From NCBI GenBank assembly GCA_000227505.4, contig AGIF02000001.1, forward strand, positions 392,035 through 456,034: 64,000 nt of DNA, given 5' to 3'. Made by a program: the position numbers and the translations under genes. This document shows, in pieces, positions 1-64,000 of this stretch. Position 1 is the first letter of the stretch; the number at the start of each line of letters is the position of its first letter. Below the pieces are notes generated by a model, which was given only the letters and a program-made list of their open reading frames with translations, did no database searches and had not been told where the DNA came from. The DNA is from a gamma proteobacterium HIMB55 (GTDB taxonomy: Bacteria > Pseudomonadota > Gammaproteobacteria > Pseudomonadales > Halieaceae).

Positions 1-1
1 C

Positions 2-1480
2 ACCGATCGTCAGCTGCCCGATAAGGCAATTGATCTTATCGACGAGGCGGCAAGCCGTATTCGCATGGAAATCGACTCAAAACCTGAGTCAATGGATAAG
101 TTAGAGCGCCGCCTTATTCAGCTCAAAATTGAGAGAGAAGCTGTTAAGAAAGACACCACCGAAGCTGCCGTCAAGCAGGTTGAGTTGCTCGACGAGCAGA
201 TTGATCAGGTGCAGCGTGAGTTTGCTGACCTCGAGGAGGTCTGGACGGCTGAAAAAGCCGTAGTGCAGGGTTCGGCTCAAATCAAAAGCGATATTGAGCA
301 GGCCAAGCAAGACCTTGAAGCCGCGCATCGCACAGGTGATTTAGCGCGCATGTCCGAGATTCAATACGGGGTTATTCCCGAGCTTGAAAAGCGTTTAGAA
401 GCTGCCGAGGGCGCAGATCAGCCCGAGCCGACACTGCTTCGATCGCGGGTAACCGAGGATGAAGTCGCTGAAGTTGTATCGCGATGGACAGGTATCCCCG
501 TATCGAAAATGCTCGAGGGTGATCGAAGTCGTTTGCTGCGCATGGAAGCGTCACTTAAGGAGCGAGTGGTTGGACAGGATGAAGCAGTTACCGTGGTGGC
601 TAATGCCATCCGGCGGTCGCGCGCCGGCCTTTCAGATCCGAAACGCCCCAACGGTTCGTTCCTGTTCTTGGGACCCACAGGTGTTGGTAAGACAGAGCTG
701 TGCAAGTCGTTGGCGGAGTTTCTGTTTGACTCAGATCAGTCGATGGTTCGCATCGATATGTCTGAGTTCATGGAAAAGCACTCAGTCGCACGGTTAATTG
801 GCGCGCCACCCGGCTATGTGGGTTACGAGGAGGGTGGTTACCTGACCGAGGCCGTCAGGCGGCGTCCGTATTCAGTGCTGTTGCTGGACGAGATCGAGAA
901 GGCGCACCCGGATGTCTTCAACATCTTATTGCAAGTGCTAGATGATGGACGTCTCACGGATGGGCAGGGCCGCACGGTCGATTTCCGAAATACAGTGATC
1001 GTTATGACCTCCAACCTGGGCTCGGACATCATTCAGGATATGGCTGATGATGACTATGACGATATGAAGCGCGAGGTCATGGGCGCTGTTGCCGAGAACT
1101 TCCGGCCAGAGTTCATCAACCGGATTGATGAGTCGGTTGTCTTCCATCCGCTCGGCGCCGACCATATTCGTGCGATCGCCAAAATCCAGCTACAGGGACT
1201 CGCTGAGCGACTTGAGGATCGCGAGTTAACGCTCGAAATCTCGGATGCGGTCTTTGAGCAGCTGTCACGCGTTGGCTTTGACCCTGTGTTTGGTGCACGG
1301 CCGCTTAAACGTGCGATCCAGCAATTGGTCGAAAATCCATTAGCGCAAGCGATTCTCGAAGGTCAATTTAATCCTGGCGACAGGGTCTACGCTGCGCTCG
1401 ATGGCTCATCGCTGAAATTTGCCAGCGAGGCGTTACTTGATAGGGGGCCTGAGGCTCCGGCAACGAAAAGCGTCCACTGA
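2..1480 (+). CDS. clpB: ClpB disaggregase chaperone, C-terminal part (5' truncated by window edge)
   Basis: ClpB is a hexameric AAA+ ATPase that works with DnaK to pull apart protein aggregates in the cytoplasm. The reading frame is already open at base 2 and its first residues ([20 protein letters not shown]) are the conserved end of the first AAA+ domain, so the gene starts outside the window and about 492 residues are visible. Next come the charged coiled-coil middle domain, then the second AAA+ module with Walker A GPTGVGKT near base 670, Walker [11 protein letters not shown] near base 880, the pore loop GYVGYEEGG and the sensor regions, and the C-terminal small domain. A strong intrinsic terminator follows 20 bases after the stop. 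Family assignment is very secure. Confidence 0.97.
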
Positions 1481-1500
1481 GTTTACTAGTAGCTCTGACA

Positions 1501-1526
1501 AAGGCCTGTATCGACAGGCCTTTTTT
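1501..1526 (+). terminator. Intrinsic terminator of clpB
   Basis: A perfect 9-bp stem (AAGGCCTGT / ACAGGCCTT) with a four-base ATCG loop is followed directly by a run of T residues. It lies 20 bases past the clpB stop codon on the same strand. Confidence 0.9.
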
Positions 1527-1836
1527 ATTTTCGATGAATTGACTCACCAAACAACCTCCACCCTCATTGTTAGGGACCGTGATCACCACTGTTTCACGAC
1601 GTTGGTGCATGCTGCTCTGAGAGCCGGGCAACTTCATCCAACGCCGCCAAAGATCATCTTCCCGCACCCGAGGTCTCCATTACCGCGACGATATCGCCGA
1701 TTCTGACATTCAAATTTTGATGTTTTGGGTGGGCTTATTCTGGAAAAGCTAGAAAAGAAAAAAGCTCGAAGCTTTACAAAGCTCAATGAGGGTTAAGGCT
1801 CGATGAGACAGAGATCTCAAAGAGGTTAAAAGATCA
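1527..1836. other. Intergenic stretch between clpB and the pilin genes
   Basis: No convincing gene is visible here. Open frames in it are short and lack a ribosome site or a recognisable product. The last 80 bases are AG-rich with several AGCTCGA/AGCTTTA-type repeats and probably hold the promoter and leader of the pilin operon; I could not pick out a firm -35/-10 pair. Confidence 0.4.
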
Positions 1837-2262
1837 ATGACGCGAAAGGTAAGCACGACGAAAACAATGGATCGCATACGCTTAACACCGAGGCTTGGGT
1901 TTAGCTTGATAGAGTTACTAGTTGTTCTTGCAATAATTGGGATTCTTGCCTCCTTAAGCTATCCCACGTATCAACATCAGGTTGCCCGATCGACCATGAC
2001 TGAGGCTAGGCTCTACATCGAGTCTTTAGCCACCGCGCAGGCCGAGTCGCGTTTAAAACAGGGCCGGTTTTTATTGCTCGAAGCGTTACAAGCAGTGTTG
2101 CCACCCTCGCAGCGAATTACAGAGTCATTCGAGTTATCCCAAAAGCTGAGTCCCGATTTCTTAGGTTTTGAGCTCTTGCTTATGCCCAAGACCGGAAAAG
2201 ATGCTTTGGTCTCAATGACGCTCGATCATTGGGGTCAGTTTCGTAGTAATTACGCTTGGTGA
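1837..2262 (+). CDS. Type IV pilin-like protein (PilE/minor pilin type)
   Basis: The protein (141 residues) has the class III prepilin signature: a short basic leader ending in Gly, then FSLIELLVVLAIIGILAS with the invariant Glu at +5, followed by the usual hydrophobic N-terminal helix and a small variable globular part. Prepilin peptidase would cut at the Gly-Phe bond and the product would enter a type IV pilus or pseudopilus in the inner membrane and periplasm. It contains no cysteine, so it lacks the C-terminal disulfide loop of typical major pilins; with its position ahead of pilV/pilW-like genes this suggests a minor pilin. A second Met (base 1867) is a possible start; the first is chosen because an AGAGG box lies upstream. 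Confidence 0.85.
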   Translation: MTRKVSTTKTMDRIRLTPRLGFSLIELLVVLAIIGILASLSYPTYQHQVARSTMTEARLYIESLATAQAESRLKQGRFLLLEALQAVLPPSQRITESFELSQKLSPDFLGFELLLMPKTGKDALVSMTLDHWGQFRSNYAW

Positions 2263-2325
2263 TCGCGCCAGGGAACAGTCCTCGATGATCAGGGGTGCGA
2301 GTGACATCAAGCAGCGCATGTCGAC

Positions 2326-2685
2326 ATGCTCATTGATTATCTGATCGGCGCCGCGCTAGCTATTTCGGGCATGCTGGCGCTATTGGTCTTTGGTACTGAC
2401 ATCATCCGCATGAACGTCGAAGCGAGAGAGCATTGGCACGCGCAGAGTGCGATGGCAGATTTTGCTGGCCGACGAGTGATCTACCAAACGGATTCGCTTA
2501 CGCCCGGTGCCCTCTGCGAGGGAGTCGAACCGCAGTGGGTTGTCGCTTGGTGTCAGTCCCCTCAAGTGACCTCATTGCCCAATGTGTGTGCCGCGATATC
2601 GCCAGACGCCTCGCGTATTGTGATGCGGTGGGGGCTTGAGGGATGCTCAGGCGATCTTGCGCTTGTCGCGAGTCGAGTGCTTTGA
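2326..2685 (+). CDS. PilV-like minor pilin (atypical N-terminus)
   Basis: A 119-residue protein whose first 25 residues are a hydrophobic helix (LIDYLIGAALAISGMLALLV) like the membrane helix of PilV-type minor pilins. It lies between a pilE-like and a pilW-like gene and its stop overlaps the next start (TGATG), so it belongs to the operon. The usual Gly at the prepilin cleavage site is absent: an in-frame stop at 2302-2304 rules out a longer leader in this frame. A short frame starting at 2285 encodes a plausible leader but ends at about 2343, so a one-base loss near 2330 may have split the gene. Four cysteines lie in the body. Function as a pilus-initiating minor pilin is inferred mainly from context. 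Confidence 0.65.
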   Translation: MLIDYLIGAALAISGMLALLVFGTDIIRMNVEAREHWHAQSAMADFAGRRVIYQTDSLTPGALCEGVEPQWVVAWCQSPQVTSLPNVCAAISPDASRIVMRWGLEGCSGDLALVASRVL

Positions 2686-3689
2686 TGGAGCGCTCATGCC
2701 TGATCACGCCTTGGCGGCGGTCACAGGGATTCACGCTTGTCGAACTCATGGTTTCGATGGCACTTGGGCTTGGCCTGATGTCTCTAATGATAGGAACCAT
2801 CGACAAGGTCTTGCATGCCAGCCGTGTTTCAGCAGAGGCGGCCGAGACACTCGAGCGTGGTTATTTTCTTATGGATGCGATGGACACTTGGGTGGCTGGG
2901 ACGTCGCCGATCTCTTCTGACATGTTGTCTGAGGTTTCTGCACAGCGCTCTATCCCAATGTTAGTGGAGTACAGAGAAGGGGCTGTCGACCTTTGCGAGA
3001 CCCCCGATCTCGCATCGTTACCACTCGCGTCTTCAGGAATTGCTTTGTTGGAGCCCGGCGCGTGGCCTTGCATTCCTCAGCGTAATCTAGAGGTCGCTGC
3101 TTTGGCACTGCTACTCGAGCACCGACTTCCATGCCGAGAAAATTGCAATGGCGCCGGTTTTTATGCCGTTCCAAGGCGCTGCCTTTTTAGCGGGGAAGCT
3201 GAGCAAGGCGAGACCGATGGGCAAGGCGGCGCTGACTCAACTCACCCTGAGTGCGATGGTATTGAGTTTGCAGGCAGTCCATTTGGCGCCAGTGAGTTTG
3301 GGGTGGACGAAGGCCATAAATATCAAATTGTGTGGCGCGATGCCGGTGTTGGTCGATCTTCATGCTTCGATAACGGCAAGGCCTTTAAGGTTACTCGCTC
3401 GCTGATCTTCGTTCGTAATTACGCGTGGCGCGTGGGCGACGGAATTAGAGCCGTCATGGTCCGTGACTTAGCTGAGGAGCCTAAAGCCCGATGGTTGCGC
3501 TCTTCAATGCTTGCTCATGGCATCGATGATTGGCAGGTGGCGTGCTTGTTTGATTGCTTTGACATGGGCGACTTGAGCAACGGTGCTTTGCTGGCGCCTG
3601 CGATCGATTTGAGCTTTGTCGTGAATGCTCGCTCCCAATCGATCAGCATTCAGCGTGTTCTTGCGCCACGAAAGGCCCCAGTGCGATAA
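2685..3689 (+). CDS. PilW-like minor pilin
   Basis: The start at 2685 overlaps the preceding stop (TGATG) and gives a short basic leader followed by the prepilin signature SQG/FTLVELMVSMALGLGLMSL, with Glu at +5. An upstream Met in the same frame would add 14 residues and is less likely. The 334-residue length and large, cysteine-containing C-terminal region match PilW of type IV pilus assembly, a minor pilin that primes pilus formation with PilV, PilX and PilY1. The next gene is a broken pilX-like remnant and no pilY1 is present, so the product may no longer have its normal partners. Confidence 0.82.
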   Translation: MERSCLITPWRRSQGFTLVELMVSMALGLGLMSLMIGTIDKVLHASRVSAEAAETLERGYFLMDAMDTWVAGTSPISSDMLSEVSAQRSIPMLVEYREGAVDLCETPDLASLPLASSGIALLEPGAWPCIPQRNLEVAALALLLEHRLPCRENCNGAGFYAVPRRCLFSGEAEQGETDGQGGADSTHPECDGIEFAGSPFGASEFGVDEGHKYQIVWRDAGVGRSSCFDNGKAFKVTRSLIFVRNYAWRVGDGIRAVMVRDLAEEPKARWLRSSMLAHGIDDWQVACLFDCFDMGDLSNGALLAPAIDLSFVVNARSQSISIQRVLAPRKAPVR

Positions 3690-3691
3690 CG

Positions 3692-3988
3692 GTGAAGCAT
3701 TCCGCAAATAGCGCACAGCGCGGCATGATCGTTACGCTGACGGTAGTGATTTTACTCAGTATTGGGCTGCTGTTATTGCTCGGTCCTTTCGAAATGGCCA
3801 GGGCAACATGGCTTTTGAGCCAAAGCAGCTAAGCGTTGCTCAATCAATGCCCTGGCGCTAAAAACACGCTGCGCAGTCTGAAATCACCACTAAATCTTGA
3901 GCAGATTGGGCGGACTCCCTCGGTTTTGGGCCGAATTACGCCAATTAGATCGTCAATAATCACGTTTTGGCGCCATCGCTTGACTTAG
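3692..3988 (+). pseudogene. PilX-like minor pilin remnant with in-frame stop
   Basis: A GTG start two bases after pilW opens a frame whose beginning reads QRGMIVTLTVVILLSIGLLLLL, the characteristic N-terminal helix of PilX-type proteins. The frame stops after 46 codons at a TAA (3830-3832). The same frame continues for another 51 codons to a TAG at 3986-3988 and then stays open further. The part beyond the first stop has no recognisable PilX C-terminus. The gene looks disrupted, and pilY1, which usually follows pilX, is missing. A functional 46-residue peptide cannot be excluded. Confidence 0.6.
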
Positions 3989-4317
3989 GTGGGGTCGATA
4001 CAGAAACTACGCGACGTCACGCGAACGGCAACGGTTATTGGTGAGTACCCTCATCCTCTGACCCACCCTAATGACGGGATAGTTATTTGGGCTGTTTGCG
4101 GGTTCCGTCAGTGTTGCGCAGGTATATGCGTCTCACGCTCGGGCTCGACACTGCGCTACCTCGCAGGACGGCCGAACACGGGTTTCGTGATCGATGTTCT
4201 GGATGGTTTCCGGATCGATCCGGCCAGTGGTTCGTGCGACAGACCTCGGTGCGCACGCAAGGAGCAAACTCATCCCGCGTTCTCACCGTAAGGCATAAAC
4301 ACGGAGGGAGCGACACA
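3989..4317. other. Region upstream of ilvI, probably pilin-operon debris plus ilvIH promoter
   Basis: The frame of ilvI stays open back to 4087, but residues encoded before 4318 do not resemble any acetolactate synthase N-terminus. Another frame encodes a short signal-peptide-like stretch ([14 protein letters not shown], about 4090-4130) that ends at a stop soon after, which could be a remnant of pilY1. A perfect 14-bp palindrome CCGGATCGATCCGG lies at 4210-4223. No branched-chain-rich leader peptide and attenuator was found. Confidence 0.35.
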
Positions 4318-6066
4318 GTGGAACAACTTTCAGGCGGAGACATGATCGTTCGCGCACTCGAAGACGAGGGCGTTGAATATATCTTTGGTTATCCCGGCGG
4401 TGCGGCACTGCACATTTACGACGCCATTTTTAAAGCGAATTCAGTACCCCATATTCTTGTGCGACACGAGCAGGCAGCAACACACGCAGCCGACGGTTAC
4501 GCACGCGCAACCGGTAAGCCCGGCGTTGTCTTGGTGACCTCAGGGCCCGGTGCGACAAACGCGATTACAGGCATTGCGACCGCCTATATGGACTCCATCC
4601 CCATGGTTGTTATCTCGGGTCAGGTGCAGAGCCATCTGATTGGCGAGGACGCGTTCCAAGAAACCGACATGGTGGGTATCTCGCGCCCGATCGTGAAGCA
4701 CTCTTTCATGGTTCAGCGAACCGAGGATATTCCAAGCATTATCAAGAAAGCGTTTTACATCGCGACGACGGGTCGTCCCGGCCCCGTGGTTGTCGATGTA
4801 CCAAAGGATCTGACGCACCCTGAGCACAAATTCCCCTACGAGTACCCAGAGACTGTCTCGATGCGCTCGTACCAGCCCTCCGAAAAGGGCCATTCGGGTC
4901 AAGTTCGCAAGGCGGCGAGGCTCCTGCTGAATGCGAAGCGCCCTGTTATTTACGCCGGTGGTGGTGTGATTCAAGGTGAGGGCACTGAGCTCCTTACGCA
5001 ATTGGCGCGAAAGCTAAACTACCCGGTAACGAACACGCTAATGGGTTTGGGTGCCTATCCGGCGACTGATCGCCAGTTCCTCGGCATGCTGGGTATGCAC
5101 GGCTTCTATGAGGCGAACATGGCCATGCACCATAGCGATGTCATTTTGGCTGTAGGCGCGCGCTTTGATGATCGAGTCACGAATACGGTCAGTAAGTTTT
5201 GCCCGGGCGCAAAGATTATTCATATCGATGTTGATCCTGCATCGATTGCCAAGATCGTACCAGTCGACATCCCGATTGTGGGCCCGGTAACTACCGTGCT
5301 CAAAGATCTTGAAACACAGATTGATCAGCAGATTGCGGCGTCAGAGCGCGCCATGCCTGACGCTGACGCACTCGGCGAGTGGTGGACACAAATCGATAGC
5401 TGGCGCGAAGCGCATGGCCTGTGGCACGGACGCCGTTATGGTGAGTCCGACTTCATCATGCCGCAGGACGCGATTACGGCGCTTTATGAAGCCACTAATG
5501 GCGAAGCTTATGTGACGTCAGATGTGGGTCAGCACCAGATGTTCGCCGCTCAGTATTACAAGTTCGATTACCCCCGCCGTTGGATTAACTCTGGCGGTCT
5601 TGGAACGATGGGCTTTGGTTTGCCAGCAGCCATGGGCATCAAGCTTGCAATGCCTGAAGCGGAGGTGGCCTGCGTCACCGGTGAGGGCAGTATTCAGATG
5701 AATATTCAGGAGCTATCGACCTGCTCGCAGTACGACGTACCGGTCAAAATTGTGAACCTGCGCAATAACTATCTCGGCATGGTGAAGCAGTGGCAGGACA
5801 TGCAGTACGACAGCCGCTACTCAGAAAGTCATTACGCGAGTTCGCTACCTGACTTTGTGAAGTTGGTCGAGGCCTATGGCCATGTCGGCATACAGGTGAA
5901 AGACAAAGCGGATCTCGAGGCCGCAATGCGAGAAGCATTTGCGATGAAAGATCGGCTCGTATTCCTCGATATTTTTGTTGAGCCACATGAACACGTTTAT
6001 CCCATGCAGGTGGCACCAAGTGGCGCCATGAAAGACATGTGGCTGAGTAAGACGGAGAGAACATAA
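4318..6066 (+). CDS. ilvI: Acetolactate synthase, large (catalytic) subunit
   Basis: ThDP-dependent condensation of two pyruvates (or pyruvate and 2-oxobutyrate), the first common step of valine, leucine and isoleucine synthesis. The protein (582 residues) shows the N-terminal ThDP site with catalytic Glu ([12 protein letters not shown] then [19 protein letters not shown]), the FAD-contacting middle domain, and the C-terminal ThDP motif [20 protein letters not shown] followed by NN. The start chosen is GTG 4318, preceded by a strong GGAGGGAG box (4303-4310) and giving the family length; the frame is open 77 codons further upstream without homology. The regulatory subunit gene follows after two bases. 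Length and order match the IlvIH isozyme. Confidence 0.96.
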
Positions 6067-6068
6067 AG

Positions 6069-6560
6069 ATGAGACGTATACTTTCCGTTTTGATGGAAAA
6101 CGAACCCGGCGCGCTGTCGCGCGTGGTGGGTCTCTTTTCTCAGCGTGGCTACAACATCGAAAGCCTTAATGTGGCACCAACAACAGACCAAACACTGTCT
6201 CGTTTGACACTCACCACCACAGGCGACGATCTTAAAATCGAGCAGATCACAAAGCATCTGAACAAGATTGTTGATGTTGTGAAGGTTGTTGATCTCACCG
6301 AGGGTGCACACGTTGAACGTGACATGCTGTTGGTGAAGGTACGAGCCGAGGGCGCGCATCGCGATGAAGTAAAGCGCACCACGGACATTTTCCGCGGTCA
6401 GATTATCGATGTAGGCCCTTGCACCTACATCATTCAGTTGACCGGCCCAATCGATAAGCTCGATTCTTTCCTTGCTGCACTCGGGGAGGCAGAGGTGCTC
6501 GAGGTTGTGCGTTCGGGTGTTGCAGGTATGGCGCGCGGCGAGAAAGTCCTTTCCGTCTAG
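6069..6560 (+). CDS. ilvH: Acetolactate synthase, small (regulatory) subunit
   Basis: A 163-residue protein with an N-terminal ACT domain (MRRILSVLMENEPGALSRVV and a GYNIESL motif) and the conserved C-terminal region of IlvH/IlvN. It binds the catalytic subunit, raises its activity and confers valine feedback inhibition. It starts two bases after the ilvI stop, so the two are translated as one operon. Length is the same as enterobacterial IlvH. Confidence 0.96.
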   Translation: MRRILSVLMENEPGALSRVVGLFSQRGYNIESLNVAPTTDQTLSRLTLTTTGDDLKIEQITKHLNKIVDVVKVVDLTEGAHVERDMLLVKVRAEGAHRDEVKRTTDIFRGQIIDVGPCTYIIQLTGPIDKLDSFLAALGEAEVLEVVRSGVAGMARGEKVLSV

Positions 6561-6581
6561 ATCCGTAGACAATTTTCTGTT

Positions 6582-6610
6582 GAGTGCATCCATCAGTGAT
6601 GGATGTGCTC
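6582..6610 (+). other. Inverted repeat downstream of ilvH
   Basis: Two 14-base arms with two mismatches (GAGTGCATCCATCA and TGATGGATGTGCTC) flank a single G. A second, shorter hairpin (AACGCT...AGCGTT, 6620-6640) follows. Neither is followed by a clear T run, so these may stabilise the 3' end or act as a weak terminator. Confidence 0.4.
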
Positions 6611-6777
6611 GCACTTATTAACGCTCAATAAAGTAGCGTTGACGGCCCTTTCTTAGCTGACCCACTTGGCCGACCAAAAAGCCCATTTGACTTATTTTTC
6701 TGTTTTGGCGCCCTGAGTGCGCGTATTGTACCGCCATCATAAATATAGATGTCCACGCATTGGACTGGGGTCTCTTA

Positions 6778-9700
6778 ATGTCTCGATTACCCGGGCTGAA
6801 CCAGGCAACCGCTGCCTTCGTTATTACCGCTTCACTTGTGATGACATTGTTCGCTGACAGAGCTTTAGCGAAGGAGCCACTCTCTCCCGCCTTGCTCTCG
6901 GCCATCATGGTCATCATGGGCGGCGATCTCGATTCTGATGGCGACGGGATCTCGGATCTCGACGATCAATTCCCCGAGGACGCCAGCGAATCCGCCGATT
7001 CCGACGGTGATGGCGTTGGCGATAACGCCGATGCGTTCCCAACCGATGGGGGTGAAACCCTCGATACCGACGGCGATCAGATCGGAAATAATGCAGATGC
7101 CGACGATGACGGCGATGGCATCGATGATGAGTATGACCCGCAACCCCTCGTAGTAACCGATGTAGCGCCTTTGTTAGCCGACTTCAGCGAGGCTTTTGGC
7201 GGTGCGTTGGTGGGTGACGACGGTACCTTTACCTTCCCGACAGGTTCTGAGTCGTGGGCTGGCTGGGCTAACTCGAACACCGCAATCTATCCGTTTGTGT
7301 TCGAATATGGTGGCCGGATTCAGTTCACCGCATCAGTACCCAGTGGCGGATCGGCCGATGTTCGCTTCCGCTTCGAACGGCTGCCGCATCCGGAAGTTGA
7401 TCCCTCATACAATACTGAAGCGGTAACGATTTCAGGTGATGTGGCAACGCGCTACACCATTGACGTGCCCTCGCAGGGTAGCAATACGTTTAGATCGCTG
7501 ATCCTCTATCTCAACACCCAGGACGTGGCGGTTGCCATTACCGATATTCTCGTAAGACCCGCACGAGCACCGGAGCAAACCGATACCGACGGTGACGGCG
7601 TTGCTGACAGCGAAGACGCTTTCCCGAACGATCCGAACGAGAGTCTCGATACTGATGGCGATGGGGTTGGCAACAACGAAGACACTGACGACGATAACGA
7701 CGGTGTTCTAGACGGCGATGATTATGCGCCGCTCGATCCCGATGTGACCGAAGAGCCCGCCGATGACGTGCTGAAGGTCTATGTTGACGGTACGGTTGGC
7801 AGCGAGTGGGATCGCGGAATTAACGCTTTTGATCAGGCGCTAGATTGGGGTGACTGTAGCGCGAGCGCAGACTGCCCGTCGATTGCTTGGGAAACGGTTT
7901 CCGACGCAGAGCGCGGCGATGTACTGCAAGTTACTCACGCCAATAACGGTAACCTAGCGGGTCTGTTCTTTGCCTCAACCACCGGTGTCGATGTCTCGAC
8001 CTACGCGAACGGCGCCATTGAGTTCGACATCAAAGTGGTCTCGGGTGACGCGAATATCACCATGAAACTCGACTGCACTTACCCCTGTACCTCTGGCGAC
8101 CAGCTGCTAGGTGAGAAGGGCGTTAACGGCTGGGAGTCAGTCAGCGTCTCAATGGCGCAGCTTCGGGCAAGCAATCTGGATCTTTCGAAGGTGAACACCG
8201 GCCTTGTTGTCTGGGCGACCAAATTCCAAGACACGGTTTTCCAAATCGATAACGTGCGCTTTACCGGTTATGACGCCGATGCGGGCTCAAGCACGCCACC
8301 TGTAACAGTGCCCTACAAGCTCACGGAAATGGGGCTGGGCAGCTACTCAGACACTATCAACCCCGCGAGCTATAAGTGTGTCGAGGACTACGGTGCTTGG
8401 CTTTACAACGCGGGCGTTATTCCGTTCACCAACCTAGGTACCTGCGACAACGTGGCAAACGCCAACCCCGTGAAGCGCCTGCCGCAACTGGGTGGTGACG
8501 CGGCGCAAATGCACACGATGACGCACCGCTGGTGGGGCTCTCTGTCGTTCATTGGTGAAATGCGTACAGGGGATGCAAACGGCGCGGCCTACATCACGCC
8601 CGATCCCTTCATCGCGCGTATCTCAGAGCGCGGCCTGCGGGTTATGGGTATTCCAACGGGTCTGTCGGCAGGTCCGGGTGGTTTTGGTTACACCATTCCC
8701 GACCCGTTCTCCGAGGTATTCGACGGTGCTGCGATTGGCAACTCCGCACACAGCAATATGGACGCGAAACTGCATGACTACTCCGAAGGTGCGGTGACCG
8801 CCGGCTGGTATGACGGCAATACCTTGGTGATGGAAGCGACCTTCGTTTATGGATCGCCCTACATCTTCTTCGAGGTGTATTCAGGCCAGCCTCAGATCAA
8901 GACCTGGCCCGACGCAACTTCCGGTCAGCGTGGTATCTGGCATGAGGGTGGAAACAGCCTTGGTGTCTGGACTGCGATCGCTGGAGGCCGAAACAATTTC
9001 CTTGTTGTCGGTGACGCAGGAACCACCTTTAGCGATACCGAAAGCGCGGTGGTCACCATCACGGCGCCAAACAACTCATTTACCTTGGCTTGGTCTCCCG
9101 ACGAATCTGCTTCAACACGACAGAGTCTTGAGGACTATGCGCGGAACGTCGTAAGAGATGTGACGATCGACTACGCTGTAGATCGCGCCGATAACAGTGT
9201 TACCGTGAGTCATCGCTACCTCAATGCGAGTGGTGAGGCGGTCGAGACCATGGCGGGCTTGATGCCGCTCCATTGGAAACGGACTTCAGGCTTGACCTAT
9301 GCCGCCACTACCCGCAGTGCGAGAGGGATTATCAAGTTTGCCCCAGCCACTGGGTTTGATTACGAATTGCCGACGGTAGGTGTTCTACCTGCATTACCCG
9401 TTATTGACGGTTCGCTCGATAACAGCACCTTGCAAAATCTCGTGAGCCAGTTTGTCGGACTGGGCTCTGACGTGTGGAATACCCGCACTGATACCTACTG
9501 GAACGGTAAAGAGGTGGGTCGTGTGGCGGAGGTGTTGGCACTCGCAGATCAGCTCGGGATGACCTCAGAGGCAGCGGCACTTCGTGACTGGCTCAAGGCG
9601 GAGCTGGCGGATTGGATGAGCGCCGAGAAGAATGGCACGCTCGATGACGGTAACTACTTCTACTACGACGAAGACTGGAACACGTTGTTAGGCATGGAAG

Positions 9701-10689
9701 AGTCGTTCTATGCGCACACCTTGTTGCAGGATCACCATTTCCACTACGGCTACTTTATTCGCGCGGCGGCCGAAGTCTGTCGTGTCGACAAAGCCTTCTG
9801 CAGCGCTGAGCAATATGGTCCCATGTTCGAGATGTTGATTCGTGACTATGCGGCAGGGCGCGACGATGAGCTGTTCCCTTATCTCCGTAACTTCGACCCG
9901 GCTAATGGCTTCTCGTGGGCGTCAGGCGAGGTTAACTTCGCGCGCGGTAACAACAATGAGTCGACCTCAGAAGCCGCGAACGCCTACGGATCCATGGTGC
10001 TCTATGGTCTGGTTACCGGGAATGATGAGATTGCCGAGCGCGGTATGTATCTTCATGCCTCGACTTCAGCTAGCTACTGGGAGTACTGGAACGATATCGA
10101 TGGATGGCGCGGCGGTGACGCTGAGAAGCGCAACTTCCCTGCAGCGTATCCACGATTAACGACGTCGATCATTTGGGGTGAGGGTAGCGCCTTCTCTACC
10201 TGGTTCAGCCCTGCGTTTGCCCACATCTTGGGTATCCAAGGGCTACCGTCTAATCCGCTGATTATGCACGTCGGGCTTTACGCAGATTATCTGGATGACT
10301 ACGTGGCTTTAGGTCTAGAGGAATCATCGAATCGCAAGCCGTCTGGGTTGCCAGCCGGTCAGTGGACTGACCTCTGGTGGAACCTCTGGGCGATGACCGA
10401 TGCTGACGCGGCGATTGCGGATTACGAGGCGACGACCAGCTACGAGCCAGAGTACGGTGAAGCACCAGCGCACACCTATCATTGGATATACACCATGAAG
10501 GCGCTGGGAGAACTACAAACCGGTACCGGTGAGCTGACAGCAAACTACCCGGCGTCAATGGCGTTTAAAACAGGTAGCACGACTAATTACGTTGTCTACA
10601 ACTACGGTGATAACGCGCGAACGGTTACCTTCAGTGACGGCACGGTTGTTACGGCCGCGGCTAACGCCTTTACGATCGAGCAAAAGTAA
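6778..10689 (+). CDS. Secreted GH81 endo-1,3-beta-glucanase with duplicated calcium-repeat and binding modules
   Basis: The 1303-residue protein starts with a signal peptide (cleavage likely after FADRALA). Two blocks of thrombospondin type 3-like calcium repeats (DSDGDG, DTDGDG) alternate with two beta-sandwich domains that look like carbohydrate-binding modules. From about residue 515 a GH81 catalytic unit follows: THRWWGSL near 582, DHHFHYGYF at 985 and NNNESTSEAANAY at 1058-1070. By analogy with characterised GH81 enzymes, Asp985 and Glu1061/Glu1065 are the catalytic candidates. Such enzymes cut beta-1,3-glucans such as laminarin. ATG 6778 is preferred over an in-frame TTG at 6760 because a GGGG box precedes it. 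A strong terminator follows; the gene stands alone. Confidence 0.92.
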   Translation: MSRLPGLNQATAAFVITASLVMTLFADRALAKEPLSPALLSAIMVIMGGDLDSDGDGISDLDDQFPEDASESADSDGDGVGDNADAFPTDGGETLDTDGDQIGNNADADDDGDGIDDEYDPQPLVVTDVAPLLADFSEAFGGALVGDDGTFTFPTGSESWAGWANSNTAIYPFVFEYGGRIQFTASVPSGGSADVRFRFERLPHPEVDPSYNTEAVTISGDVATRYTIDVPSQGSNTFRSLILYLNTQDVAVAITDILVRPARAPEQTDTDGDGVADSEDAFPNDPNESLDTDGDGVGNNEDTDDDNDGVLDGDDYAPLDPDVTEEPADDVLKVYVDGTVGSEWDRGINAFDQALDWGDCSASADCPSIAWETVSDAERGDVLQVTHANNGNLAGLFFASTTGVDVSTYANGAIEFDIKVVSGDANITMKLDCTYPCTSGDQLLGEKGVNGWESVSVSMAQLRASNLDLSKVNTGLVVWATKFQDTVFQIDNVRFTGYDADAGSSTPPVTVPYKLTEMGLGSYSDTINPASYKCVEDYGAWLYNAGVIPFTNLGTCDNVANANPVKRLPQLGGDAAQMHTMTHRWWGSLSFIGEMRTGDANGAAYITPDPFIARISERGLRVMGIPTGLSAGPGGFGYTIPDPFSEVFDGAAIGNSAHSNMDAKLHDYSEGAVTAGWYDGNTLVMEATFVYGSPYIFFEVYSGQPQIKTWPDATSGQRGIWHEGGNSLGVWTAIAGGRNNFLVVGDAGTTFSDTESAVVTITAPNNSFTLAWSPDESASTRQSLEDYARNVVRDVTIDYAVDRADNSVTVSHRYLNASGEAVETMAGLMPLHWKRTSGLTYAATTRSARGIIKFAPATGFDYELPTVGVLPALPVIDGSLDNSTLQNLVSQFVGLGSDVWNTRTDTYWNGKEVGRVAEVLALADQLGMTSEAAALRDWLKAELADWMSAEKNGTLDDGNYFYYDEDWNTLLGMEESFYAHTLLQDHHFHYGYFIRAAAEVCRVDKAFCSAEQYGPMFEMLIRDYAAGRDDELFPYLRNFDPANGFSWASGEVNFARGNNNESTSEAANAYGSMVLYGLVTGNDEIAERGMYLHASTSASYWEYWNDIDGWRGGDAEKRNFPAAYPRLTTSIIWGEGSAFSTWFSPAFAHILGIQGLPSNPLIMHVGLYADYLDDYVALGLEESSNRKPSGLPAGQWTDLWWNLWAMTDADAAIADYEATTSYEPEYGEAPAHTYHWIYTMKALGELQTGTGELTANYPASMAFKTGSTTNYVVYNYGDNARTVTFSDGTVVTAAANAFTIEQK

Positions 10690-10714
10690 GGCTTCTCCCA
10701 CTCCGGTGATTTCT

Positions 10715-10754
10715 AAATAACCCGGCGGCATACTGCGGCCGGGTTATTTTTTTG
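10715..10754 (+). terminator. Intrinsic terminator of the GH81 gene
   Basis: An AATAACCCGGC arm and a GCCGGGTTATT arm enclose a short loop and run into seven or more T residues, 25 bases past the stop codon. Confidence 0.9.
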
Positions 10755-10869
10755 TGGGGCGCAAACCTTCAAAACGCTTGTCTATGAGGTTTCATTGGGT
10801 GACCCTTACGGACCTTAATTTTCAGGTATATCCCGATTATGGATTGCCGTAAATCTGGCGGAGAACTGC

Positions 10870-12486
10870 GTGAATAAATACGACGCCATCGTTATCGGGG
10901 CGGGTCACAACGGATTGACCAATGCGGCCTATCTCGCTAAGGCGGGGCTCAAAGTCGCCGTGCTGGAGCGCAACCCCCACATTGGCGGCGCGACCGTCAG
11001 CCGTGAGCTCTACGAGGGTTGGTATTACTCCAACTGCTCCTACGTTTCGAGCCTGCTGCGCCCGGAGATTACTCGGGATCTTGAATTGCCTCGTCACGGC
11101 CTACAGGTGGTGCCCTTTGGGGGTGGCGCGACGTTTATGCAAAACGGCGATCACTTCGGTAACTACAGCGACTATGCACGCAAGTACCGAGAGATTTCGC
11201 GGCATTCGCGGCGCGACGCTAATGCTTACGAGCGCTACAAGGCCGATACCAGTCGCCAGACACGTCTTATTCGGCCGTTCTTATTGAAGACGCCACCAGA
11301 CCCTACCTCGCTCAAGCTTCGAGACCTCAAGGACCTCGTGGACTTTGCGAAGCCCTTTATCAACATGGGTGAGGAGGGGCTGCTCGATACGATCAAGTTC
11401 TGGACGACCTCGGTGGGCGACTATCTCAACGAGTATTTCGAAAGCGATGTTATCAAGGCGCAGCACGCGGGCAGCGGCATCATCGGTACAGCTTTGGGTG
11501 TCTACTCACCCGGAACAGCCTACGTTTTGCTGCACCATTACATGGGTGATGTTGACGGCAATGTCGGTGCTTGGGGCTTTGCGCGCGGTGGTATGGGTGC
11601 CATCGCCAACGCACTGTCAAAGTCGCTTCAGTCCTTCGGCGGTGAGATTATTTGCGACGCGAACGTCGATCGCATCATCGTAAAAGGGGGCCGCGCAAAA
11701 GGCGTAGCCCTCAAAAACGGCGATGAATATCACGCGGACATTGTGGTCTCCAACCTCGACCCTAAGCGGACCTTGCTCGATATCACGGACGCGGGTGATC
11801 TACCCGAAGACGTTGTTCAGAAGGCGAAGAACTTTAAAATTCGTGGATCTTCGGGAAAGCTCAATATTGCTCTGGATGGACTGCCAGTTTTCAACGGTTT
11901 GGATCCCAAGAATCCCTTGATGGCCGGTGACCTTCACTTCAGTGATTCGCTCGAGCGCATGGAGCGTGCCTACGATGATTGGAAGGCAGGTACGTGGTCG
12001 AAAGATCCCTATCTCGACATGATGATCCCGTCGTTGACGGATCCGACCATGGCACCTCCCGGCAAACACATGATGTCAGTCTTTGTTCAGTACGCACCGC
12101 CCAAAGTTGAGGGCCGAGAGTGGACCGATGAAGACAAGGACGGATTTGAGAAATCGGTTATCGATCAGATTTCAAAATACAGCCCCAATTTCCGCGATCT
12201 GATTCTCCACTGCGAGACGCGCACACCGCGCGAGATCGAAGCGGAGGTAGGCCTGACTGAAGGTAATATTTTCCAGGGCGAACTGACCTTCGATCAGCTC
12301 CTGTTTAACCGCCCCTTCCCGGGTTATGCGCAATACCGAATGCCGATTAAGGGCATGTATATGTGTAGCTCAGGTACTCACCCAGGCGGCGGTGTTATGG
12401 CGGCCCCCGGTGCAAACGCGGCGCGCGAGATTCTTTACGATCTAAAACGACCCAATACCGTCCCAGGGAGCTACGCCGATGACTAA
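10870..12486 (+). CDS. FAD-dependent oxidoreductase, phytoene dehydrogenase/PYROXD2-like
   Basis: A 538-residue flavoprotein with an N-terminal dinucleotide-binding fold (YDAIVIGAGHNGLTNAAYLA, then Glu at the end of beta-2 in VLERNPHIGG) and the C-terminal FAD motif seen as SSGTHPGGGVMAAPGANAA. It belongs to the phytoene desaturase-like amine/carotenoid oxidoreductase group, but no carotenoid gene is near. It starts the four-gene operon with a paralogous flavoprotein, a GcvT-like protein and a Rieske oxygenase, which points to oxidation of an N-methyl compound rather than a carotenoid (inference). The GTG start has a GGAG box upstream. Its stop overlaps the next gene by eight bases. Confidence 0.88.
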   Translation: MNKYDAIVIGAGHNGLTNAAYLAKAGLKVAVLERNPHIGGATVSRELYEGWYYSNCSYVSSLLRPEITRDLELPRHGLQVVPFGGGATFMQNGDHFGNYSDYARKYREISRHSRRDANAYERYKADTSRQTRLIRPFLLKTPPDPTSLKLRDLKDLVDFAKPFINMGEEGLLDTIKFWTTSVGDYLNEYFESDVIKAQHAGSGIIGTALGVYSPGTAYVLLHHYMGDVDGNVGAWGFARGGMGAIANALSKSLQSFGGEIICDANVDRIIVKGGRAKGVALKNGDEYHADIVVSNLDPKRTLLDITDAGDLPEDVVQKAKNFKIRGSSGKLNIALDGLPVFNGLDPKNPLMAGDLHFSDSLERMERAYDDWKAGTWSKDPYLDMMIPSLTDPTMAPPGKHMMSVFVQYAPPKVEGREWTDEDKDGFEKSVIDQISKYSPNFRDLILHCETRTPREIEAEVGLTEGNIFQGELTFDQLLFNRPFPGYAQYRMPIKGMYMCSSGTHPGGGVMAAPGANAAREILYDLKRPNTVPGSYADD

Positions 12487-14065
12487 GTACGATGCCATCG
12501 TGATCGGCGCGGGTCACAACGGATTGATCACCTCGAATTACCTCGCCAAAGCGGGCAAAAAAGTCTTGGTAGTCGATGCGCGACACCAGCCTGGTGGCTG
12601 CGCAAGCACCAAGGATTTTGCTAACGGTTTTCAACTCTCTGATTGCGCGCAATGGGTGCACCAGTTCGACGAGAAAATCATAAAAGACCTCAGCCTCGAG
12701 CAGCACGGTTTTGTTCTGGGGGAGAGCAAGCGGACGGTTGCCCTGCAAGCCGGTGGTGACCACTTAACGATCGATGGCGACAGCCTCAGCGGTGCAGGCA
12801 TTAGTGCGTCCGATCAGAAGGCCTTCAAGGCGTTCAGCTCACAAATGCGGGCCTTCGCCAAGTTGATGCTCAAGCTCTATCGAACCCGCGCACCGAAAAT
12901 GGTTGAGGCGAACTGGGCTGATCGCATGACACTCCTGTCTCTAGGCTTGGGCCTTAAGATGATGGGTCGCAGGAACATGCAGGACATGATGCGGCTCGTC
13001 TTGATCAATATCTATGACGTGATGAACGAGCACTTCGATCACGACGGACTTAAGGCCGCGATAGCGCTCGATGCCATCACCGGCACCAACATGGGACCGC
13101 GCTCACCTAATACTGTTTTCACCTATATCCACCGCATGGTGGGAGAAGCGTTGGGTAATCGAGGCGTCAGTCAGGTGATGGGCGGCATGGGTCGGTTAGG
13201 CGATGCACTGCTGAGCTCTGCTCAGGCGCAGGGAGTTGAAGTGCGACTCGGCGAGACCGTCAGTCGCATTGTTAAAACCGATGATCGTGTTACCGGTATC
13301 GAATTGAGCTCAGGCGACGTCCTTGAAGCTTCAGCTGTCGTGTCGAGTGCTGACCCCAAGACGACCTACCGTGACTTGTTAGGGTACAGACATATTGAAG
13401 CCGGACAGGCGCGCCGCGTAGAGCAATATCGTACGCGCTCGGGTACGGGCAAATTACACCTTGCCTTGTCAGGACTCCCGTCGTTCTCTGGTGTGAGCGC
13501 CGAGGATCACAGCCAGCGTCTGATCATTGCACCGTCGATGGATGCGATGGAGACGGGACTGAACCCCATTAAGTACAAAGAGCTGACCTCGCAGCACGTG
13601 TTCGATATCAGCATTCCAAGCATCGAAGACCCTGCGATCGCGCCAGCCGGGCAGCACATGCTGACGGCTCTCGTGCACTATGTGCCTTATGAGCTTAAGA
13701 CGGGCTGGGACGGTAACGATAGCAACGGTGGTGCTGAAAGCGCTCGTGATCAGTTACTCGAGTCACTGCTTCAACAACTTGAGACCTACGCCCCGGGTAT
13801 TCGCGATCTCATCATTGCGAGCGAAGTTGTGGTGCCCGAGGACTTTGAGGTGTCACACGGCATGACTGGTGGTAATTGGCACCATGGTGAGCTGTCCATT
13901 GACCAAGCCTTGATGATGCGCCCTTTCCCGGGATCGACTCAGTACACCGGAAGTGTTGAAGGGCTTTACCTTTGTGGTGCTGGATCGCATCCGGGAGGAA
14001 GCCTCATGGGTCTTGCGGGGAAAAACGCCGCTGAAGAAATACTCAAGCAGGGGGTCTTGTCATGA
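12479..14065 (+). CDS. FAD-dependent oxidoreductase, paralogue of the preceding gene
   Basis: A 528-residue protein with the same domain order as its upstream neighbour: the N-terminal stretch KYDAIVIGAGHNGL is shared with it, and the C-terminal FAD segment reads GAGSHPGGSLMGLAGKNAAEE. The pair looks like an old tandem duplication and may form a heterodimer. Translation is coupled on both sides: it overlaps the previous gene by eight bases and the next by four (ATGA). No pathway-specific residue could be identified, so the substrate is unknown; a methylated amine is suggested by the GcvT-like and Rieske genes in the same operon. Confidence 0.87.
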   Translation: MTKYDAIVIGAGHNGLITSNYLAKAGKKVLVVDARHQPGGCASTKDFANGFQLSDCAQWVHQFDEKIIKDLSLEQHGFVLGESKRTVALQAGGDHLTIDGDSLSGAGISASDQKAFKAFSSQMRAFAKLMLKLYRTRAPKMVEANWADRMTLLSLGLGLKMMGRRNMQDMMRLVLINIYDVMNEHFDHDGLKAAIALDAITGTNMGPRSPNTVFTYIHRMVGEALGNRGVSQVMGGMGRLGDALLSSAQAQGVEVRLGETVSRIVKTDDRVTGIELSSGDVLEASAVVSSADPKTTYRDLLGYRHIEAGQARRVEQYRTRSGTGKLHLALSGLPSFSGVSAEDHSQRLIIAPSMDAMETGLNPIKYKELTSQHVFDISIPSIEDPAIAPAGQHMLTALVHYVPYELKTGWDGNDSNGGAESARDQLLESLLQQLETYAPGIRDLIIASEVVVPEDFEVSHGMTGGNWHHGELSIDQALMMRPFPGSTQYTGSVEGLYLCGAGSHPGGSLMGLAGKNAAEEILKQGVLS

Positions 14066-15246
14066 GCGCTGCAGAACGCAAGACAATGTTACTGACAACA
14101 CCGTTTCACTCACGAGTAGAGCAATACTGCGAGCTAAACGATTGGGGTGCTTGGCAGGGCTACACCACGCCGAACTCCTACTTCGATGTGGAGCTCGAGT
14201 ACTTCGCGATTCGCAGCACAGCCGGCGTACTCGACCTCTCCCCCATGAATAAGTACCGCATCTCGGGGCCTGATGCCGAAGCCTTCCTTAACCGATTGGT
14301 CACGCGTGATGTCAGCAAGATTGGTGTTGATCGAGTTGGATACACCGTCTGGTGTAATGATGCGGGCGAGCTAATGGACGATGGAACCATTTTCCACCTC
14401 GCTGAGAACGATTACCGGCTCTGTTCCTACATGAGGGCAGACGAATGGCTTGAGTGGAATGCGCTCGGTTTCGACGTCAGCATCACTAACGAGTCTGATG
14501 ACATCGCTGCTCTTGCTGTTCAAGGCCCTGTGTCGTGCACGATCTTGACCTTGATTGGCTGCGAGGGCTTGAACGAGCTCAAGCCGTTTGGCATCGCGCG
14601 GTTTGATTTCGAAGGCGTCGAGATGATGGTAAGCCGTACCGGCTTTACCGGTGATTTGGGTTACGAAGTTTGGATTGATCCGAGCAAAGCCGAAGCACTC
14701 TGGGATGCGCTCTTTGAGAAAGGCCGAGACTACTTAATTAAACCGATCGGCTCGCACGCGCTCCACATGGCGAGGATCGAGGCGGGCTTCTTGCAGGCCA
14801 AGGTTGACTTTGTACCGGCCGAAATTGCCGTCCGTCCGGGACGCACGCGAACACCGCTCGAGATGGGCTTGGACTGGCAGGTCGATTTTAATAAGCCGCT
14901 GTTCAACGGGCGCGCCGCGCTGCTCAAGCAAAAAGAAGAAGGACTGCGATATCGGTTTGTGTTGCTCGATGTTGAAGGTAATAAGCCCGCGGAGCATTCG
15001 TTCATTCTGAAGAACGGTAAGCAGGTGGGTATTGTGACCTCGGCCGCGTGGTGTCCGACCGCGAAGTCGAACCTGGCCTTTGCGCAGGTGGAGATGCCGC
15101 ACGGTGAGGTGGGTGATGAGTTTGTTGCTGAGATCTATTATCAGCGCGAGCTGCAGTGGACACGACTTATGGCGCCCTGCAAGGTAATTGACGGTCCGCT
15201 GTTAAACCCACAACGTAAACGCCAAATACCGGCACCTGCGCACTAG
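14062..15246 (+). CDS. GcvT-like aminomethyltransferase family protein
   Basis: A 394-residue member of the glycine cleavage T-protein/dimethylglycine oxidase C-terminal family, which binds tetrahydrofolate and accepts a one-carbon unit from a methylated amine. Recognisable elements are the N-terminal YFAIRSTAGVLDLSPMNKYRISG segment, the QGPVS motif, SRTGFTGDLGYEVW and the C-terminal barrel. It is not the glycine-cleavage GcvT itself, since no gcvH or gcvP is present. Its place between two flavoproteins and a Rieske oxygenase fits capture of formaldehyde-level carbon released by N-demethylation. The start overlaps the preceding stop as ATGA. Confidence 0.86.
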   Translation: MSAAERKTMLLTTPFHSRVEQYCELNDWGAWQGYTTPNSYFDVELEYFAIRSTAGVLDLSPMNKYRISGPDAEAFLNRLVTRDVSKIGVDRVGYTVWCNDAGELMDDGTIFHLAENDYRLCSYMRADEWLEWNALGFDVSITNESDDIAALAVQGPVSCTILTLIGCEGLNELKPFGIARFDFEGVEMMVSRTGFTGDLGYEVWIDPSKAEALWDALFEKGRDYLIKPIGSHALHMARIEAGFLQAKVDFVPAEIAVRPGRTRTPLEMGLDWQVDFNKPLFNGRAALLKQKEEGLRYRFVLLDVEGNKPAEHSFILKNGKQVGIVTSAAWCPTAKSNLAFAQVEMPHGEVGDEFVAEIYYQRELQWTRLMAPCKVIDGPLLNPQRKRQIPAPAH

Positions 15247-15250
15247 GCTT

Positions 15251-16513
15251 ATGCATCTCATTGCGACACAAGTTGATGACTCTCTCGAGCGAATGCGCGA
15301 GAAGCTCGCGGCCGAGCGCGAGCGTCCTCAACACGCCATGGATGCTTATTTTTATCGCTCGCACTTGGTCTACGAGCGAGAGCTCGACCATCTTGTGTTT
15401 AAAAGTTGGTTGTATGCGCTGCACAGCAGTGAAATCCCGGCAAAGGGCGATTATCAGCTGGTAGAGATTGGTGAAGACTCGATCATTGTCGTCCGCGGTG
15501 ATGACGGCGAGATTCGGGCGATGCACAACATTTGCCGTCACCGCGGCGCGCAGGTCTGCGAAGCTGCAGCAGGGAACAAGCGCACCTTTGTCTGCCCTTA
15601 TCACGGTTGGGTTTACAACCTCGACGGCAGTCTTAAAGCGGCGCGTGAAACCCACGTCATTTCAGACTTCGATACGGCTGCACACGGGCTAAAACCTGTC
15701 CGCTGTGTCGAGTACATGGGCCTCGTGTTTATCAATTGCGATCCTAATGCCGCTGACTTCCTTGGCCCGCTTGAAAATATCCGTGAGCCCTTGGGCGCTT
15801 ACGATTTGGCTAACGCCAAGGTCGCCCATCGTCAGACGTATAAGATCGATGCGAATTGGAAGCTCGTACTTGAGAACTATCTGGAGTGCTATCACTGCGC
15901 CACCTCGCATCGCGCTTACGCCAAGCTACATACCTTTAAAGATCTACACGAAAAAGTAGCGCCAATTGTCGAGGCCTTGCTTGAGCGTTCCGACGCGGTG
16001 ACGGGTGTGCCCGGCATGTCCAAGCAATACACCAAGATCTATCAGGAAGCTGAGGGGTTTGGTGCCTGCGTCCACACGATGCGTTACGGTCTCTTTGAGG
16101 GTAATGTCACCGGGAGCAAAGACGGCCAACCCGTGGCGCCGCTCATGGGTAACATCAAAGATTATGACGGTGGCGCCGGTGACTATCAGATGGGTCCGCT
16201 GACGTTCATGCTGAACTACCCGGATCACTGTGTTCTGTATCGATTCCTGCCACGATCACTCACCGAGACGGATGTTGAACTTGTCTGGTTCGTCCGTGGC
16301 GATGCGGAAGAGGGCAAAGACTACGAACGCGAAGATGTGGTCTGGCTCTGGGATCACACCACGCAGGAGGACGAGTACATCATCCTTCGCAATAACGCGG
16401 GTGTTAACTCACGATTCTTTGAGCCCGGTCCCTACCACCCAGAATTCGAAGCGACGCTTCAGAAGTTTGTTGGCTGGTATCTAAACAACCTCGAGAAGGT
16501 CAGTCACGCCTGA
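15251..16513 (+). CDS. Rieske non-haem iron oxygenase, alpha subunit (quaternary-amine type)
   Basis: A 420-residue protein with an N-terminal Rieske [2Fe-2S] site (CRHRGAQVC ... CPYHGW) and a C-terminal mononuclear iron domain whose first ligands lie in ENYLECYHCATSH. The residue linking the two centres is Glu rather than the Asp of classical aromatic-ring dioxygenases; Glu is found in the group that includes glycine betaine monooxygenase GbcA and carnitine monooxygenase CntA. This supports a trimethylammonium or other methylated-amine substrate, though aromatic acids are not excluded. No reductase component is encoded nearby, so electrons must come from a distant gene or from the neighbouring flavoproteins. 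It ends the operon. Confidence 0.88.
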   Translation: MHLIATQVDDSLERMREKLAAERERPQHAMDAYFYRSHLVYERELDHLVFKSWLYALHSSEIPAKGDYQLVEIGEDSIIVVRGDDGEIRAMHNICRHRGAQVCEAAAGNKRTFVCPYHGWVYNLDGSLKAARETHVISDFDTAAHGLKPVRCVEYMGLVFINCDPNAADFLGPLENIREPLGAYDLANAKVAHRQTYKIDANWKLVLENYLECYHCATSHRAYAKLHTFKDLHEKVAPIVEALLERSDAVTGVPGMSKQYTKIYQEAEGFGACVHTMRYGLFEGNVTGSKDGQPVAPLMGNIKDYDGGAGDYQMGPLTFMLNYPDHCVLYRFLPRSLTETDVELVWFVRGDAEEGKDYEREDVVWLWDHTTQEDEYIILRNNAGVNSRFFEPGPYHPEFEATLQKFVGWYLNNLEKVSHA

Positions 16514-16523
16514 TTTCTAGCTT

Positions 16524-16558
16524 AATCGGTGTCCCGATTGGACCTCTGATTCAGAGGT
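16524..16558. other. Two small hairpins between convergent genes
   Basis: AATCGG/CCGATT (16524-16539) and ACCTCTGA/TCAGAGGT (16542-16558) form two adjacent hairpins in the gap between the convergent Rieske and TauD-type genes. They may end transcription from either side, though T runs are poor. Confidence 0.4.
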
Positions 16559-16619
16559 AGGTACTCGGATAGACAGCCCGTAACTGAGGCCCAGCTCCAG
16601 TAAAAGAGCCAGATCTCAG

Positions 16620-17441
16620 TCAGGCAGCGCGACTGTCGGAGTTGACCGTTACACGATTCATGCACCGATAGTCAGGCAGATAATCGGCAAGTGCGTAGTG
16701 CTGAGTGACGCGGTTATCCCAGATAGCCACTGAATTGTCTCTCCAGCGGAATCGCACCTGGTGCTCGGGCTGATCGATGTGCGAGTAGAGGTAGTCGAGT
16801 AGACGATCGCTCTCAGCTTTGAGCATGCCCACCATGTGCTGAGTGAACGAGCGATTCACGTTGATGTATTTCTCGCCGGTCACTGGGTGGGTTCCGATCA
16901 CGGGATGTACCCAGGCACCGTTACTGTGAACGCCGTCGTTCATCGCCTGAATGTTGGACTCTCTACCGAGGTAATCGTTTCTGAAGCAGCCGATATCGTG
17001 AACCGCCTCAAGGGTTTCAAGCATGTCGCGCATGTGCGAGGGGAGGTTGTCATAGGCCAGTGCCATATTGGCCCACAGCGTGTCACCGCCGGTCGCAGGT
17101 ACTTTCTTCGCATACAGAATCGACATGAATGGGGGCGACTCCCGGAATGTTAGGTCTTTGTGCCAGTCATTGGTGTCGGGCGGACGTTTGGCATCGTTCT
17201 CGAGCACTGTAATAGCCGGAATTTCAGGGTGGTTCTGATAAACGGGGTGTGGGACATCAATTTCACCAAAATGCTTCGCCAGCTCGATATGCTGCGCTGG
17301 CGTCATTTGTTGATCTCTGAAAAAGACCACCTGGTGTGCCATGAGTGCGTCGTAGACGGCCTGTGCACCGTCGGCTGTGATGTTGCCTAGATCAATGTCG
17401 ATTTCAGCGCCCAAGGCTGGAGTGAGACGTTCAATCTTCAC
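16620..17441 (-). CDS. TauD/TfdA family 2-oxoglutarate- and Fe(II)-dependent dioxygenase
   Basis: A 273-residue protein of the taurine dioxygenase family. The iron ligands are visible as the HKD triad in NDWHKDLTF (His94, Asp96) and the distal His248 in QHYALADY, with Arg259 positioned to hold 2-oxoglutarate. The family oxidises small sulfonates, herbicides, quaternary amines and others, so the substrate cannot be read from sequence. GTG 17441 is chosen because GGGGA lies eight bases upstream and the protein then begins VKIERLTPALGAEI as family members do; an ATG 13 codons earlier (17480) is the alternative. It lies between the Rieske operon and transporter genes and may act in the same amine pathway. 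Confidence 0.88.
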   Translation of the reverse strand: MKIERLTPALGAEIDIDLGNITADGAQAVYDALMAHQVVFFRDQQMTPAQHIELAKHFGEIDVPHPVYQNHPEIPAITVLENDAKRPPDTNDWHKDLTFRESPPFMSILYAKKVPATGGDTLWANMALAYDNLPSHMRDMLETLEAVHDIGCFRNDYLGRESNIQAMNDGVHSNGAWVHPVIGTHPVTGEKYINVNRSFTQHMVGMLKAESDRLLDYLYSHIDQPEHQVRFRWRDNSVAIWDNRVTQHYALADYLPDYRCMNRVTVNSDSRAA

Positions 17442-17602
17442 GTTTATTTCCCCGCTGTATGACCGATGATCATTCGCCATCGGTCTATTGTTTTATGGGC
17501 GTTACGGTCTTGCCGCACGCCGGACGAGAATAGACCCGAGGACTAGGGTCGCGCAATCAAAATGCTAGGTTACCGGCTGGGAAATTGTTGGCAAAAAAGT
17601 TG

Positions 17603-18892
17603 TTAAGTTGTCTGCGGCTGGAAGGGTCGGTCGACACGAATGAATAGCCATAGTGCGGCGCCAATGAAGGCGACAATACTGCCGGTGCTCAGTGCGGCGA
17701 CCCAGCCTACTTTTAGGGCAAGGAAGGGCATAAGGGGACCGACGATAATGCCCGAGACGCTGCCTCCGGTATTCATGAGTCCACAGGCAGGCGCGGTGTA
17801 GGGACCTGCAAGATGTATTTGCGCCGACCAGAAGGAACCCTCCGCGAATTGCGTGCAGGCATAGCAGAGCGAGAGTAGGGCAACCGCGACGTAGGGCGAT
17901 GACGCATAAAGACCCAGATAAAGGAAGATGCCGGTACCGATCAAGCCGGTCATGGCAGGAATGCGACAGCCTAATTTGGGACCCAGCTTTAGACACAAGG
18001 TGTCACAAACCCACCCACCAACGGTTGCTGCTACTGCCCCCAAAACCCAGGGCGCTGCAGCGAGCATGCCCGACTCAATAATGCTGAAGCCGAGGACGTT
18101 CACGAGGTAGTGAAAGAACCAGGTCGCGAAGGAATAGAAGACAAAGTTATGCGTGAAATAGGCCGATGCGAGCAGCAAGGTTTCTCGGTGACCCAATAAT
18201 TGCTTCCAGGCACCGTAGCCGGCGTCCTGCGTAAGGCCTGAGCGATTAGCTTCGATCGCTTCAAGTTCCGCCTCCGACATGGCCGGATGCTCTCTGGGGT
18301 TATCGCGCGCGTACCACCACCAGATCGAAAAGAATAAAAGTCCGACAGGCACAAATACCAAAAACGAGGCGCGCCAGCCGTAGTTGAGAATCACAATGGA
18401 AAAGATGGGGGCTGCCGCCGCTGCGCCAAGCGATAGGCCGGTGCTCGAGACGGCATTGGGTAGGGCCCATTGACCCACAGGGAACCAGCGCTCAACCGAG
18501 GCGGCTTGAACTGGGTAGATCGGTGCGTGTGCTGCGCCCATGACCACGCGAATCGAGATCAGTAGGCCTACAGTACCTGCAACCGATGCTTCAAAAACTC
18601 CGGGTAGCAGTGCGAAGAGTAGGCAGGCGAGCACCCAAATAGCACCGGCCACTAGAAGCGTCAGCCTGGGACCGAAGCGCTTACCAAGAATGCCTCCCGG
18701 GATTTGGAAAACGAGATAGCCCCAGAAAAATGCACCGTAAACCCAGCCCATCTGAAGTTCGCTGATGGCTAGCTCTTTCATCATGAACTCGCCGGCGACC
18801 GGGAAGTGCTGACGGAGCATGTAAGACAAAAAACTCAGGATGAAGATGACGGAAAAAAAGCGCCACCGAACGGGAATTGTTGAAGTGCTCAT
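17603..18892 (-). CDS. MFS transporter, anion:cation symporter (ACS)-like
   Basis: A 429-residue inner-membrane protein with about twelve hydrophobic helices. The N-terminal half carries YGAFFWGYLVFQIPGGILGKRFGPR, typical of the ACS branch of the major facilitator superfamily, whose members take up organic acids and related anions. The ATG at 18892 is preferred over a GTG three codons earlier. It lies on the minus strand with a second MFS gene and the TauD-type dioxygenase and may import the substrate of the surrounding catabolic genes; specificity is not readable. Confidence 0.88.
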   Translation of the reverse strand: MSTSTIPVRWRFFSVIFILSFLSYMLRQHFPVAGEFMMKELAISELQMGWVYGAFFWGYLVFQIPGGILGKRFGPRLTLLVAGAIWVLACLLFALLPGVFEASVAGTVGLLISIRVVMGAAHAPIYPVQAASVERWFPVGQWALPNAVSSTGLSLGAAAAAPIFSIVILNYGWRASFLVFVPVGLLFFSIWWWYARDNPREHPAMSEAELEAIEANRSGLTQDAGYGAWKQLLGHRETLLLASAYFTHNFVFYSFATWFFHYLVNVLGFSIIESGMLAAAPWVLGAVAATVGGWVCDTLCLKLGPKLGCRIPAMTGLIGTGIFLYLGLYASSPYVAVALLSLCYACTQFAEGSFWSAQIHLAGPYTAPACGLMNTGGSVSGIIVGPLMPFLALKVGWVAALSTGSIVAFIGAALWLFIRVDRPFQPQTT

Positions 18893-19109
18893 TAAATGCA
18901 CTCGCTACTGCCACCAGAGGCATCAGCATAAGTGCCTTTACAGGAAAAGATCCAGCGAAAAACAAGAGCGCGAGTGCGGGTATCACGGGACGGCTGCGCA
19001 GCAAATAAAATAGCCGCGCAGCAAAAAATAGAGACGGAACAGCGAGAGAGAAGAGATTGCTCATGGACGGAAGGGCCGCAGTCGATGCTGCGGCACTCCC
19101 GATCATTCG

Positions 19110-20417
19110 TTAAGCAGCGGGGGAATACTCGACGTCGCTGACTTCTTCAGCTGTGCTGACAACGCTCTCAGCAGGTGCCAGCTGATCCTCTTCAGCAATA
19201 TCGCCTGCACGTGGATCCTGCTGAAGTGCAGCGGGTGCGGTTGCCGACGTCGCAGGAACGAAGGTGCTCTGCTCTTCTGTTGAGACAGCTGTGGCGCCTT
19301 TCGGCTGAATCGCGATGAAGGCCGCAAAGAGTGCGCAGGCAATTGCCATTAGGGTGAAAAGAATCTCGCCCTCGGCAGATCGCATCGCCCAGCCGAAGAT
19401 AAATGAGCCGATGGCAGCGCCCACGGCATTCAACAAAAGCACCGATGAGCCAATCATCACAAACTCATCGCGCTCTGAGTTATCCGCAGCCTTTGCCAGT
19501 GAAATAGCGTATAACGAGTTGCTCGCAGCCCCGAAGGCAGCGGCGCCGATAAGCAGCGATGTCGTGTCTGTTGCCGCAGAGAGATACAGCGCCGACAGGC
19601 TGCTCATGGCGCACAGGAAGGTCAACACGTGCCGACGATCTATACGGTCAGACGCAATACCAATGGGGTATTGGACCAAAGCGCCTCCCAAGATGCTCAC
19701 AGCAATGAACATAGGTGCGAACTCTGCGTCGCCCGTCACGCTGACCACGTGGACGGCGCCAAGTGTCCAGAACGTACCAATGACAACACCTGAGCCCAAG
19801 GCCCCTGCGAAAGCTGTGTGCGATCGTCGGTAGAGCTTCATGAAGTCGATACGCGTTGCCGGCACCGGCGCTGGTGCCAAAGAGCTCGTAAGGCTAACGG
19901 GAATAATGGCGCAACCGATCAGGATAGAGATCACGGCAAACACCTGCGCTGCATCACCATAGGTCAGCCCTAAGATGCCTTGGCCTGCGGCCATCGCACC
20001 CAACACGACCAATGTGTAGATCCCAAGAACGCGACCGTGGCTGCGTGAGTCCGCCTGATCTGATAACCAGCTCTCGACGACTGTGTAGGCGCCGCACATC
20101 ACAGCGCCCAGCAAAAAGCGCGCGAGAATCCATACCCAACCTGCATCGGACATTGGGAGTACCTGGAAGCAGCATAGGAAGACCGCCATCAGCGTTGTGA
20201 AGCTGCGAATGTGGCCCACCTTCGCGATGATATGAGGCGTCACGAGTGCGCCTGAAATGAAACCGACGAAGTAGGCAGAACCCGAGAGGCCAATGACTGT
20301 TTGTGACAGACCGATCTCGCTCGCCATTAGCGGCAAGAAAGTCATATGCAGGCCATGCCCCGTTAATAAAAACGCGGTGGTCAACAACAGTGAGAATACG
20401 GATCGAACGCAGCTCAT
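19110..20417 (-). CDS. MFS transporter, YcaD-like, with acidic C-terminal tail
   Basis: A 435-residue membrane protein with twelve predicted helices and the MFS loop GHIRSF in the first half and SDRIDRRH in the second. The arrangement (VVESWLSDQADSRSHGRVLGIY) is typical of the YcaD/UMF-like branch, whose substrates are mostly unknown. The last 65 or so residues, after the final helix, are rich in Ala, Glu, Pro and Ser and would form a disordered cytoplasmic tail, which is unusual for this group. It shares strand with its neighbours but is separated by about 200 bases from both flanking genes. Confidence 0.86.
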   Translation of the reverse strand: MSCVRSVFSLLLTTAFLLTGHGLHMTFLPLMASEIGLSQTVIGLSGSAYFVGFISGALVTPHIIAKVGHIRSFTTLMAVFLCCFQVLPMSDAGWVWILARFLLGAVMCGAYTVVESWLSDQADSRSHGRVLGIYTLVVLGAMAAGQGILGLTYGDAAQVFAVISILIGCAIIPVSLTSSLAPAPVPATRIDFMKLYRRSHTAFAGALGSGVVIGTFWTLGAVHVVSVTGDAEFAPMFIAVSILGGALVQYPIGIASDRIDRRHVLTFLCAMSSLSALYLSAATDTTSLLIGAAAFGAASNSLYAISLAKAADNSERDEFVMIGSSVLLLNAVGAAIGSFIFGWAMRSAEGEILFTLMAIACALFAAFIAIQPKGATAVSTEEQSTFVPATSATAPAALQQDPRAGDIAEEDQLAPAESVVSTAEEVSDVEYSPAA

Positions 20418-20617
20418 TTCGCTCGGCCAAGGTCAATTTCGGAGCGCGCATTTTCAATATTTTTTAGTGGCGCGCAAGCGTTGAAATCTGTGAATTTTGC
20501 GCTCTTTGTTAGGTGTGAATTTTCACTCCATTTGAGTGCAAACTAATTTCCCGTATTTGTTGCTATACGGTCGTTTCCGAACGATCTGCTCCCCGATGTC
20601 TGTCGCGGTTTTGTCGG

Positions 20618-22183
20618 CTAGTTGGCGTCGCTTGCAATGGATCGAATCATCGACTGCCAGAAGATCAAAGACTCGGGAATGCTGGCCCGTCTAACACGCT
20701 CGTTGAGGCCGTGTGCAAAGCTGTCTTTTGGGTTGAGGAAGATGCCCGTCAGACTGTAGCTCGGTATGCCGGCGGCTCTAAAATACGCACCATCGGTGGT
20801 GCCCGAAATCATGCGCGGAATAACGGGTGTCCCGGGATAAAGTTGCGCTAACGAAGCTTCGACGGCGTTCATGACTTCATCGTTGAAGGGCGAAGTGTCA
20901 CTCGAGACTGGCTTGCCGTAAACCGCCCATTCAAGCTCGGGATTACCGGCGACCAGCGATAGCTCACCCATAATGTCCGCGACGCTATTTCCGGGAAAGA
21001 TTCGGCAGTTGATGGTGGCCGTGGCGGTTCGAGGTAGTGCGTTCTCTGCGTGTCCGCCGCTGAGCATTGTTGGAATGCAGGTGGTCCCAAGAGTGCCGAT
21101 ATATTCGGGTTGAGCACGTAAGACCTCGATCGCTTCTTCGTCCTTGGGGTTTGCGGCAAAGCGTCGCATTGCTTCACCGACCTCGTTGTCGAGGAAGGGC
21201 GCGGAGCGCTCGAAGTAGGTGCGCGTGATCTCGTTGGTCTCGATAGCGAAGCGGTGATTTTCGATGCGCTGGATGGCTGCCGCGAGATCGAAAATCGCGT
21301 TATCAGCCCGGGGCATCGAGCTATGGCCACCGATGTTTCTAGCGGTCATTGTGTAGGTGGCATAGGTCTTCTCAGCAAAGCCAACCATATATTGAATGGC
21401 TTCATCGCTATTGTTCAGCGCTCCACCACCGCCATCAACGACAATCGCGTACTCAGCGTCGATTAGGTTACGGTGGTTGTTGGTGAGGTCCTGCACCGTG
21501 TTTTGCAGAGACTCTTCATCACCCGTGAAGGCAATAATCAGATCGCGATTCGGTACAAAACCCTGCGCTTTGAGCCATACAAACATTGTGGTGAGCATCG
21601 AGACATCGAACTTGTTATCGAGCACGCCACGGCCGTAGTAGAAGGTCTCGTCTTGCTGAAGCTCGAAGGGGTTGCGCACCCACTCACCGGCCTCTGCGGG
21701 GACCACATCCATATGAGAGGAGAACACCACAGGCTTTCGGTTGCTCGTACCGTCGCCGCGATAACGCACAATCAGAGACACAGTTTCGTCTAGGGGCAGC
21801 GTGTGAATGTCTTTTGGGTCAAAGCCACCCTCGATAAAAACGCCTTTCAGGTATTCAGCGTAAGCGGGCACATTGCCGTCACCGTAGGCAGTGACGCGTG
21901 CTGTCGCATCCGATAAAAGCGATTCAGCGAAGCGGCTATACGTTGCGATTTCACTAGCGTCGATACCTGATGTTTTCATACCCAGCGTGACCGCTTTGCT
22001 GGGCGCAATGCCCTTAACGCCATCTGAATTCGCGTCCTTTGATGACAATTCAGCGACACCGGTTTCAACTGTTGAATCTGCAAGCGCGAGACTGCTGCCC
22101 ACCCCTAATGCTGCCGCAAAGAAGGCAGTCAAAACGACACTGATAGTGGATTTGGTAAGTCGTTGGTTCGGGTTCGATTCCAT
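20618..22183 (-). CDS. Secreted M20 family metallopeptidase/deacylase
   Basis: A 521-residue hydrolase with an N-terminal signal peptide (cleavage probably after SSLALA). The M20 zinc-site elements are visible: SSHMDVVPA with the first His and catalytic Asp, GRGVLDNK with the bridging Asp, FTGDEES with the catalytic Glu, and a late HGLNERV with the last His. The lid/dimerisation domain lies between. M20 enzymes remove N-acyl or peptide groups from amino acids and dipeptides; a periplasmic form would feed free amines or amino acids to transporters. It is transcribed away from the gamma-butyrobetaine dioxygenase gene across a 468-base divergent gap. Confidence 0.9.
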   Translation of the reverse strand: MESNPNQRLTKSTISVVLTAFFAAALGVGSSLALADSTVETGVAELSSKDANSDGVKGIAPSKAVTLGMKTSGIDASEIATYSRFAESLLSDATARVTAYGDGNVPAYAEYLKGVFIEGGFDPKDIHTLPLDETVSLIVRYRGDGTSNRKPVVFSSHMDVVPAEAGEWVRNPFELQQDETFYYGRGVLDNKFDVSMLTTMFVWLKAQGFVPNRDLIIAFTGDEESLQNTVQDLTNNHRNLIDAEYAIVVDGGGGALNNSDEAIQYMVGFAEKTYATYTMTARNIGGHSSMPRADNAIFDLAAAIQRIENHRFAIETNEITRTYFERSAPFLDNEVGEAMRRFAANPKDEEAIEVLRAQPEYIGTLGTTCIPTMLSGGHAENALPRTATATINCRIFPGNSVADIMGELSLVAGNPELEWAVYGKPVSSDTSPFNDEVMNAVEASLAQLYPGTPVIPRMISGTTDGAYFRAAGIPSYSLTGIFLNPKDSFAHGLNERVRRASIPESLIFWQSMIRSIASDAN

Positions 22184-22651
22184 GTTTTTCTCTTTTAAAA
22201 AGCTACTCGTTAGCTCGTGGATGGCGAACGAAAATCTTCCATAAATTCAGATAATAGCCGTGGGCAAACGTGGTAAAAAGATCGTGCGCTTCGTCTCGTT
22301 ATTTAACTCTTTATTTTCAGTGCAGTTCATACCATGTATCGCTAGACCTCGCAGTGTTTATTTGAGTGCGAATGAATATCGGAAAACCCCCTCTGAAAAA
22401 ACATTGCGAAAAATCCGCAGTTAAGTAGGTTTAGACCAGACGTGATGCCACAGTGTGGCGAACGTGGCGCCCTTGAGCCTTACATGAGTCTTATAAAGGT
22501 CTCGCCAGGGTTTCTGAAACACTGGATAGGGAAGCCGGTTTTAGAAAAGAGAGCGTCGAGAGCACGAACAATAGAGCTAATTAAAAGGCTTAATAATAAA
22601 AACGAGCACACGAAACTGTGTGACAGATCCGCCCCAGGAGGCGTTGGCAGA
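22184..22651. other. Divergent promoter region between the M20 peptidase and carnitine operon
   Basis: The stretch is AT-richer than its surroundings and must hold promoters for genes in both directions. The dioxygenase frame is open back to 22442, but the residues encoded there do not resemble the family. I see no firm operator palindrome and no regulator gene close by. Confidence 0.4.
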
Positions 22652-23869
22652 ATGAACACTCCGATCTCAGAGGCAATAGCGCCCGACTTTTATCACTATG
22701 ACTCACGCCCCATCGCATCGGCTGCGACCGAAGGGGAGTTTGTCCATATCCGCTGGCCCGATGATGCAAAGTTAGCCTGTCACCGTTTTTGGCTAAAAGA
22801 GAATGCGGTTGGTCAAGGCGGCATCGATCTTGCGACGCGCGAGTGCATTCTCGATCCCGCAGACCTTACGGACGATATCGAAGTGAAATCCGCGGTCGTG
22901 GATAACGCCGGCGATTTGATCGTTGAGTGGGGGCATGACGGGCAGCGATCGGTTTATCACTCGGGTTGGTTACGCCACGTTGCGGAAAACAACCACCGCC
23001 CCAACAGCTGGTTACCAGAGGCTCAGTCGTGGACAACAGGCTCGATTGGTGAAGTGCCTCGCGTTGACGGTTCGGCTGCGCTAAAGAGCGACGAAGCGAT
23101 TCTTGCACTGCTCAATAATCTGATGGTCTACGGAGCTTGTGTTTTAGAGAACTCGCCAACTTATGAAGGCTATCTGCTTGAGCTTGCTGACCGCATTGGT
23201 CCGGTTCGCGACAGTAACTTTGGCCGTATTTGGGATGTGCGTGCTGATATCAATTTGGCTGGAGACGCTGCAACCAATACGACAGCGAATACAGGGCTGC
23301 GTTTAGGGCCACACTCCGACCTGCCGACACGTGAAGTACCGCCGGGTTATCAGTTCTTACACTGCTTAATTAATGATGCCGACGGCGGCGAGTCGACGCT
23401 GACCGATGGCGCGGCCTTGGTTGAAGCGCTTGAGCGCGACTATCCGGAAGAATTTGAGCTGCTTTACACACGACATTGGATTTTCTTTAACCGTGGACCC
23501 GGCATTGATCACCGGTGGTCTGCACCGATCATCGATTACCTACCGGGCTCTGATACGCCGACAATAAGAGCGTTCTATCCCGTGCGCGCGTTCCCGGCGA
23601 TGGCGAACGAGGATGTGGGTCGTTGTTATGACGCACTCCGCTTATTCCACAAAATGGCCGATCAGCCTGAGTTCGAACTGAAGTTCCGCCTGACTGCCGG
23701 TGACATCATGTGCTTCGATAATCGCCGTGTACTCCATGGGCGCGATGCGTTTACAGGTTCAGGTAAGCGACACTTACAAGGTATTTACATCGACCGCGAT
23801 GAAATCATGTCGCGTGGACGTGCACTCAACCGCGCTGCGGCTAGTGTTGTGGGAAGTAATGCGTCGTAA
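22652..23869 (+). CDS. Gamma-butyrobetaine dioxygenase-like 2-oxoglutarate oxygenase
   Basis: A 405-residue protein in the gamma-butyrobetaine hydroxylase branch of the TauD superfamily, expected to convert gamma-butyrobetaine to L-carnitine with Fe(II), O2 and 2-oxoglutarate. Iron ligands are His221-x-Asp223 in GPHSDLPTRE and His362 in RRVLHGRDAF; the aromatic-rich FFNRGPG region lies between. The N-terminal DUF971-like domain is present (FVHIRWPDDAKLACHRFWLKEN) but lacks the Cys cluster that binds zinc in the human enzyme. ATG 22652 has an AGGAGG box nine bases upstream and gives the normal length; the frame is open further upstream without homology. BKACE and carnitine dehydrogenase genes follow, which strongly supports the assignment. 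Confidence 0.87.
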   Translation: MNTPISEAIAPDFYHYDSRPIASAATEGEFVHIRWPDDAKLACHRFWLKENAVGQGGIDLATRECILDPADLTDDIEVKSAVVDNAGDLIVEWGHDGQRSVYHSGWLRHVAENNHRPNSWLPEAQSWTTGSIGEVPRVDGSAALKSDEAILALLNNLMVYGACVLENSPTYEGYLLELADRIGPVRDSNFGRIWDVRADINLAGDAATNTTANTGLRLGPHSDLPTREVPPGYQFLHCLINDADGGESTLTDGAALVEALERDYPEEFELLYTRHWIFFNRGPGIDHRWSAPIIDYLPGSDTPTIRAFYPVRAFPAMANEDVGRCYDALRLFHKMADQPEFELKFRLTAGDIMCFDNRRVLHGRDAFTGSGKRHLQGIYIDRDEIMSRGRALNRAAASVVGSNAS

Positions 23870-23924
23870 CAGATAACGCGTGCGCTGATAGGCTGCACAA
23901 ACAATAAAAACAAGGGAGGTCGCT

Positions 23925-24836
23925 ATGCCATTGGCCATGCGCAAAAAAGTATTCATCACCGCAGCACTCACCGGCTCGGGCGGTACACAAGATCGAAGCG
24001 ATAAAGTGCCGCGCAGTCCCGAGCAGATTGCCAACGACGCCATCGAAGCCGCAAAGGCGGGTGCCGCCGTTGTCCACTGCCACGTGCGCGACCCGGAGAC
24101 CGGGGCACCCGCGCGCGATGTGCATCTATACAAAGAAGTGGTTGAGCGCATTCGTGCTTCTGAGACTGATGTGGTGGTAAATCTCACCGCGGGTATGGGT
24201 GGCGACTTGGTCTTTGGTCCGCCCGATGCACCCTTACCTCTGCAAGACGCAGGCACTGACATGGTGTCGGCGGCCGAGCGCGTTGCGCACCTCGAAGTTT
24301 GTCGCCCCGAGATCGCGACTTTGGACTGCGGCACCATGAACTTTGCCGAAGCCGACTATGTGATGACGAATACACCTGGGATGCTCCGGGATATGGCGCA
24401 GCGCATGACCGATCTTGGTATTCAGATCGAGATTGAAGCGTTTGATACCGGACACCTTTGGTTTGCCAAGCAGTTGGTCGAAGAGGGCGCTATTAAAGAC
24501 CCTGTGATGGTCCAGCTTTGCATGGGCATCCCCTGGGGTGCGCCCGACGATATGAATACCTTTATGGCTATGGTCAACAACGTGCCGAGTAACTGGGTGC
24601 ACTCTGCGTTCAGCATCGGTAAGAACCAGATGCCTTTCGTTGCCGCTGCGGTTCTTTCGGGGGGTAACGTGCGCGTGGGTTTGGAAGATAACCTCTGGCT
24701 CGAGCGAGGACGCTTAGCGTCTAACGCAGAGCTGGTTGAGAAGGCTGCAGGCATTATCACGGCGATGGGCGTGGAGATCATGACGCCTGCCGAGGTCCGT
24801 GCTGAACTTAATCTTGTGAAGCGAGACCCGGTCTAA
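23925..24836 (+). CDS. BKACE (DUF849) beta-keto acid cleavage enzyme, predicted 3-dehydrocarnitine-specific
   Basis: A 303-residue TIM-barrel enzyme of the beta-keto acid cleavage family, related to 3-keto-5-aminohexanoate cleavage enzyme Kce. The zinc motif HCHVRDP (His51, His53) and the GGNVRVGLEDNL segment are present. Family members condense a beta-keto acid with acetyl-CoA and release acetoacetate plus a new CoA thioester. Because carnitine 3-dehydrogenase starts at the last base of this gene, the substrate is most likely 3-dehydrocarnitine, giving betainyl-CoA and acetoacetate; this specificity is inferred from context and known carnitine clusters. A GGGAGG box precedes the ATG. Confidence 0.92.
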   Translation: MPLAMRKKVFITAALTGSGGTQDRSDKVPRSPEQIANDAIEAAKAGAAVVHCHVRDPETGAPARDVHLYKEVVERIRASETDVVVNLTAGMGGDLVFGPPDAPLPLQDAGTDMVSAAERVAHLEVCRPEIATLDCGTMNFAEADYVMTNTPGMLRDMAQRMTDLGIQIEIEAFDTGHLWFAKQLVEEGAIKDPVMVQLCMGIPWGAPDDMNTFMAMVNNVPSNWVHSAFSIGKNQMPFVAAAVLSGGNVRVGLEDNLWLERGRLASNAELVEKAAGIITAMGVEIMTPAEVRAELNLVKRDPV

Positions 24837-25822
24837 TGGCAACTACGCGAAAGACAGCCGCCATTATTGGTGGTGGCGTCATTGGCTCAGGCTGGGCGAC
24901 ACGGTTTTTATTAAACGGCTGGGACGTCCGGTTCTTTGACCCGAGTGAAGACGCGGAGCGGATACTACACGCGGTTATCGAGCGCGGACGCGAAGCTATG
25001 CCAGCGCTTTGTGATGTTGTCCCGGAAGAAGGAATGCTCACCATTGCGAGCTCAACGGCGGATGCAGTAGCCGGTGCGAGCTACATTCAGGAGTCGACGC
25101 CCGAGCGCATCGAAGTAAAGCGCGCGGTGTTGAAAACCATCCAAGCGGATTGCGACGCCGATGCCATTGTTGCCTCTTCAACCTCGGGCTTTATGCCCAG
25201 TGAGTTGCAAGAAGGCGCATTACGACCTGAGCAAATTATCGTTTCACACCCCTATAACCCGGTTTACCTGCTGCCGCTGGTTGAGGTCGTGGGCTCGGAC
25301 AAGGTGTCCAAGGATTTACTCGATCGTGCAAGCGGCTATTTAGAATCGGTATCGATGAAGCCTGTGGTGCTCGGAGCAGAAGTGCCGGCCCACGTAGGCG
25401 ATCGTCTCCTCGAGGCGCTCTGGCGCGAGGCGCTGTGGCTGGTAAAGGACGGCGTTGCGACAACAGGTCAGATCGACGACATCATTACGCACAGTTTTGG
25501 GCTGCGCTGGGCACAGAAAGGCTTATTTGAAACCTACCGTGTCGCCGGTGGCCAAGCGGGAATGAAACACTTTTTGGAGCAGTTTGGTCCCTGTCTCGAA
25601 TGGCCATGGACCAAGCTCATGGATGTGCCCGATCTGGACGAGGAGCTGATCGATCGTATTGTCGAGCAGTCCGATGAGCAGGCGGCCGGTCGAACTGTGA
25701 TGCAGCTCGAAAATGAGCGCGATCGGAACTTGGTGGCACTCTTAAAAGCCTTACGCGACGAAGACGCCGCAGCAGGCGCCTTCCTCAACGAGGTCAACCG
25801 ACGTCACCAGGGCGAGGGATGA
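24836..25822 (+). CDS. L-carnitine 3-dehydrogenase
   Basis: A 328-residue member of the 3-hydroxyacyl-CoA dehydrogenase superfamily. An N-terminal NAD site (IIGGGVIGSGWA) is followed by conserved HPYNPVYLLPLVEVVG and a C-terminal part with RLLEALWREALWLVKDGVAT and GLRWAQKGLFETYR, sequences characteristic of bacterial carnitine dehydrogenases (EC 1.1.1.108) rather than fatty-acid enzymes. It oxidises carnitine to 3-dehydrocarnitine, the substrate of the BKACE enzyme encoded just before it. The start overlaps that stop by one base (TAATG). Some homologues carry a fused or adjacent betainyl-CoA thioesterase; none is evident here. Confidence 0.93.
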   Translation: MATTRKTAAIIGGGVIGSGWATRFLLNGWDVRFFDPSEDAERILHAVIERGREAMPALCDVVPEEGMLTIASSTADAVAGASYIQESTPERIEVKRAVLKTIQADCDADAIVASSTSGFMPSELQEGALRPEQIIVSHPYNPVYLLPLVEVVGSDKVSKDLLDRASGYLESVSMKPVVLGAEVPAHVGDRLLEALWREALWLVKDGVATTGQIDDIITHSFGLRWAQKGLFETYRVAGGQAGMKHFLEQFGPCLEWPWTKLMDVPDLDEELIDRIVEQSDEQAAGRTVMQLENERDRNLVALLKALRDEDAAAGAFLNEVNRRHQGEG

Positions 25823-25982
25823 GTCAGGCGTCGGGTAACCACAAAAGCACCAATCTACTCTCGTGCTTAAAAGCTGGAGTAAACGCGCGAGCGTTGGGCG
25901 AGAGAGGTCACCACGCGCTTGAACGAGAGCTGTGGACGATACATCCGGGCAAGAGCGCGAATAATCAGACCAGAAAGGGCGC

Positions 25983-28037
25983 ATGGCTCGTCAGGATGCA
26001 GAGGGCCGTGGCGTGACTGAACGCTCAGCACCCCTGTGGCGACCAACCGCGGAGCGAGTCGCACAAGCTGAGCTCACAAAATTCAGTGAGTTTGTCGCCG
26101 AACGATCTCCTGAGATTGATGCATCCACCTACGAAGCGCTACACCAGTGGTCGATAACGAGCACTACTGACTTTTGGCGATGTATTTGGGATTACTCTGA
26201 TGTCATCGCGAGTCATGAGAGCGACGAAGTCGTTTGTGACTTAGACAAAATGCCTGGCGCCTCGTGGTTTCCCGATGCGCGGCTAAACTTTGCCGAAAAC
26301 CTGCTTCGTCGGCGTGGTGATCAAACCGCGATTATTTCGCTGCTAGAAAACGGTGCGCGGACTGAGACTTCGTTTGATGACCTCTATCAGCAGGTTGCCG
26401 CCATAGCGGCTGCTCTGAGAGCGCGGGGTGTTGCGCCTGGAGATCGCGTCGCAGGGTTTATGCCGAACGTGACCGAGACGGTGGTGGCCATGCTGGCGGC
26501 AACCAGTTTGGGGGCTGTGTGGACATCGTGCTCGCCTGACTTTGGTTTTCAGGGAGTGATGGATCGCTTTGGTCAGGTCAAGCCCAAGGTTTTGTTCGCG
26601 GCTAATGGTTACTACTACAACGGCCGCGCGCACGACTCGCTCGATAAAGTGCGCCAGATCGCTGAAGAGATCGAGAGCCTCGAGCAGGTTGTTATCGTCG
26701 AGATCATTGAGCAGGCGCCTGATTCTGCGGACAGCGGTGGTGTAGCGAGCCATCTAACGGGTCATATAGAGGGACATATAGACGCTCATATAAGCAACGC
26801 AGTCCTGTTTTCGGACTGGCAGCGTGAGCACGCGGACGTCACGGAAATCGCGTTTGAGCAACTGCCTTTCGATCATCCGCTTTACATCATGTACTCGTCG
26901 GGCACGACAGGCGTACCGAAGTGCATTGTGCACGGCGCCGGCGGCACGCTGATTCAGCATCTAAAAGAGCACAGGCTCCATTGTGATATTGGACCCGAGG
27001 ATACGCTGTTCTACTTCACGACCTGCGGTTGGATGATGTGGAACTGGTTGGTATCCGGGTTGGCCAGCGGTGCAACACTCGTTCTATATGACGGCTCACC
27101 GTTTGCGGACGAGGGTAGGGTGCTGCTCGATGCGATCGACCGAGAGCGGATTACGGTCTTTGGCACCAGCGCCAAGTTCATTTCTGGCATCGAAAAAGCT
27201 GGCCTAAAGCCACGCGAGTCGCACGATCTCTCAAGCCTCAAAAGTATTTTGTCGACCGGCTCACCGCTGTCGCATGAGAGCTTTGAATACGTATACCGTG
27301 ATTTCAAAGCCGATGTGCTGCTGGCTTCGATTGCGGGCGGTACCGACATCATTTCTTGCTTTGTTGGCGGTTGCCCAACGCGCCCTGTTTACACGGGCCA
27401 AATCCAATGCCGAGCGCTGGGTATGGCGGTCGAGTTCTGGGATGAGGCCGGTGCACCACTTCAGAATGGTAAAGGCGAGTTGGTCTGTAAGACGGCCTTC
27501 CCGAGTATGCCGATCGGCTTTTGGAATGACGACGATGGCGGCAAATACCATCGTGCCTATTTTGCGCAGTTCGATAACGTCTGGTGTCACGGCGATTACG
27601 GTGAAATGACAGCCGAGGATGGCGCCATTATCCATGGACGATCTGACGCCGTGCTAAATCCAGGCGGTGTACGCATTGGCACCGCAGAGATTTATCGGCA
27701 AGTCGAGAAGCTCGACGCCATCATCGAGAGTATTGTGATTGGGCAGGACTGGGAGGATGACGTGCGCGTTGTTCTGTTTGTCGTGCTTAGAGACGGTGAG
27801 GTGCTCGACGACGAGCTCGCTCAGTCAGTACGCACTACCATTCGCCAGAATGCGACGCCGCGTCATGTGCCTACCAAAATTATCCAGGTGGCAGAAATCC
27901 CGCGGACGCTAAGTGGCAAGATTGTGGAGCTCGCAGTGAGAGAAGTGGTCCACGGGCGTCCGGTTAATAATGTGGATGCGCTTGCCAACCCTGAGGCGCT
28001 TGAGCACTTTGAGGACCTCGCGGAGTTGAAACGCTAA
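25983..28037 (+). CDS. Acetoacetyl-CoA synthetase
   Basis: A 684-residue ANL-superfamily acyl-CoA ligase with the AMP-binding motif YIMYSSGTTGVPKCIVHG and the acetoacetyl-CoA synthetase hallmarks GGTLIQHLKEH and TTCGWMMWNWLV. It activates acetoacetate to acetoacetyl-CoA, which fits re-use of the acetoacetate released by the BKACE enzyme 1.1 kb upstream. The N-terminal segment SAPLWRPTAERV is family-typical. ATG 25983 (AAGGG box) and GTG 26013 (AGAGGG box) are both possible starts. A short in-frame triplication (GHIEGHIDAHI) lies in a loop near residue 262. The 160-base gap to the preceding gene holds only a doubtful 65-codon frame. Confidence 0.94.
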   Translation: MARQDAEGRGVTERSAPLWRPTAERVAQAELTKFSEFVAERSPEIDASTYEALHQWSITSTTDFWRCIWDYSDVIASHESDEVVCDLDKMPGASWFPDARLNFAENLLRRRGDQTAIISLLENGARTETSFDDLYQQVAAIAAALRARGVAPGDRVAGFMPNVTETVVAMLAATSLGAVWTSCSPDFGFQGVMDRFGQVKPKVLFAANGYYYNGRAHDSLDKVRQIAEEIESLEQVVIVEIIEQAPDSADSGGVASHLTGHIEGHIDAHISNAVLFSDWQREHADVTEIAFEQLPFDHPLYIMYSSGTTGVPKCIVHGAGGTLIQHLKEHRLHCDIGPEDTLFYFTTCGWMMWNWLVSGLASGATLVLYDGSPFADEGRVLLDAIDRERITVFGTSAKFISGIEKAGLKPRESHDLSSLKSILSTGSPLSHESFEYVYRDFKADVLLASIAGGTDIISCFVGGCPTRPVYTGQIQCRALGMAVEFWDEAGAPLQNGKGELVCKTAFPSMPIGFWNDDDGGKYHRAYFAQFDNVWCHGDYGEMTAEDGAIIHGRSDAVLNPGGVRIGTAEIYRQVEKLDAIIESIVIGQDWEDDVRVVLFVVLRDGEVLDDELAQSVRTTIRQNATPRHVPTKIIQVAEIPRTLSGKIVELAVREVVHGRPVNNVDALANPEALEHFEDLAELKR
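26762..26797 (+). repeat. Three in-frame 12-bp repeats within the acetoacetyl-CoA synthetase gene
   Basis: CATATA recurs at 26762, 26774 and 26786 in a 12-base register, encoding His-Ile each time. The repeats are AT-rich compared with the flanking sequence and lie in a predicted surface loop. Confidence 0.7.
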
Positions 28038-28168
28038 GTCAAACTGATCCGTTCAGTAGGAAGGGTTATCCAAGTGAGTCAGCCACTCGAGCCAGTCACA
28101 TCGACCCTTAACAGATGACCGTGGCCTCAACACTCCAATGGTAGAGCGACCTCGTAGATCAAACCTTT

Positions 28169-28193
28169 AAGGTCAGGTGAAAAGGTCAGGTGA
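28169..28193. repeat. Tandem direct repeat in the gap after acetoacetyl-CoA synthetase
   Basis: AAGGTCAGGTGA occurs twice with a 13-base period in the 220-base space between convergent genes (28038-28257). The rest of that space has no gene or clear terminator. Confidence 0.7.
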
Positions 28194-28257
28194 GCAGTAG
28201 GTCGATCGAGTTGTATGAGAGCTTGTTGGTTGAGCGGCGTTCAGGTCAAGTCAATAA

Positions 28258-29049
28258 TCACTGCATATCGTCCAGTGGTTGGCACCGGCAGTATGCTTGT
28301 CCCTTAGGGGTTAGGTCCTCGCAAGTGACAACACGCGCGCCACTGAAGCACTGATTCGCATCACGCGCGAGCGATTGCATCCGGTCGTCTTTAACCTCGA
28401 ACGTCGCTGGATCAGCACTCTCTACAACATGCTCTAACCAATACACTTGGGAGCGATCTTTGGCGTAAGCACCCCAGAGTATTTCTAAGCTAGCGCGATC
28501 GACAGTGTCTAGGCGCTCGGCTTGTACGTAGTAGCACTGGCTATCTACTGCGCGCCACATAGATAAAGGTTTAAAGGTGTCTATGTCGCAAACGTCTAGG
28601 CGTTTGTTGCCGGAGTAGAAATCATCCGCATCTCGCGACCATCCATCACCCAAGCGTTTAAATGTTGCGAGGTCTGCGCCTTCCAGCCGTGTGCGGCCGT
28701 AAAAGACTTGTGTAACGTCTTGCGCGTAGTTCTCTGTCAGCCGCTTAAAGCTCGCGGGGTCTGCGTGGAGGATAGGAATGTCCCACTCGTAAACCGTGGT
28801 CGCGTCCTTCCCGTGTTCAGTACCGATAGCCACGAATGTGTTTGGGTCGGCGTCTTCTAATACCCGCGTGTGATAGCGCATCCCCATGGGATTCCATCGG
28901 AAGTAGGTGACTTTGCCGTCAATCACTTCGTAGTAGGAATAGGTGCCGCTGACTGCTTTGAGTGTGCTGGTACAGCCTGTTGAAAGCAAAACAGCCAAGA
29001 CCATTAATAAGCACGCCGGCGTGATTAGTCTGGTTTTGCGATGTTTCAC
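28258..29049 (-). CDS. DKNYY-family lipoprotein
   Basis: A 263-residue lipoprotein: basic start, hydrophobic stretch and lipobox LSTGC. The body is made of DKNYY-type repeats, each reading roughly YxxDxxxVFYxxxxLxxADxxTFxxL (for example DVTQVFYGRTRLEGADLATF and ADDFYSGNKRLDVCDIDTF). The function of this domain is not known; proteins with it are secreted or membrane-bound. The start codon overlaps the stop of the DUF2141 gene, so the two form one operon. Confidence 0.85.
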   Translation of the reverse strand: MKHRKTRLITPACLLMVLAVLLSTGCTSTLKAVSGTYSYYEVIDGKVTYFRWNPMGMRYHTRVLEDADPNTFVAIGTEHGKDATTVYEWDIPILHADPASFKRLTENYAQDVTQVFYGRTRLEGADLATFKRLGDGWSRDADDFYSGNKRLDVCDIDTFKPLSMWRAVDSQCYYVQAERLDTVDRASLEILWGAYAKDRSQVYWLEHVVESADPATFEVKDDRMQSLARDANQCFSGARVVTCEDLTPKGQAYCRCQPLDDMQ

Positions 29050-29570
29050 AAATCGATCGACTGTGTGGTTTCGCCCTTTAGCTCAAATGCTGCAGCTTCG
29101 AACGCGGGTGGTCCTAGAAAAGCGCGGGCATTGTTAGAAAAACCGTATTGCTCTTTTGGAATGCCGAAGAAGTTGTTATCCATTTTGTTGTTCAGGTTCA
29201 CGTCGTGGAAGATGCCAATTGCGTACGTCCCGGGCGGCAACTCGTAAACGTAGGTCACGGAGCCCGGTTCGACCATTTCGATGGTGCCGTCAGTAATACC
29301 CGGTGCCGCACCACCTTTTTCGCCACGGTCCGCCTCGAAGGCTTCCGCATTGTCATAAACAGCAACATGAATCTCGCCCGCTTCTTTGATGTTGTTGACG
29401 GTAACTGTCAACGTATCTGCCAAAGCGGCGGGTGCTGAGTACAACGCTGCCAGCGAGAGCCCTGTTGTGAGCAGTGTCTTTGTAGCGGATAGGGCTCGGT
29501 ATGACGCGTCTTTTGAGCCTGCTCTGGAGCGATCTATGGTAAAGAGTGCCTTGCTAAAAAGCGCTGACAT
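29046..29570 (-). CDS. DUF2141 domain secreted protein
   Basis: A protein of about 174 residues with a hydrophobic export segment ending SAPAALA and then a DUF2141 domain (LTVTVNNIKEAGEIHVAVYDN and PPGTYAIGIFHDVNLNNKMDNNFFGIPKEQYGFSNNA). The domain is a transthyretin-like beta-sandwich found in periplasmic proteins of unknown role. The N-terminal extension before the signal is long; ATG 29570 is used because an earlier ATG (29612) overlaps the divergent gene and no good ribosome site decides. It precedes the lipoprotein gene with a four-base overlap. Confidence 0.8.
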   Translation of the reverse strand: MSALFSKALFTIDRSRAGSKDASYRALSATKTLLTTGLSLAALYSAPAALADTLTVTVNNIKEAGEIHVAVYDNAEAFEADRGEKGGAAPGITDGTIEMVEPGSVTYVYELPPGTYAIGIFHDVNLNNKMDNNFFGIPKEQYGFSNNARAFLGPPAFEAAAFELKGETTQSIDL

Positions 29571-29661
29571 TGAAAGCTGGTAAGCAGGTTTGATGTGGCT
29601 ATTTGGGCACATTGCTTGTACCGTCCGTCCAGGATTTGTCGTGAAGTGCCGAGAGCCTAAT

Positions 29662-30054
29662 ATGGAACTCTTGTTTCTGGAAGGTAAACCGATCCCCAGT
29701 CATGCGATCACAGCTTTGTTGGCAGTGATTATCGGCGGCATTCAGCTTGCGAGCGCTAAGGGCACTCGGCAGCATCAACTCCTCGGCTACCTCTGGGTGA
29801 GCATGATGATGTACGTCTCGATCTCCTCGTTCTTTATCTCGGAGATTAAGTTGTGGGGCGCCTTCAGCCCTATACATCTCTTGAGTGCCTGGACGGCTTT
29901 CACGCTCTGCACCGGTGTGTACTTTGCGCGTGTTGGCAACATTAAGGCACATCAATGGAACATGGTGTTGCTCTACGTATTGGCGCTAATTCTTACGGGG
30001 CTATTTACGCTTCTGCCCAGTCGCGTGATGGGGCAGATGCTGTTTGGCGGCTAG
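29662..30054 (+). CDS. DUF2306 family integral membrane protein
   Basis: A 130-residue protein with four hydrophobic helices and the DUF2306-like pattern of an early His, KGTRQHQLLGYLW, an ISEIKLWGAFSPIHLLS loop and KAHQWNM. Conserved histidines in membrane helices suggest haem or metal binding, but the role is unknown. ATG 29662 is chosen with a GAGAG box upstream; the frame is open to 29590, which would overlap the divergent DUF2141 gene. Confidence 0.8.
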   Translation: MELLFLEGKPIPSHAITALLAVIIGGIQLASAKGTRQHQLLGYLWVSMMMYVSISSFFISEIKLWGAFSPIHLLSAWTAFTLCTGVYFARVGNIKAHQWNMVLLYVLALILTGLFTLLPSRVMGQMLFGG

Positions 30055-30167
30055 TGACGCTCGCCTTTAAGTTGCTGTTTTTTGGTTGTAGAGAGTAACT
30101 ATCCGGAAAGGCGTTGGACTTATCATGCCGTGCATGATTCCTTTTAGGCTTCGCAAACCTCGAGGTT

Positions 30168-31151
30168 TTAGGTCAGGTTGTCTCGACGATAGCATTCCCA
30201 GTTCCAAGCACTCTGTGCAATCTCATCGATGCTGTTGTGCTCTGGAATCCAGCCCAGCTCGCTACGCGCCTTTGCCGAGCTCGCGACCAGTGTGGCCGGG
30301 TCACCCTCACGTCGAGGTCCGATGGTGTAGGGGATCTCAGCACCCACGGCTTTCTCGCAAGCGGCGATCACCTCTTTGACGGAATAGCCGTTGCCGTTCC
30401 CGAGGTTGAAGGCGTTAAAGCCACTCGATGAGTCCATCTTCTCGATGGCGTCCACATGGGCGCTCGCTAAGTCATCGACGTGGATATAGTCACGAACGCA
30501 GGTGCCATCGCTCGTTGGGTAGTCATCACCAAATAACGTCAATGGGTTCCCCGTGCCTGCGGCGGCGCGGAGTGCATTGGGGATGAGATGGGTCTCAGGT
30601 TCGTGCCATTCACCAAGGTTAGATTCGTTATTGGCACCCGCCGCGTTGAAATAGCGCAAGCAGGTGGCACTGAATTCCGAGCTTTCACAGACCGCTTGCA
30701 GCATCTGCTCGACAACGAGTTTCGTTTGCCCGTAGACATTGATGGGCGCCTTGGGATGCTCCTCATCAATCAAGTCGGAGACGGGGTTGCCAAATATGGC
30801 CGCTGTCGAGGAGAACACGAGTCGAGGGATGTCTGCTGCCTGCATGGCGCGTACCAAGTTAGTCGTGCCACCGACATTATTCTGGTAGTACATCGCTGGG
30901 TAGTTCTTTGATTCGCCGACGAGAGATCTCGCGGCGAAGTGAAGCACGCCCTCAAAGCCACTGCCTTTGAGGTTTCTAATGAGGTTGGTTTCATCACGAA
31001 GATCGACCGAGATCAGTTCGCAGTCTTGAAGCGCCCATTTATGACCTGTGCTCAGGTTATCGAGAATAACCACCTCGTGCCCGTCGTTGAGCAATGCTCT
31101 TACGGAATGCGAGCCAACGTAGCCAGCGCCACCAGTGACTAATAACTTCAT
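30168..31151 (-). CDS. galE: UDP-glucose 4-epimerase
   Basis: A 327-residue short-chain dehydrogenase/reductase with the NAD motif TGGAGYVGSH, the FSSTAAIFG strand, the catalytic YGQTK (Tyr-x-x-x-Lys) and the RYFNAAGA and TCVRDYIHVDDLA motifs diagnostic of GalE. It interconverts UDP-glucose and UDP-galactose and would supply UDP-galactose to the polysaccharide locus farther along. ATG 31151 has an AAAAGG box upstream and gives the usual start MKLLVTGG; an upstream Met in frame is less likely. A terminator of the upstream ilvC gene separates the two genes. Confidence 0.95.
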   Translation of the reverse strand: MKLLVTGGAGYVGSHSVRALLNDGHEVVILDNLSTGHKWALQDCELISVDLRDETNLIRNLKGSGFEGVLHFAARSLVGESKNYPAMYYQNNVGGTTNLVRAMQAADIPRLVFSSTAAIFGNPVSDLIDEEHPKAPINVYGQTKLVVEQMLQAVCESSEFSATCLRYFNAAGANNESNLGEWHEPETHLIPNALRAAAGTGNPLTLFGDDYPTSDGTCVRDYIHVDDLASAHVDAIEKMDSSSGFNAFNLGNGNGYSVKEVIAACEKAVGAEIPYTIGPRREGDPATLVASSAKARSELGWIPEHNSIDEIAQSAWNWECYRRDNLT

Positions 31152-31311
31152 TCGCGATGCCTTTTTCTGGCTTGTATCAATGCTTACTTCAGAGATCACT
31201 TTTAGCGTCTCGAAGTTGCCCTCTGGCTCCCTAACATTCTTTAGGGATCTCTCAACGCAAGTGTCGCGCCTTATTCCGCCAAGCGCTAATTTTTTGTCAC
31301 TTTCTTAAGAT

Positions 31312-31345
31312 AAAAAAACGGCCCAGTGCTTGCGCAGCGGGCCGC
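31312..31345 (-). terminator. Intrinsic terminator of ilvC
   Basis: Read on the minus strand, CGGCCC and GGGCCG arms enclose a GC-rich loop and are followed by seven T residues. It lies about 30 bases past the ilvC stop and ahead of galE. Confidence 0.88.
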
Positions 31346-31371
31346 TTCATTTTTCGCGGGTATTAGAGGGT

Positions 31372-32838
31372 TTAGATTGCCTTCATGCCCGTCATGTAAC
31401 CGCGGAGTTCTTCACCAATGATCTCAACAGGGTGGTTGCGAATCTCAGCGTTGACTGCAATCAGCGTCTTGTTGTCGACACCGTTGTCGCCGCCCATGCC
31501 GCCACCGATCACCTCAGCGCCGAGGCCTGCAACGAAGTCCTTGAGGAGCGGACGCGCAGCTTGGTCGAACAGGTAGTTACCGTATTCCGCTGTGTCTGAG
31601 ATCACCACGTTCATCTCGTAGAGCTTCTTACGCGCAATGGTGTTCGCAATAAGCGGTGTCTCGTGGAGTGACTCGTAGTACGCCGACTCGTCGATGATGC
31701 CCGCTGACACCATGGTCTCGAACGCAAGCTCAACCCCCGCTTTAACCATCGCCACCATCAAGATGCCCTGGTCGTAGTAGGCCTGCTCGTCAATGTTCTG
31801 GTCAGTCAGTGGCTGCTCTTCAAACGCTGTTGCGTTAGTTTCAGCGCGCCATGTGAGCAGGTTGATGTCGTCGTTCGCCCAGTCCGCCATCATGGTCTCA
31901 GAGAAGTGACCTGACATGATGTCGTCTTGGTGCTTTTCGAAGAGCGGACGAAGAATCTCTTTCATGTCCTCAGCAAGATCGTATGCCTTGATCTTCGCTG
32001 GGTTGCTCAGGCGATCCATCATGTTAGTGATGCCGCCGTGCTTAAGACCCTCAGTGACAGTCTCCCAGCCGTTCTGAACCAGCTTGGCTGCGTAGCCAGG
32101 CTCGATGCCGAGTTCAACCATACGGTCAAAGCATAGGATAGAACCTGTTTGGAGCATGCCGCAGAGGATGGTCTGCTCACCCATAAGGTCAGACTTCACT
32201 TCAGCAATGAACGAAGATTCGAGAACACCTGCGCGGTGACCGCCCGTGCCGGCTGCATACGCTTTTGCAAGCTCGAAACCTTCCCCATTTGGATCGTTCT
32301 CGCGGTGAACCGCGATCAAGGTGGGGACACCAAAGCCGCGGAGGTACTCTTCACGTACCTCGGTACCGGGGCACTTAGGCGCAACCATGATGACAGTGAT
32401 GTCTTCACGAACCTTCATGCCTTCTTCAACGATGTTGAAGCCGTGTGAGTACGACAGACAAGCGCCGTGCTTCATAAGTGGCTGAACTGTATCAACCACG
32501 TCGGTGTGCTGCTTGTCAGGGGTTAGATTTAGAACCATATCCGCCTGAGGGATGAGGTCTTCGTAGGTGCCAACCGTGAAACCGTTTTCAGTCGCGCGAA
32601 GATAAGAAGCGCGCTGCTCAGTAATTGCTGCCTCGCGAAGCGCGTAGGAAACATCTAAGCCGCTGTCGCGAAGGTTCAAACCTTGGTTAAGACCCTGTGC
32701 ACCACAACCGATGATGACGATCTTTTTGTCCTTAATGGCCTCGACGCCGTTGGAAAACTCTTCTGGCTCCATGAAACGGCACTTGCCAAGTTCTTCCAGC
32801 TGCACGCGTAAGGGCAGGGTGTTGAAGTAGTTGCTCAC
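31372..32838 (-). CDS. ilvC: Ketol-acid reductoisomerase, class II
   Basis: A 488-residue NADPH- and Mg-dependent enzyme that isomerises and reduces acetolactate or acetohydroxybutyrate, the step after the ilvIH product. The N-terminal segment [20 protein letters not shown] and Rossmann motif [19 protein letters not shown] are those of the long enterobacterial class, which carries a duplicated C-terminal knotted domain; length agrees with E. coli IlvC (about 490). It is transcribed alone on the minus strand, far from ilvIH. The start is supported by a GGAGT box (GAGGAGTCC) upstream. Confidence 0.97.
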
Positions 32839-33185
32839 TAGGGACTCCTCGTCTCGAAATTCAATGTGGTGCTTTTAATCTGGTGTTCATACGGGGCGCA
32901 TAATGTAGTGGTTGACGAGGCTGGCGTAAATGTTAGGACCGCACAAAGCGCGTTAATCGACTGAAATCTTGGATATTTCACGTCTTTTCATCACAAAAAT
33001 TTCACCGAGCTCTTTCGAAGTTAGTAGAGAGCGGCCCTATTTCGAAAAGATGCCGCATATACCTCTCTACACAAGTAGGGTGATGGGGCCTGAGTTATCT
33101 TACCGGGTGTGCCGGTGATTACACCTGGTTAACCGCGAATTTCTGTTTCCCCGCTTTCATTTGAGCAATGCAATAGATAATTTAT
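32839..33185. other. Divergent intergenic region between ilvC and metF
   Basis: No gene is visible. An imperfect GC-rich hairpin (ACCGGGTGT ... ACACCTGGT, 33102-33129) lies in the middle, upstream of the proposed metF -35 box. The ilvC promoter must be on the left side; I could not define it. Confidence 0.4.
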
Positions 33186-33213
33186 TTGACATATATAAGG
33201 ATATCTTTATATG
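33186..33213 (+). promoter_or_regulatory. Candidate metF promoter with overlapping palindromic operator
   Basis: A consensus TTGACA (33186-33191) and TATATG (33208-33213) are spaced by 16 bases. Between and overlapping them is the near-perfect palindrome CATATATAAGGATATCTTTATATG (33190-33213; centre GATATC). Its position would let a bound repressor block RNA polymerase. Methionine-cycle repressors such as SahR-type ArsR proteins use AT-rich palindromes of this kind; which protein binds here is inference. Confidence 0.6.
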
Positions 33214-33246
33214 TTTATTGAATATTATTAATGATGGATCCAAGCC

Positions 33247-34113
33247 ATGGCAATTCCACGCGTTTCATTTGAGTTTTTCCCTCCTAAGACGCCCGCGGGT
33301 TTACAAGGGCTGATGCAAGTTGCAGACCGTTTGAGAGCGTTCGATCCCGAGTTCGCCTCCGTGACCTATGGCGCGGGAGGGTCCACTCAAGAGACCACCG
33401 CCAATGCGGTTCGCTCGCTACGCGCGTCGCTCGGATTAGACGTTGCGCCTCACCTCACCTGTGTTGAGGCCACTCGCGAGGAGACGTTGGCCATAGCGCA
33501 GTCATACGTTGACAGCGGTGTTCGTAAAATCGTCGCCTTGCGGGGCGATCCCCGTGATGGCGTTTCTGGAACCTATAAGCCGCATCCAGATGGCTTCGCT
33601 TACGCATCAGATCTTGTAGGCGGCTTGAGCGCTTTTGCAGGCCTCGATATTTATGTTTCGGCCTACCCGGAGAAACACCCCGCGGCGTCTTCTTTGGATT
33701 TCGATATTGAGGTGTTGAAGGCGAAGCAGCAAAACGGAGCCACTGCGGCGGTAACGCAGTTCTTCTTTAACAACGATGACTTTCTGAGATATCGCGACAA
33801 GGCGCATGCAGCAGGTGTCAGTATTCCTCTGATTCCTGGAATCATGGTGCCGGAGAATATAGAGGGCGTTTGTCGGTTTGCTGCTGCGTGCGGTGCGTCG
33901 GTTCCTGGGTCACTGCTCGAGAGGTTCACGGGACTGAACGATGACGCGGAGACGCGTCGTCTCATCGCAACGCATTTCTCGATCGAGCAATGTGAGGCAT
34001 TGGGCGCAGAGGGTGTCGATCAGTTTCATTTTTACACGCTTAATAAGTCGGAGAGCGTTTATGCGATCTGTCATGCGCTCGGCCTGAGGTCGTCATTAAG
34101 CGAGGCCGCCTAA
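33247..34113 (+). CDS. metF: 5,10-Methylenetetrahydrofolate reductase
   Basis: A 288-residue FAD enzyme reducing methylene-THF to methyl-THF, the methyl donor for MetH encoded directly after it. Family landmarks are [12 protein letters not shown] at the start (with the catalytic Glu), [32 protein letters not shown] and [16 protein letters not shown]. Length is typical of bacterial MetF. It opens a two-gene operon behind a palindromic promoter region and its stop overlaps the metH start by one base. Confidence 0.96.
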
Positions 34114-37100
34114 TGTCTGTTTGGAATCGCAGCAGCCGCATTGAGTGGCTTAAAAAGTCGTTGAGCGAGCGAATCGTGCTTCTCGACGGTGGGATGGGGA
34201 CGATGATTCAGCAGGCGGGGCTTTCTGAGTCAGATTACAGAGGCGACGAGTTTGCTCATTGGTCCTTCGACCTTAAAGGTAATAACGATCTCCTCACGTT
34301 GACGCAGCCGTCGTTAATCGCCCAGATACATCGGCAATACTTGGCTGCAGGATCAGATATTATCGAGACCAACACGTTTAATACCAATGCGCCCTCAATG
34401 GGTGACTACGGTATGACAGACTTAGTTGCTCGCTTAAATAAAGAAGCCGCGCAGCTTGCGCGCGCGGTTTGTGACAAAGCCGAGACGGCGGACGTACCAA
34501 AGTTGGTTGCGGGCGTGTTAGGTCCAACAAATCGAACGGCGTCGATTAGTCCCAAGGTTGAGGATCCGAGCTTTCGCAACATCACATTCGACGAGCTGGT
34601 AGATACGTATTCCACGGCAACCCGAGCGTTGATGGATGGAGGCGCGGACCTCATTCTCGTTGAAACCATCTTCGATACGTTGAACGCAAAAGCAGCGCTG
34701 TATGCGATTGACGTTGTTTCAGAGGAGCTAGGTGAACTGATAGAGATCATGATCTCTGGAACGATTACCGATGCCTCAGGACGAACGCTATCCGGGCAAA
34801 CCACTGAATCATTTTGGTACAGCGTGCGTCACGCAAACCCAATCTCGGTCGGATTAAATTGCGCTTTGGGTCCGGCGGAGTTGAGGCCTTTCTTGAGAGA
34901 GCTTGCCGATGTTGCCGATACGCATGTGTCGGCCCACCCAAATGCAGGCTTGCCGAATCAATTTGGTGAGTACGATCTCACCACCACCGAAATGGCAGAT
35001 ATTGTGGCTGAGTACAGCGCCTCAGGGCTCGTGAATATCGTCGGAGGTTGTTGCGGTACAACGCCTGATCACATTGCTGAAATTGCCGCTCGCGTGAAGG
35101 GTCATCAGCCAAAGCCATTAAGTGTGAAGCCGCGCGTCATGCGTTTATCAGGCTTGGAGCCTTTCGTCGCTGACGACGCCAAAGGTTTTATTAATATCGG
35201 TGAGCGCACAAACGTTACGGGCTCGGCACGCTTCAAGAAATTGATTCTCGAGGACGATTTAGAGACGGCTTTGGAGGTTGCGCGGCAACAAGTTGAGAAC
35301 GGTGCTCAGATTATCGATATCAATATGGACGAAGGGCTCCTCGACTCAGAGGGGGCGATGGTTCGTTATCTAAACCTACTTGCGTCTGAACCCGACATTT
35401 CGCGTGTTCCCATAATGATCGACTCGAGTAAGTGGGACGTGCTGAAGGCTGGCATGAAATGCGTTCAGGGTAAGGGCGTCGTGAATTCAATCTCGCTCAA
35501 AGAGGGCGAGGCCTCGTTTATTGAGCAAGCAAGAGAGATTAGGCGATATGGATTTGCTGTCGTTGTCATGGCCTTTGATGAGACAGGGCAGGCGGATACG
35601 CGCGATCGAAAGGTCGAAATCTGTAAGCGTTCCTATGAAATCCTCACACGAGAAGTTGGCTTTCCGCCTGAGGATATTATTTTTGACCCTAATATCTTCG
35701 CTGTCGCAACGGGTATTGAGGAGCACGATAACTACGCCAAAGATTTCATTGAGGCGTGCGGGAAGATTCGAGAGGTATGTCCGCACTCGATGACATCGGG
35801 TGGCCTCTCCAATGTCTCATTTTCGTTCCGCGGCAATAACCCTGTCCGTGAGGCGATGCACTCGGTATTTTTGTATCACGCGATTCGAAACGGCTTGAAC
35901 ATGGCGATTGTTAACGCAGGGCAGTTGGCCATTTACGCCGACATTGACCCGGAGCTCCGAGATCTGGTCGAAGACGTTGTTTTGAATCGGCGCAGTGACG
36001 GGACGGATCGTTTGGTCGACAGAGCACCTGCGTTCGCTAATAGCGGTGAAGAGGTGGTTGAGTCACTTGCCGAATGGCGATCAAAGCCTGTCAAAGAGAG
36101 ACTGGAATACGCCTTGGTGAATGGTATTGATCAGTATGCGGTGGAGGACACAGAAGAAGCTCGACTAAACAGTGCACGGCCGCTCGATGTCATCGAGGGA
36201 CCACTGATGGATGGTATGAACACCGTTGGCGATTTATTTGGCGCCGGCAAAATGTTTCTGCCGCAGGTGGTGAAATCGGCGCGTGTCATGAAAAAAGCAG
36301 TTGCCCACTTAGTGCCGTTTATTGAGGCCGAAAAAGCCGAGTCTGGCGAGTCATCTGAGCAGGGCACGATCATCATGGCCACCGTGAAGGGGGATGTTCA
36401 TGACATCGGCAAAAACATCGTGGGTGTCGTGCTGCAGTGCAATAACTACAAGGTTATTGATCTTGGTGTCATGGTGCCGACTCAAGCGATTTGGGATGCA
36501 GCAAAAGAGCACAATGCCGACATAATCGGGTTGTCAGGCTTGATTACGCCCTCGCTTGACGAAATGGTGACCGTGGCCGCCGAAATGGAACGCCAAGGTT
36601 TTGATATTCCACTTTTGATTGGTGGTGCAACGACCTCACCTGCGCACACCAGTCTCAAAATTGAGCCAAGCTACTCCGGTGACACGGTTTACGTGAAGGA
36701 TGCGTCGCGTGCTGTGGGCGTCGCCGCCAAATTACTCGGTGAGCAAAAGGAGGCTTTTTCAGCGGAGCTAAAACGCGATCATGAGGCGAAGCGCGCTTCC
36801 TATGCCCACAAAAAAACTGCGCCAATGTTGTCTTTCGAGGAAGCGGTTGCTCGCCGTGACAAGCTAGAGTTTACGCCCGAGGTGATACAAAAGCCTGCGC
36901 AGCTTGGTGTACACGTTCTCGATGATTATCCCCTCGCTGTACTCGTGGACACCATTGACTGGATGCCGTTCTTTAACGCGTGGGAGTTCAGCGGGCGATT
37001 CCCGGATATTTTGAATGATCCCATCAAAGGTGTTGAAGCGAAGAAGCTATTCAACGACGCGCAGGCGATGCTCGAGAGGATCATCGACGAAAACTGGCTT

Positions 37101-37796
37101 CAGGCACGAGCAATGTATGGGCTGTTTCCTGCTTACAGCAGAGACAACCAGATAGTGATTCTTGATCCGCAGTCTTACGAACCGCTTGAGACAACACACT
37201 GGCTTCGCCAGCAAAAGCCCATGCCCGACGGTAAGCCGCAGTTGTGTTTGTCCGATTTCATTGCACCCGAGTCGGAAAGCGTCCGCGATTACATTGGTGC
37301 ATTCGCTGTGACGGCGGGCCACGGGATCGATGCGCACGTAAAACGATTCGAAGAGGCCCACGATGACTACTCTGCGATCATGCTCAAAGCCTTGGCGGAT
37401 CGACTGGCCGAGAGCTTTGCAGAACACCTACATCGGCGGGTGAGAACCGAGTTTTGGGGCTATGCGGCCGATGAGACGCTAGACAACAACCAGCTGATTA
37501 GAGAGCAATACCGAGGTATACGTCCTGCCCCAGGTTATCCAGCCTGTCCTGACCATCGGGAGAAGGAGACGCTATTCAGACTGCTTGATGTTGAGAAAAA
37601 TACGGGAATCGCGCTTACCGAAAGTATGGCCATGACGCCTACCGCATCCGTATCGGGGTTCTATTTTGGGCACCCCGATGCGCGATACTTTAATCTTGGG
37701 AAGATCACCAATGACCAACTAATAGCGTATTCAGAGGCACGAAGCGAACCTCTTGCTGAGGCACAGCGCTGGTTGGCTCCTGTCCTCGCTGATTAG
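34113..37796 (+). CDS. metH: Cobalamin-dependent methionine synthase
   Basis: A 1227-residue, four-module enzyme, the same length as E. coli MetH. The N-terminal homocysteine-binding barrel begins [10 protein letters not shown] and ends with the zinc site [12 protein letters not shown]; the pterin-binding domain includes [12 protein letters not shown]; the cobalamin-binding domain has DVHDIGKN, with His763 as lower cobalt ligand; the C-terminal S-adenosylmethionine reactivation domain contains [15 protein letters not shown]. It transfers the methyl group of methyl-THF to homocysteine in the cytoplasm. The start overlaps the metF stop (TAATG). C1 units from the GcvT-like reaction farther upstream could flow here through MetF. 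Confidence 0.98.
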
Positions 37797-38137
37797 CCGC
37801 TCGACTGCATCGCAAGTTATATTAATCGGGCTGCGCCCAGTGTCTTGCACTTGCGCGGCCTACTTCCTCGGGTCTCTTTCAGAGATGCCGTTTTGTTTAG
37901 GCGCCTTCGGTGTTGTGAATATGACCGCAAATTATCTTTGTCCACGAAGAACTTGAGACGTGAGTAAGACTCCAAGTCGTATAGCATTCGATGCGGTTCA
38001 CGTGCTGCATATTTATTGGAACCTAAATGAAGGCGTGAGGAGCGCACGAAAATGCTAGCAAGGCCTCCTCACCAGCAACGACCTCTGAATGCTAGTCGAG
38101 CTCATAGGTCACAGTAATCGGAAAAGAGAAAGCGAAT
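37797..38137. other. Intergenic region between metH and msrP
   Basis: Nothing coding is recognisable. There is no clear T-run terminator for metH; the right end holds the AAAGAGAAAGCG leader of msrP. Confidence 0.4.
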
Positions 38138-39115
38138 ATGTTGAAAAAGCCCTGGCAGGATTATCCCCAGATAGCCTCTTCAGAGATAACCCCAGAGTCG
38201 GTGTGGGTCAATCGTCGTAATCTCATGAAAGCCGCGGCCGCAGGCGCAGGGCTTGCTGCGACAGGTGAGACGCTGGCGCAACCAAAAGAGCCAAAGGCAC
38301 TTTCTTTTTTACCTGCAGCCGTCGATACCGCCCTCAAAGCCACCGAAGAATTGACCCCGTACGAGGCAGCAACGACGTACAACAACTTTTATGAGTTCGG
38401 TACCAACAAGTCAGACCCTGCGCGCTATGCGGATAGCATGACTACCGACCCGTGGGATATCAAAGTCGGTGGGCTGGTTAATAAGCCCGGAAAATTGAAC
38501 CTAGAAGATATAATGAGCGGCTTCGACTTAGAAGAGCGCATTTACCGTTTCCGCTGCGTTGAGGCCTGGTCAATGGTGGTGCCTTGGATTGGCTTTCCGT
38601 TGTCAAAGTTGCTCGAACGTTTCGACCCAAAGGCGGAAGGCAAATACGTCGAGTTTAAAACGCTCTACCGACGCAGTGAGATGCGCGGTACGCGTTCGTT
38701 CACGTCCATCATTGATTGGCCCTATCGGGAAGGGCTACGTATGGATGAGGCGATGAACCCTTTAACACTTATGACAGTCGGTCTGTACGGAAAAACGCTG
38801 CCAAATCAGAGCGGAGCGCCGCTCCGACTGATCGTTCCATGGAAATACGGATTCAAAAATATCAAGTCGATTGTTGAGATCAATGTGACGGACCGCCAGC
38901 CCATGACGAGTTGGCAGGAGCTTGCACCTCAGGAATACGGCTTCTACGCGAACGTGAACCCTGAGGTGAGTCATCCGCGCTGGTCGCAGGCTTACGAGCG
39001 TCGGTTGCCTTCCTCATTGTTTAATCCCAATCGCATCAAGACCCAAATGTTTAATGGCTATGGCGAGCAAGTCGCGAGCATGTACAAAGGAATGGACCTT
39101 GCCCGCTACTATTAA
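38138..39115 (+). CDS. msrP: Periplasmic methionine sulfoxide reductase, molybdopterin subunit
   Basis: A 325-residue sulfite-oxidase-fold protein with a twin-arginine signal (VNRRNLMKAAAAGAG, cleavage near LAQ). The molybdenum ligand Cys140 lies in YRFRCVEAWSMVVPW, and the MsrP/YedY segments GAPLRLIVPWKYGFKNIKSI and GFYANVNPEVSHPRWSQA are present. It repairs oxidised methionines in envelope proteins, receiving electrons from the membrane haem protein MsrQ encoded next. The genes overlap by 62 bases if the longest msrQ frame is used. Confidence 0.96.
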   Translation: MLKKPWQDYPQIASSEITPESVWVNRRNLMKAAAAGAGLAATGETLAQPKEPKALSFLPAAVDTALKATEELTPYEAATTYNNFYEFGTNKSDPARYADSMTTDPWDIKVGGLVNKPGKLNLEDIMSGFDLEERIYRFRCVEAWSMVVPWIGFPLSKLLERFDPKAEGKYVEFKTLYRRSEMRGTRSFTSIIDWPYREGLRMDEAMNPLTLMTVGLYGKTLPNQSGAPLRLIVPWKYGFKNIKSIVEINVTDRQPMTSWQELAPQEYGFYANVNPEVSHPRWSQAYERRLPSSLFNPNRIKTQMFNGYGEQVASMYKGMDLARYY

Positions 39116-39764
39116 CGAAGGCAGTGCAGGAAATGAAAGCAGTGCAGGCGGTGGTCGGTCTTGGTGGGAGATACCGGCACGTTGGAACCCGGCTGCGCGG
39201 GCTTTTTTCTTCTCTCTGTGCTTGGTTCCATTTTTTGCGCTCAGTAACGCCGTTATTTCAGACTCGCTTGGTCCCGACCCTGCCGAGCATTTGATGCACG
39301 TCACGGGCGAATGGGTCATGCGTTTTATGGTGTTGGTGCTCGCAGCGACACCACTCGCACGGTGGGGTTGGCCGCGCCTTGCGCGATATCGCCGGATGCT
39401 GGGTTTATATGCCTGGTTTTACGCCACGTTGCATTTACTCGTCTTTGCTCAGGTCTACATAGGGTGGAATGGTGAGATCCTTCTAGAAGAACTTGCTGAG
39501 CGTCCTTATGTGTTGGTCGGCTTTCTCGCTTGGCTCATCCTTGTGCCATTGGGAATTACGTCGGCTGACAGCATACGTCGCAAGATGGGGCGAAATTGGC
39601 GAAAGCTCCACAAGCTGACCTATGCGGTGGCTATTTTGGGATGGCTGCACCTGCTCTGGCTGTCTCGATCCGATGTCGGTGAAGCAGTGGTCTATGGGGT
39701 GGTATTTGTGTTCCTTTTTGTACTTCGGATTCGAGGGAAAGGGTTTCTTTCGCGCGCTGTGTAG
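39054..39764 (+). CDS. msrQ: Haem-binding membrane subunit of MsrPQ
   Basis: A protein of about 200-236 residues with six membrane helices and the ferric-reductase-like haem histidines (MLGLYAWFYATLHLLVF; WRKLHKLTYAVAILGWLHLLW). It passes quinol electrons to periplasmic MsrP. The start is uncertain: ATG 39054 lies deep inside msrP and the first 35 residues are not conserved, so a TTG near 39096, preceded by AAGGAA, may be the true start. Confidence 0.92.
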   Translation: MAMASKSRACTKEWTLPATINEGSAGNESSAGGGRSWWEIPARWNPAARAFFFSLCLVPFFALSNAVISDSLGPDPAEHLMHVTGEWVMRFMVLVLAATPLARWGWPRLARYRRMLGLYAWFYATLHLLVFAQVYIGWNGEILLEELAERPYVLVGFLAWLILVPLGITSADSIRRKMGRNWRKLHKLTYAVAILGWLHLLWLSRSDVGEAVVYGVVFVFLFVLRIRGKGFLSRAV

Positions 39765-39999
39765 CGCCGACTTTGTCGCCAGCCTGCGTATGACGACTAC
39801 TCAACTTATCGATTACGTACCGCGTTGGGGTCCTGTCGCTTTTGTTGCAATGTGCAAATGCCCTAAAGAAAAATCCGTTGCTGCCGCGTATTTGTAACAA
39901 AGGCATGAAAGTATAGAAGCTGCAGGGACAGGCGACTGGGAGCTTGTCCGCAAGATTCTTTGAATACTTGCCAATGTAACAGTCTAGAGACGCGCGTTA

Positions 40000-41115
40000 A
40001 TGAGTTTTACCGATCGATTAGGATTCACCGTTGCCCAAGCAGTTGCTGCTTGGCTACTGGTGCTCTTGATCGGTGGTGCCGCGGGTGTTGTTGCGATGCT
40101 GCTCTGCCATTACTTGCTCACCTTCGGTGGCGAGGACAGTGCTAATAAGCACGGCATCTCTAAGGTGAGTGCTACTCGACTGGGCGGGGTCGCCATTGTC
40201 GCCTACATGCTTATGCACCTTGGCTACCAGCTGAAGCTTGGCGTTTACACGCCGAGCCTTGAGCAGACGCTGTTGATGATGACGTGCCTAGCCTTCTTTG
40301 TGCTGGGTGTGTTTGAGGATTTAAAAGGCAGCTTATCGGCGAGAGTGCGATTTCTGTCCATGTTGGCGATTGGGTCGGCGACTATGCTCTTCGCTCCAAG
40401 TTTGGCTCTTGAGCCCGTGGGTATTATTTGGGTCGATGTGCTTTTGACCTCTTCTTATTTAAGTGCTGTGGCATTTTCTGCGCTCTGTATCGCTTTCATT
40501 CCCAACGCGTTTAACACTGCCGACGGTGCCAACGGTTTGGTGGGTGGTGTGAGTGCAATAGCGCTTGCAGCGTTTGCAATGGTCTCAACGGCCGACTTAG
40601 TGCCATTTATCTCAGCGGCGTTCGTTGGTTGTCTCTTATTTCTGGTCTTCAATCTGATAAGTGGTCGGTTCTTTTTGGGTGATGGTGGTGCGTATTTCTT
40701 AGGCGCGCTCTGTGGGCTGAGTATGATCGTCGTAAGCAACAGCTCGGACGTATCCGTTTGGTGGCTTTTGGCTCTCGTGTTCTACCCGGCTGCGGATCTG
40801 CTTTGGAGTATGGCAAGACGGCTCCGTCACGGCGCATCGCCCTTCGCGCCCGACAATCAACATTTCCACAATTTATTGTTTGCTTACATGGACTCCAGCG
40901 AGCGACATGGCTCGGCGGTAAATACTCTACCCGGCGTATCGATAGCGCTCCTTTTCTCAGGCTTACCGGCTCTTTTGACTTTTACTGGGGTCTGGGCAGT
41001 TCAAGACGGTGTCTGGTTGGTGTGGGTTTGCTGCCAGTGGCTCGTTTATGGCGTAGGCTGGAAATATTTGAGCGATCGGCTGTGTGCTTTGCCGAGTGCT
41101 GCCAAGCAAATGTGA
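40000..41115 (+). CDS. WecA/MraY-family polyprenyl-phosphate sugar-1-phosphate transferase
   Basis: A 371-residue membrane protein with about ten helices and the family motifs GVFEDLKG (Asp pair region), NAFNTADGANGLVGG, FFLGDGGAYFLG and the cytoplasmic HFHNLL loop. Such enzymes start glycan synthesis by moving a HexNAc-1-phosphate from its UDP carrier to undecaprenyl phosphate on the inner face of the inner membrane. It stands first in the long same-strand polysaccharide locus, fitting the role of initiating transferase for Wzx/Wzy-type assembly. The 235 bases before it hold no visible gene. Confidence 0.9.
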   Translation: MSFTDRLGFTVAQAVAAWLLVLLIGGAAGVVAMLLCHYLLTFGGEDSANKHGISKVSATRLGGVAIVAYMLMHLGYQLKLGVYTPSLEQTLLMMTCLAFFVLGVFEDLKGSLSARVRFLSMLAIGSATMLFAPSLALEPVGIIWVDVLLTSSYLSAVAFSALCIAFIPNAFNTADGANGLVGGVSAIALAAFAMVSTADLVPFISAAFVGCLLFLVFNLISGRFFLGDGGAYFLGALCGLSMIVVSNSSDVSVWWLLALVFYPAADLLWSMARRLRHGASPFAPDNQHFHNLLFAYMDSSERHGSAVNTLPGVSIALLFSGLPALLTFTGVWAVQDGVWLVWVCCQWLVYGVGWKYLSDRLCALPSAAKQM

Positions 41116-41277
41116 CAAAGTAATGGCGGATTTGAAAAAAAAAGCGCGCTATCACTTACATGTATTACTAGAAGCATATGATAATAAGGCCTTGACCTTG
41201 CGACCAGATGGGTGCATAACTTTTGTTAGCACGGATTTGTCGACGTAACCTTCCCATTACACGACAGGGAGAGCATC

Positions 41278-41931
41278 TTGAAATTCACAACCAAACGATC
41301 AGTAGCAACGACACGCGCTTTGATGTCTGCGGTCATCTCGACCCAACTCATCGCGGGACAAGTGTATGCGCAAACTGAATCTGCGGGTGCTGCAACACCG
41401 GCAGGAAGTGCGGGCGCAGGCGCCTCAGCTCCTGCAGCCGGTGGTGCTGCAGGCAGCGCAGCAGGTTCAGCTGGCGCTGGCGCAGCAGCAGGTGCGCCCG
41501 GCGCTGCGGGAACTGTTGCGGGCGCGGTCTCAGCCGTTGGCGCAGCCATTGCAGGCGCTGGTGTGGTTGGTGTTATTGGTGCGGCTGTTGTAGCGGCGGC
41601 AGTTGTCAACGAAGTAACGGATGATGACCCTGACCCTGACCCTGACCCTGAGCCACAGCCAGAACCTGAACCTCAGCCTGAACCGGAACCCGAACCGCAG
41701 CCTGAACCGGAACCCGAACCGCAGCCTGAACCGGAACCCGAACCTCAGCCGGAGCCTGAGCCTGAGCCGGAACCCGAGCCAGAACCGGAACCCGAACCTC
41801 AGCCGGAGCCTGAGCCTGAGCCAGGTACAGGTACTACGACTACGGGAACTACTACGACTGGTACAACGGGCACGAGTGGCACTTCCGGTACAAGCGGTAC
41901 GTCTGGTACATCCGGAACCTCTGGAACATAA
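41278..41931 (+). CDS. YjbE-like secreted low-complexity protein with Pro-Glu/Gln-Pro repeats
   Basis: A 217-residue exported protein. The TTG start has an AGGGAGAG box; a signal peptide ends at GQVYA. Next come an Ala/Gly-rich segment with one hydrophobic stretch, an acidic-proline block of DP then EP/QP dipeptides (about residues 117-182) and a Thr/Gly/Ser tail (GTTTTGTTTT and GTSGTSG repeats). The short E. coli YjbE, part of the yjbEFGH exopolysaccharide operon, also has an Ala-rich body and a Gly/Thr-rich tail; here the next gene encodes a YjbH-domain protein, so I read this as a YjbE-like component enlarged by a repeat block. Function is unknown. A perfect terminator directly follows. 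Confidence 0.8.
41626..41823 (+). repeat. Coding tandem repeat (DP, then EP/QP)
   Basis: Six-base GACCCT units are followed by 24-base units CAGCCTGAACCGGAACCCGAACC(G/T) at 41674, 41698 and 41722, then more diverged copies. All encode alternating acidic or Gln residues with proline. Near-identity of the units suggests recent slippage, so length may differ between strains. Confidence 0.9.
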
Positions 41932-41953
41932 ATTCAGACCATATGCTAAATGG

Positions 41954-41978
41954 AAAGGGGAGGATGCTCCCCTTTTTT
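41954..41978 (+). terminator. Intrinsic terminator after the YjbE-like gene
   Basis: A perfect 9-bp stem (AAAGGGGAG / CTCCCCTTT) with a GATG loop runs into T residues. It lies 23 bases past the stop and before the YjbH start, so the YjbE-like transcript probably ends here with partial read-through. Confidence 0.9.
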
Positions 41979-42003
41979 GTTTCTCGATTTCAGGTGGCGA
42001 TCA

Positions 42004-44115
42004 TTGGGTTTACTTAAGCACCCTAAACGAAACCATAAATGTCTCGTGCCGCTCGCCGTAGTATCAATGTCTTGGCTGTGTAGTTCGGCGCTGGCCAGTG
42101 ATTATGGCACGACCGGACTTATTGATATCCCCACTGCACGCATGCAGCCCGATGGCACACTGACCGCAACGGCAGCGTTTGATGGTCGTCATCGACAGTT
42201 CGCTTTGTCTTATCAGATAGCTCCGTGGCTTGAGGGAACATTTCGGTATACAGGATTTGATGAATTCTCCTACTGGGATCGCAACTATGAGGTCAAGGCG
42301 CAACTGTGGGATGAAAATCTATTTTTACCGGCAGTGGCGTTTGGAATTCGCGACGCTGTGGGAACTGGTGTTTTCGGGTCTGAATATCTGGTCGCAACGA
42401 AAGGGATAGGGCAATTAGACGTTAGTTTGGGTGTGGGATGGGGTAGGCTTGCAGGCAATGGCGACCTTACAAATCCTGCGCGCTTGCTTTCTGATCGATT
42501 TGACCAGCGACGAACCTCCCAGATTTTTGGTGTTGATGGCACTGGGGATAGAGGCAATGGTGGAGAGGTGTCGTTCGGTGACTTTTTCTCCGGACCTGAA
42601 ATTGGACTGTTTGGGGGTTTACAGTACGTGCTCCCCGAGTATCCGTTAACTGTCCTTGTTGAGTATAATCCGGATCGCTACGCATTTGACCGCCGGAATG
42701 GAAGTTCGCTGCCCTCTTCGTCGATATCCTATGGCATTAAATGGACAGCATTTCCGGGTGTTGAGATTGCTGCATCACACCAGCATGGCGACGAGGTCGG
42801 GTTGGCGATCGAGTTTTCACTGGATTCATTATCAGACCCTATACGTCCAACTGATCGTGATTTCATATCGAGTTACTACCTACCACAAAATAAATTACCT
42901 CCACAGATTCAAAAGGAGCGCTGGTATTCACGGCTCTTATACGATGTTGAGAGAAGCGGTTTGTTACTGGTTGAGGGAACGCTTTCTCAGGACCAGCAAC
43001 AAGCTCAATTGGTGGTAGGGAATGCATCCCTAGCTTTGTGGAGCGATGCGATTGGGGACTTAACAGCAATGGCTGATCTTCATCTGCCTCCATCTGTCAG
43101 AACTATCTTTTTTGTGGTGGAGGATGGGGGGCATCGTACCGCGACCATCGTTGTACCTCGACCCTCGAGTTCTTACAAGGCCGACGCCGCAACGCATTTG
43201 AGCCGTATAAGAGTACTGTCGGGAAGGACCCTCGAGGATCCACAGCACCGCACCAGTTTCGTGACGGGCAAACTCAATACGGAGCTAAACCTTAAGAGCC
43301 GCTTTCAACTATTTGATCCGGACGACCCCGCTCGCTATCAGGTATATGCAGACCTATTTGCGGAATACTCACTGAGCTCTCATTGGGCAATTCGTGCTTC
43401 GCTCGCACTCAACCTTGAAAACAATTTTGATGAGAGTTTGCGCCAGAAGTCTGATTCGGTATTGCCAAAAGTGCGATCTGACATTGTCAAATATCTCAAT
43501 CAGGGGGAGAGCGGTTTAGAAAAACTGATTGTAGAGGGGCGGAATACCTATGGCCGCTCTATTCACTACCGTGCGTTTGCCGGTGTCTTGGAAGAAATGT
43601 TTTCGGGCGTTGGTGGAGAAGTTCTCTACTGGCCGTCAAAGTCTCGATTAGCCTTTGGTGCAAGCATTGCTTACGCGAAACAACGCGATTTTGATCGGAG
43701 TCTTAAACATCTTGATTACGATGTGATGACGGGTCACCTGAGCGCCTATTGGGCTACACCTTTTTACAATTACGATGTTGCAGTTCATGTAGGTCGGTAC
43801 CTCGCTAAAGATACCGGTGCTACTTTGGAAGTGCGCCGTACCTTCAGGAATGGCTGGCAAGTAGGTGTGTGGGCGACGCTGACCGATGTTCCTTTCGAGG
43901 ATTTTGGCGAAGGGTCCTTTGACAAGGGTATGTATTTTCAGCTCCCATTGGATACGATTTTCGGTGGCGCCACTCGTTCCAAGCTTGGTACACGGATACG
44001 TCCGATCCAACGAGATGGTGGTCAGAGGCTAGAGGGTTACTCTGGCAATATATTCTGGGATCTACGAGAAGCAAGATACGACGCATTTCAGATTGATGAG
44101 AGACTGCTTCCATGA
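42004..44115 (+). CDS. YjbH-domain outer-membrane exopolysaccharide protein
   Basis: A 703-residue protein with a signal peptide ending SSALA and the YjbH (DUF940) N-terminal signature GTTGLIDIPTARMQPDGTL, followed by aromatic-rich beta strands expected to form outer-membrane barrels. YjbH/GfcD-type proteins take part in export or modification of group 4-like capsules and exopolysaccharides. The frame is open from 41950, but that overlaps a terminator; TTG 42004 is chosen because AGGTGG (41992-41997) lies six bases upstream and the resulting leader is a proper signal peptide. The stop overlaps the next start by four bases (ATGA). Confidence 0.88.
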   Translation: MGLLKHPKRNHKCLVPLAVVSMSWLCSSALASDYGTTGLIDIPTARMQPDGTLTATAAFDGRHRQFALSYQIAPWLEGTFRYTGFDEFSYWDRNYEVKAQLWDENLFLPAVAFGIRDAVGTGVFGSEYLVATKGIGQLDVSLGVGWGRLAGNGDLTNPARLLSDRFDQRRTSQIFGVDGTGDRGNGGEVSFGDFFSGPEIGLFGGLQYVLPEYPLTVLVEYNPDRYAFDRRNGSSLPSSSISYGIKWTAFPGVEIAASHQHGDEVGLAIEFSLDSLSDPIRPTDRDFISSYYLPQNKLPPQIQKERWYSRLLYDVERSGLLLVEGTLSQDQQQAQLVVGNASLALWSDAIGDLTAMADLHLPPSVRTIFFVVEDGGHRTATIVVPRPSSSYKADAATHLSRIRVLSGRTLEDPQHRTSFVTGKLNTELNLKSRFQLFDPDDPARYQVYADLFAEYSLSSHWAIRASLALNLENNFDESLRQKSDSVLPKVRSDIVKYLNQGESGLEKLIVEGRNTYGRSIHYRAFAGVLEEMFSGVGGEVLYWPSKSRLAFGASIAYAKQRDFDRSLKHLDYDVMTGHLSAYWATPFYNYDVAVHVGRYLAKDTGATLEVRRTFRNGWQVGVWATLTDVPFEDFGEGSFDKGMYFQLPLDTIFGGATRSKLGTRIRPIQRDGGQRLEGYSGNIFWDLREARYDAFQIDERLLP

Positions 44116-44639
44116 GTAGATATTTCTTACTTCTCTCGGCTATTACTTTGTCTTTGATGCTACAAGCTTGCGCGGTACGTGTCCCGCAAGTTGAAGCTGC
44201 CATACATCAGCTACAGAGGATGGCTGACCCGAAGGAAGAAGCTAGAGCGGCTGTTTGGCTTGCTTCGTTCAATAGCCAGGGTGCCGTCTTAACACCTTAT
44301 GTCGCTGGCGGATATACCGTCTTCGCAAACGACGTAGGTGATGCGATTGCATTTGATGGCTGGGTTGTTCGATCAGTTTTGGGCTTTGGGAAACAAGCCT
44401 CGCTATCAATATCCGATGAGGGTTGGGATAGGTCCTCGGTGTCTAATTCGATGCGATTTACAGCCACTTGCTCGGAGTGGCAAAAAGAAGGTTTCAGGGA
44501 AGGCTATGAATGGCGTCAGATTTGTGGGATTAATGGCCATGAGACTGTTATCCGTATTGACGGGACTGGTAGCATCACCAGCATAAGGCAAGCATTTGGT
44601 GGTGATCTTGGCACGCTAACACTGAATTTGCGGCGCTAA
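44112..44639 (+). CDS. EPS-locus lipoprotein (YjbF/GfcB-like position)
   Basis: A 175-residue protein with a lipoprotein signal (LSLMLQAC, Cys20). The mature part has several Trp and Cys residues and a terminal RIDGTGSITSIRQAFGGDLGTL segment that loosely recalls the C-terminus of GfcB/YjbF lipoproteins. It is translationally coupled to the YjbH gene (ATGA) and followed by the SLBB export gene, the usual gene company of YjbF. Similarity is too weak to be sure of the family. Confidence 0.8.
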   Translation: MSRYFLLLSAITLSLMLQACAVRVPQVEAAIHQLQRMADPKEEARAAVWLASFNSQGAVLTPYVAGGYTVFANDVGDAIAFDGWVVRSVLGFGKQASLSISDEGWDRSSVSNSMRFTATCSEWQKEGFREGYEWRQICGINGHETVIRIDGTGSITSIRQAFGGDLGTLTLNLRR

Positions 44640-44657
44640 TCAGAAAAAGGAAATGTT

Positions 44658-47174
44658 GTGATACGTAATCTAATTAAGCGAGTCATCCAGCTCTGCACTT
44701 TTATTTTAACGCTGTTCTATGCTCCTGCTTTGTTTGCACAAGCATTGCCAGCGGGTGTCACCCCGCAAATGGCTCAGCAGCTTCAAAACATGTCGCCTGC
44801 TCAGCAGCAGGCTTTGGCTAAACAATTCGGTATCGAACTACCAGGTTCTTCTTATGCTACCTCAGGTGCCGGTGACTCTTCACTGGGTGAGGTTGGGCAG
44901 CAGCTTGAGCAAATGGGTATGAGCGAGGAGGAGTATATAGAGGGCGAGCTTGAGGAAGTTGCTCAGGAGGGCGCCGCAACGCAACTGTTGGAGCGCTACG
45001 GCGTATCACTTTTTGACAGAGATGTATCCACTTTCGCGCCAACAGACGATGCCTTGGTTCCTGATGAGTACCGATTGGGCGTTGGCGATCAGCTGGTCGT
45101 TCAGCTTTTTGGTAAAGAAAATGCGACCTATACACTGGCCGTAGGCCGAGACGGGAGTATTAACTTTCCGAAACTTGGTGCGATCACCATTACGGGACTG
45201 ACTTTTGAAGACGCGAGAAATCTGATTGACACGCGCGTTAGTCAGCAGTTGATTGGTGTTGAGGCTGTGATGACTTTGGGGAGGTTGAGAGCTATTGGCG
45301 TCTTCATGGCGGGTGAAGTTCGCGTTCCTGGAGCTTACTCAGTTAGTGCCTTGACCACAGTGACGCAAGCGCTCTTTCAAGCTGGCGGCGTTACGGATAT
45401 CGGTTCACTTCGAAATATTCAAGTGCGCAGGGCTGGCAAAATAGTTACGACTTTTGATGTCTATGATTTGCTTATGCGTGGTGATCCCTCTGGTGACATC
45501 CGACTGCAATCTGGCGATGTGTTGTTTGTGCCGACCATTAAATCTGTGGTTGAAATAAGAGGTGAGGTTAGGCGCCCCATGGGCTATGAGCTTGTGGGTG
45601 ATGAGACCGTTGCGGACCTTATTAAGATGGCTGGTGGTTTTACAAAAGAGGCTTTTGCTGAGCTCGCTGTATTAGTCAGAACCTCTCTTGAAGGAGGCTT
45701 GCCGACCGCAAAATCCGTGAATTTGCTGGAATCAAAGATTGCGTCTCTCTCGTTGCGAGATGGAGATATTCTTCAGGTGCCAACAACAGGAGACACGCTC
45801 GCAAATGGTGTCAGTGTAAAGGGCGCGGTCTATCGGCCCGGCTCTTTCGGTTGGAAGCCCGGTATGCGCGTCTCGGATCTTATCGGTAATGCCGAGCGCG
45901 ATTTGCTTCCGACAGCCGACCTAACGTACTCGCTAATTGTCAGAGTAAAAAACGAGCTTCTGGACATCGAGGTTTCGCAATTCAGCTTGATCGATTCATT
46001 GCTCCAACCAGGCTCAGACAAAGACCCACTTTTAAATGTGAGAGACCAGATTCTAGTTTTTGCTGTTCCTGACCTTGAAGAAGTTGCAGCAAGCGAATTT
46101 GCTAGGCAAACACTGCTGGCGCCTGTTTTACAGAAATTACGACTTCAAGCCAGAGAGGGTGAGCCCACGCTTGCTGCTACAATTTCTGGGGCGGTAAAGG
46201 CGCCAGGTCAATATCCAATTCTTGAAGATTATGGCGTGGACGATATGGTGCGCGCTGCAGGAGGGTTGCTCGAGTCAGCTGACTTAGGTACTGCCGAATT
46301 ACGCCGCACCGTAACCAGCGCGAGCGGCGCGATATACTATAGATATATCGACGTGAATTTTGATAGTTCGGGCGAAGTGACAACCGATACCCAGCTCCAA
46401 AGCAGAGACATTGTTACAGTTCGGGAAATTCCCGACTGGAACAGAGAGGACACCATAAGCGTTCGCGGAGCGGTTTTGTTTCCGGGTAAGTATGTGATCT
46501 CGCCGGGGGAGACTATTTCTTCCGTCATTGAGCGTGCAGGTGGCCTCACTGATCTTGCCTTCCCCGAGGGGGCGATCTTTAACCGAGTCGTTATCGCACG
46601 CCGGGAGGCTGAAAGGGCGCAAGCGTTTGCAGCAGATATCCGGCAAACTTACGCGTCACGGCTTTTAACTGAAGAAACGACGTCCACGGGGCTTCAAGAA
46701 GTGCTTCTTATTACCGAACAACTTGAGACTTTCGAAGGGCAAGGTAGATTGCTTATTGACCTTCCTGCCGCGCTCTCCGGAGCTGCTGAATCTGACTATG
46801 AAGTAGAGGACGGAGATGAACTAATCATTCCCCGTTCTAGTGATACCGTCTCAGTGGTGGGTGAAGTACGGCAACCCGCTACACATATTTTTCGAGCTGG
46901 GCTTTCCGTGGAAGACTACATATCACTGAGTGCTGGAGTCACCCCAAGATCTGATGAGTCGGCTATTTACATTGTCCGGGCAAATGGATCGGTTTTGACT
47001 CTTGACTCTAGCTGGTGGCGTTTTTCAGAGGCCGGGACGCAAGCGCTTAGGCGTGGTGACTCCATTGTGGTACCAGTGGACTCGCAGCACAAAGAATCGC
47101 TTGCGCAATGGCGCGAGGTGACGCAGATTATCTACCAAGGTATGGTCTCTGTTGCTGCACTGGCCAACCTATAA
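44658..47174 (+). CDS. Polysaccharide export protein with multiple SLBB domains (Wza-like)
   Basis: An 838-residue exported protein: signal peptide (ending APALFA), a Gln-rich linker, a polysaccharide export domain (YRLGVGDQLVVQLFGKEN to MTLGRLR) and about six SLBB repeats, each with the pattern G-x-V-x-x-P-G/M followed by a hydrophobic helix and AGG. Wza-type proteins form the outer-membrane exit channel for capsule or EPS. Unlike Wza it has no lipobox cysteine and carries many more SLBB domains than usual. GTG 44658 has an AAAGGAAA box. The Wzz-like gene follows after 23 bases. Confidence 0.92.
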   Translation: MIRNLIKRVIQLCTFILTLFYAPALFAQALPAGVTPQMAQQLQNMSPAQQQALAKQFGIELPGSSYATSGAGDSSLGEVGQQLEQMGMSEEEYIEGELEEVAQEGAATQLLERYGVSLFDRDVSTFAPTDDALVPDEYRLGVGDQLVVQLFGKENATYTLAVGRDGSINFPKLGAITITGLTFEDARNLIDTRVSQQLIGVEAVMTLGRLRAIGVFMAGEVRVPGAYSVSALTTVTQALFQAGGVTDIGSLRNIQVRRAGKIVTTFDVYDLLMRGDPSGDIRLQSGDVLFVPTIKSVVEIRGEVRRPMGYELVGDETVADLIKMAGGFTKEAFAELAVLVRTSLEGGLPTAKSVNLLESKIASLSLRDGDILQVPTTGDTLANGVSVKGAVYRPGSFGWKPGMRVSDLIGNAERDLLPTADLTYSLIVRVKNELLDIEVSQFSLIDSLLQPGSDKDPLLNVRDQILVFAVPDLEEVAASEFARQTLLAPVLQKLRLQAREGEPTLAATISGAVKAPGQYPILEDYGVDDMVRAAGGLLESADLGTAELRRTVTSASGAIYYRYIDVNFDSSGEVTTDTQLQSRDIVTVREIPDWNREDTISVRGAVLFPGKYVISPGETISSVIERAGGLTDLAFPEGAIFNRVVIARREAERAQAFAADIRQTYASRLLTEETTSTGLQEVLLITEQLETFEGQGRLLIDLPAALSGAAESDYEVEDGDELIIPRSSDTVSVVGEVRQPATHIFRAGLSVEDYISLSAGVTPRSDESAIYIVRANGSVLTLDSSWWRFSEAGTQALRRGDSIVVPVDSQHKESLAQWREVTQIIYQGMVSVAALANL

Positions 47175-47197
47175 GTTTCGATCTTCTGGGGGCAACT

Positions 47198-48148
47198 ATG
47201 ATGAATGATACGCAAGGTGGCTACAGCCAGGCACCAATAGAGGATGAAATAGACCTTAAAGAGTTGTTCATGGTCCTTTGGTCGGGAAAGTTGTTGATTT
47301 CAGCGGTGACTGGCCTTGCGGCAGCTATGTCTTTGGTCGTTGCTTCCTCACTCCCAAACATCTATTCGGCGAGCGCACTGCTAGCACCTGCCGAAAGCTC
47401 GGGCGGCGGTCTTTCTGGTCTCATGAAACAATATGGTGGCCTCGCGAGCTTGGCCGGTGTCTCGCTCCCTGGTGGTGAAGAAGGATCACGCGCACAGCTG
47501 GGCATGCAGCTCATGAAATCGCGCGGTTTTATTGGCGATTTTGTTGAGCGACGAGACATTCTTCCGGAGCTGATGGCCGTTGAGTCCTGGGACGCGGCGT
47601 CTGGCAATGTTATCTTCGATGCCGAGCGCTACGAAGCAGGGGCCAAAACATGGCTCCGCGAGGTTGAGCCTCCCAAATCCGCAAAGCCATCTGCACAGGA
47701 GGCCCACAAGGCATTTTTGGAGGTGCTTGGTGTTTCTCAAGATAAGCAAACGGGTTATGTGAGGGTATCGATTGATCATCAGTCTCCGATTGTTGCTGCG
47801 CAGTGGGTTCATTGGCTCGTTGAGGATGTGAATGCAGCGGTTAAGGCTCAAGATGTTACCGAAGCCAAGAAATCCATCGAGTATTTAAAACAGCAGGTGG
47901 TTAATACGTCACTGGCCGATCTTCAGGCCATGTTCTTTGAGCTAATCCAGTCTCAAACTGAGACTGTTATGCTGGCTGAGGTTCGCCCCGAGTACGTCTT
48001 TAAGACCATCGACCCCGCTGTTGTTCCCGAAGAAAAGAGTAAACCCAGGCGTGCACTGATCGCTGTCTTGGGCACTGTTTTGGGGGGCATGCTGGGTGTG
48101 GTTATCGTCCTTATACGGCACTACGCACAGTCTGATTCTGAAGTCTGA
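47198..48148 (+). CDS. Wzz-family chain-length/co-polymerase protein
   Basis: A 316-residue inner-membrane protein with the Wzz layout: an N-terminal helix (LLISAVTGLAAAMSLVVAS) followed by a large periplasmic region and a C-terminal helix (ALIAVLGTVLGGMLGVVIVLI) preceded by the Pro-rich PEEKSKPRR. There is no C-terminal kinase domain, so it is a Wzz rather than Wzc type. It would set polymer length with the Wzy encoded at 59.96 kb. The ATG at 47198 follows a GGGGG box; a longer frame reaching into the preceding gene is rejected. Confidence 0.92.
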   Translation: MMNDTQGGYSQAPIEDEIDLKELFMVLWSGKLLISAVTGLAAAMSLVVASSLPNIYSASALLAPAESSGGGLSGLMKQYGGLASLAGVSLPGGEEGSRAQLGMQLMKSRGFIGDFVERRDILPELMAVESWDAASGNVIFDAERYEAGAKTWLREVEPPKSAKPSAQEAHKAFLEVLGVSQDKQTGYVRVSIDHQSPIVAAQWVHWLVEDVNAAVKAQDVTEAKKSIEYLKQQVVNTSLADLQAMFFELIQSQTETVMLAEVRPEYVFKTIDPAVVPEEKSKPRRALIAVLGTVLGGMLGVVIVLIRHYAQSDSEV

Positions 48149-48248
48149 GCTCGGACTATAGGCTTGGTAATTGATCAATGTCGTACTAGTGCGTGAGCAA
48201 CCGTCACCTTTGCGGCTTTTCCTGACAAATCTGACAATAAATCATTGA

Positions 48249-48298
48249 TCGTTCAAATGGTAAACACTGTTTTCTGATAGTGTTCACCATATGAACGA
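48249..48298 (+). promoter_or_regulatory. Long inverted repeat spanning the start codon of the EPS regulator gene
   Basis: Arms 48249-48268 and 48279-48298 are 20 bases each with 18 matching positions (core GTTCA-ATGGT-AACACT), separated by a 10-base loop. The right arm contains the ATG of the MarR-family gene (48291). It could be an autoregulatory operator, and in mRNA it would form a hairpin hiding the start codon. Confidence 0.75.
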
Positions 48299-48704
48299 CG
48301 AGCTTGGAATTAACCGGTCATCTCTAAATACAGGAGTACGAGACGAGTTGCGGCTCCGTGTGCTTCGTGCCTTGGAGGCAAATCCCGAGCTGAGCCAGCG
48401 ACAGTTAGCAGCTAAGCTCGGCGTATCTTTGGGTGGTGTTAACTACGCCCTGAAGGCGCTCGTCGAGCGTGGCTTTGTTAAGGCCGGCAACTTTCGAAAG
48501 TCAGGCAGCAAGTTTGCTTATTTATATATGTTAACCCCCCAGGGGGTTGCCGAAAAGGCATCGCTAACAACCGCGTTCTTGGGTCGAAAGCTTGAGGAAT
48601 ACGACGTGTTGAGGCAGGAAATTGAGGTTCTAAAGAGTGAGGTTTGTTCGGCGGAGGCGACCGATTCGTGCAAAGCGGTAGGTTGTGACGAGGATCCTTA
48701 TTAA
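48291..48704 (+). CDS. MarR-family EPS-associated transcriptional regulator
   Basis: A 137-residue winged-helix protein. The helix-turn-helix reads LSQRQLAAKLGVSLGGVNYALKALVERGFVKAGNF and is followed by a wing with FAYLYMLTPQGVAEKA and a C-terminal coiled helix, the pattern of the MarR-like regulator family found inside exopolysaccharide loci (TIGR04176 type). It likely controls the cassette downstream and itself. Its start codon sits within a 20-bp-arm inverted repeat, and no ordinary ribosome site is seen before it. Confidence 0.9.
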   Translation: MNDELGINRSSLNTGVRDELRLRVLRALEANPELSQRQLAAKLGVSLGGVNYALKALVERGFVKAGNFRKSGSKFAYLYMLTPQGVAEKASLTTAFLGRKLEEYDVLRQEIEVLKSEVCSAEATDSCKAVGCDEDPY

Positions 48705-48734
48705 AATGTCAGGAGATAAGGAGCGTGGATCCGC

Positions 48735-49913
48735 ATGTCTGAGAAACCAAAAGTAACGGTCGTTGGATCAGGTTATGTGGGTATGTCCCTAGCCGTGTTA
48801 CTAGCGCAGCACAATGACGTCATAATCCTCGATATAGACCCTGTTCGCGTCGATCAGGTAAATAACAAGAATTCTACGGTTGCCGACACTGATATAGAGA
48901 TTTTCTTAAAGGAGCGAACGTTGAGCTTGTCGGCGACGCTGGATGTTGATGAGGCGTACTCAGGTTCGGATTTCGTAGTTGTTGCTACACCTACCAACTA
49001 CGACCCTGACACAAACCAGTTCGACACTGGGTCAGTTGATGTTGTTGTAAAAGAAGCGCTTGCATTTGCAAGTGACGCATTAATCGTTATTAAGTCGACG
49101 GTACCAGTGGGCCACACAAAATCACTTCAGGAATTTTACAGGACTGAGAGAGTTATTTTTTCACCTGAATTTCTTCGTGAGGGTCAAGCGCTCAAGGATA
49201 ATCTCTACCCTTCCCGCATTATTGTGGGAGGGACTGAGGAAAAAGGGGCAGGGTTTGCGAGGCTTTTATCAGATGCGGCTAAGAAAGCTGAAGTTGAAAC
49301 GATTTTTATGCCTTCTACCGAAGCCGAGGCAGTGAAGTTATTTGCGAATACGTATTTAGCAATGCGGGTTTCATTCTTCAATGAGCTAGATTCTTATGCG
49401 ATGGCTGCTGGTCTGGATACTTCGCTCGTTATAGATGGTGTGTGTCTCGATGAAAGAATTGGTGTCGGGTATAACAATCCATCTTTTGGTTACGGGGGGT
49501 ACTGTTTGCCCAAGGATACTAAGCAGCTACTAGCTAACTACGAGCAAGTTCCTCAAAATTTAATACAGGCCATTGTTTCGTCAAATTCCACACGAAAGGA
49601 CTTGATTGCCGAGGAGATTTTGAAGAAACAGCCGGCTGTTGTTGGTTTTTATCGCTTAGTTATGAAGGAGGGTAGCGATAACTTTAGGTCTTCTGCTATT
49701 CAAGGTGTGATGAAGCGAATAAAAGCTAAGGGAATACCGATCATAGTATACGAGCCCGAACTGCACCAACGCGAATTTTTTGGTTCACAAGTTGTTGACG
49801 ACCTCTCCGTATTTAAACAAATGAGTAGCCTTATTGTGTCAAACAGATTCACAGATTGCCTAAGTGATGTTGCCGATAAATGCTTTACTCGCGATATTTA
49901 TGGAAATAATTAA
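48735..49913 (+). CDS. ugd: UDP-glucose 6-dehydrogenase
   Basis: A 392-residue NAD enzyme making UDP-glucuronate from UDP-glucose. Features are the N-terminal [19 protein letters not shown], the [11 protein letters not shown] segment, the catalytic Cys257 in [14 protein letters not shown] and the C-terminal sugar-binding domain. The short form matches the Ugd of Gram-negative capsule loci rather than the longer Vi-type enzyme encoded next. Its product is the likely substrate of the 4-epimerase at 55.8 kb. A GGAG box lies well upstream of the ATG. Confidence 0.94.
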
Positions 49914-49987
49914 GTTGGGATGTCCTGAGAAAATTTTTTTAGTCAAGCTGGTGTTAATTGAAAAAAACCGGGGGGATATTTTTGGAT

Positions 49988-51280
49988 ATGGCGCCAAATA
50001 AAAAAATTGCAATTGTCGGGCTTGGCTACGTTGGGCTCCCATTAGCTGTTGAGTTTGGAAAGGTTAGAGATACCATCGGCTTTGATATTGACCCTGACCG
50101 GGTGTCAGAGTTGAGAAAAGGCGTAGACAAGACGCTCGAGCTCTCACAATTCGACATTACATCCGCCATATATTTGCAATATAGCTGCAAGGTTGATGAT
50201 ATGGGGGACTGTAGTGTTTTTATTGTCACGGTCCCGACCCCTATTGATGCTGTTAATAGACCCGATCTTTCCCCGCTAATTCATGCGAGTGAGATAGTTT
50301 CTAAAGTCCTGAAGCGAGGAGATATTGTAATCTTTGAATCCACGGTGTTTCCGGGTTGTACCGAAGAAATATGTGTGCCCATTTTAGAAAGTGGCTCTAA
50401 CTTGAAATTTAATAAAGACTTTTTTTGTGGGTACAGCCCTGAGCGTATAAATCCAGGTGACAAAGTTAATACGTTGACGAAAATAAAAAAAATTACTAGT
50501 GGTTCGACCCCCAAAGTTCGCATTGAGGTGGATGAACTTTACAAAAGCATAATAACTGCAGGAACTTTTTCTGCGGAGAGTATAAAAGTGGCGGAGGCCG
50601 CTAAGGTTATTGAAAATACGCAGCGTGATCTTAATATCGCTTTAGTTAATGAACTGTCGGTTATTTTTCAACGATTAGATATCGATACCATTGATGTTCT
50701 TGAGGCGGCTGGTAGTAAGTGGAATTTCTTGCCTTTTCGACCTGGATTGGTTGGCGGGCATTGTATTGGCGTAGATCCTTATTATCTAACTCATAAGGCC
50801 GAGCAAGTCGGTTATATCCCTCAGGTAATATTGGCCGGTCGCAGAATAAACGACAATATGGCGCCCTATTTGGTTAAAAAGTTTGTTCAGAAAATGATAG
50901 GAAATGGTATCAACATCAACAACAGCACAGTTGGAGTGTTGGGAGTTACTTTTAAAGAAAACTGTCCCGATATTCGGAATAGTAAGGTATTCGATGTTAT
51001 ACGCGAGCTTCAAAACTGGGGTTTGAGGGTTGTGTTGGTTGACCCATGGGCTGATTCCGATCAAGTTAGGGGGGTGTGCGGAATGTCGCTTGGTAGTGTG
51101 AGTAAGGCTATGCCTGTCGCTTCAATAATTGTGACTGTAGGGCATAACGAATTTCGCCAATTAACCCCCGAGGTTTTACGAGAGTATTGTTCAGGCGATT
51201 CCCCTGTTCTTGCAGATGTCAAATCAATATATGAAAGAAAAGCTCTTACCGACCAAGGTTTCTCAGTTTTTCGTTTATAG
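49988..51280 (+). CDS. UDP-N-acetylhexosamine 6-dehydrogenase (WbpA/TviB-like)
   Basis: A 430-residue nucleotide-sugar dehydrogenase distinct from the preceding Ugd: VGLGYVGLPLAVEFG at the start, STVFPGCTEE in the middle, catalytic Cys259 in GLVGGHCIGVDPYYLTHKAE. This long form oxidises UDP-GlcNAc or UDP-GalNAc to the uronic acid (WbpA, TviB, WbpO group). Followed by WbpB-, WbpE- and WbpI-like genes, UDP-GlcNAc is the favoured substrate. A GGGGGGA box lies upstream; TTG 49982 is an alternative start two codons earlier. Confidence 0.92.
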   Translation: MAPNKKIAIVGLGYVGLPLAVEFGKVRDTIGFDIDPDRVSELRKGVDKTLELSQFDITSAIYLQYSCKVDDMGDCSVFIVTVPTPIDAVNRPDLSPLIHASEIVSKVLKRGDIVIFESTVFPGCTEEICVPILESGSNLKFNKDFFCGYSPERINPGDKVNTLTKIKKITSGSTPKVRIEVDELYKSIITAGTFSAESIKVAEAAKVIENTQRDLNIALVNELSVIFQRLDIDTIDVLEAAGSKWNFLPFRPGLVGGHCIGVDPYYLTHKAEQVGYIPQVILAGRRINDNMAPYLVKKFVQKMIGNGININNSTVGVLGVTFKENCPDIRNSKVFDVIRELQNWGLRVVLVDPWADSDQVRGVCGMSLGSVSKAMPVASIIVTVGHNEFRQLTPEVLREYCSGDSPVLADVKSIYERKALTDQGFSVFRL

Positions 51281-51299
51281 GGCGGATGTATACAACAAT

Positions 51300-52250
51300 A
51301 TGAAGAAAAATATTGCGGTAGTTGGTTGTGGTTATTGGGGGCAGAATCTTGTACGTAATTTCTCGGAACTAGGGGCCCTTCGAGCGATAAGTGACCCTGC
51401 CATTGCCACCGCGCAAAGATTATCCAAGAAATACAAGGTGGCGAGCGCATCATTTGTTGAGATTCTAAACGATTCTGGTGTTGAAGGTGTGGTGCTTGCT
51501 ACGCCTGCTCGTTTACACGCGTCGATGGCGATTAAAGCACTGGAAGCCGGTAAACATGTTTATGTAGAGAAGCCAATTGCGATGAATCAATCCGAGGCGT
51601 CAGAGATGATTTTGGCGGCAAAGGAGTTTGGTGGACAACTGATGGTTGGGCACCTTTTGCAGTATCACCCGGTTTTCGTACGGGTACGAGAGCTAGTAGC
51701 GGGGGAAGAGATTGGCGCCCTTCAGTACGTTTACTCTAATCGGCTAAGTTTGGGGAAAGTCCGCTCCGAGGAGGACGTTATTTGGAGTTTCGCGCCCCAT
51801 GATATTTCAATGATACTTAGCTTAGTGCCTGGATCGATAAAGCGTGTTCACGCTGAAACCAATTGCGTTCTTCGCTCAGGTATAGCCGACAATGCTACCA
51901 TCCACCTTCAATTTGAATCGGGATTGAGGGGGCATGTTACTGTTTCATGGTTACATCCTTTCAAAGAGCAGAAGCTGGTCATAATTGGCGATCGTGGGAT
52001 GGTAGTGTTTGACGATACCCAGCCGTGGGAGCGCAAGTTAGCGAAATATGCGCATACCATTTCATGCGATGGAGATCACACTGAGATTGAAAAGGCTGAC
52101 ATTGCATACATAGAGGTACCCTACGCCGAGCCGCTGAAAGAGGAATGCTCATATTTTTTGAGGCTCATCGAGGGTGAAGCACCTCCGTTAACCGACGGAA
52201 TTGAGGGCGCCGCTGTGCTGGCAGTCCTTAACGCGTCTTCCAGTAAGTGA
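51300..52250 (+). CDS. Gfo/Idh/MocA oxidoreductase (WbpB/WlbA-like sugar 3-dehydrogenase)
   Basis: A 316-residue NAD(P)-binding protein: VVGCGYWGQNLVRNFSELG, the conserved EKP motif in GKHVYVEKPIAMN, and HDISMIL for the substrate-facing His. In bacterial diamino-uronic acid pathways this family oxidises C3 of UDP-GlcNAcA so that an aminotransferase can add an amino group there. Its order after the WbpA-like gene and near a WbpE-like aminotransferase supports that role. ATG 51300 gives the family start; a frame open from 51210 overlaps the previous gene. Confidence 0.9.
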   Translation: MKKNIAVVGCGYWGQNLVRNFSELGALRAISDPAIATAQRLSKKYKVASASFVEILNDSGVEGVVLATPARLHASMAIKALEAGKHVYVEKPIAMNQSEASEMILAAKEFGGQLMVGHLLQYHPVFVRVRELVAGEEIGALQYVYSNRLSLGKVRSEEDVIWSFAPHDISMILSLVPGSIKRVHAETNCVLRSGIADNATIHLQFESGLRGHVTVSWLHPFKEQKLVIIGDRGMVVFDDTQPWERKLAKYAHTISCDGDHTEIEKADIAYIEVPYAEPLKEECSYFLRLIEGEAPPLTDGIEGAAVLAVLNASSSK

Positions 52251-52322
52251 AGCCTTTTTCTCAATGGAGTCCACGCGTGATAGGCGCTAACTTTAGTAAG
52301 TTTTCTTGTTCGCGAGCACTCA

Positions 52323-53501
52323 ATGCATATTGATACGCCCATCATTATTTTTGCTTATGCCTTTCCGCATAGGAAATCGTTCGATTGCATTTCAATGGTC
52401 TCAGGAATGGGGTACCGCAACTTTGTCGTTGTAGCAGCTCCAAAGATTACGCTCCCACAAAACGTGAAGTCGGACTCCAAATCGATAGATTCAGGGAATC
52501 GCTTTGACGTGAAGCTTCTATGCTCGTCTCTCAATGTAAAATATGTTGAATGCCCTCACGATGACGTTGAGGAGATCACAAGAGCAAGGAATGAGGTGGG
52601 AGCAGAGCTCGCTATTATTGCAGGAGCAAGGATCCTCAAGGCTAATATCATTGATATATTTCCAAAAGGAGTAATCAACTTCCATCCTGGTAAAATACCT
52701 GAAACCTCAGGACTTGATTCCTTCTTTTATACTTTGAAGTCCGGAAGCCCAATGGGGGTAACGGTTCACTTCATTGATGCACGGGTAGATGCGGGTAAAT
52801 TTATTTTCTTTGAGAAGTGCCCAGTGCAACCAAGTGACACGATAGAATCTCTCAAAAAACGTCTTTATGAGACACAAATGCGCGCCATTCAGAGATTTTT
52901 CCGCTTATTTTTCTTAACGAAAATACCAGCTACTCAAATTTATCGACCAAAAAAAAATAGTCCTATGACGCCCGCTGAAAAAACCGCAGTGAGAGAAGGT
53001 TTCAATGCGTGGAAGGATCAGCATGCTGCGCTCTGTTACGAAAACGAAACTAAATTTTTTCATGCGTGTGAAGAAGGGCGTTTAGAAGAAGTAAAAAGAT
53101 TAGTTTCCGAAAGTTTATATTTGATAGATTTGAAAAACAAAAGCGGCTGGTCGGCTATTATTATAGCTGCTTATTGGCAGCACGAATCGTTGGTTTCATA
53201 TTTTCTAGGTATGGGTGCAAACCCAAACGACCGGGGCCAAAACGGAACCACTGTTCTTATGTATTCGAAGACTAGGATTTTGGATGCTGTTGATCCACGA
53301 CTTAACATTATGACCTTGTTGATTGCCAGTGGTGCGAGTCTTATTGCGACTGATAAATTCGGGAAGGATATATTTTTTTATTTAGATGTCGAAAAGAAAT
53401 CTGGCTCACTGATTAAAAATTATTTAGAAGCAATAAAGGTAAGAGATTTGGTCTTGCACAGTCATCCTGATGAAGGAGTGAAGACGTTAAATGAAAGATG
53501 A
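52323..53501 (+). CDS. Sugar N-formyltransferase with C-terminal ankyrin repeats
   Basis: A 392-residue two-part protein. The N-terminal formyltransferase fold holds the catalytic triad Asn119 and His121 in VINFHPGKIPET and Asp156 in DARVDAGKF, as in enzymes that use N10-formyl-THF to formylate amino sugars on nucleotide carriers. From about residue 240 two or three ankyrin repeats follow (CEEGRLEEVKRL, GWSAIIIAAYWQHESLVSYF, MGANPNDRGQNGTTVL). The same architecture is known in QdtF of Providencia alcalifaciens, which acts on dTDP-amino sugars. Here the surrounding WbpA/B/E/I-like genes imply a UDP-3-amino-uronic acid substrate. It overlaps the aminotransferase gene by 11 bases. Confidence 0.9.
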   Translation: MHIDTPIIIFAYAFPHRKSFDCISMVSGMGYRNFVVVAAPKITLPQNVKSDSKSIDSGNRFDVKLLCSSLNVKYVECPHDDVEEITRARNEVGAELAIIAGARILKANIIDIFPKGVINFHPGKIPETSGLDSFFYTLKSGSPMGVTVHFIDARVDAGKFIFFEKCPVQPSDTIESLKKRLYETQMRAIQRFFRLFFLTKIPATQIYRPKKNSPMTPAEKTAVREGFNAWKDQHAALCYENETKFFHACEEGRLEEVKRLVSESLYLIDLKNKSGWSAIIIAAYWQHESLVSYFLGMGANPNDRGQNGTTVLMYSKTRILDAVDPRLNIMTLLIASGASLIATDKFGKDIFFYLDVEKKSGSLIKNYLEAIKVRDLVLHSHPDEGVKTLNER

Positions 53502-54648
53502 GAGCTATCAAGCACCCCTTGCATTTATTGATTTAAATGCGCAGCAAAAGCTTATTCGGCCCAAATTAGATGCGGCAATCTCTGCGGTATTGGATCATGG
53601 GCAGTACATAATGGGTCCGGAGGTAAGGGAATTTGAATCGCGTCTGAGTATCTTCGCAAATGCTAGTCATGCAATCACATGTGCTAACGGTACTGACGCT
53701 TTAAGTATTGTATTGATGGGTTGGGGCGTGGGCGTCGGAGACGCTGTTTTCGTCCCATCCTTTACATATGTTGCGTCTGCAGAGGCGCCTGCGCAACTAG
53801 GAGCGATTCCTTTTTTTGTAGATGTGTTGCCCGATAGTTTTAACATTGATCCCGACAGTTTAGCGCTTGCGTTATCTGAGGCACGTGAATTGGGTTTAAA
53901 TCCGAAGGCTGTTATCGCCGTTGATTTATTTGGGCAACCCGCGAATATCGACTCTATTACTGAAATTGCGAAGAAAGAAGGTCTTAGAGTTTTGGTGGAT
54001 GGGGCTCAAAGTTTTGGTGGTTCCAACGACGGCAGAAAAGTTGGATCAATGGGGGATGCAACCACCACCAGTTTCTTTCCTGCGAAGCCGTTAGGTTGCT
54101 ATGGGGATGGGGGCGCAATCTTTACAAATTCGGACGAAGAAGCTGAATTATTTCGATCGATTAGGTTGCACGGTAAAGGCACCCAAAAATACGACAACGT
54201 GCGCGTGGGCATGAACTCTCGTCTTGATACTCTTCAAGCAGCGGTTTTAATGGTCAAGTTAGATCTCTTGGCAAATGAGGTTGAGCGGAGACAAGAGATC
54301 GCTGATCTCTACAGTTCGTTACTGTCTGATTGGGTTTGTGTTCCTAGACTATCGGATAAGGTTAAAAGTGCGTGGGCACAATACACAATTCAAATTGAGA
54401 GCCGCGACGAGGTACAAGCGGCGCTCAGAGACAAGAACATCCCAACTATTGTTTATTACCCAATACCCTTGCATAGACAGGATGGCTACAGCCACTACCC
54501 TATGGTTTCCTCAGGGCTGCCCGTGTCTGACCGACTTTCACGACAGGTGTTGAGTTTGCCGATGTTTCCATATATCGAGAACGCAACAGTGGAGTTAGTG
54601 GCGTCCTCTATAATAGAGACGATATCGGAAAACAAAGATCATTCTTGA
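53491..54648 (+). CDS. DegT/DnrJ/EryC1 sugar aminotransferase (WbpE-like)
   Basis: A 385-residue PLP enzyme: N-terminal FIDLNAQQKLIRPKLDAAI, ANGTDALSIVLMGWGVGVGD, VDLFGQPANID, the PLP-stacking DGAQSFGG, and Schiff-base Lys199 in FFPAKPLGCYGDGGA. The start and motif details resemble WbpE and WlbC, which transfer an amino group to C3 of UDP-3-keto-GlcNAcA. It lies between the formyltransferase and the 2-epimerase, so the product amine is probably the formyl acceptor. Confidence 0.92.
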   Translation: MKDESYQAPLAFIDLNAQQKLIRPKLDAAISAVLDHGQYIMGPEVREFESRLSIFANASHAITCANGTDALSIVLMGWGVGVGDAVFVPSFTYVASAEAPAQLGAIPFFVDVLPDSFNIDPDSLALALSEARELGLNPKAVIAVDLFGQPANIDSITEIAKKEGLRVLVDGAQSFGGSNDGRKVGSMGDATTTSFFPAKPLGCYGDGGAIFTNSDEEAELFRSIRLHGKGTQKYDNVRVGMNSRLDTLQAAVLMVKLDLLANEVERRQEIADLYSSLLSDWVCVPRLSDKVKSAWAQYTIQIESRDEVQAALRDKNIPTIVYYPIPLHRQDGYSHYPMVSSGLPVSDRLSRQVLSLPMFPYIENATVELVASSIIETISENKDHS

Positions 54649-54665
54649 TATTGGATAAATTTTTT

Positions 54666-55787
54666 ATGAAATTTGTTGTCGTCGTAGGTGCCAGGCCGCA
54701 ATTTGTCAAGGCTGCTGTTTTTAGTCGGGCAATATCGGAAAGAAATGACAAGCACCCAGAAAATAAAGTAGACGAAGTGATAGTGCATACAGGACAACAT
54801 TTTGATGCAGCAATGTCTGACAGTTTTTTCAAAGACCTTTCAATACCCGAGCCAAAATACCATTTAGGTTTAGCGAGTCTGTCTCATGGGGCAATGACTG
54901 GCAGAATGATTGAGTCCATTGAAACAGTCTTAGTTCGAGAGTCACCAGACTGCGTCGTTGTATTTGGCGATACCAATAGTACTCTTGCAGCAGCGATTAG
55001 CGCGTCAAAGCTACACATACCTATTGCTCACATTGAGTCCGGTTTGCGCTCAAATAATCAGTTTATGCCAGAAGAAATTAACCGGATATTGACTGACAGA
55101 ATATCGACATTTTTATTTTGCTCCTCGTCAGAGTCGATTAAGAACTTAGAGGCAGAAGGATACCCAATGCAGATGCACGGGCGTCAGCAATCGCTGTATA
55201 ACTTCGGTGATGTGATGTTTGATGTTGTGAGGCTGCACAAAGAAAGGTCTATAGCTCGTTATCCAGTAAGTGAGTTAGGGCTGAGCAAAAACAAATACGT
55301 TCTCGTCACGCTCCATCGCCCTCATTTAACCGATTCGTTAAAAAATCTCGCAAGTGCATTTGAGGCTCTGCGAGTAATAGCGAAAGAAATCACTGTAGTA
55401 ATACCCTTGCACCCCAGAGTAAAAGCCATTTTAGATAAGAATAATTTACAGTGCTTACTAAGCGGGCTGATGATATTTGATCCGCTTCCTTATGAGCAGA
55501 TGCAAAGTTTACTGTCGAGCTGTCATGCTGTGCTTACTGACTCTGGCGGTCTACAAAAAGAGGCTATGTGGCACGGAAAGCCCTGTCTGACATTACGGGA
55601 GGATACGGAGTGGGTTGAAACAGTATCATCAGGCTGGAATCGTTTAGTGGGTGTAAATAAGGAAAAAATTTTAGAGGGATGGTCGGCGCTCGAGCGCCCC
55701 GAGTCTTTAGATAACTCCATATACGGTAACGGAAATGCAGCCGAGCTTATTGTCGGTACTTTAGTTCAGCGTTTCTCCAACCATTAA
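54666..55787 (+). CDS. UDP-GlcNAc 2-epimerase family enzyme (WecB/WbpI-like)
   Basis: A 373-residue non-hydrolysing epimerase with VVVGARPQFVKAAVFSRAI, VHTGQHFDAAMSD, GDTNSTLAAAISASKLHIPIAHIESGLRS and PEEINRILTDRIS, and a late TDSGGLQKEA. The start resembles WbpI, which turns UDP-GlcNAc3NAcA into the manno-configured sugar, more than WecB. With the preceding genes it would convert the diamino-glucuronic acid to a diamino-mannuronic acid. ATG 54666 is chosen; a TTG overlapping the previous stop lies seven codons upstream. Confidence 0.92.
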   Translation: MKFVVVVGARPQFVKAAVFSRAISERNDKHPENKVDEVIVHTGQHFDAAMSDSFFKDLSIPEPKYHLGLASLSHGAMTGRMIESIETVLVRESPDCVVVFGDTNSTLAAAISASKLHIPIAHIESGLRSNNQFMPEEINRILTDRISTFLFCSSSESIKNLEAEGYPMQMHGRQQSLYNFGDVMFDVVRLHKERSIARYPVSELGLSKNKYVLVTLHRPHLTDSLKNLASAFEALRVIAKEITVVIPLHPRVKAILDKNNLQCLLSGLMIFDPLPYEQMQSLLSSCHAVLTDSGGLQKEAMWHGKPCLTLREDTEWVETVSSGWNRLVGVNKEKILEGWSALERPESLDNSIYGNGNAAELIVGTLVQRFSNH

Positions 55788-55828
55788 ACTGCAAAATTCA
55801 ATTTAAATTTCATTTAGAGAAAAGACGA

Positions 55829-56791
55829 ATGGATATTTTGGTTACTGGAGTGGCTGGTTTTATTGGTAGCAATGTTGCTCTACGGCTTCTAAATGCCGGT
55901 GTCAATGTATGTGGTATCGATAATATGAATAGCTACTACGACGTCAGGCTGAAAGAATATCGATTAGGCCTCTTGAAAGGTCAGAGACGTTTCCACTTTA
56001 AGCATATCGATCTTTCGGACCGTGAGAGCACTGAAAAGTTATTCGAAAATGGGAAGTTCGATATTGTTGTGCACCTCGCCGCGCAGGCTGGAGTCAGACA
56101 TTCATTGAGTGCTCCTTTCGATTACGTTGACAGCAATTTAGTGGGTATGATGACAATCCTTGAGGGATGCAGACATAGTCAGATACAGCACCTTGTATAT
56201 GCCTCGTCAAGTTCGGTATACGGGGCTAATACAAAAATTCCATTTTCTGAGTCAGACAGAGTTGACAGCCCCGTATCGTTGTATGCAGCAACTAAGCGGT
56301 GTAACGAGCTTATGGCTAACTCGTATTCATGCCTGTATGGGATCCCATGCACGGGTCTGCGATTTTTTACTGTCTACGGTCCCGCTGGTCGTCCTGATAT
56401 GGCCCCTTGGTTGTTTACTTCTGCGATACTCAAGGGAAAGCCAATCAATGTATATAACGGAGGAGAAATGATTCGGGACTTTACATACATTGATGACATT
56501 GTGGAGGGGGTCGTGCGAATCTGCGAGAAACCGCCCGCGTCCACAGTGCCCCATGAGATTTACAATATTGGAAATAATTCACCTGTAAAGCTGATGAGAT
56601 TCATAGAGGCGATAGAGCGTTCGTGCGGCCTCGTTGCCAAAAAGAATTTTGTAGGGATGCAGCAGGGTGACGTGCCCGTCACTTACGCGGATATTGATGC
56701 CTTGGAGTCAGCAGTCGGTTATCGACCGCAGGTCGAAATTGAAGAGGGTATAGACAGATTTGTTTGCTGGTTCAGGGATACGTGGTTGTAA
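55829..56791 (+). CDS. UDP-glucuronate 4-epimerase
   Basis: A 320-residue SDR enzyme: TGVAGFIGSNVALRLL, IDNMNSYYDVRLKEYRL, YASSSSVYG, catalytic YAATK, and YGPAGRPDMAPWLFT, which is specific for the glucuronate 4-epimerase group rather than GalE. It would make UDP-galacturonate from the product of the ugd gene at 48.7 kb. AGAGAAAAGA precedes the ATG. Confidence 0.92.
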   Translation: MDILVTGVAGFIGSNVALRLLNAGVNVCGIDNMNSYYDVRLKEYRLGLLKGQRRFHFKHIDLSDRESTEKLFENGKFDIVVHLAAQAGVRHSLSAPFDYVDSNLVGMMTILEGCRHSQIQHLVYASSSSVYGANTKIPFSESDRVDSPVSLYAATKRCNELMANSYSCLYGIPCTGLRFFTVYGPAGRPDMAPWLFTSAILKGKPINVYNGGEMIRDFTYIDDIVEGVVRICEKPPASTVPHEIYNIGNNSPVKLMRFIEAIERSCGLVAKKNFVGMQQGDVPVTYADIDALESAVGYRPQVEIEEGIDRFVCWFRDTWL

Positions 56792-56838
56792 TTGGTGAGC
56801 GTTGAATTTCGTCAGGAACTTAAACTCCAACCGATCTC

Positions 56839-58062
56839 ATGAAAAACTACTCGGCATTTGTAGGAGGTATCACAAGGCTTTTATTAGGCTCAGGATTGGC
56901 TCAGGGCATTACAATAGCTGCAACGCTTGTGTCAGCGCGATTATACAGTCCAGAGAGTTTTTCAAATTTTGGTATATATGTAGCAAGCACATCGCTCTTA
57001 TTAACTGTTTTTACTGGCCGACTCGATTTGGCTCTAATACAGGTAAGTAGCACTGCCGAGTATAGGAACTTGCTTTCCGCGACATTGGTCATCCTGCTGA
57101 CGTCCAGCCTTTCCTTTTTGATATTAGGTTACCAAATATATGGCTTTAAGCCCGCCGGCGGCTTAGTCGTTTTAATTTTCTTAGGGCTAATTTCGAATGG
57201 CCTATCGCAAATATATTCGAACCTTTTTTCGTCACAAGAAAGATATGGGGAGATTGGAGTTTTAAGAATAATTTCCGCTACCACATTTATGGGATTTTCA
57301 ATAGGCTTTTCTCGATTTGCGGATGGACTTATTGTGGCATCAATAGTCAGCCAATTTCTTTCGGCCGTCCTACATCTAATACGAAGCAATATACCATTAG
57401 TGATATTAGATTGGACGGAGTTTAAATCGGTTATAAATGAGTATCGTGATTATTGGACAACAGATACCCTAAGTTCATTGCTGAATACGCTTGGAAGGCA
57501 ACTACCGGCTTTGTTATTTCCCTCAATGTTTGGCGGAGTGATTGCGGGGCACTACTTCTTTTGCCAAAGAATTGTTGCTGCACCAGTTAATCTTGTAGCG
57601 AACTCAGTAGGAAATGTTTTTAGAAAAGGAGCAACAAAAGAGTACGAAGAACACGGAAACTTCGAATCAATTTTTATATTTTCATTTATGCGACTGCTGC
57701 TGCTTGCTGCATTCGGTGTTTTCTTTGCCCTGTTTTTTATTAACGATAAAAATTTGACCTTTCTGTTTGGTAATCAGTGGAGTGGTATTGCTGATATTTT
57801 GAAATTGGTAGTTATCTTCTATGCGTTTAAGTTTGCTATCTCTCCTTTAACGTACTCGCTTTACGTCGTCAGGAAGCTTCATTGGAATTTTTATGGTCAA
57901 CTACTCTACCTGGGTTGTTTGTTCATTCCTCTACTAGTTGCTTGGTATTTTGATTGCGAACCAAAGACAGCAGTCGCATGGCATGTTTTAGGGGCCTGTA
58001 TCGCCTACACTGGTTACTTGGGGATATCGTACTTTTGCGCTAGAAAAGGAGCGGATTTGTGA
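56839..58062 (+). CDS. wzx: Wzx-type polysaccharide flippase
   Basis: A 407-residue protein made almost entirely of hydrophobic helices (about twelve), with the MOP/PST family layout: YSPESFSNFGIYVASTSLL near the start and FPSMFGGVIAGHYFFCQRIVAAPVNLVANSVGNVF in the middle. It would flip lipid-linked repeat units across the inner membrane for polymerisation by Wzy. The DNA is AT-rich. The next gene starts inside its stop codon. Confidence 0.88.
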   Translation: MKNYSAFVGGITRLLLGSGLAQGITIAATLVSARLYSPESFSNFGIYVASTSLLLTVFTGRLDLALIQVSSTAEYRNLLSATLVILLTSSLSFLILGYQIYGFKPAGGLVVLIFLGLISNGLSQIYSNLFSSQERYGEIGVLRIISATTFMGFSIGFSRFADGLIVASIVSQFLSAVLHLIRSNIPLVILDWTEFKSVINEYRDYWTTDTLSSLLNTLGRQLPALLFPSMFGGVIAGHYFFCQRIVAAPVNLVANSVGNVFRKGATKEYEEHGNFESIFIFSFMRLLLLAAFGVFFALFFINDKNLTFLFGNQWSGIADILKLVVIFYAFKFAISPLTYSLYVVRKLHWNFYGQLLYLGCLFIPLLVAWYFDCEPKTAVAWHVLGACIAYTGYLGISYFCARKGADL

Positions 58063-58856
58063 CGAGCAATTTGAAGGACCTTAATTGGCGGCGAACCTCC
58101 CGGAACACGGAAATTGCCACGGGAACTTTTGAAGCGCATGGAGAAGTTCTATTCAAGCGAGGAGTGCTTATAGATTCGAGTGATTTACATTTGCATGTCG
58201 CAGCCTTTGAACAACTGCAGGATATTACTGCACAAATTGAGGGTGCGATTTCCCCATCGGTCATCAAAGAGTTATGTGATACCAATATAATTGCACTGCA
58301 ACGATTTTCTAGCGATTCATTTCATGATGTATGGTGCGATGAAAACTACCCATCAGAATGCGTCATTCAAGATATTGCGGTGCTTTATGACTGGCTTGAT
58401 AAATTTCATCTAACGACGGCAAAGGTCACCGGAGGTCTACCATATTCATATGGCGACTTTGGACCTAAGAATCTACTAAGGTGTGATCAAACAAACGTGG
58501 CCTTTATCGATCCCCCAATCAGCTTTATCGAGAGGGAGAGTTGTTATGACATTGGAACTTTAGTTTTTGAAATTGATCGGTCATTAGTTCAGGCTAATCG
58601 CCCATGGTTGATTTTTCGTCACAGACATATCCTAAAGCGTTGGGTGGGATTAAAACCTCGAAACTGTTCTTTCAAATCTTGTCAGCATGGAGTCCGGAGT
58701 CATGTTTTGGCTGTGGCGATTAGGTATGCCACGTTTTTTAAAAAGCCAAATCCGTTTTTCCAGTTTTTGCGAGCGCTATTTTTTATTCCCTGTTTGCTTG
58801 CCTATCAACTCATAATGAGTGTCCACGACGCGATTAATTATCAAAGGAAAAATTGA
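58059..58856 (+). CDS. Protein kinase-like fold protein in the EPS locus
   Basis: A 265-residue protein with a catalytic-loop-like segment YGDFGPKNLL (Asp133, Asn138) and a metal-binding-like IDPP (Asp151), the spacing seen in aminoglycoside phosphotransferase and lipopolysaccharide kinase folds. The usual His before the catalytic Asp is Tyr. An N-terminal part with FEAHGEVLFKRG could supply the ATP lysine. It may phosphorylate a sugar or lipid intermediate, but no function is established. The GTG start overlaps the wzx stop; the following stop overlaps the next start. Confidence 0.72.
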   Translation: MTSNLKDLNWRRTSRNTEIATGTFEAHGEVLFKRGVLIDSSDLHLHVAAFEQLQDITAQIEGAISPSVIKELCDTNIIALQRFSSDSFHDVWCDENYPSECVIQDIAVLYDWLDKFHLTTAKVTGGLPYSYGDFGPKNLLRCDQTNVAFIDPPISFIERESCYDIGTLVFEIDRSLVQANRPWLIFRHRHILKRWVGLKPRNCSFKSCQHGVRSHVLAVAIRYATFFKKPNPFFQFLRALFFIPCLLAYQLIMSVHDAINYQRKN

Positions 58857-59959
58857 TGGACGTTGATAATAAAAATTATATTTTTCAGCTCGGAAATGAC
58901 CAGTTAACTACTAAGGCTACCTATTATCCAGCTGAATTAGAAAAATTTAACTTCACTACCTTTTATTTTAGTGAAGATCGGTCAGGCTTGAGTAAAGATA
59001 CTATTCAAAGAGAAAATATTGAGGCTAAAATTGCTCCAAATAATTTAGTTAAAAGGTGGTGGGAGCTTCTAGTCCTTTTCACAAAAAGACGTCCAGTGGC
59101 AATCGAGCTTTATCTAAGTCAGCGGCCATGGCATCTGTTCTTTTATTATTTACTAGCTCGTTTATTTAGAGCTAAAGTTGTAATTTGGTGTCGCGGTGAG
59201 TTAAGAAATTTTAAAATCCATCATCCTCTCAGGCGATTTGTGAATCGGCTTTTATTAGTCTCGGCGGATCGGATCCTTCTTAGGGAATTGTATATGAAGT
59301 CGATACTTATTGAGGAAGGAATTTACAGGCCTAATAAGACGCTCTTTTTCCCAAATGCGATTCCCACAAGAGAGCGTCAAAACAATCGCCAGAAAGTCTC
59401 TGATACTATTTTGTTCCTTAATTCTTTTAAGAAATTTCGGAATATAGAGCTGGTTATAGAGGCGACTGAGATATTGCATAAAAAGTTTCCAAGCATCAAG
59501 TGCAATTTAGTTGGCAGTACTCTGGATAATCAAGGCTACAGTCCATCATCGACGGAGTATGAAGAGATGCTTCGTGATATGGTCCGCGAGAGAGGGCTCT
59601 CTGATGTTGTTAGTTTTTATCCGTTTAGCTCTGACCGGTTTGAATTTTTTGATGATGCGTTCGTATTTGTGTTACCTGCAGACATAGTCTTTTGTAATTA
59701 CACGTTACTTGAGGCGATGAGTAATCGAATGCCCGCTGTTGTTGCGAACACAGAAGGTGCTGATTTAATTGTGGATGATGGCTTAACTGGATTTGTGGTT
59801 GAACGTGATGCTGCAGACATCGCGTCGGCAATAGAAAAATTGTACGTTAGTGCGTTGTTAAGAGATAAGATGGGCGAGGCAAGTAGGGACAAGATTATCA
59901 AGGACTACAATGTTGCCTCGAGAGCTAAGGTTCTCGCTGGTATTTTTGGGGGAGTCTGA
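58856..59959 (+). CDS. GT4-type glycosyltransferase
   Basis: A 367-residue protein with the GT-B fold of glycosyltransferase family 4: a nucleotide-sugar-binding C-terminal half with NLVGS, FVLPADIVFCNYTLLEAMSNRMPAVVANTEG and DGLTGFVVERD. The N-terminal half has basic-hydrophobic residues suggesting contact with the inner membrane. It adds a sugar to the lipid-linked repeat unit; donor and linkage cannot be read. The ATG overlaps the previous stop (TGATG), and the stop overlaps the wzy start. Confidence 0.88.
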   Translation: MDVDNKNYIFQLGNDQLTTKATYYPAELEKFNFTTFYFSEDRSGLSKDTIQRENIEAKIAPNNLVKRWWELLVLFTKRRPVAIELYLSQRPWHLFFYYLLARLFRAKVVIWCRGELRNFKIHHPLRRFVNRLLLVSADRILLRELYMKSILIEEGIYRPNKTLFFPNAIPTRERQNNRQKVSDTILFLNSFKKFRNIELVIEATEILHKKFPSIKCNLVGSTLDNQGYSPSSTEYEEMLRDMVRERGLSDVVSFYPFSSDRFEFFDDAFVFVLPADIVFCNYTLLEAMSNRMPAVVANTEGADLIVDDGLTGFVVERDAADIASAIEKLYVSALLRDKMGEASRDKIIKDYNVASRAKVLAGIFGGV

Positions 59960-61374
59960 TGATCGAGCTGACGGCAACGCGCCAGGCATCTGTTGTATCG
60001 CTCGGAGTCATTTACATACTGCTAGCGCTCTCGTTATTTTTTTGGGGCAGTAACCACCTTATTTACCTGTCCGTTTTACTATTTGTTTGCACGCTGACGT
60101 TGAGCTTGTTTGTTTTAGGGCAGCGGTATGCTCTGCTCAATCCGGTTTATGTCTTCTGCTTACTACAGTTATCGCTTTACTCCCTTAACTGGTTGCCGTT
60201 TTTGTTTGTAGTTAATCCATCAAACGATACTTACGGAAGTGTTGGCCTCGACACCCAGAGCGTGAAGGATGCGATTGTCGCGCTCAATATGCTAACTAGT
60301 TTATGGCTCGCTTGTGCGGTGCTTGGAAACTTCGCTTGGAGAGTGAAGACCAGCTGGCGTGCGGCTGACGTCGGGTTGAACTATCGTTCTGTTGCTTTGG
60401 CGATCATAGCGATAGCTATCGGATCCTTCGTTGTTTTGGTCGGGGAGGCCGGCTCGTTATTTGAGCTAATGATCCAAAGGGAAATGACTAGAGAAGATCG
60501 GCTTGCCGCAGATATTGGGCGACATTGGTTTGCGTTTGCTCAGATGGGTGTATTGGGGGTCGCACTTTGGGGGTTTTCAGATGTGAAGGCATTCAAATCT
60601 CGATTGTTTTTACCTTTATTCATCTTGGTCCTTCTTATCGGCTTTATGGTTAGCGGAAATCGAACGTCGATTGTTATGTCGTGTCTTCTTATCTACGCCG
60701 CTTGGGCATTTAGGTCTAAAAGGTTGTTTTCATCGAACGTGCTTGTCCTATCCGGTGTTCTTGTTATTGGTTTGGGGTTTGCGTCTGTTGTGCGAGAGGA
60801 GGGAGTTTCAAAGTTGCAGGCTTCAGGTTACGACCCAAGTGCGCAAGAGGTTGGGCTATTCGAAAAACTCATACGACTCAGATCAGAGAGGGCTGTCGAG
60901 GGAAGCGCGAGTCTCGGCATATTGATGGCTCTTAAGCAAGATATGCCATATTTATTGGGTGAGTCTTATCGATCGATCGCGTACATTCCGGTTCCAAGCG
61001 CTATGCTGGCTAATACTAAACCTCCAGCTGGTGGCCGGTTAGCCGCCAAGCGACTTTCCGGAAGAACTGATACCGCATGGCCCGTGTCACCGGTCGTTGA
61101 GGCATATTGGAATTTTGGGATTGTAGGTGTTGTCCTGACAGGACTGATTTATGGCCTACTTTCCGGATTCATTAGTCGAGTAATGATTAATAACCCCACG
61201 AGCACCATGATGTTGGTTGGATACGTAAGCTATGTCACAACATTTTCTGTTGGTTCCGATGGGTTTTACAAGTTTTTTCAAGTTGCTATACCTTTAGGGG
61301 TAATTTATTTTTTAATTTCAATATTTTTTTTGATGAGACGGCAATTGTTTTCGGTAGGGTCTAATGCGTATTAA
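59959..61374 (+). CDS. wzy: Wzy-type O-antigen/EPS polymerase
   Basis: A 471-residue integral membrane protein with around eleven helices and a long loop after the eighth (residues about 280-370) that contains several Arg and Lys residues, as in oligosaccharide repeat-unit polymerases. No strong motif exists for this family; the assignment rests on topology and on the company of wzx, Wzz-like and glycosyltransferase genes. It overlaps both neighbours (one base before, 11 bases after). Confidence 0.82.
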   Translation: MIELTATRQASVVSLGVIYILLALSLFFWGSNHLIYLSVLLFVCTLTLSLFVLGQRYALLNPVYVFCLLQLSLYSLNWLPFLFVVNPSNDTYGSVGLDTQSVKDAIVALNMLTSLWLACAVLGNFAWRVKTSWRAADVGLNYRSVALAIIAIAIGSFVVLVGEAGSLFELMIQREMTREDRLAADIGRHWFAFAQMGVLGVALWGFSDVKAFKSRLFLPLFILVLLIGFMVSGNRTSIVMSCLLIYAAWAFRSKRLFSSNVLVLSGVLVIGLGFASVVREEGVSKLQASGYDPSAQEVGLFEKLIRLRSERAVEGSASLGILMALKQDMPYLLGESYRSIAYIPVPSAMLANTKPPAGGRLAAKRLSGRTDTAWPVSPVVEAYWNFGIVGVVLTGLIYGLLSGFISRVMINNPTSTMMLVGYVSYVTTFSVGSDGFYKFFQVAIPLGVIYFLISIFFLMRRQLFSVGSNAY

Positions 61375-62578
61375 TCAAAAGAAAGAAAAAATACGTCGAG
61401 AACCACATATAATATTTGCAAGTCAGCGGCAGTACGAGGTGCGATACGGTCGTTTGCTAACAGTCGGGCCAATTGGAGCAGAGACTGGTGAAAACTACAG
61501 AGAGCTGTTTCCAAATATGACGATAGTCGGTAGGGCAACTCAAGACTCAGCCGCGAATGTTGAGGTATTACACACTGACTTTTATTTAGTAAAGCTCGAT
61601 TTACGATCCCCATGGATAATCTTTAATTTTTTTGCGGCTGTACATGGACTATTTAAGCTCGTGAGCAGCAGTAATGGTGTTATTGCGAGAGCGGGGGGGT
61701 TAGGTAGCCTAGTTGCAATGATGGGGTTTCTGTTGCGAAAGCCCGTTGGTATAGAGGTTGGGGGGTGTGTTTTCAATTCGCTTTGGAATTACGGTAACGT
61801 ATTAGGAAAAATTGCGGCCCCTATATCTTATCTTCTGCGTTGCACAATGCTTCGTCTAGCAGACAGGGTCCAGATGGTAACTCAGGATTACCTTCAGCGC
61901 AGATATTTTATGGGATCTCAACAACATAAATGCACCGGGATTTCCAACGTTGCAATTACAAGGCACGATGTATCGATTTTAGAGGGGAGAAGAGCACAAG
62001 AATTACGCGGACGCCGCGTCGTGCTGGGAAGCATAGGGTCGTTTAACGGCACTTTCAAAGGGCATGACCAAGCACTTAGGGCGTGTAATGAACTCCTTAA
62101 TAGGGGGTACAGCGTAGAGCTTTGGATAATCGGAGGAGGCTCAAAGGAGTCTTTACGACGTTCCGTGAAAAGGCTTGGTCTTGACAGCAAGGTGCGTCTG
62201 TTTGACCCGGTACCACCCGGCGAAGCGGTGGAAAAGTGGTTATCGGAGATCGATATTTACTGTCAATTTAGTCGTAGGGAAGGTATATCGCGAGCTTTGA
62301 TTGAGGCAATGAATGTGTCGTTGCCGGTGGTTGCGTCCAATGCAGGTGGTACTTATGAACTTGTGGATTCGCGCTCATTGTTTGAAATAGATGATGTAAA
62401 GGCGGCGGTGAGCATTATTGAGAGATTGATAAATGACTATGACTTTTACTCCGATATGTGCGCGTATTCTCATAACAGCACTCTGAAGTTCGAGAAAAAT
62501 GGCTTGATCGGGAAGCGACGAGAGTTTTGGTCTGATTTTGGCTCTAAATCAGGGGTGGCACGTAATGATGAAAAATGA
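61364..62578 (+). CDS. GT4-type glycosyltransferase
   Basis: A 404-residue GT-B glycosyltransferase. The donor-binding half shows LGSIGSFNGTFKGHDQALRA, VELWIIGGGSKESLRR and the E-x7-E type segment REGISRALIEAMNVSLPVVASNAGGTYELV. It shares little with the GT4 enzyme two genes upstream, so it likely adds a different sugar. It starts 11 bases before the wzy stop. Confidence 0.88.
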   Translation: MRINQKKEKIRREPHIIFASQRQYEVRYGRLLTVGPIGAETGENYRELFPNMTIVGRATQDSAANVEVLHTDFYLVKLDLRSPWIIFNFFAAVHGLFKLVSSSNGVIARAGGLGSLVAMMGFLLRKPVGIEVGGCVFNSLWNYGNVLGKIAAPISYLLRCTMLRLADRVQMVTQDYLQRRYFMGSQQHKCTGISNVAITRHDVSILEGRRAQELRGRRVVLGSIGSFNGTFKGHDQALRACNELLNRGYSVELWIIGGGSKESLRRSVKRLGLDSKVRLFDPVPPGEAVEKWLSEIDIYCQFSRREGISRALIEAMNVSLPVVASNAGGTYELVDSRSLFEIDDVKAAVSIIERLINDYDFYSDMCAYSHNSTLKFEKNGLIGKRREFWSDFGSKSGVARNDEK

Positions 62579-63500
62579 TGAATTAACTAACTGGCTCTAT
62601 AGGCAGGATGTGGATGTTCATGACCTTTCCAGTGCAATTGTGAACGAGGTTGCGGCAGTAGTCTCGGATAGTCCCAATGTGGCTGCGGCACTTCTGGCCT
62701 ATGAGAGGACTGCAGACTATGTAGAAAAGTTGGCGACCGAACATGATTTTGAGTATAGCTGTATTAAAGCGATTAGAGTTTATGCGCATTTTAATACTGA
62801 TTTAAATATTGCAGTCAGGCCAGAGAATTTTCCTGAGATCATAAAACTATTAGAAGAACGCGGTTGGTCGAGGCGCTCCTGGTGGTCTCGCTTCAAAGAA
62901 GATATTGCGGAAAGGGGTAAGCGAAAACTCGTCTGTGATGCTAGTCGAGGGTTGAGCGAAATTCATCTATACCCTGGACTATCCTGGCACGGATTTGAAT
63001 ACACGTCCCCTGACGACGTTCTAGTTAATAGAACGCGGACGCCTTTTGGGGACCACGAAACCTATAATACAAATAACAGCCTAGATTTGATTGCAAACCT
63101 TGGGCATGCACTTTTTGAGCGGTATAAGTTTACGGCAGGTGAGGTGTACCATGTGTCTTCCATAATACATGCGTCGAGTCCAGATGATCTTGCAAATGCC
63201 GAAAATATTGCTCGTAGTAATGGGTGGGGGGATGGGTTCAAAGCGGTTATTGCACTTGTTCGAGAACTGAGATCACTTGAAGAAATGACATATCCTCTAT
63301 TAATAGATAAATCAATTTTGTGGGCCACCTGGCGAGAGCGATTTTCTTTTCAAATGAAACAGGGAAAATTAATCAGTGCTCTTTTAGAAGTACTCTTTAA
63401 TTGGATCTGGTCCGGTCCCGTATATACAATTTACTCGAGGTCCAAGAAAATTCTTGGCGGTCAATCTGGATTAGAGAAAAAGTACGGAAATGTTTCATGA
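62565..63500 (+). CDS. Nucleotidyltransferase-like protein of the polysaccharide locus
   Basis: A 311-residue soluble protein. The central region IRVYAHFNTDLNIAVRPENFPEIIKLLEERGW, then LSEIHLYPGLSWHGFEY, loosely resembles the nucleotidyltransferase-fold proteins found in O-antigen and teichoic acid loci, with acidic residues in place of a clear GS-DxD motif. I cannot name a reaction. The first of two adjacent ATG codons is used, after GGGGTGG. It is translationally coupled to the following kinase gene (ATGA). Confidence 0.72.
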   Translation: MMKNDELTNWLYRQDVDVHDLSSAIVNEVAAVVSDSPNVAAALLAYERTADYVEKLATEHDFEYSCIKAIRVYAHFNTDLNIAVRPENFPEIIKLLEERGWSRRSWWSRFKEDIAERGKRKLVCDASRGLSEIHLYPGLSWHGFEYTSPDDVLVNRTRTPFGDHETYNTNNSLDLIANLGHALFERYKFTAGEVYHVSSIIHASSPDDLANAENIARSNGWGDGFKAVIALVRELRSLEEMTYPLLIDKSILWATWRERFSFQMKQGKLISALLEVLFNWIWSGPVYTIYSRSKKILGGQSGLEKKYGNVS

Positions 63501-64000
63501 AAATTTGTTTTTTAGGTCTCGACGGGAGTGGTAAATCAACACAGTCTAAAATCCTAGTTGACTTACTCGCGGATAAAGATATCGACGTAGTTTATCGACA
63601 TCAGTTTAGGTACGAATCTGAGACGGTTATGTCAGCGAAGAATTCTCTGAGGCCGTTCATAAAGAGGGCGCAATATTTATTGTGTATACCTGGAAGCATA
63701 CTCATTGATTCAGTCATTTTACGAGTGATAAGGGATAATTTTTTTTGGCGCATTATTCGTCCTTTAGTCGCTCACCCCATTGGGCTTCTAGTGTTGTTTT
63801 CTGGCTTGATAAAAGCGAGGGGTAAAAGCAGGATGTATGGAAGCCATCATGTGTTTGTTATGGATCGCTGCTTTCTAGACGAGTTAGCTCGGGTGGAATG
63901 GAAGCTTAGTATCCGGGTCCCATTTAAGAGCCTCTGGTTTCGCCTAGCTCCCGCTCCGGACTACGCTTTTTATTTTGATATTCCGGGAGTTGAGTCATGG
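63497..64000 (+). CDS. Thymidylate kinase-like P-loop protein (3' end outside window)
   Basis: The first 168 residues are visible. The protein begins MKICFLGLDGSGKSTQSK, a Walker A loop of the thymidylate kinase type, followed by a DRCFLDE segment like the DR(Y/F) motif of that family. Proteins of this kind occur in surface-polysaccharide loci next to nucleotidyltransferase-like genes and are probably not the housekeeping Tmk. The frame is open to the last base. Confidence 0.83.
   Translation, partial: MKICFLGLDGSGKSTQSKILVDLLADKDIDVVYRHQFRYESETVMSAKNSLRPFIKRAQYLLCIPGSILIDSVILRVIRDNFFWRIIRPLVAHPIGLLVLFSGLIKARGKSRMYGSHHVFVMDRCFLDELARVEWKLSIRVPFKSLWFRLAPAPDYAFYFDIPGVESW

Follow-up and report, generated by a model that had tools for sequence, protein, structure and literature searches.

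A carnitine operon adjoining a probable folate-linked N-demethylation module in the gammaproteobacterium HIMB55

Gene organisation of the locus

The window, a stretch of 64,000 nucleotides, belongs to a genome that groups with the Halieaceae (Luminiphilus/HTCC2080). Two blocks of genes on the forward strand lie on either side of four genes on the reverse strand. The left block (10870–16513) starts with FP1 (10870–12486), a CrtI/CrtO-like FAD flavoprotein with a monoamine oxidase (MAO)-type fold, as judged by profile matches, alignment, an AlphaFold model and Foldseek. It is overlapped by FP2 (12479–14065), a second CrtI-like flavoprotein recognised by its frame and profile matches, and followed by a stand-alone GcvT-like folate protein (14062–15246; profile matches, PDB comparison and an Asp-Asp-Gly motif) and a Rieske oxygenase of the quaternary-amine type with the motif ENYLECYHCATSH (15251–16513; profile matches and structure-sequence comparison). 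The right block (22652–28037) comprises a GBBH/TmpA-like 2OG dioxygenase (22652–23869; profile match and alignment), a BKACE (23925–24836; profile match and identity to BKACEs beside carnitine 3-dehydrogenases, CDH), a single-domain CDH-like protein (24836–25822; profile match) and an acetoacetate-CoA ligase (25983–28037).

The reverse-strand genes encode a TauD-family 2OG dioxygenase (16620–17480) and two MFS transporters (17603–18901 and 19110–20417), all assigned by profile matches, and an M20 hydrolase (20618–22183; frame and profile match). The hydrolase, absent from the gene list of the first-pass annotation, has a signal-like N-terminus when read by eye, and in relatives its gene is often divergent from the dioxygenase gene. 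The TauD-family protein scores 295.7 bits, below the taurine dioxygenase cut-off of 313. Taurine betaine, a substrate prompted by this neighbour, was set aside; several relatives in the genus carry a PhyH-type dioxygenase near the Rieske gene in its place.

All genes named in the first-pass annotation are open frames at the positions given, and profile scores place them in the superfamilies given. The finer names held less well, since the GBBH-like, CDH-like and Rieske proteins all fall below curated cut-offs. The acetoacetate-CoA ligase exceeds its equivalog cut-off (928 versus 520.9 bits).

The right block as a carnitine operon

With its BKACE, CDH-like protein, acetoacetate-CoA ligase and GBBH-like dioxygenase, the right block represents a known kind of carnitine operon, and the carnitine route proposed earlier for it is supported. 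A trimethylammonium acid, most likely gamma-butyrobetaine, would be hydroxylated to carnitine, which would in turn be oxidised to 3-dehydrocarnitine; the BKACE would cleave the latter with acetyl-CoA to give betainyl-CoA and acetoacetate, and the ligase would activate the acetoacetate.

The GBBH-like dioxygenase scores 262.9 bits and does not reach the curated cut-off of TIGR02409 (414.75). Its listed frame, starting at 22442, is over-long compared with full-length orthologues (mostly 401–431 residues, one of 481), so the ATG at 22652 is the likely start. The HxD...H iron triad is kept in all 17 aligned sequences, window included, and the four aromatic-cage places, located by what we take to be the residue numbers of human GBBH, hold Phe, Trp, Asn and Tyr in all 17. 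The Asn at one of these places, like the low model scores of the GBBH-like and CDH-like proteins, is a point against the proposed route. The BKACE scores 332 bits with PF05853 (cut-off 24.8). It was compared with two of the 246 plasmid records that carry a BKACE relative, and it is about 71% identical to the BKACEs beside annotated carnitine 3-dehydrogenases in Paracoccus seriniphilus and Leisingera caerulea. The Leisingera locus also has an acetoacetate ligase and a BCCT transporter. The top models for the CDH-like protein are carnitine dehydrogenases, with both scores below cut-off (485 of 592 and 322 of 414 bits), and the thioesterase half is missing from its single domain. A betainyl-CoA thioesterase was found neither as a gene nor as a fused domain within the right block, and the four 4HBT_2 proteins elsewhere in the genome match the thioesterase half that two relatives carry fused to CDH at no better than chance level (E 0.62).

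BKACE and carnitine dehydrogenase are common to the window and to the known carnitine catabolic operons (P. aeruginosa caiX-cdhCAB-hocS; Leisingera AACS-BKACE-CDH-BCCT), and the acetoacetate ligase is shared with Leisingera. Compared with these operons, the window adds the GBBH-like dioxygenase, has a dehydrogenase without the thioesterase half, and includes neither a substrate-binding protein nor an AraC-type regulator in the block. In one relative from the genus, and by clustering in several more, the right block has a BCCT carrier, a GDPD and a GMC oxidoreductase of the choline-dehydrogenase type nearby. A genomic island of Arctic SAR11 likewise joins a gamma-butyrobetaine dioxygenase (BBOX), CDH and BKACE, and it shares with that relative a choline dehydrogenase and a glycerophosphodiester phosphodiesterase; unlike the window, it includes an acyl-CoA thioesterase as well as ABC transport, and no left block is named in the passages on it (PMC12421898). 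The 'new arrangement' claimed in the first-pass annotation is therefore limited to the joining of the two blocks, for which it is possible, because the dioxygenase-CDH-BKACE linkage was already published for Arctic SAR11 (PMC12421898).

The left block and its probable function

Upstream of the left block, a hairpin with a trailing T run, together with a GGAG six bases before the GTG, could be read by eye, so the block probably starts as its own unit. FP1 is the most conserved of the left-block genes compared (alignment A2, 25 sequences). Its AlphaFold model has a pLDDT of 86, and Foldseek matches it to carotene desaturases first and then to monoamine, nicotine and putrescine oxidases. The GcvT-like protein scores 195 bits with PF01571 (GCV_T). 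Its nearest PDB relative is the C-terminal half of trimethylamine N-oxide (TMAO) demethylase, and it also resembles dimethylglycine dehydrogenase; it matches only positions 383–760 of the 763 in the TMAO demethylase profile, the N-terminal catalytic domain being absent. The GcvT-type folate domain is thus common to all three, whereas in the window it stands alone beside separate flavoproteins. The Asp of its Asp-Asp-Gly motif, which we take to be the folate site, is present in 22 of 22 aligned sequences, window included.

Among NCBIfam models, GbcA (NF058607) fits the Rieske oxygenase best, but the score of 292 bits does not reach the curated cut-off of 670. Since no protein in the genome passes this model, the Rieske enzyme is the genome's nearest GbcA candidate. 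Three relatives at 40–44% identity score 256–286 of 670, likewise below the cut-off. At the position of CntA residue 203, the pi-cation place, the window enzyme has Tyr where the betaine and stachydrine demethylases of group Vb carry Asn, and its relatives have Tyr in 76 of 77 cases and Phe in one. Over its full length, the enzyme is nearer to 3n0q (252 bits) and Stc2 (234 bits) than to CntA, which it matches with 146.9 bits over residues 30–225 only, half the length. No partner reductase of the GbcB kind is encoded in the block, and a single query, a presumably GbcB-like reductase from beside a Rieske gene in Phaeobacter, found no close one in the genome (best 43.8 bits). The GbcAB route, with the oxidation of dimethylglycine and sarcosine, has a Rieske oxygenase and a folate-linked flavoenzyme logic in common with the left block as read here, but the window enzyme fails the GbcA model and the window flavoproteins are of the CrtI/MAO type.

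Judged by its sequences, the left block is probably a folate-linked N-demethylation module, and its methylated-amine substrate is probably not glycine betaine. The Rieske enzyme would take a methyl off a quaternary ammonium group, the two MAO-fold flavoproteins would oxidise the remaining N-methyls to iminium, and the GcvT-like protein may catch the one-carbon unit on tetrahydrofolate. The names that its genes match or were deposited with include phytoene desaturase, aminomethyltransferase and aromatic ring-hydroxylating dioxygenase. Among open-licence PMC papers, we found neither a description of the module nor a paper joining its gene types. The homarine operon, considered as its possible identity, was dropped; no paper on homarine genes was found in the same literature.

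The left block forms a module of its own; it is widespread in marine Gammaproteobacteria, and its first three genes (FP1, FP2 and GcvT) also occur in Alphaproteobacteria. Named genomes hold at least 584 confirmed relatives of the Rieske gene, and neighbourhoods of up to 10 kb on each side were fetched for the best 80. Among these 80 loci, many of them shortened by contig ends, at least two FP genes with GcvT and Rieske genes occur in 50, a BetI-type regulator in 34 and a PurU-type gene in 9. Polyamine-type families number two or more in 25 loci, and GBBH, BKACE or CDH genes are present in 3, which contig matches assign to the window genus. In SAR92 and Porticoccaceae, the left-block genes share a single run with a gamma-glutamylpolyamine-synthetase-like gene, a GATase, a class III aminotransferase and an agmatinase; Pot-type transporters accompany FP1-FP2-GcvT in Rhizobiaceae and Rhodobacterales. 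Several of these labels are weak: at locus L140 the synthetase scores 210 of 650, the GATase 155 of 250 and a DAO protein 168 of 600 as pipecolate oxidase, and a PotF-like protein in HTCC2148 reaches 329 of 636 bits. Plasmid records were covered in part, with 3 of 419 examined for the Rieske relative, 6 of 30 for FP1 (including 4 of the 7 that exceed 60% identity) and 1 more of 26 found with the Shinella FP1 paralogue as query.

Relationship between the two blocks

The first-pass annotation had proposed a search for conserved linkage in other genomes, and such linkage was found. It is real within the genus and rare elsewhere. Rieske hits in 55 genomes were reduced to 52 by dropping G025 (split hit), G067 (35%) and G083 (41%), and CDH hits in 35 to 28 by dropping G028, G049, G054 and G059 (45–53% identity) and the fragments in G109, G116 and G119; 26 genomes had both. 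In 8 of the 26, window included, the blocks lie less than 20 kb apart on one contig, in G045 the distance from Rieske to CDH is 126,869 bp, and in 17 the genes are on different contigs, so that linkage there is not decided by this count. The arrangement is kept in relatives whose CDH is 66–90% identical, with BCCT, GDPD and choline-dehydrogenase-type genes around. Beyond the genus, G440, from another family, has BKACE-CDH about 10 kb from FP1-FP2-GcvT by tblastn, which was used for GC-rich relatives because longest-frame gene calls are unreliable there, and Shinella sumterensis has a related operon with the run CDH-FP-GcvT-BKACE. G060 keeps the right block with the left absent there (no Rieske hit at E 1e-60 in a Rieske-only search). 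G035 keeps it with a Rieske stub adjoining and has another left block on another contig, so G060 alone shows the right block without the left; the position of the Rieske gene in G035 was set without regard to its other, partial hit. Of 398 genomes drawn from the phylum and searched with the Shinella paralogue as FP1-like query (three candidates scored per genome), 54 had an FP1-like gene, 64 a BKACE and 14 both; the two genes lie within 20 kb in two of the 14, and the window genome is one of these two. By tblastn, 20 of the 54 genomes, each examined over a stretch, gave FP1, FP2 and GcvT at 38% identity or more in 4 and no such trio in the other 16.

We consider it fairly probable that these are two adjoining but separable modules, a carnitine route and a folate-linked N-demethylation unit. 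Both belong to one methylated-amine neighbourhood in this genus, and neither seems to need the other. The first-pass annotation had instead read the left block as demethylating the glycine betaine formed by the right block; this would run via dimethylglycine and sarcosine to glycine and make the 17 kb one pathway. The linkage in 8 of 26 genomes, in G440 and in Shinella argues for some joint role, and GbcA is the best model for the Rieske enzyme. This hand-over is nevertheless not supported, and we regard it as improbable, given the low GbcA score, the Tyr in place of Asn, the right blocks of G060 and G035 with no full left block beside them, and the carnitine genes near 3 of the best 80 Rieske loci against polyamine-type families near 25. 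The genome also encodes, outside the window, a corrinoid-activase-like gene, a SoxA sarcosine oxidase and, at 1.92 Mb, a locus resembling MtgBCD, a cobalamin-type glycine betaine demethylase (PMC12478193). With such a locus, the left block would be unnecessary for betaine.

It is very unlikely that the left block competes with the right by taking gamma-butyrobetaine or carnitine as its own direct substrate. CntA is reported to take both compounds (PMC7948474), the aromatic residue at position 203 is a feature shared with it, and the carnitine operon adjoins; the match to CntA is nevertheless confined to half the length, and the scarcity of carnitine genes near the best 80 Rieske loci again speaks against it. 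Inherited synteny without shared function appears about as improbable as the betaine hand-over. The 127 kb between the blocks in G045, the two relatives with no left block beside the right and the phylum draw, with close pairs in two of 14 genomes, all favour it, but the arrangement has been kept, with its surrounding amine genes, in relatives whose CDH is 66–90% identical.

Within the two-module reading, the substrate of the left block is perhaps a methylated polyamine. We tentatively suggest, as a possibility we hold rather doubtful, that FP1-FP2-GcvT-Rieske constitutes a folate-coupled demethylase system, so far undescribed, whose substrates are polyamines with N-methyl groups or related omega-amines. 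Candidate compounds are the N-methylated polyamines of diatom cell walls and compounds like trimethyl-lysine or trimethylputrescine. If this suggestion were right, trimethylated products of the left block in Luminiphilus could feed the adjoining carnitine operon.

The carnitine part of the locus holds nothing unusual. Among coastal bacteria the left module is widespread, and it probably passes the methyl carbon of dissolved organic nitrogen on to folate; naming its substrate would close a gap in marine methylated-amine cycling.

Layout of the region and the probable carnitine operon

Within one contig of 2.737 Mb, the window occupies positions 392035-456034, and its 17-kb region holds two same-strand blocks separated by a stretch on the opposite strand. 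By family profile matches, the left block (10870-16513, plus strand) encodes two CrtI/amine-oxidase-type flavoproteins (FP1 and FP2), a GcvT-like protein and a Rieske oxygenase, in genes that overlap or sit a few bases apart; upstream of FP1, reading by eye showed a hairpin, a T run and a GGAG that resembles a ribosome-binding site. The right block (22652-28037, plus strand) encodes a GBBH-like dioxygenase, a BKACE, a carnitine-dehydrogenase-like protein (CDH) and an acetoacetate-CoA ligase (AACS). Between them, on the minus strand, family profiles match a TauD-family dioxygenase, two MFS carriers and an M20 hydrolase; the last (20618-22183) has a signal-like N-terminus and is kept, pointing away from the GBBH-like gene, in many relatives within the genus (probably the Luminiphilus/HTCC2080 group). 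Further along, a MetH-like methionine synthase gene was observed in 34113-37796 (S-methyl_trans domain match, genome 426210-427130), and at 48000-64000 the G+C content drops from about 0.50-0.55 to 0.41-0.46 over densely packed plus-strand genes, possibly an acquired island.

The right block reads as an ordinary carnitine operon, modestly extended. Its BKACE is 71% identical to those adjoining annotated carnitine 3-dehydrogenases in Paracoccus seriniphilus and Leisingera caerulea, the latter with an acetoacetate-CoA ligase and a BCCT carrier in the same run. PMC5806209 describes conversion of carnitine to betaine in P. aeruginosa via the caiX-cdhCAB-hocS operon; PMC12482172 gives 3-dehydrocarnitine and betainyl-CoA as intermediates, with a dehydrogenase, BKACE and DhcAB, and ascribes betainyl-CoA hydrolysis to a Sinorhizobium dehydrogenase as a second activity. 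An Arctic SAR11 island, as outlined in PMC12421898, includes dioxygenase, dehydrogenase and BKACE together. The dioxygenase and CDH of the window both score below their curated cut-offs (263 against 414.75 bits and 485 against 592 bits). At one place of the putative aromatic cage of the dioxygenase, Asn is found in 17 of 17 aligned sequences, window included. No thioesterase gene lies among the right-block genes, and four 4HBT_2 proteins elsewhere in the genome match the CDH-fused thioesterase half of two relatives only at chance level (E 0.62).

Make-up and distribution of the left block

The left block is an uncharacterised module, probably for folate-linked N-demethylation. FP1 is its most conserved gene among those compared, and the predicted FP1 structure (pLDDT 86) best matches carotene desaturases, followed by monoamine, nicotine and putrescine oxidases. 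The closest PDB match of the GcvT-like protein is TMAO demethylase, followed by GcvT proteins and DMG dehydrogenase; the Asp of its presumed folate site is kept in 22 of 22 aligned sequences. PMC7948474 sorts the quaternary-amine Rieske enzymes by the residue at CntA position 203, which is aromatic in group Va (carnitine, choline, benzalkonium) and Asn in group Vb (glycine betaine, stachydrine). The window Rieske has Tyr at this position, as do 76 of 77 named relatives (Phe in the other), whereas Stc2 (3vca) and 3n0q have Asn. Two results count against a group Va-type reading from the Tyr: overall the enzyme scores higher with 3n0q (252 bits) and Stc2 (234 bits) than with CntA, where the match covers half the length at 147 bits, and its best NCBIfam model is GbcA.

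Named genomes whose Rieske protein is 89-95% identical are Halieaceae, and those at 73-74% include two labelled Luminiphilus, plus HTCC2080; these names suggest that the window genome belongs to the Luminiphilus/HTCC2080 group. In the family draw of 120 genomes, the Rieske gene was matched at E 1e-60 in 55 and CDH in 35. With gene families labelled from one representative each, the best 80 of at least 584 confirmed Rieske relatives in named genomes were compared. At least 50 of these loci hold two or more FP genes with GcvT and Rieske, at least 25 have genes of no fewer than two polyamine-type families, and at least three (L095, L097 and L122, in genomes G088, G103 and G118, all of the window genus) hold GBBH, BKACE or CDH; these are lower bounds, as flanks reached at most 10 kb and many loci end at contig ends. 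One same-strand run in a Porticoccaceae locus (L140) reads FP1-FP2-GcvT-acyl-CoA ligase-glutamine-synthetase-like-Rieske-DAO flavoprotein-GATase-class III aminotransferase-agmatinase. Its aminotransferase (633/618 bits against cut-off, a generically named model) and agmatinase (280/174) pass, its glutamine-synthetase-like protein falls below (best model gamma-glutamylputrescine synthetase, 210/650), and neither its GATase nor its DAO protein matches a polyamine-specific model. In HTCC2148, PotF-like (329/636) and ABC genes adjoin a regulator. Eight of the FP1-FP2-GcvT loci examined come from beyond the gammaproteobacterial set, L212/L217, L214, L215 and L216 from Alphaproteobacteria plasmids and L261, L262, L264 and L266 from genomes of other classes. 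By tblastn, six of the eight have at least two Pot-type genes, L261 has weak PotG matches only and L266 has no match. A Rieske gene close to the window's type (42%) accompanies them only in L212, beside a second Rieske type. In L214, L215, L216 and L262 the Rieske genes, one or two per locus, belong to other types, and L261, L264 and L266 gave no Rieske match.

The proposed betaine hand-over

The first-pass annotation had the left block demethylating betaine made by the right block. Such a hand-over is not supported: the Rieske enzyme falls below the GbcA cut-off, other demethylase-like genes are present, and two relatives keep the right block without the left beside it. The GbcA model's best score in the genome is that of the window Rieske (292/670), and no protein passes. 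Elsewhere lies an MTTB-family protein (765 bits), beside an MtgC-like corrinoid protein (201/370), a methyl-THF:corrinoid methyltransferase (370/259) and a corrinoid-activase-like protein (396/800), with an 862-aa protein of DMGDH-like build and a C-terminal GcvT domain nearby. PMC12478193 describes a betaine demethylase built of such parts (MTTB-family protein, corrinoid protein, methyltransferase, activase). In sequence terms, the stretch at about 1910700-1926800 (L201, L209), with MtgB/MtgC/MtgD-like and corrinoid-activase-like genes and a DMGDH-like gene near, is probably a cobalamin-dependent demethylase locus for betaine or another quaternary amine. Besides the window's, seven genes of the genome match GCV_T nearly completely and three in part; two have the length of SoxA, one of which was scanned and passes the SoxA model (1486/1164 bits). 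A further amine locus (about 2211600-2227700, L200), named by sequence look and partial matches, shows BHMT-like, class III aminotransferase-like, three enolase-superfamily-like, DMGDH-like, aldehyde-dehydrogenase-like and DAO-type genes and two further Rieske genes.

In two genomes the left block is missing at this site: G035 has about 30 bp in place of window 10758-16187, and G060 about 244 bp in place of 10683-16619. A Rieske C-terminal stub (L058 8070-8390) is left in G035 where FP1-FP2-GcvT are gone. GBBH-BKACE-CDH-AACS is kept in both, and therefore the right block can occur where this Rieske gene is absent. G035 carries another left block on another contig (Rieske 75% identical); G060 has no Rieske match at E 1e-60.

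Linkage of the two blocks

The expectation of conserved linkage was borne out within the genus. After split, low-identity and fragment Rieske or CDH rows were dropped, 26 genomes had both genes: on one contig 7.1-18.7 kb apart in eight (window included), at 126.9 kb in one, and on different contigs in 17, for which the count sets no distance. Two contig ends in G012 are consistent with adjacency. Six other genus loci (L074, L077, L078, L080, L086, L087) carry amino acid permease and PhyH clusters on the Rieske side (6/6 each) and an aminotransferase cluster in 2/6; the stretches fetched for them contain none of the right-block genes.

Outside the family, G440 has BKACE (73%) and CDH (56-57%) about 10 kb before FP1-FP2-GcvT, along with PotFGHI and two Rieske genes whose types differ from the window's. 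One run in Shinella sumterensis holds CDH (47%), FP (40%), GcvT (33%) and BKACE (62%); on its plasmid (L218, 5020-14155) the compact run consists of enoyl-CoA hydratase, CoA ligase, carnitine-dehydrogenase-like, CrtI-like flavoprotein, GcvT, class II aldolase and BKACE. Here the two kinds of gene are paired independently. Of the 398 genomes in the phylum draw, 14 combine an FP1-like gene with BKACE; compared by eye, the two lie within 20 kb in two of these, one being the window genome, so in one of 13 others. The linkage is a real trait of the genus that rarely recurs elsewhere, and the two blocks may have a joint physiological role.
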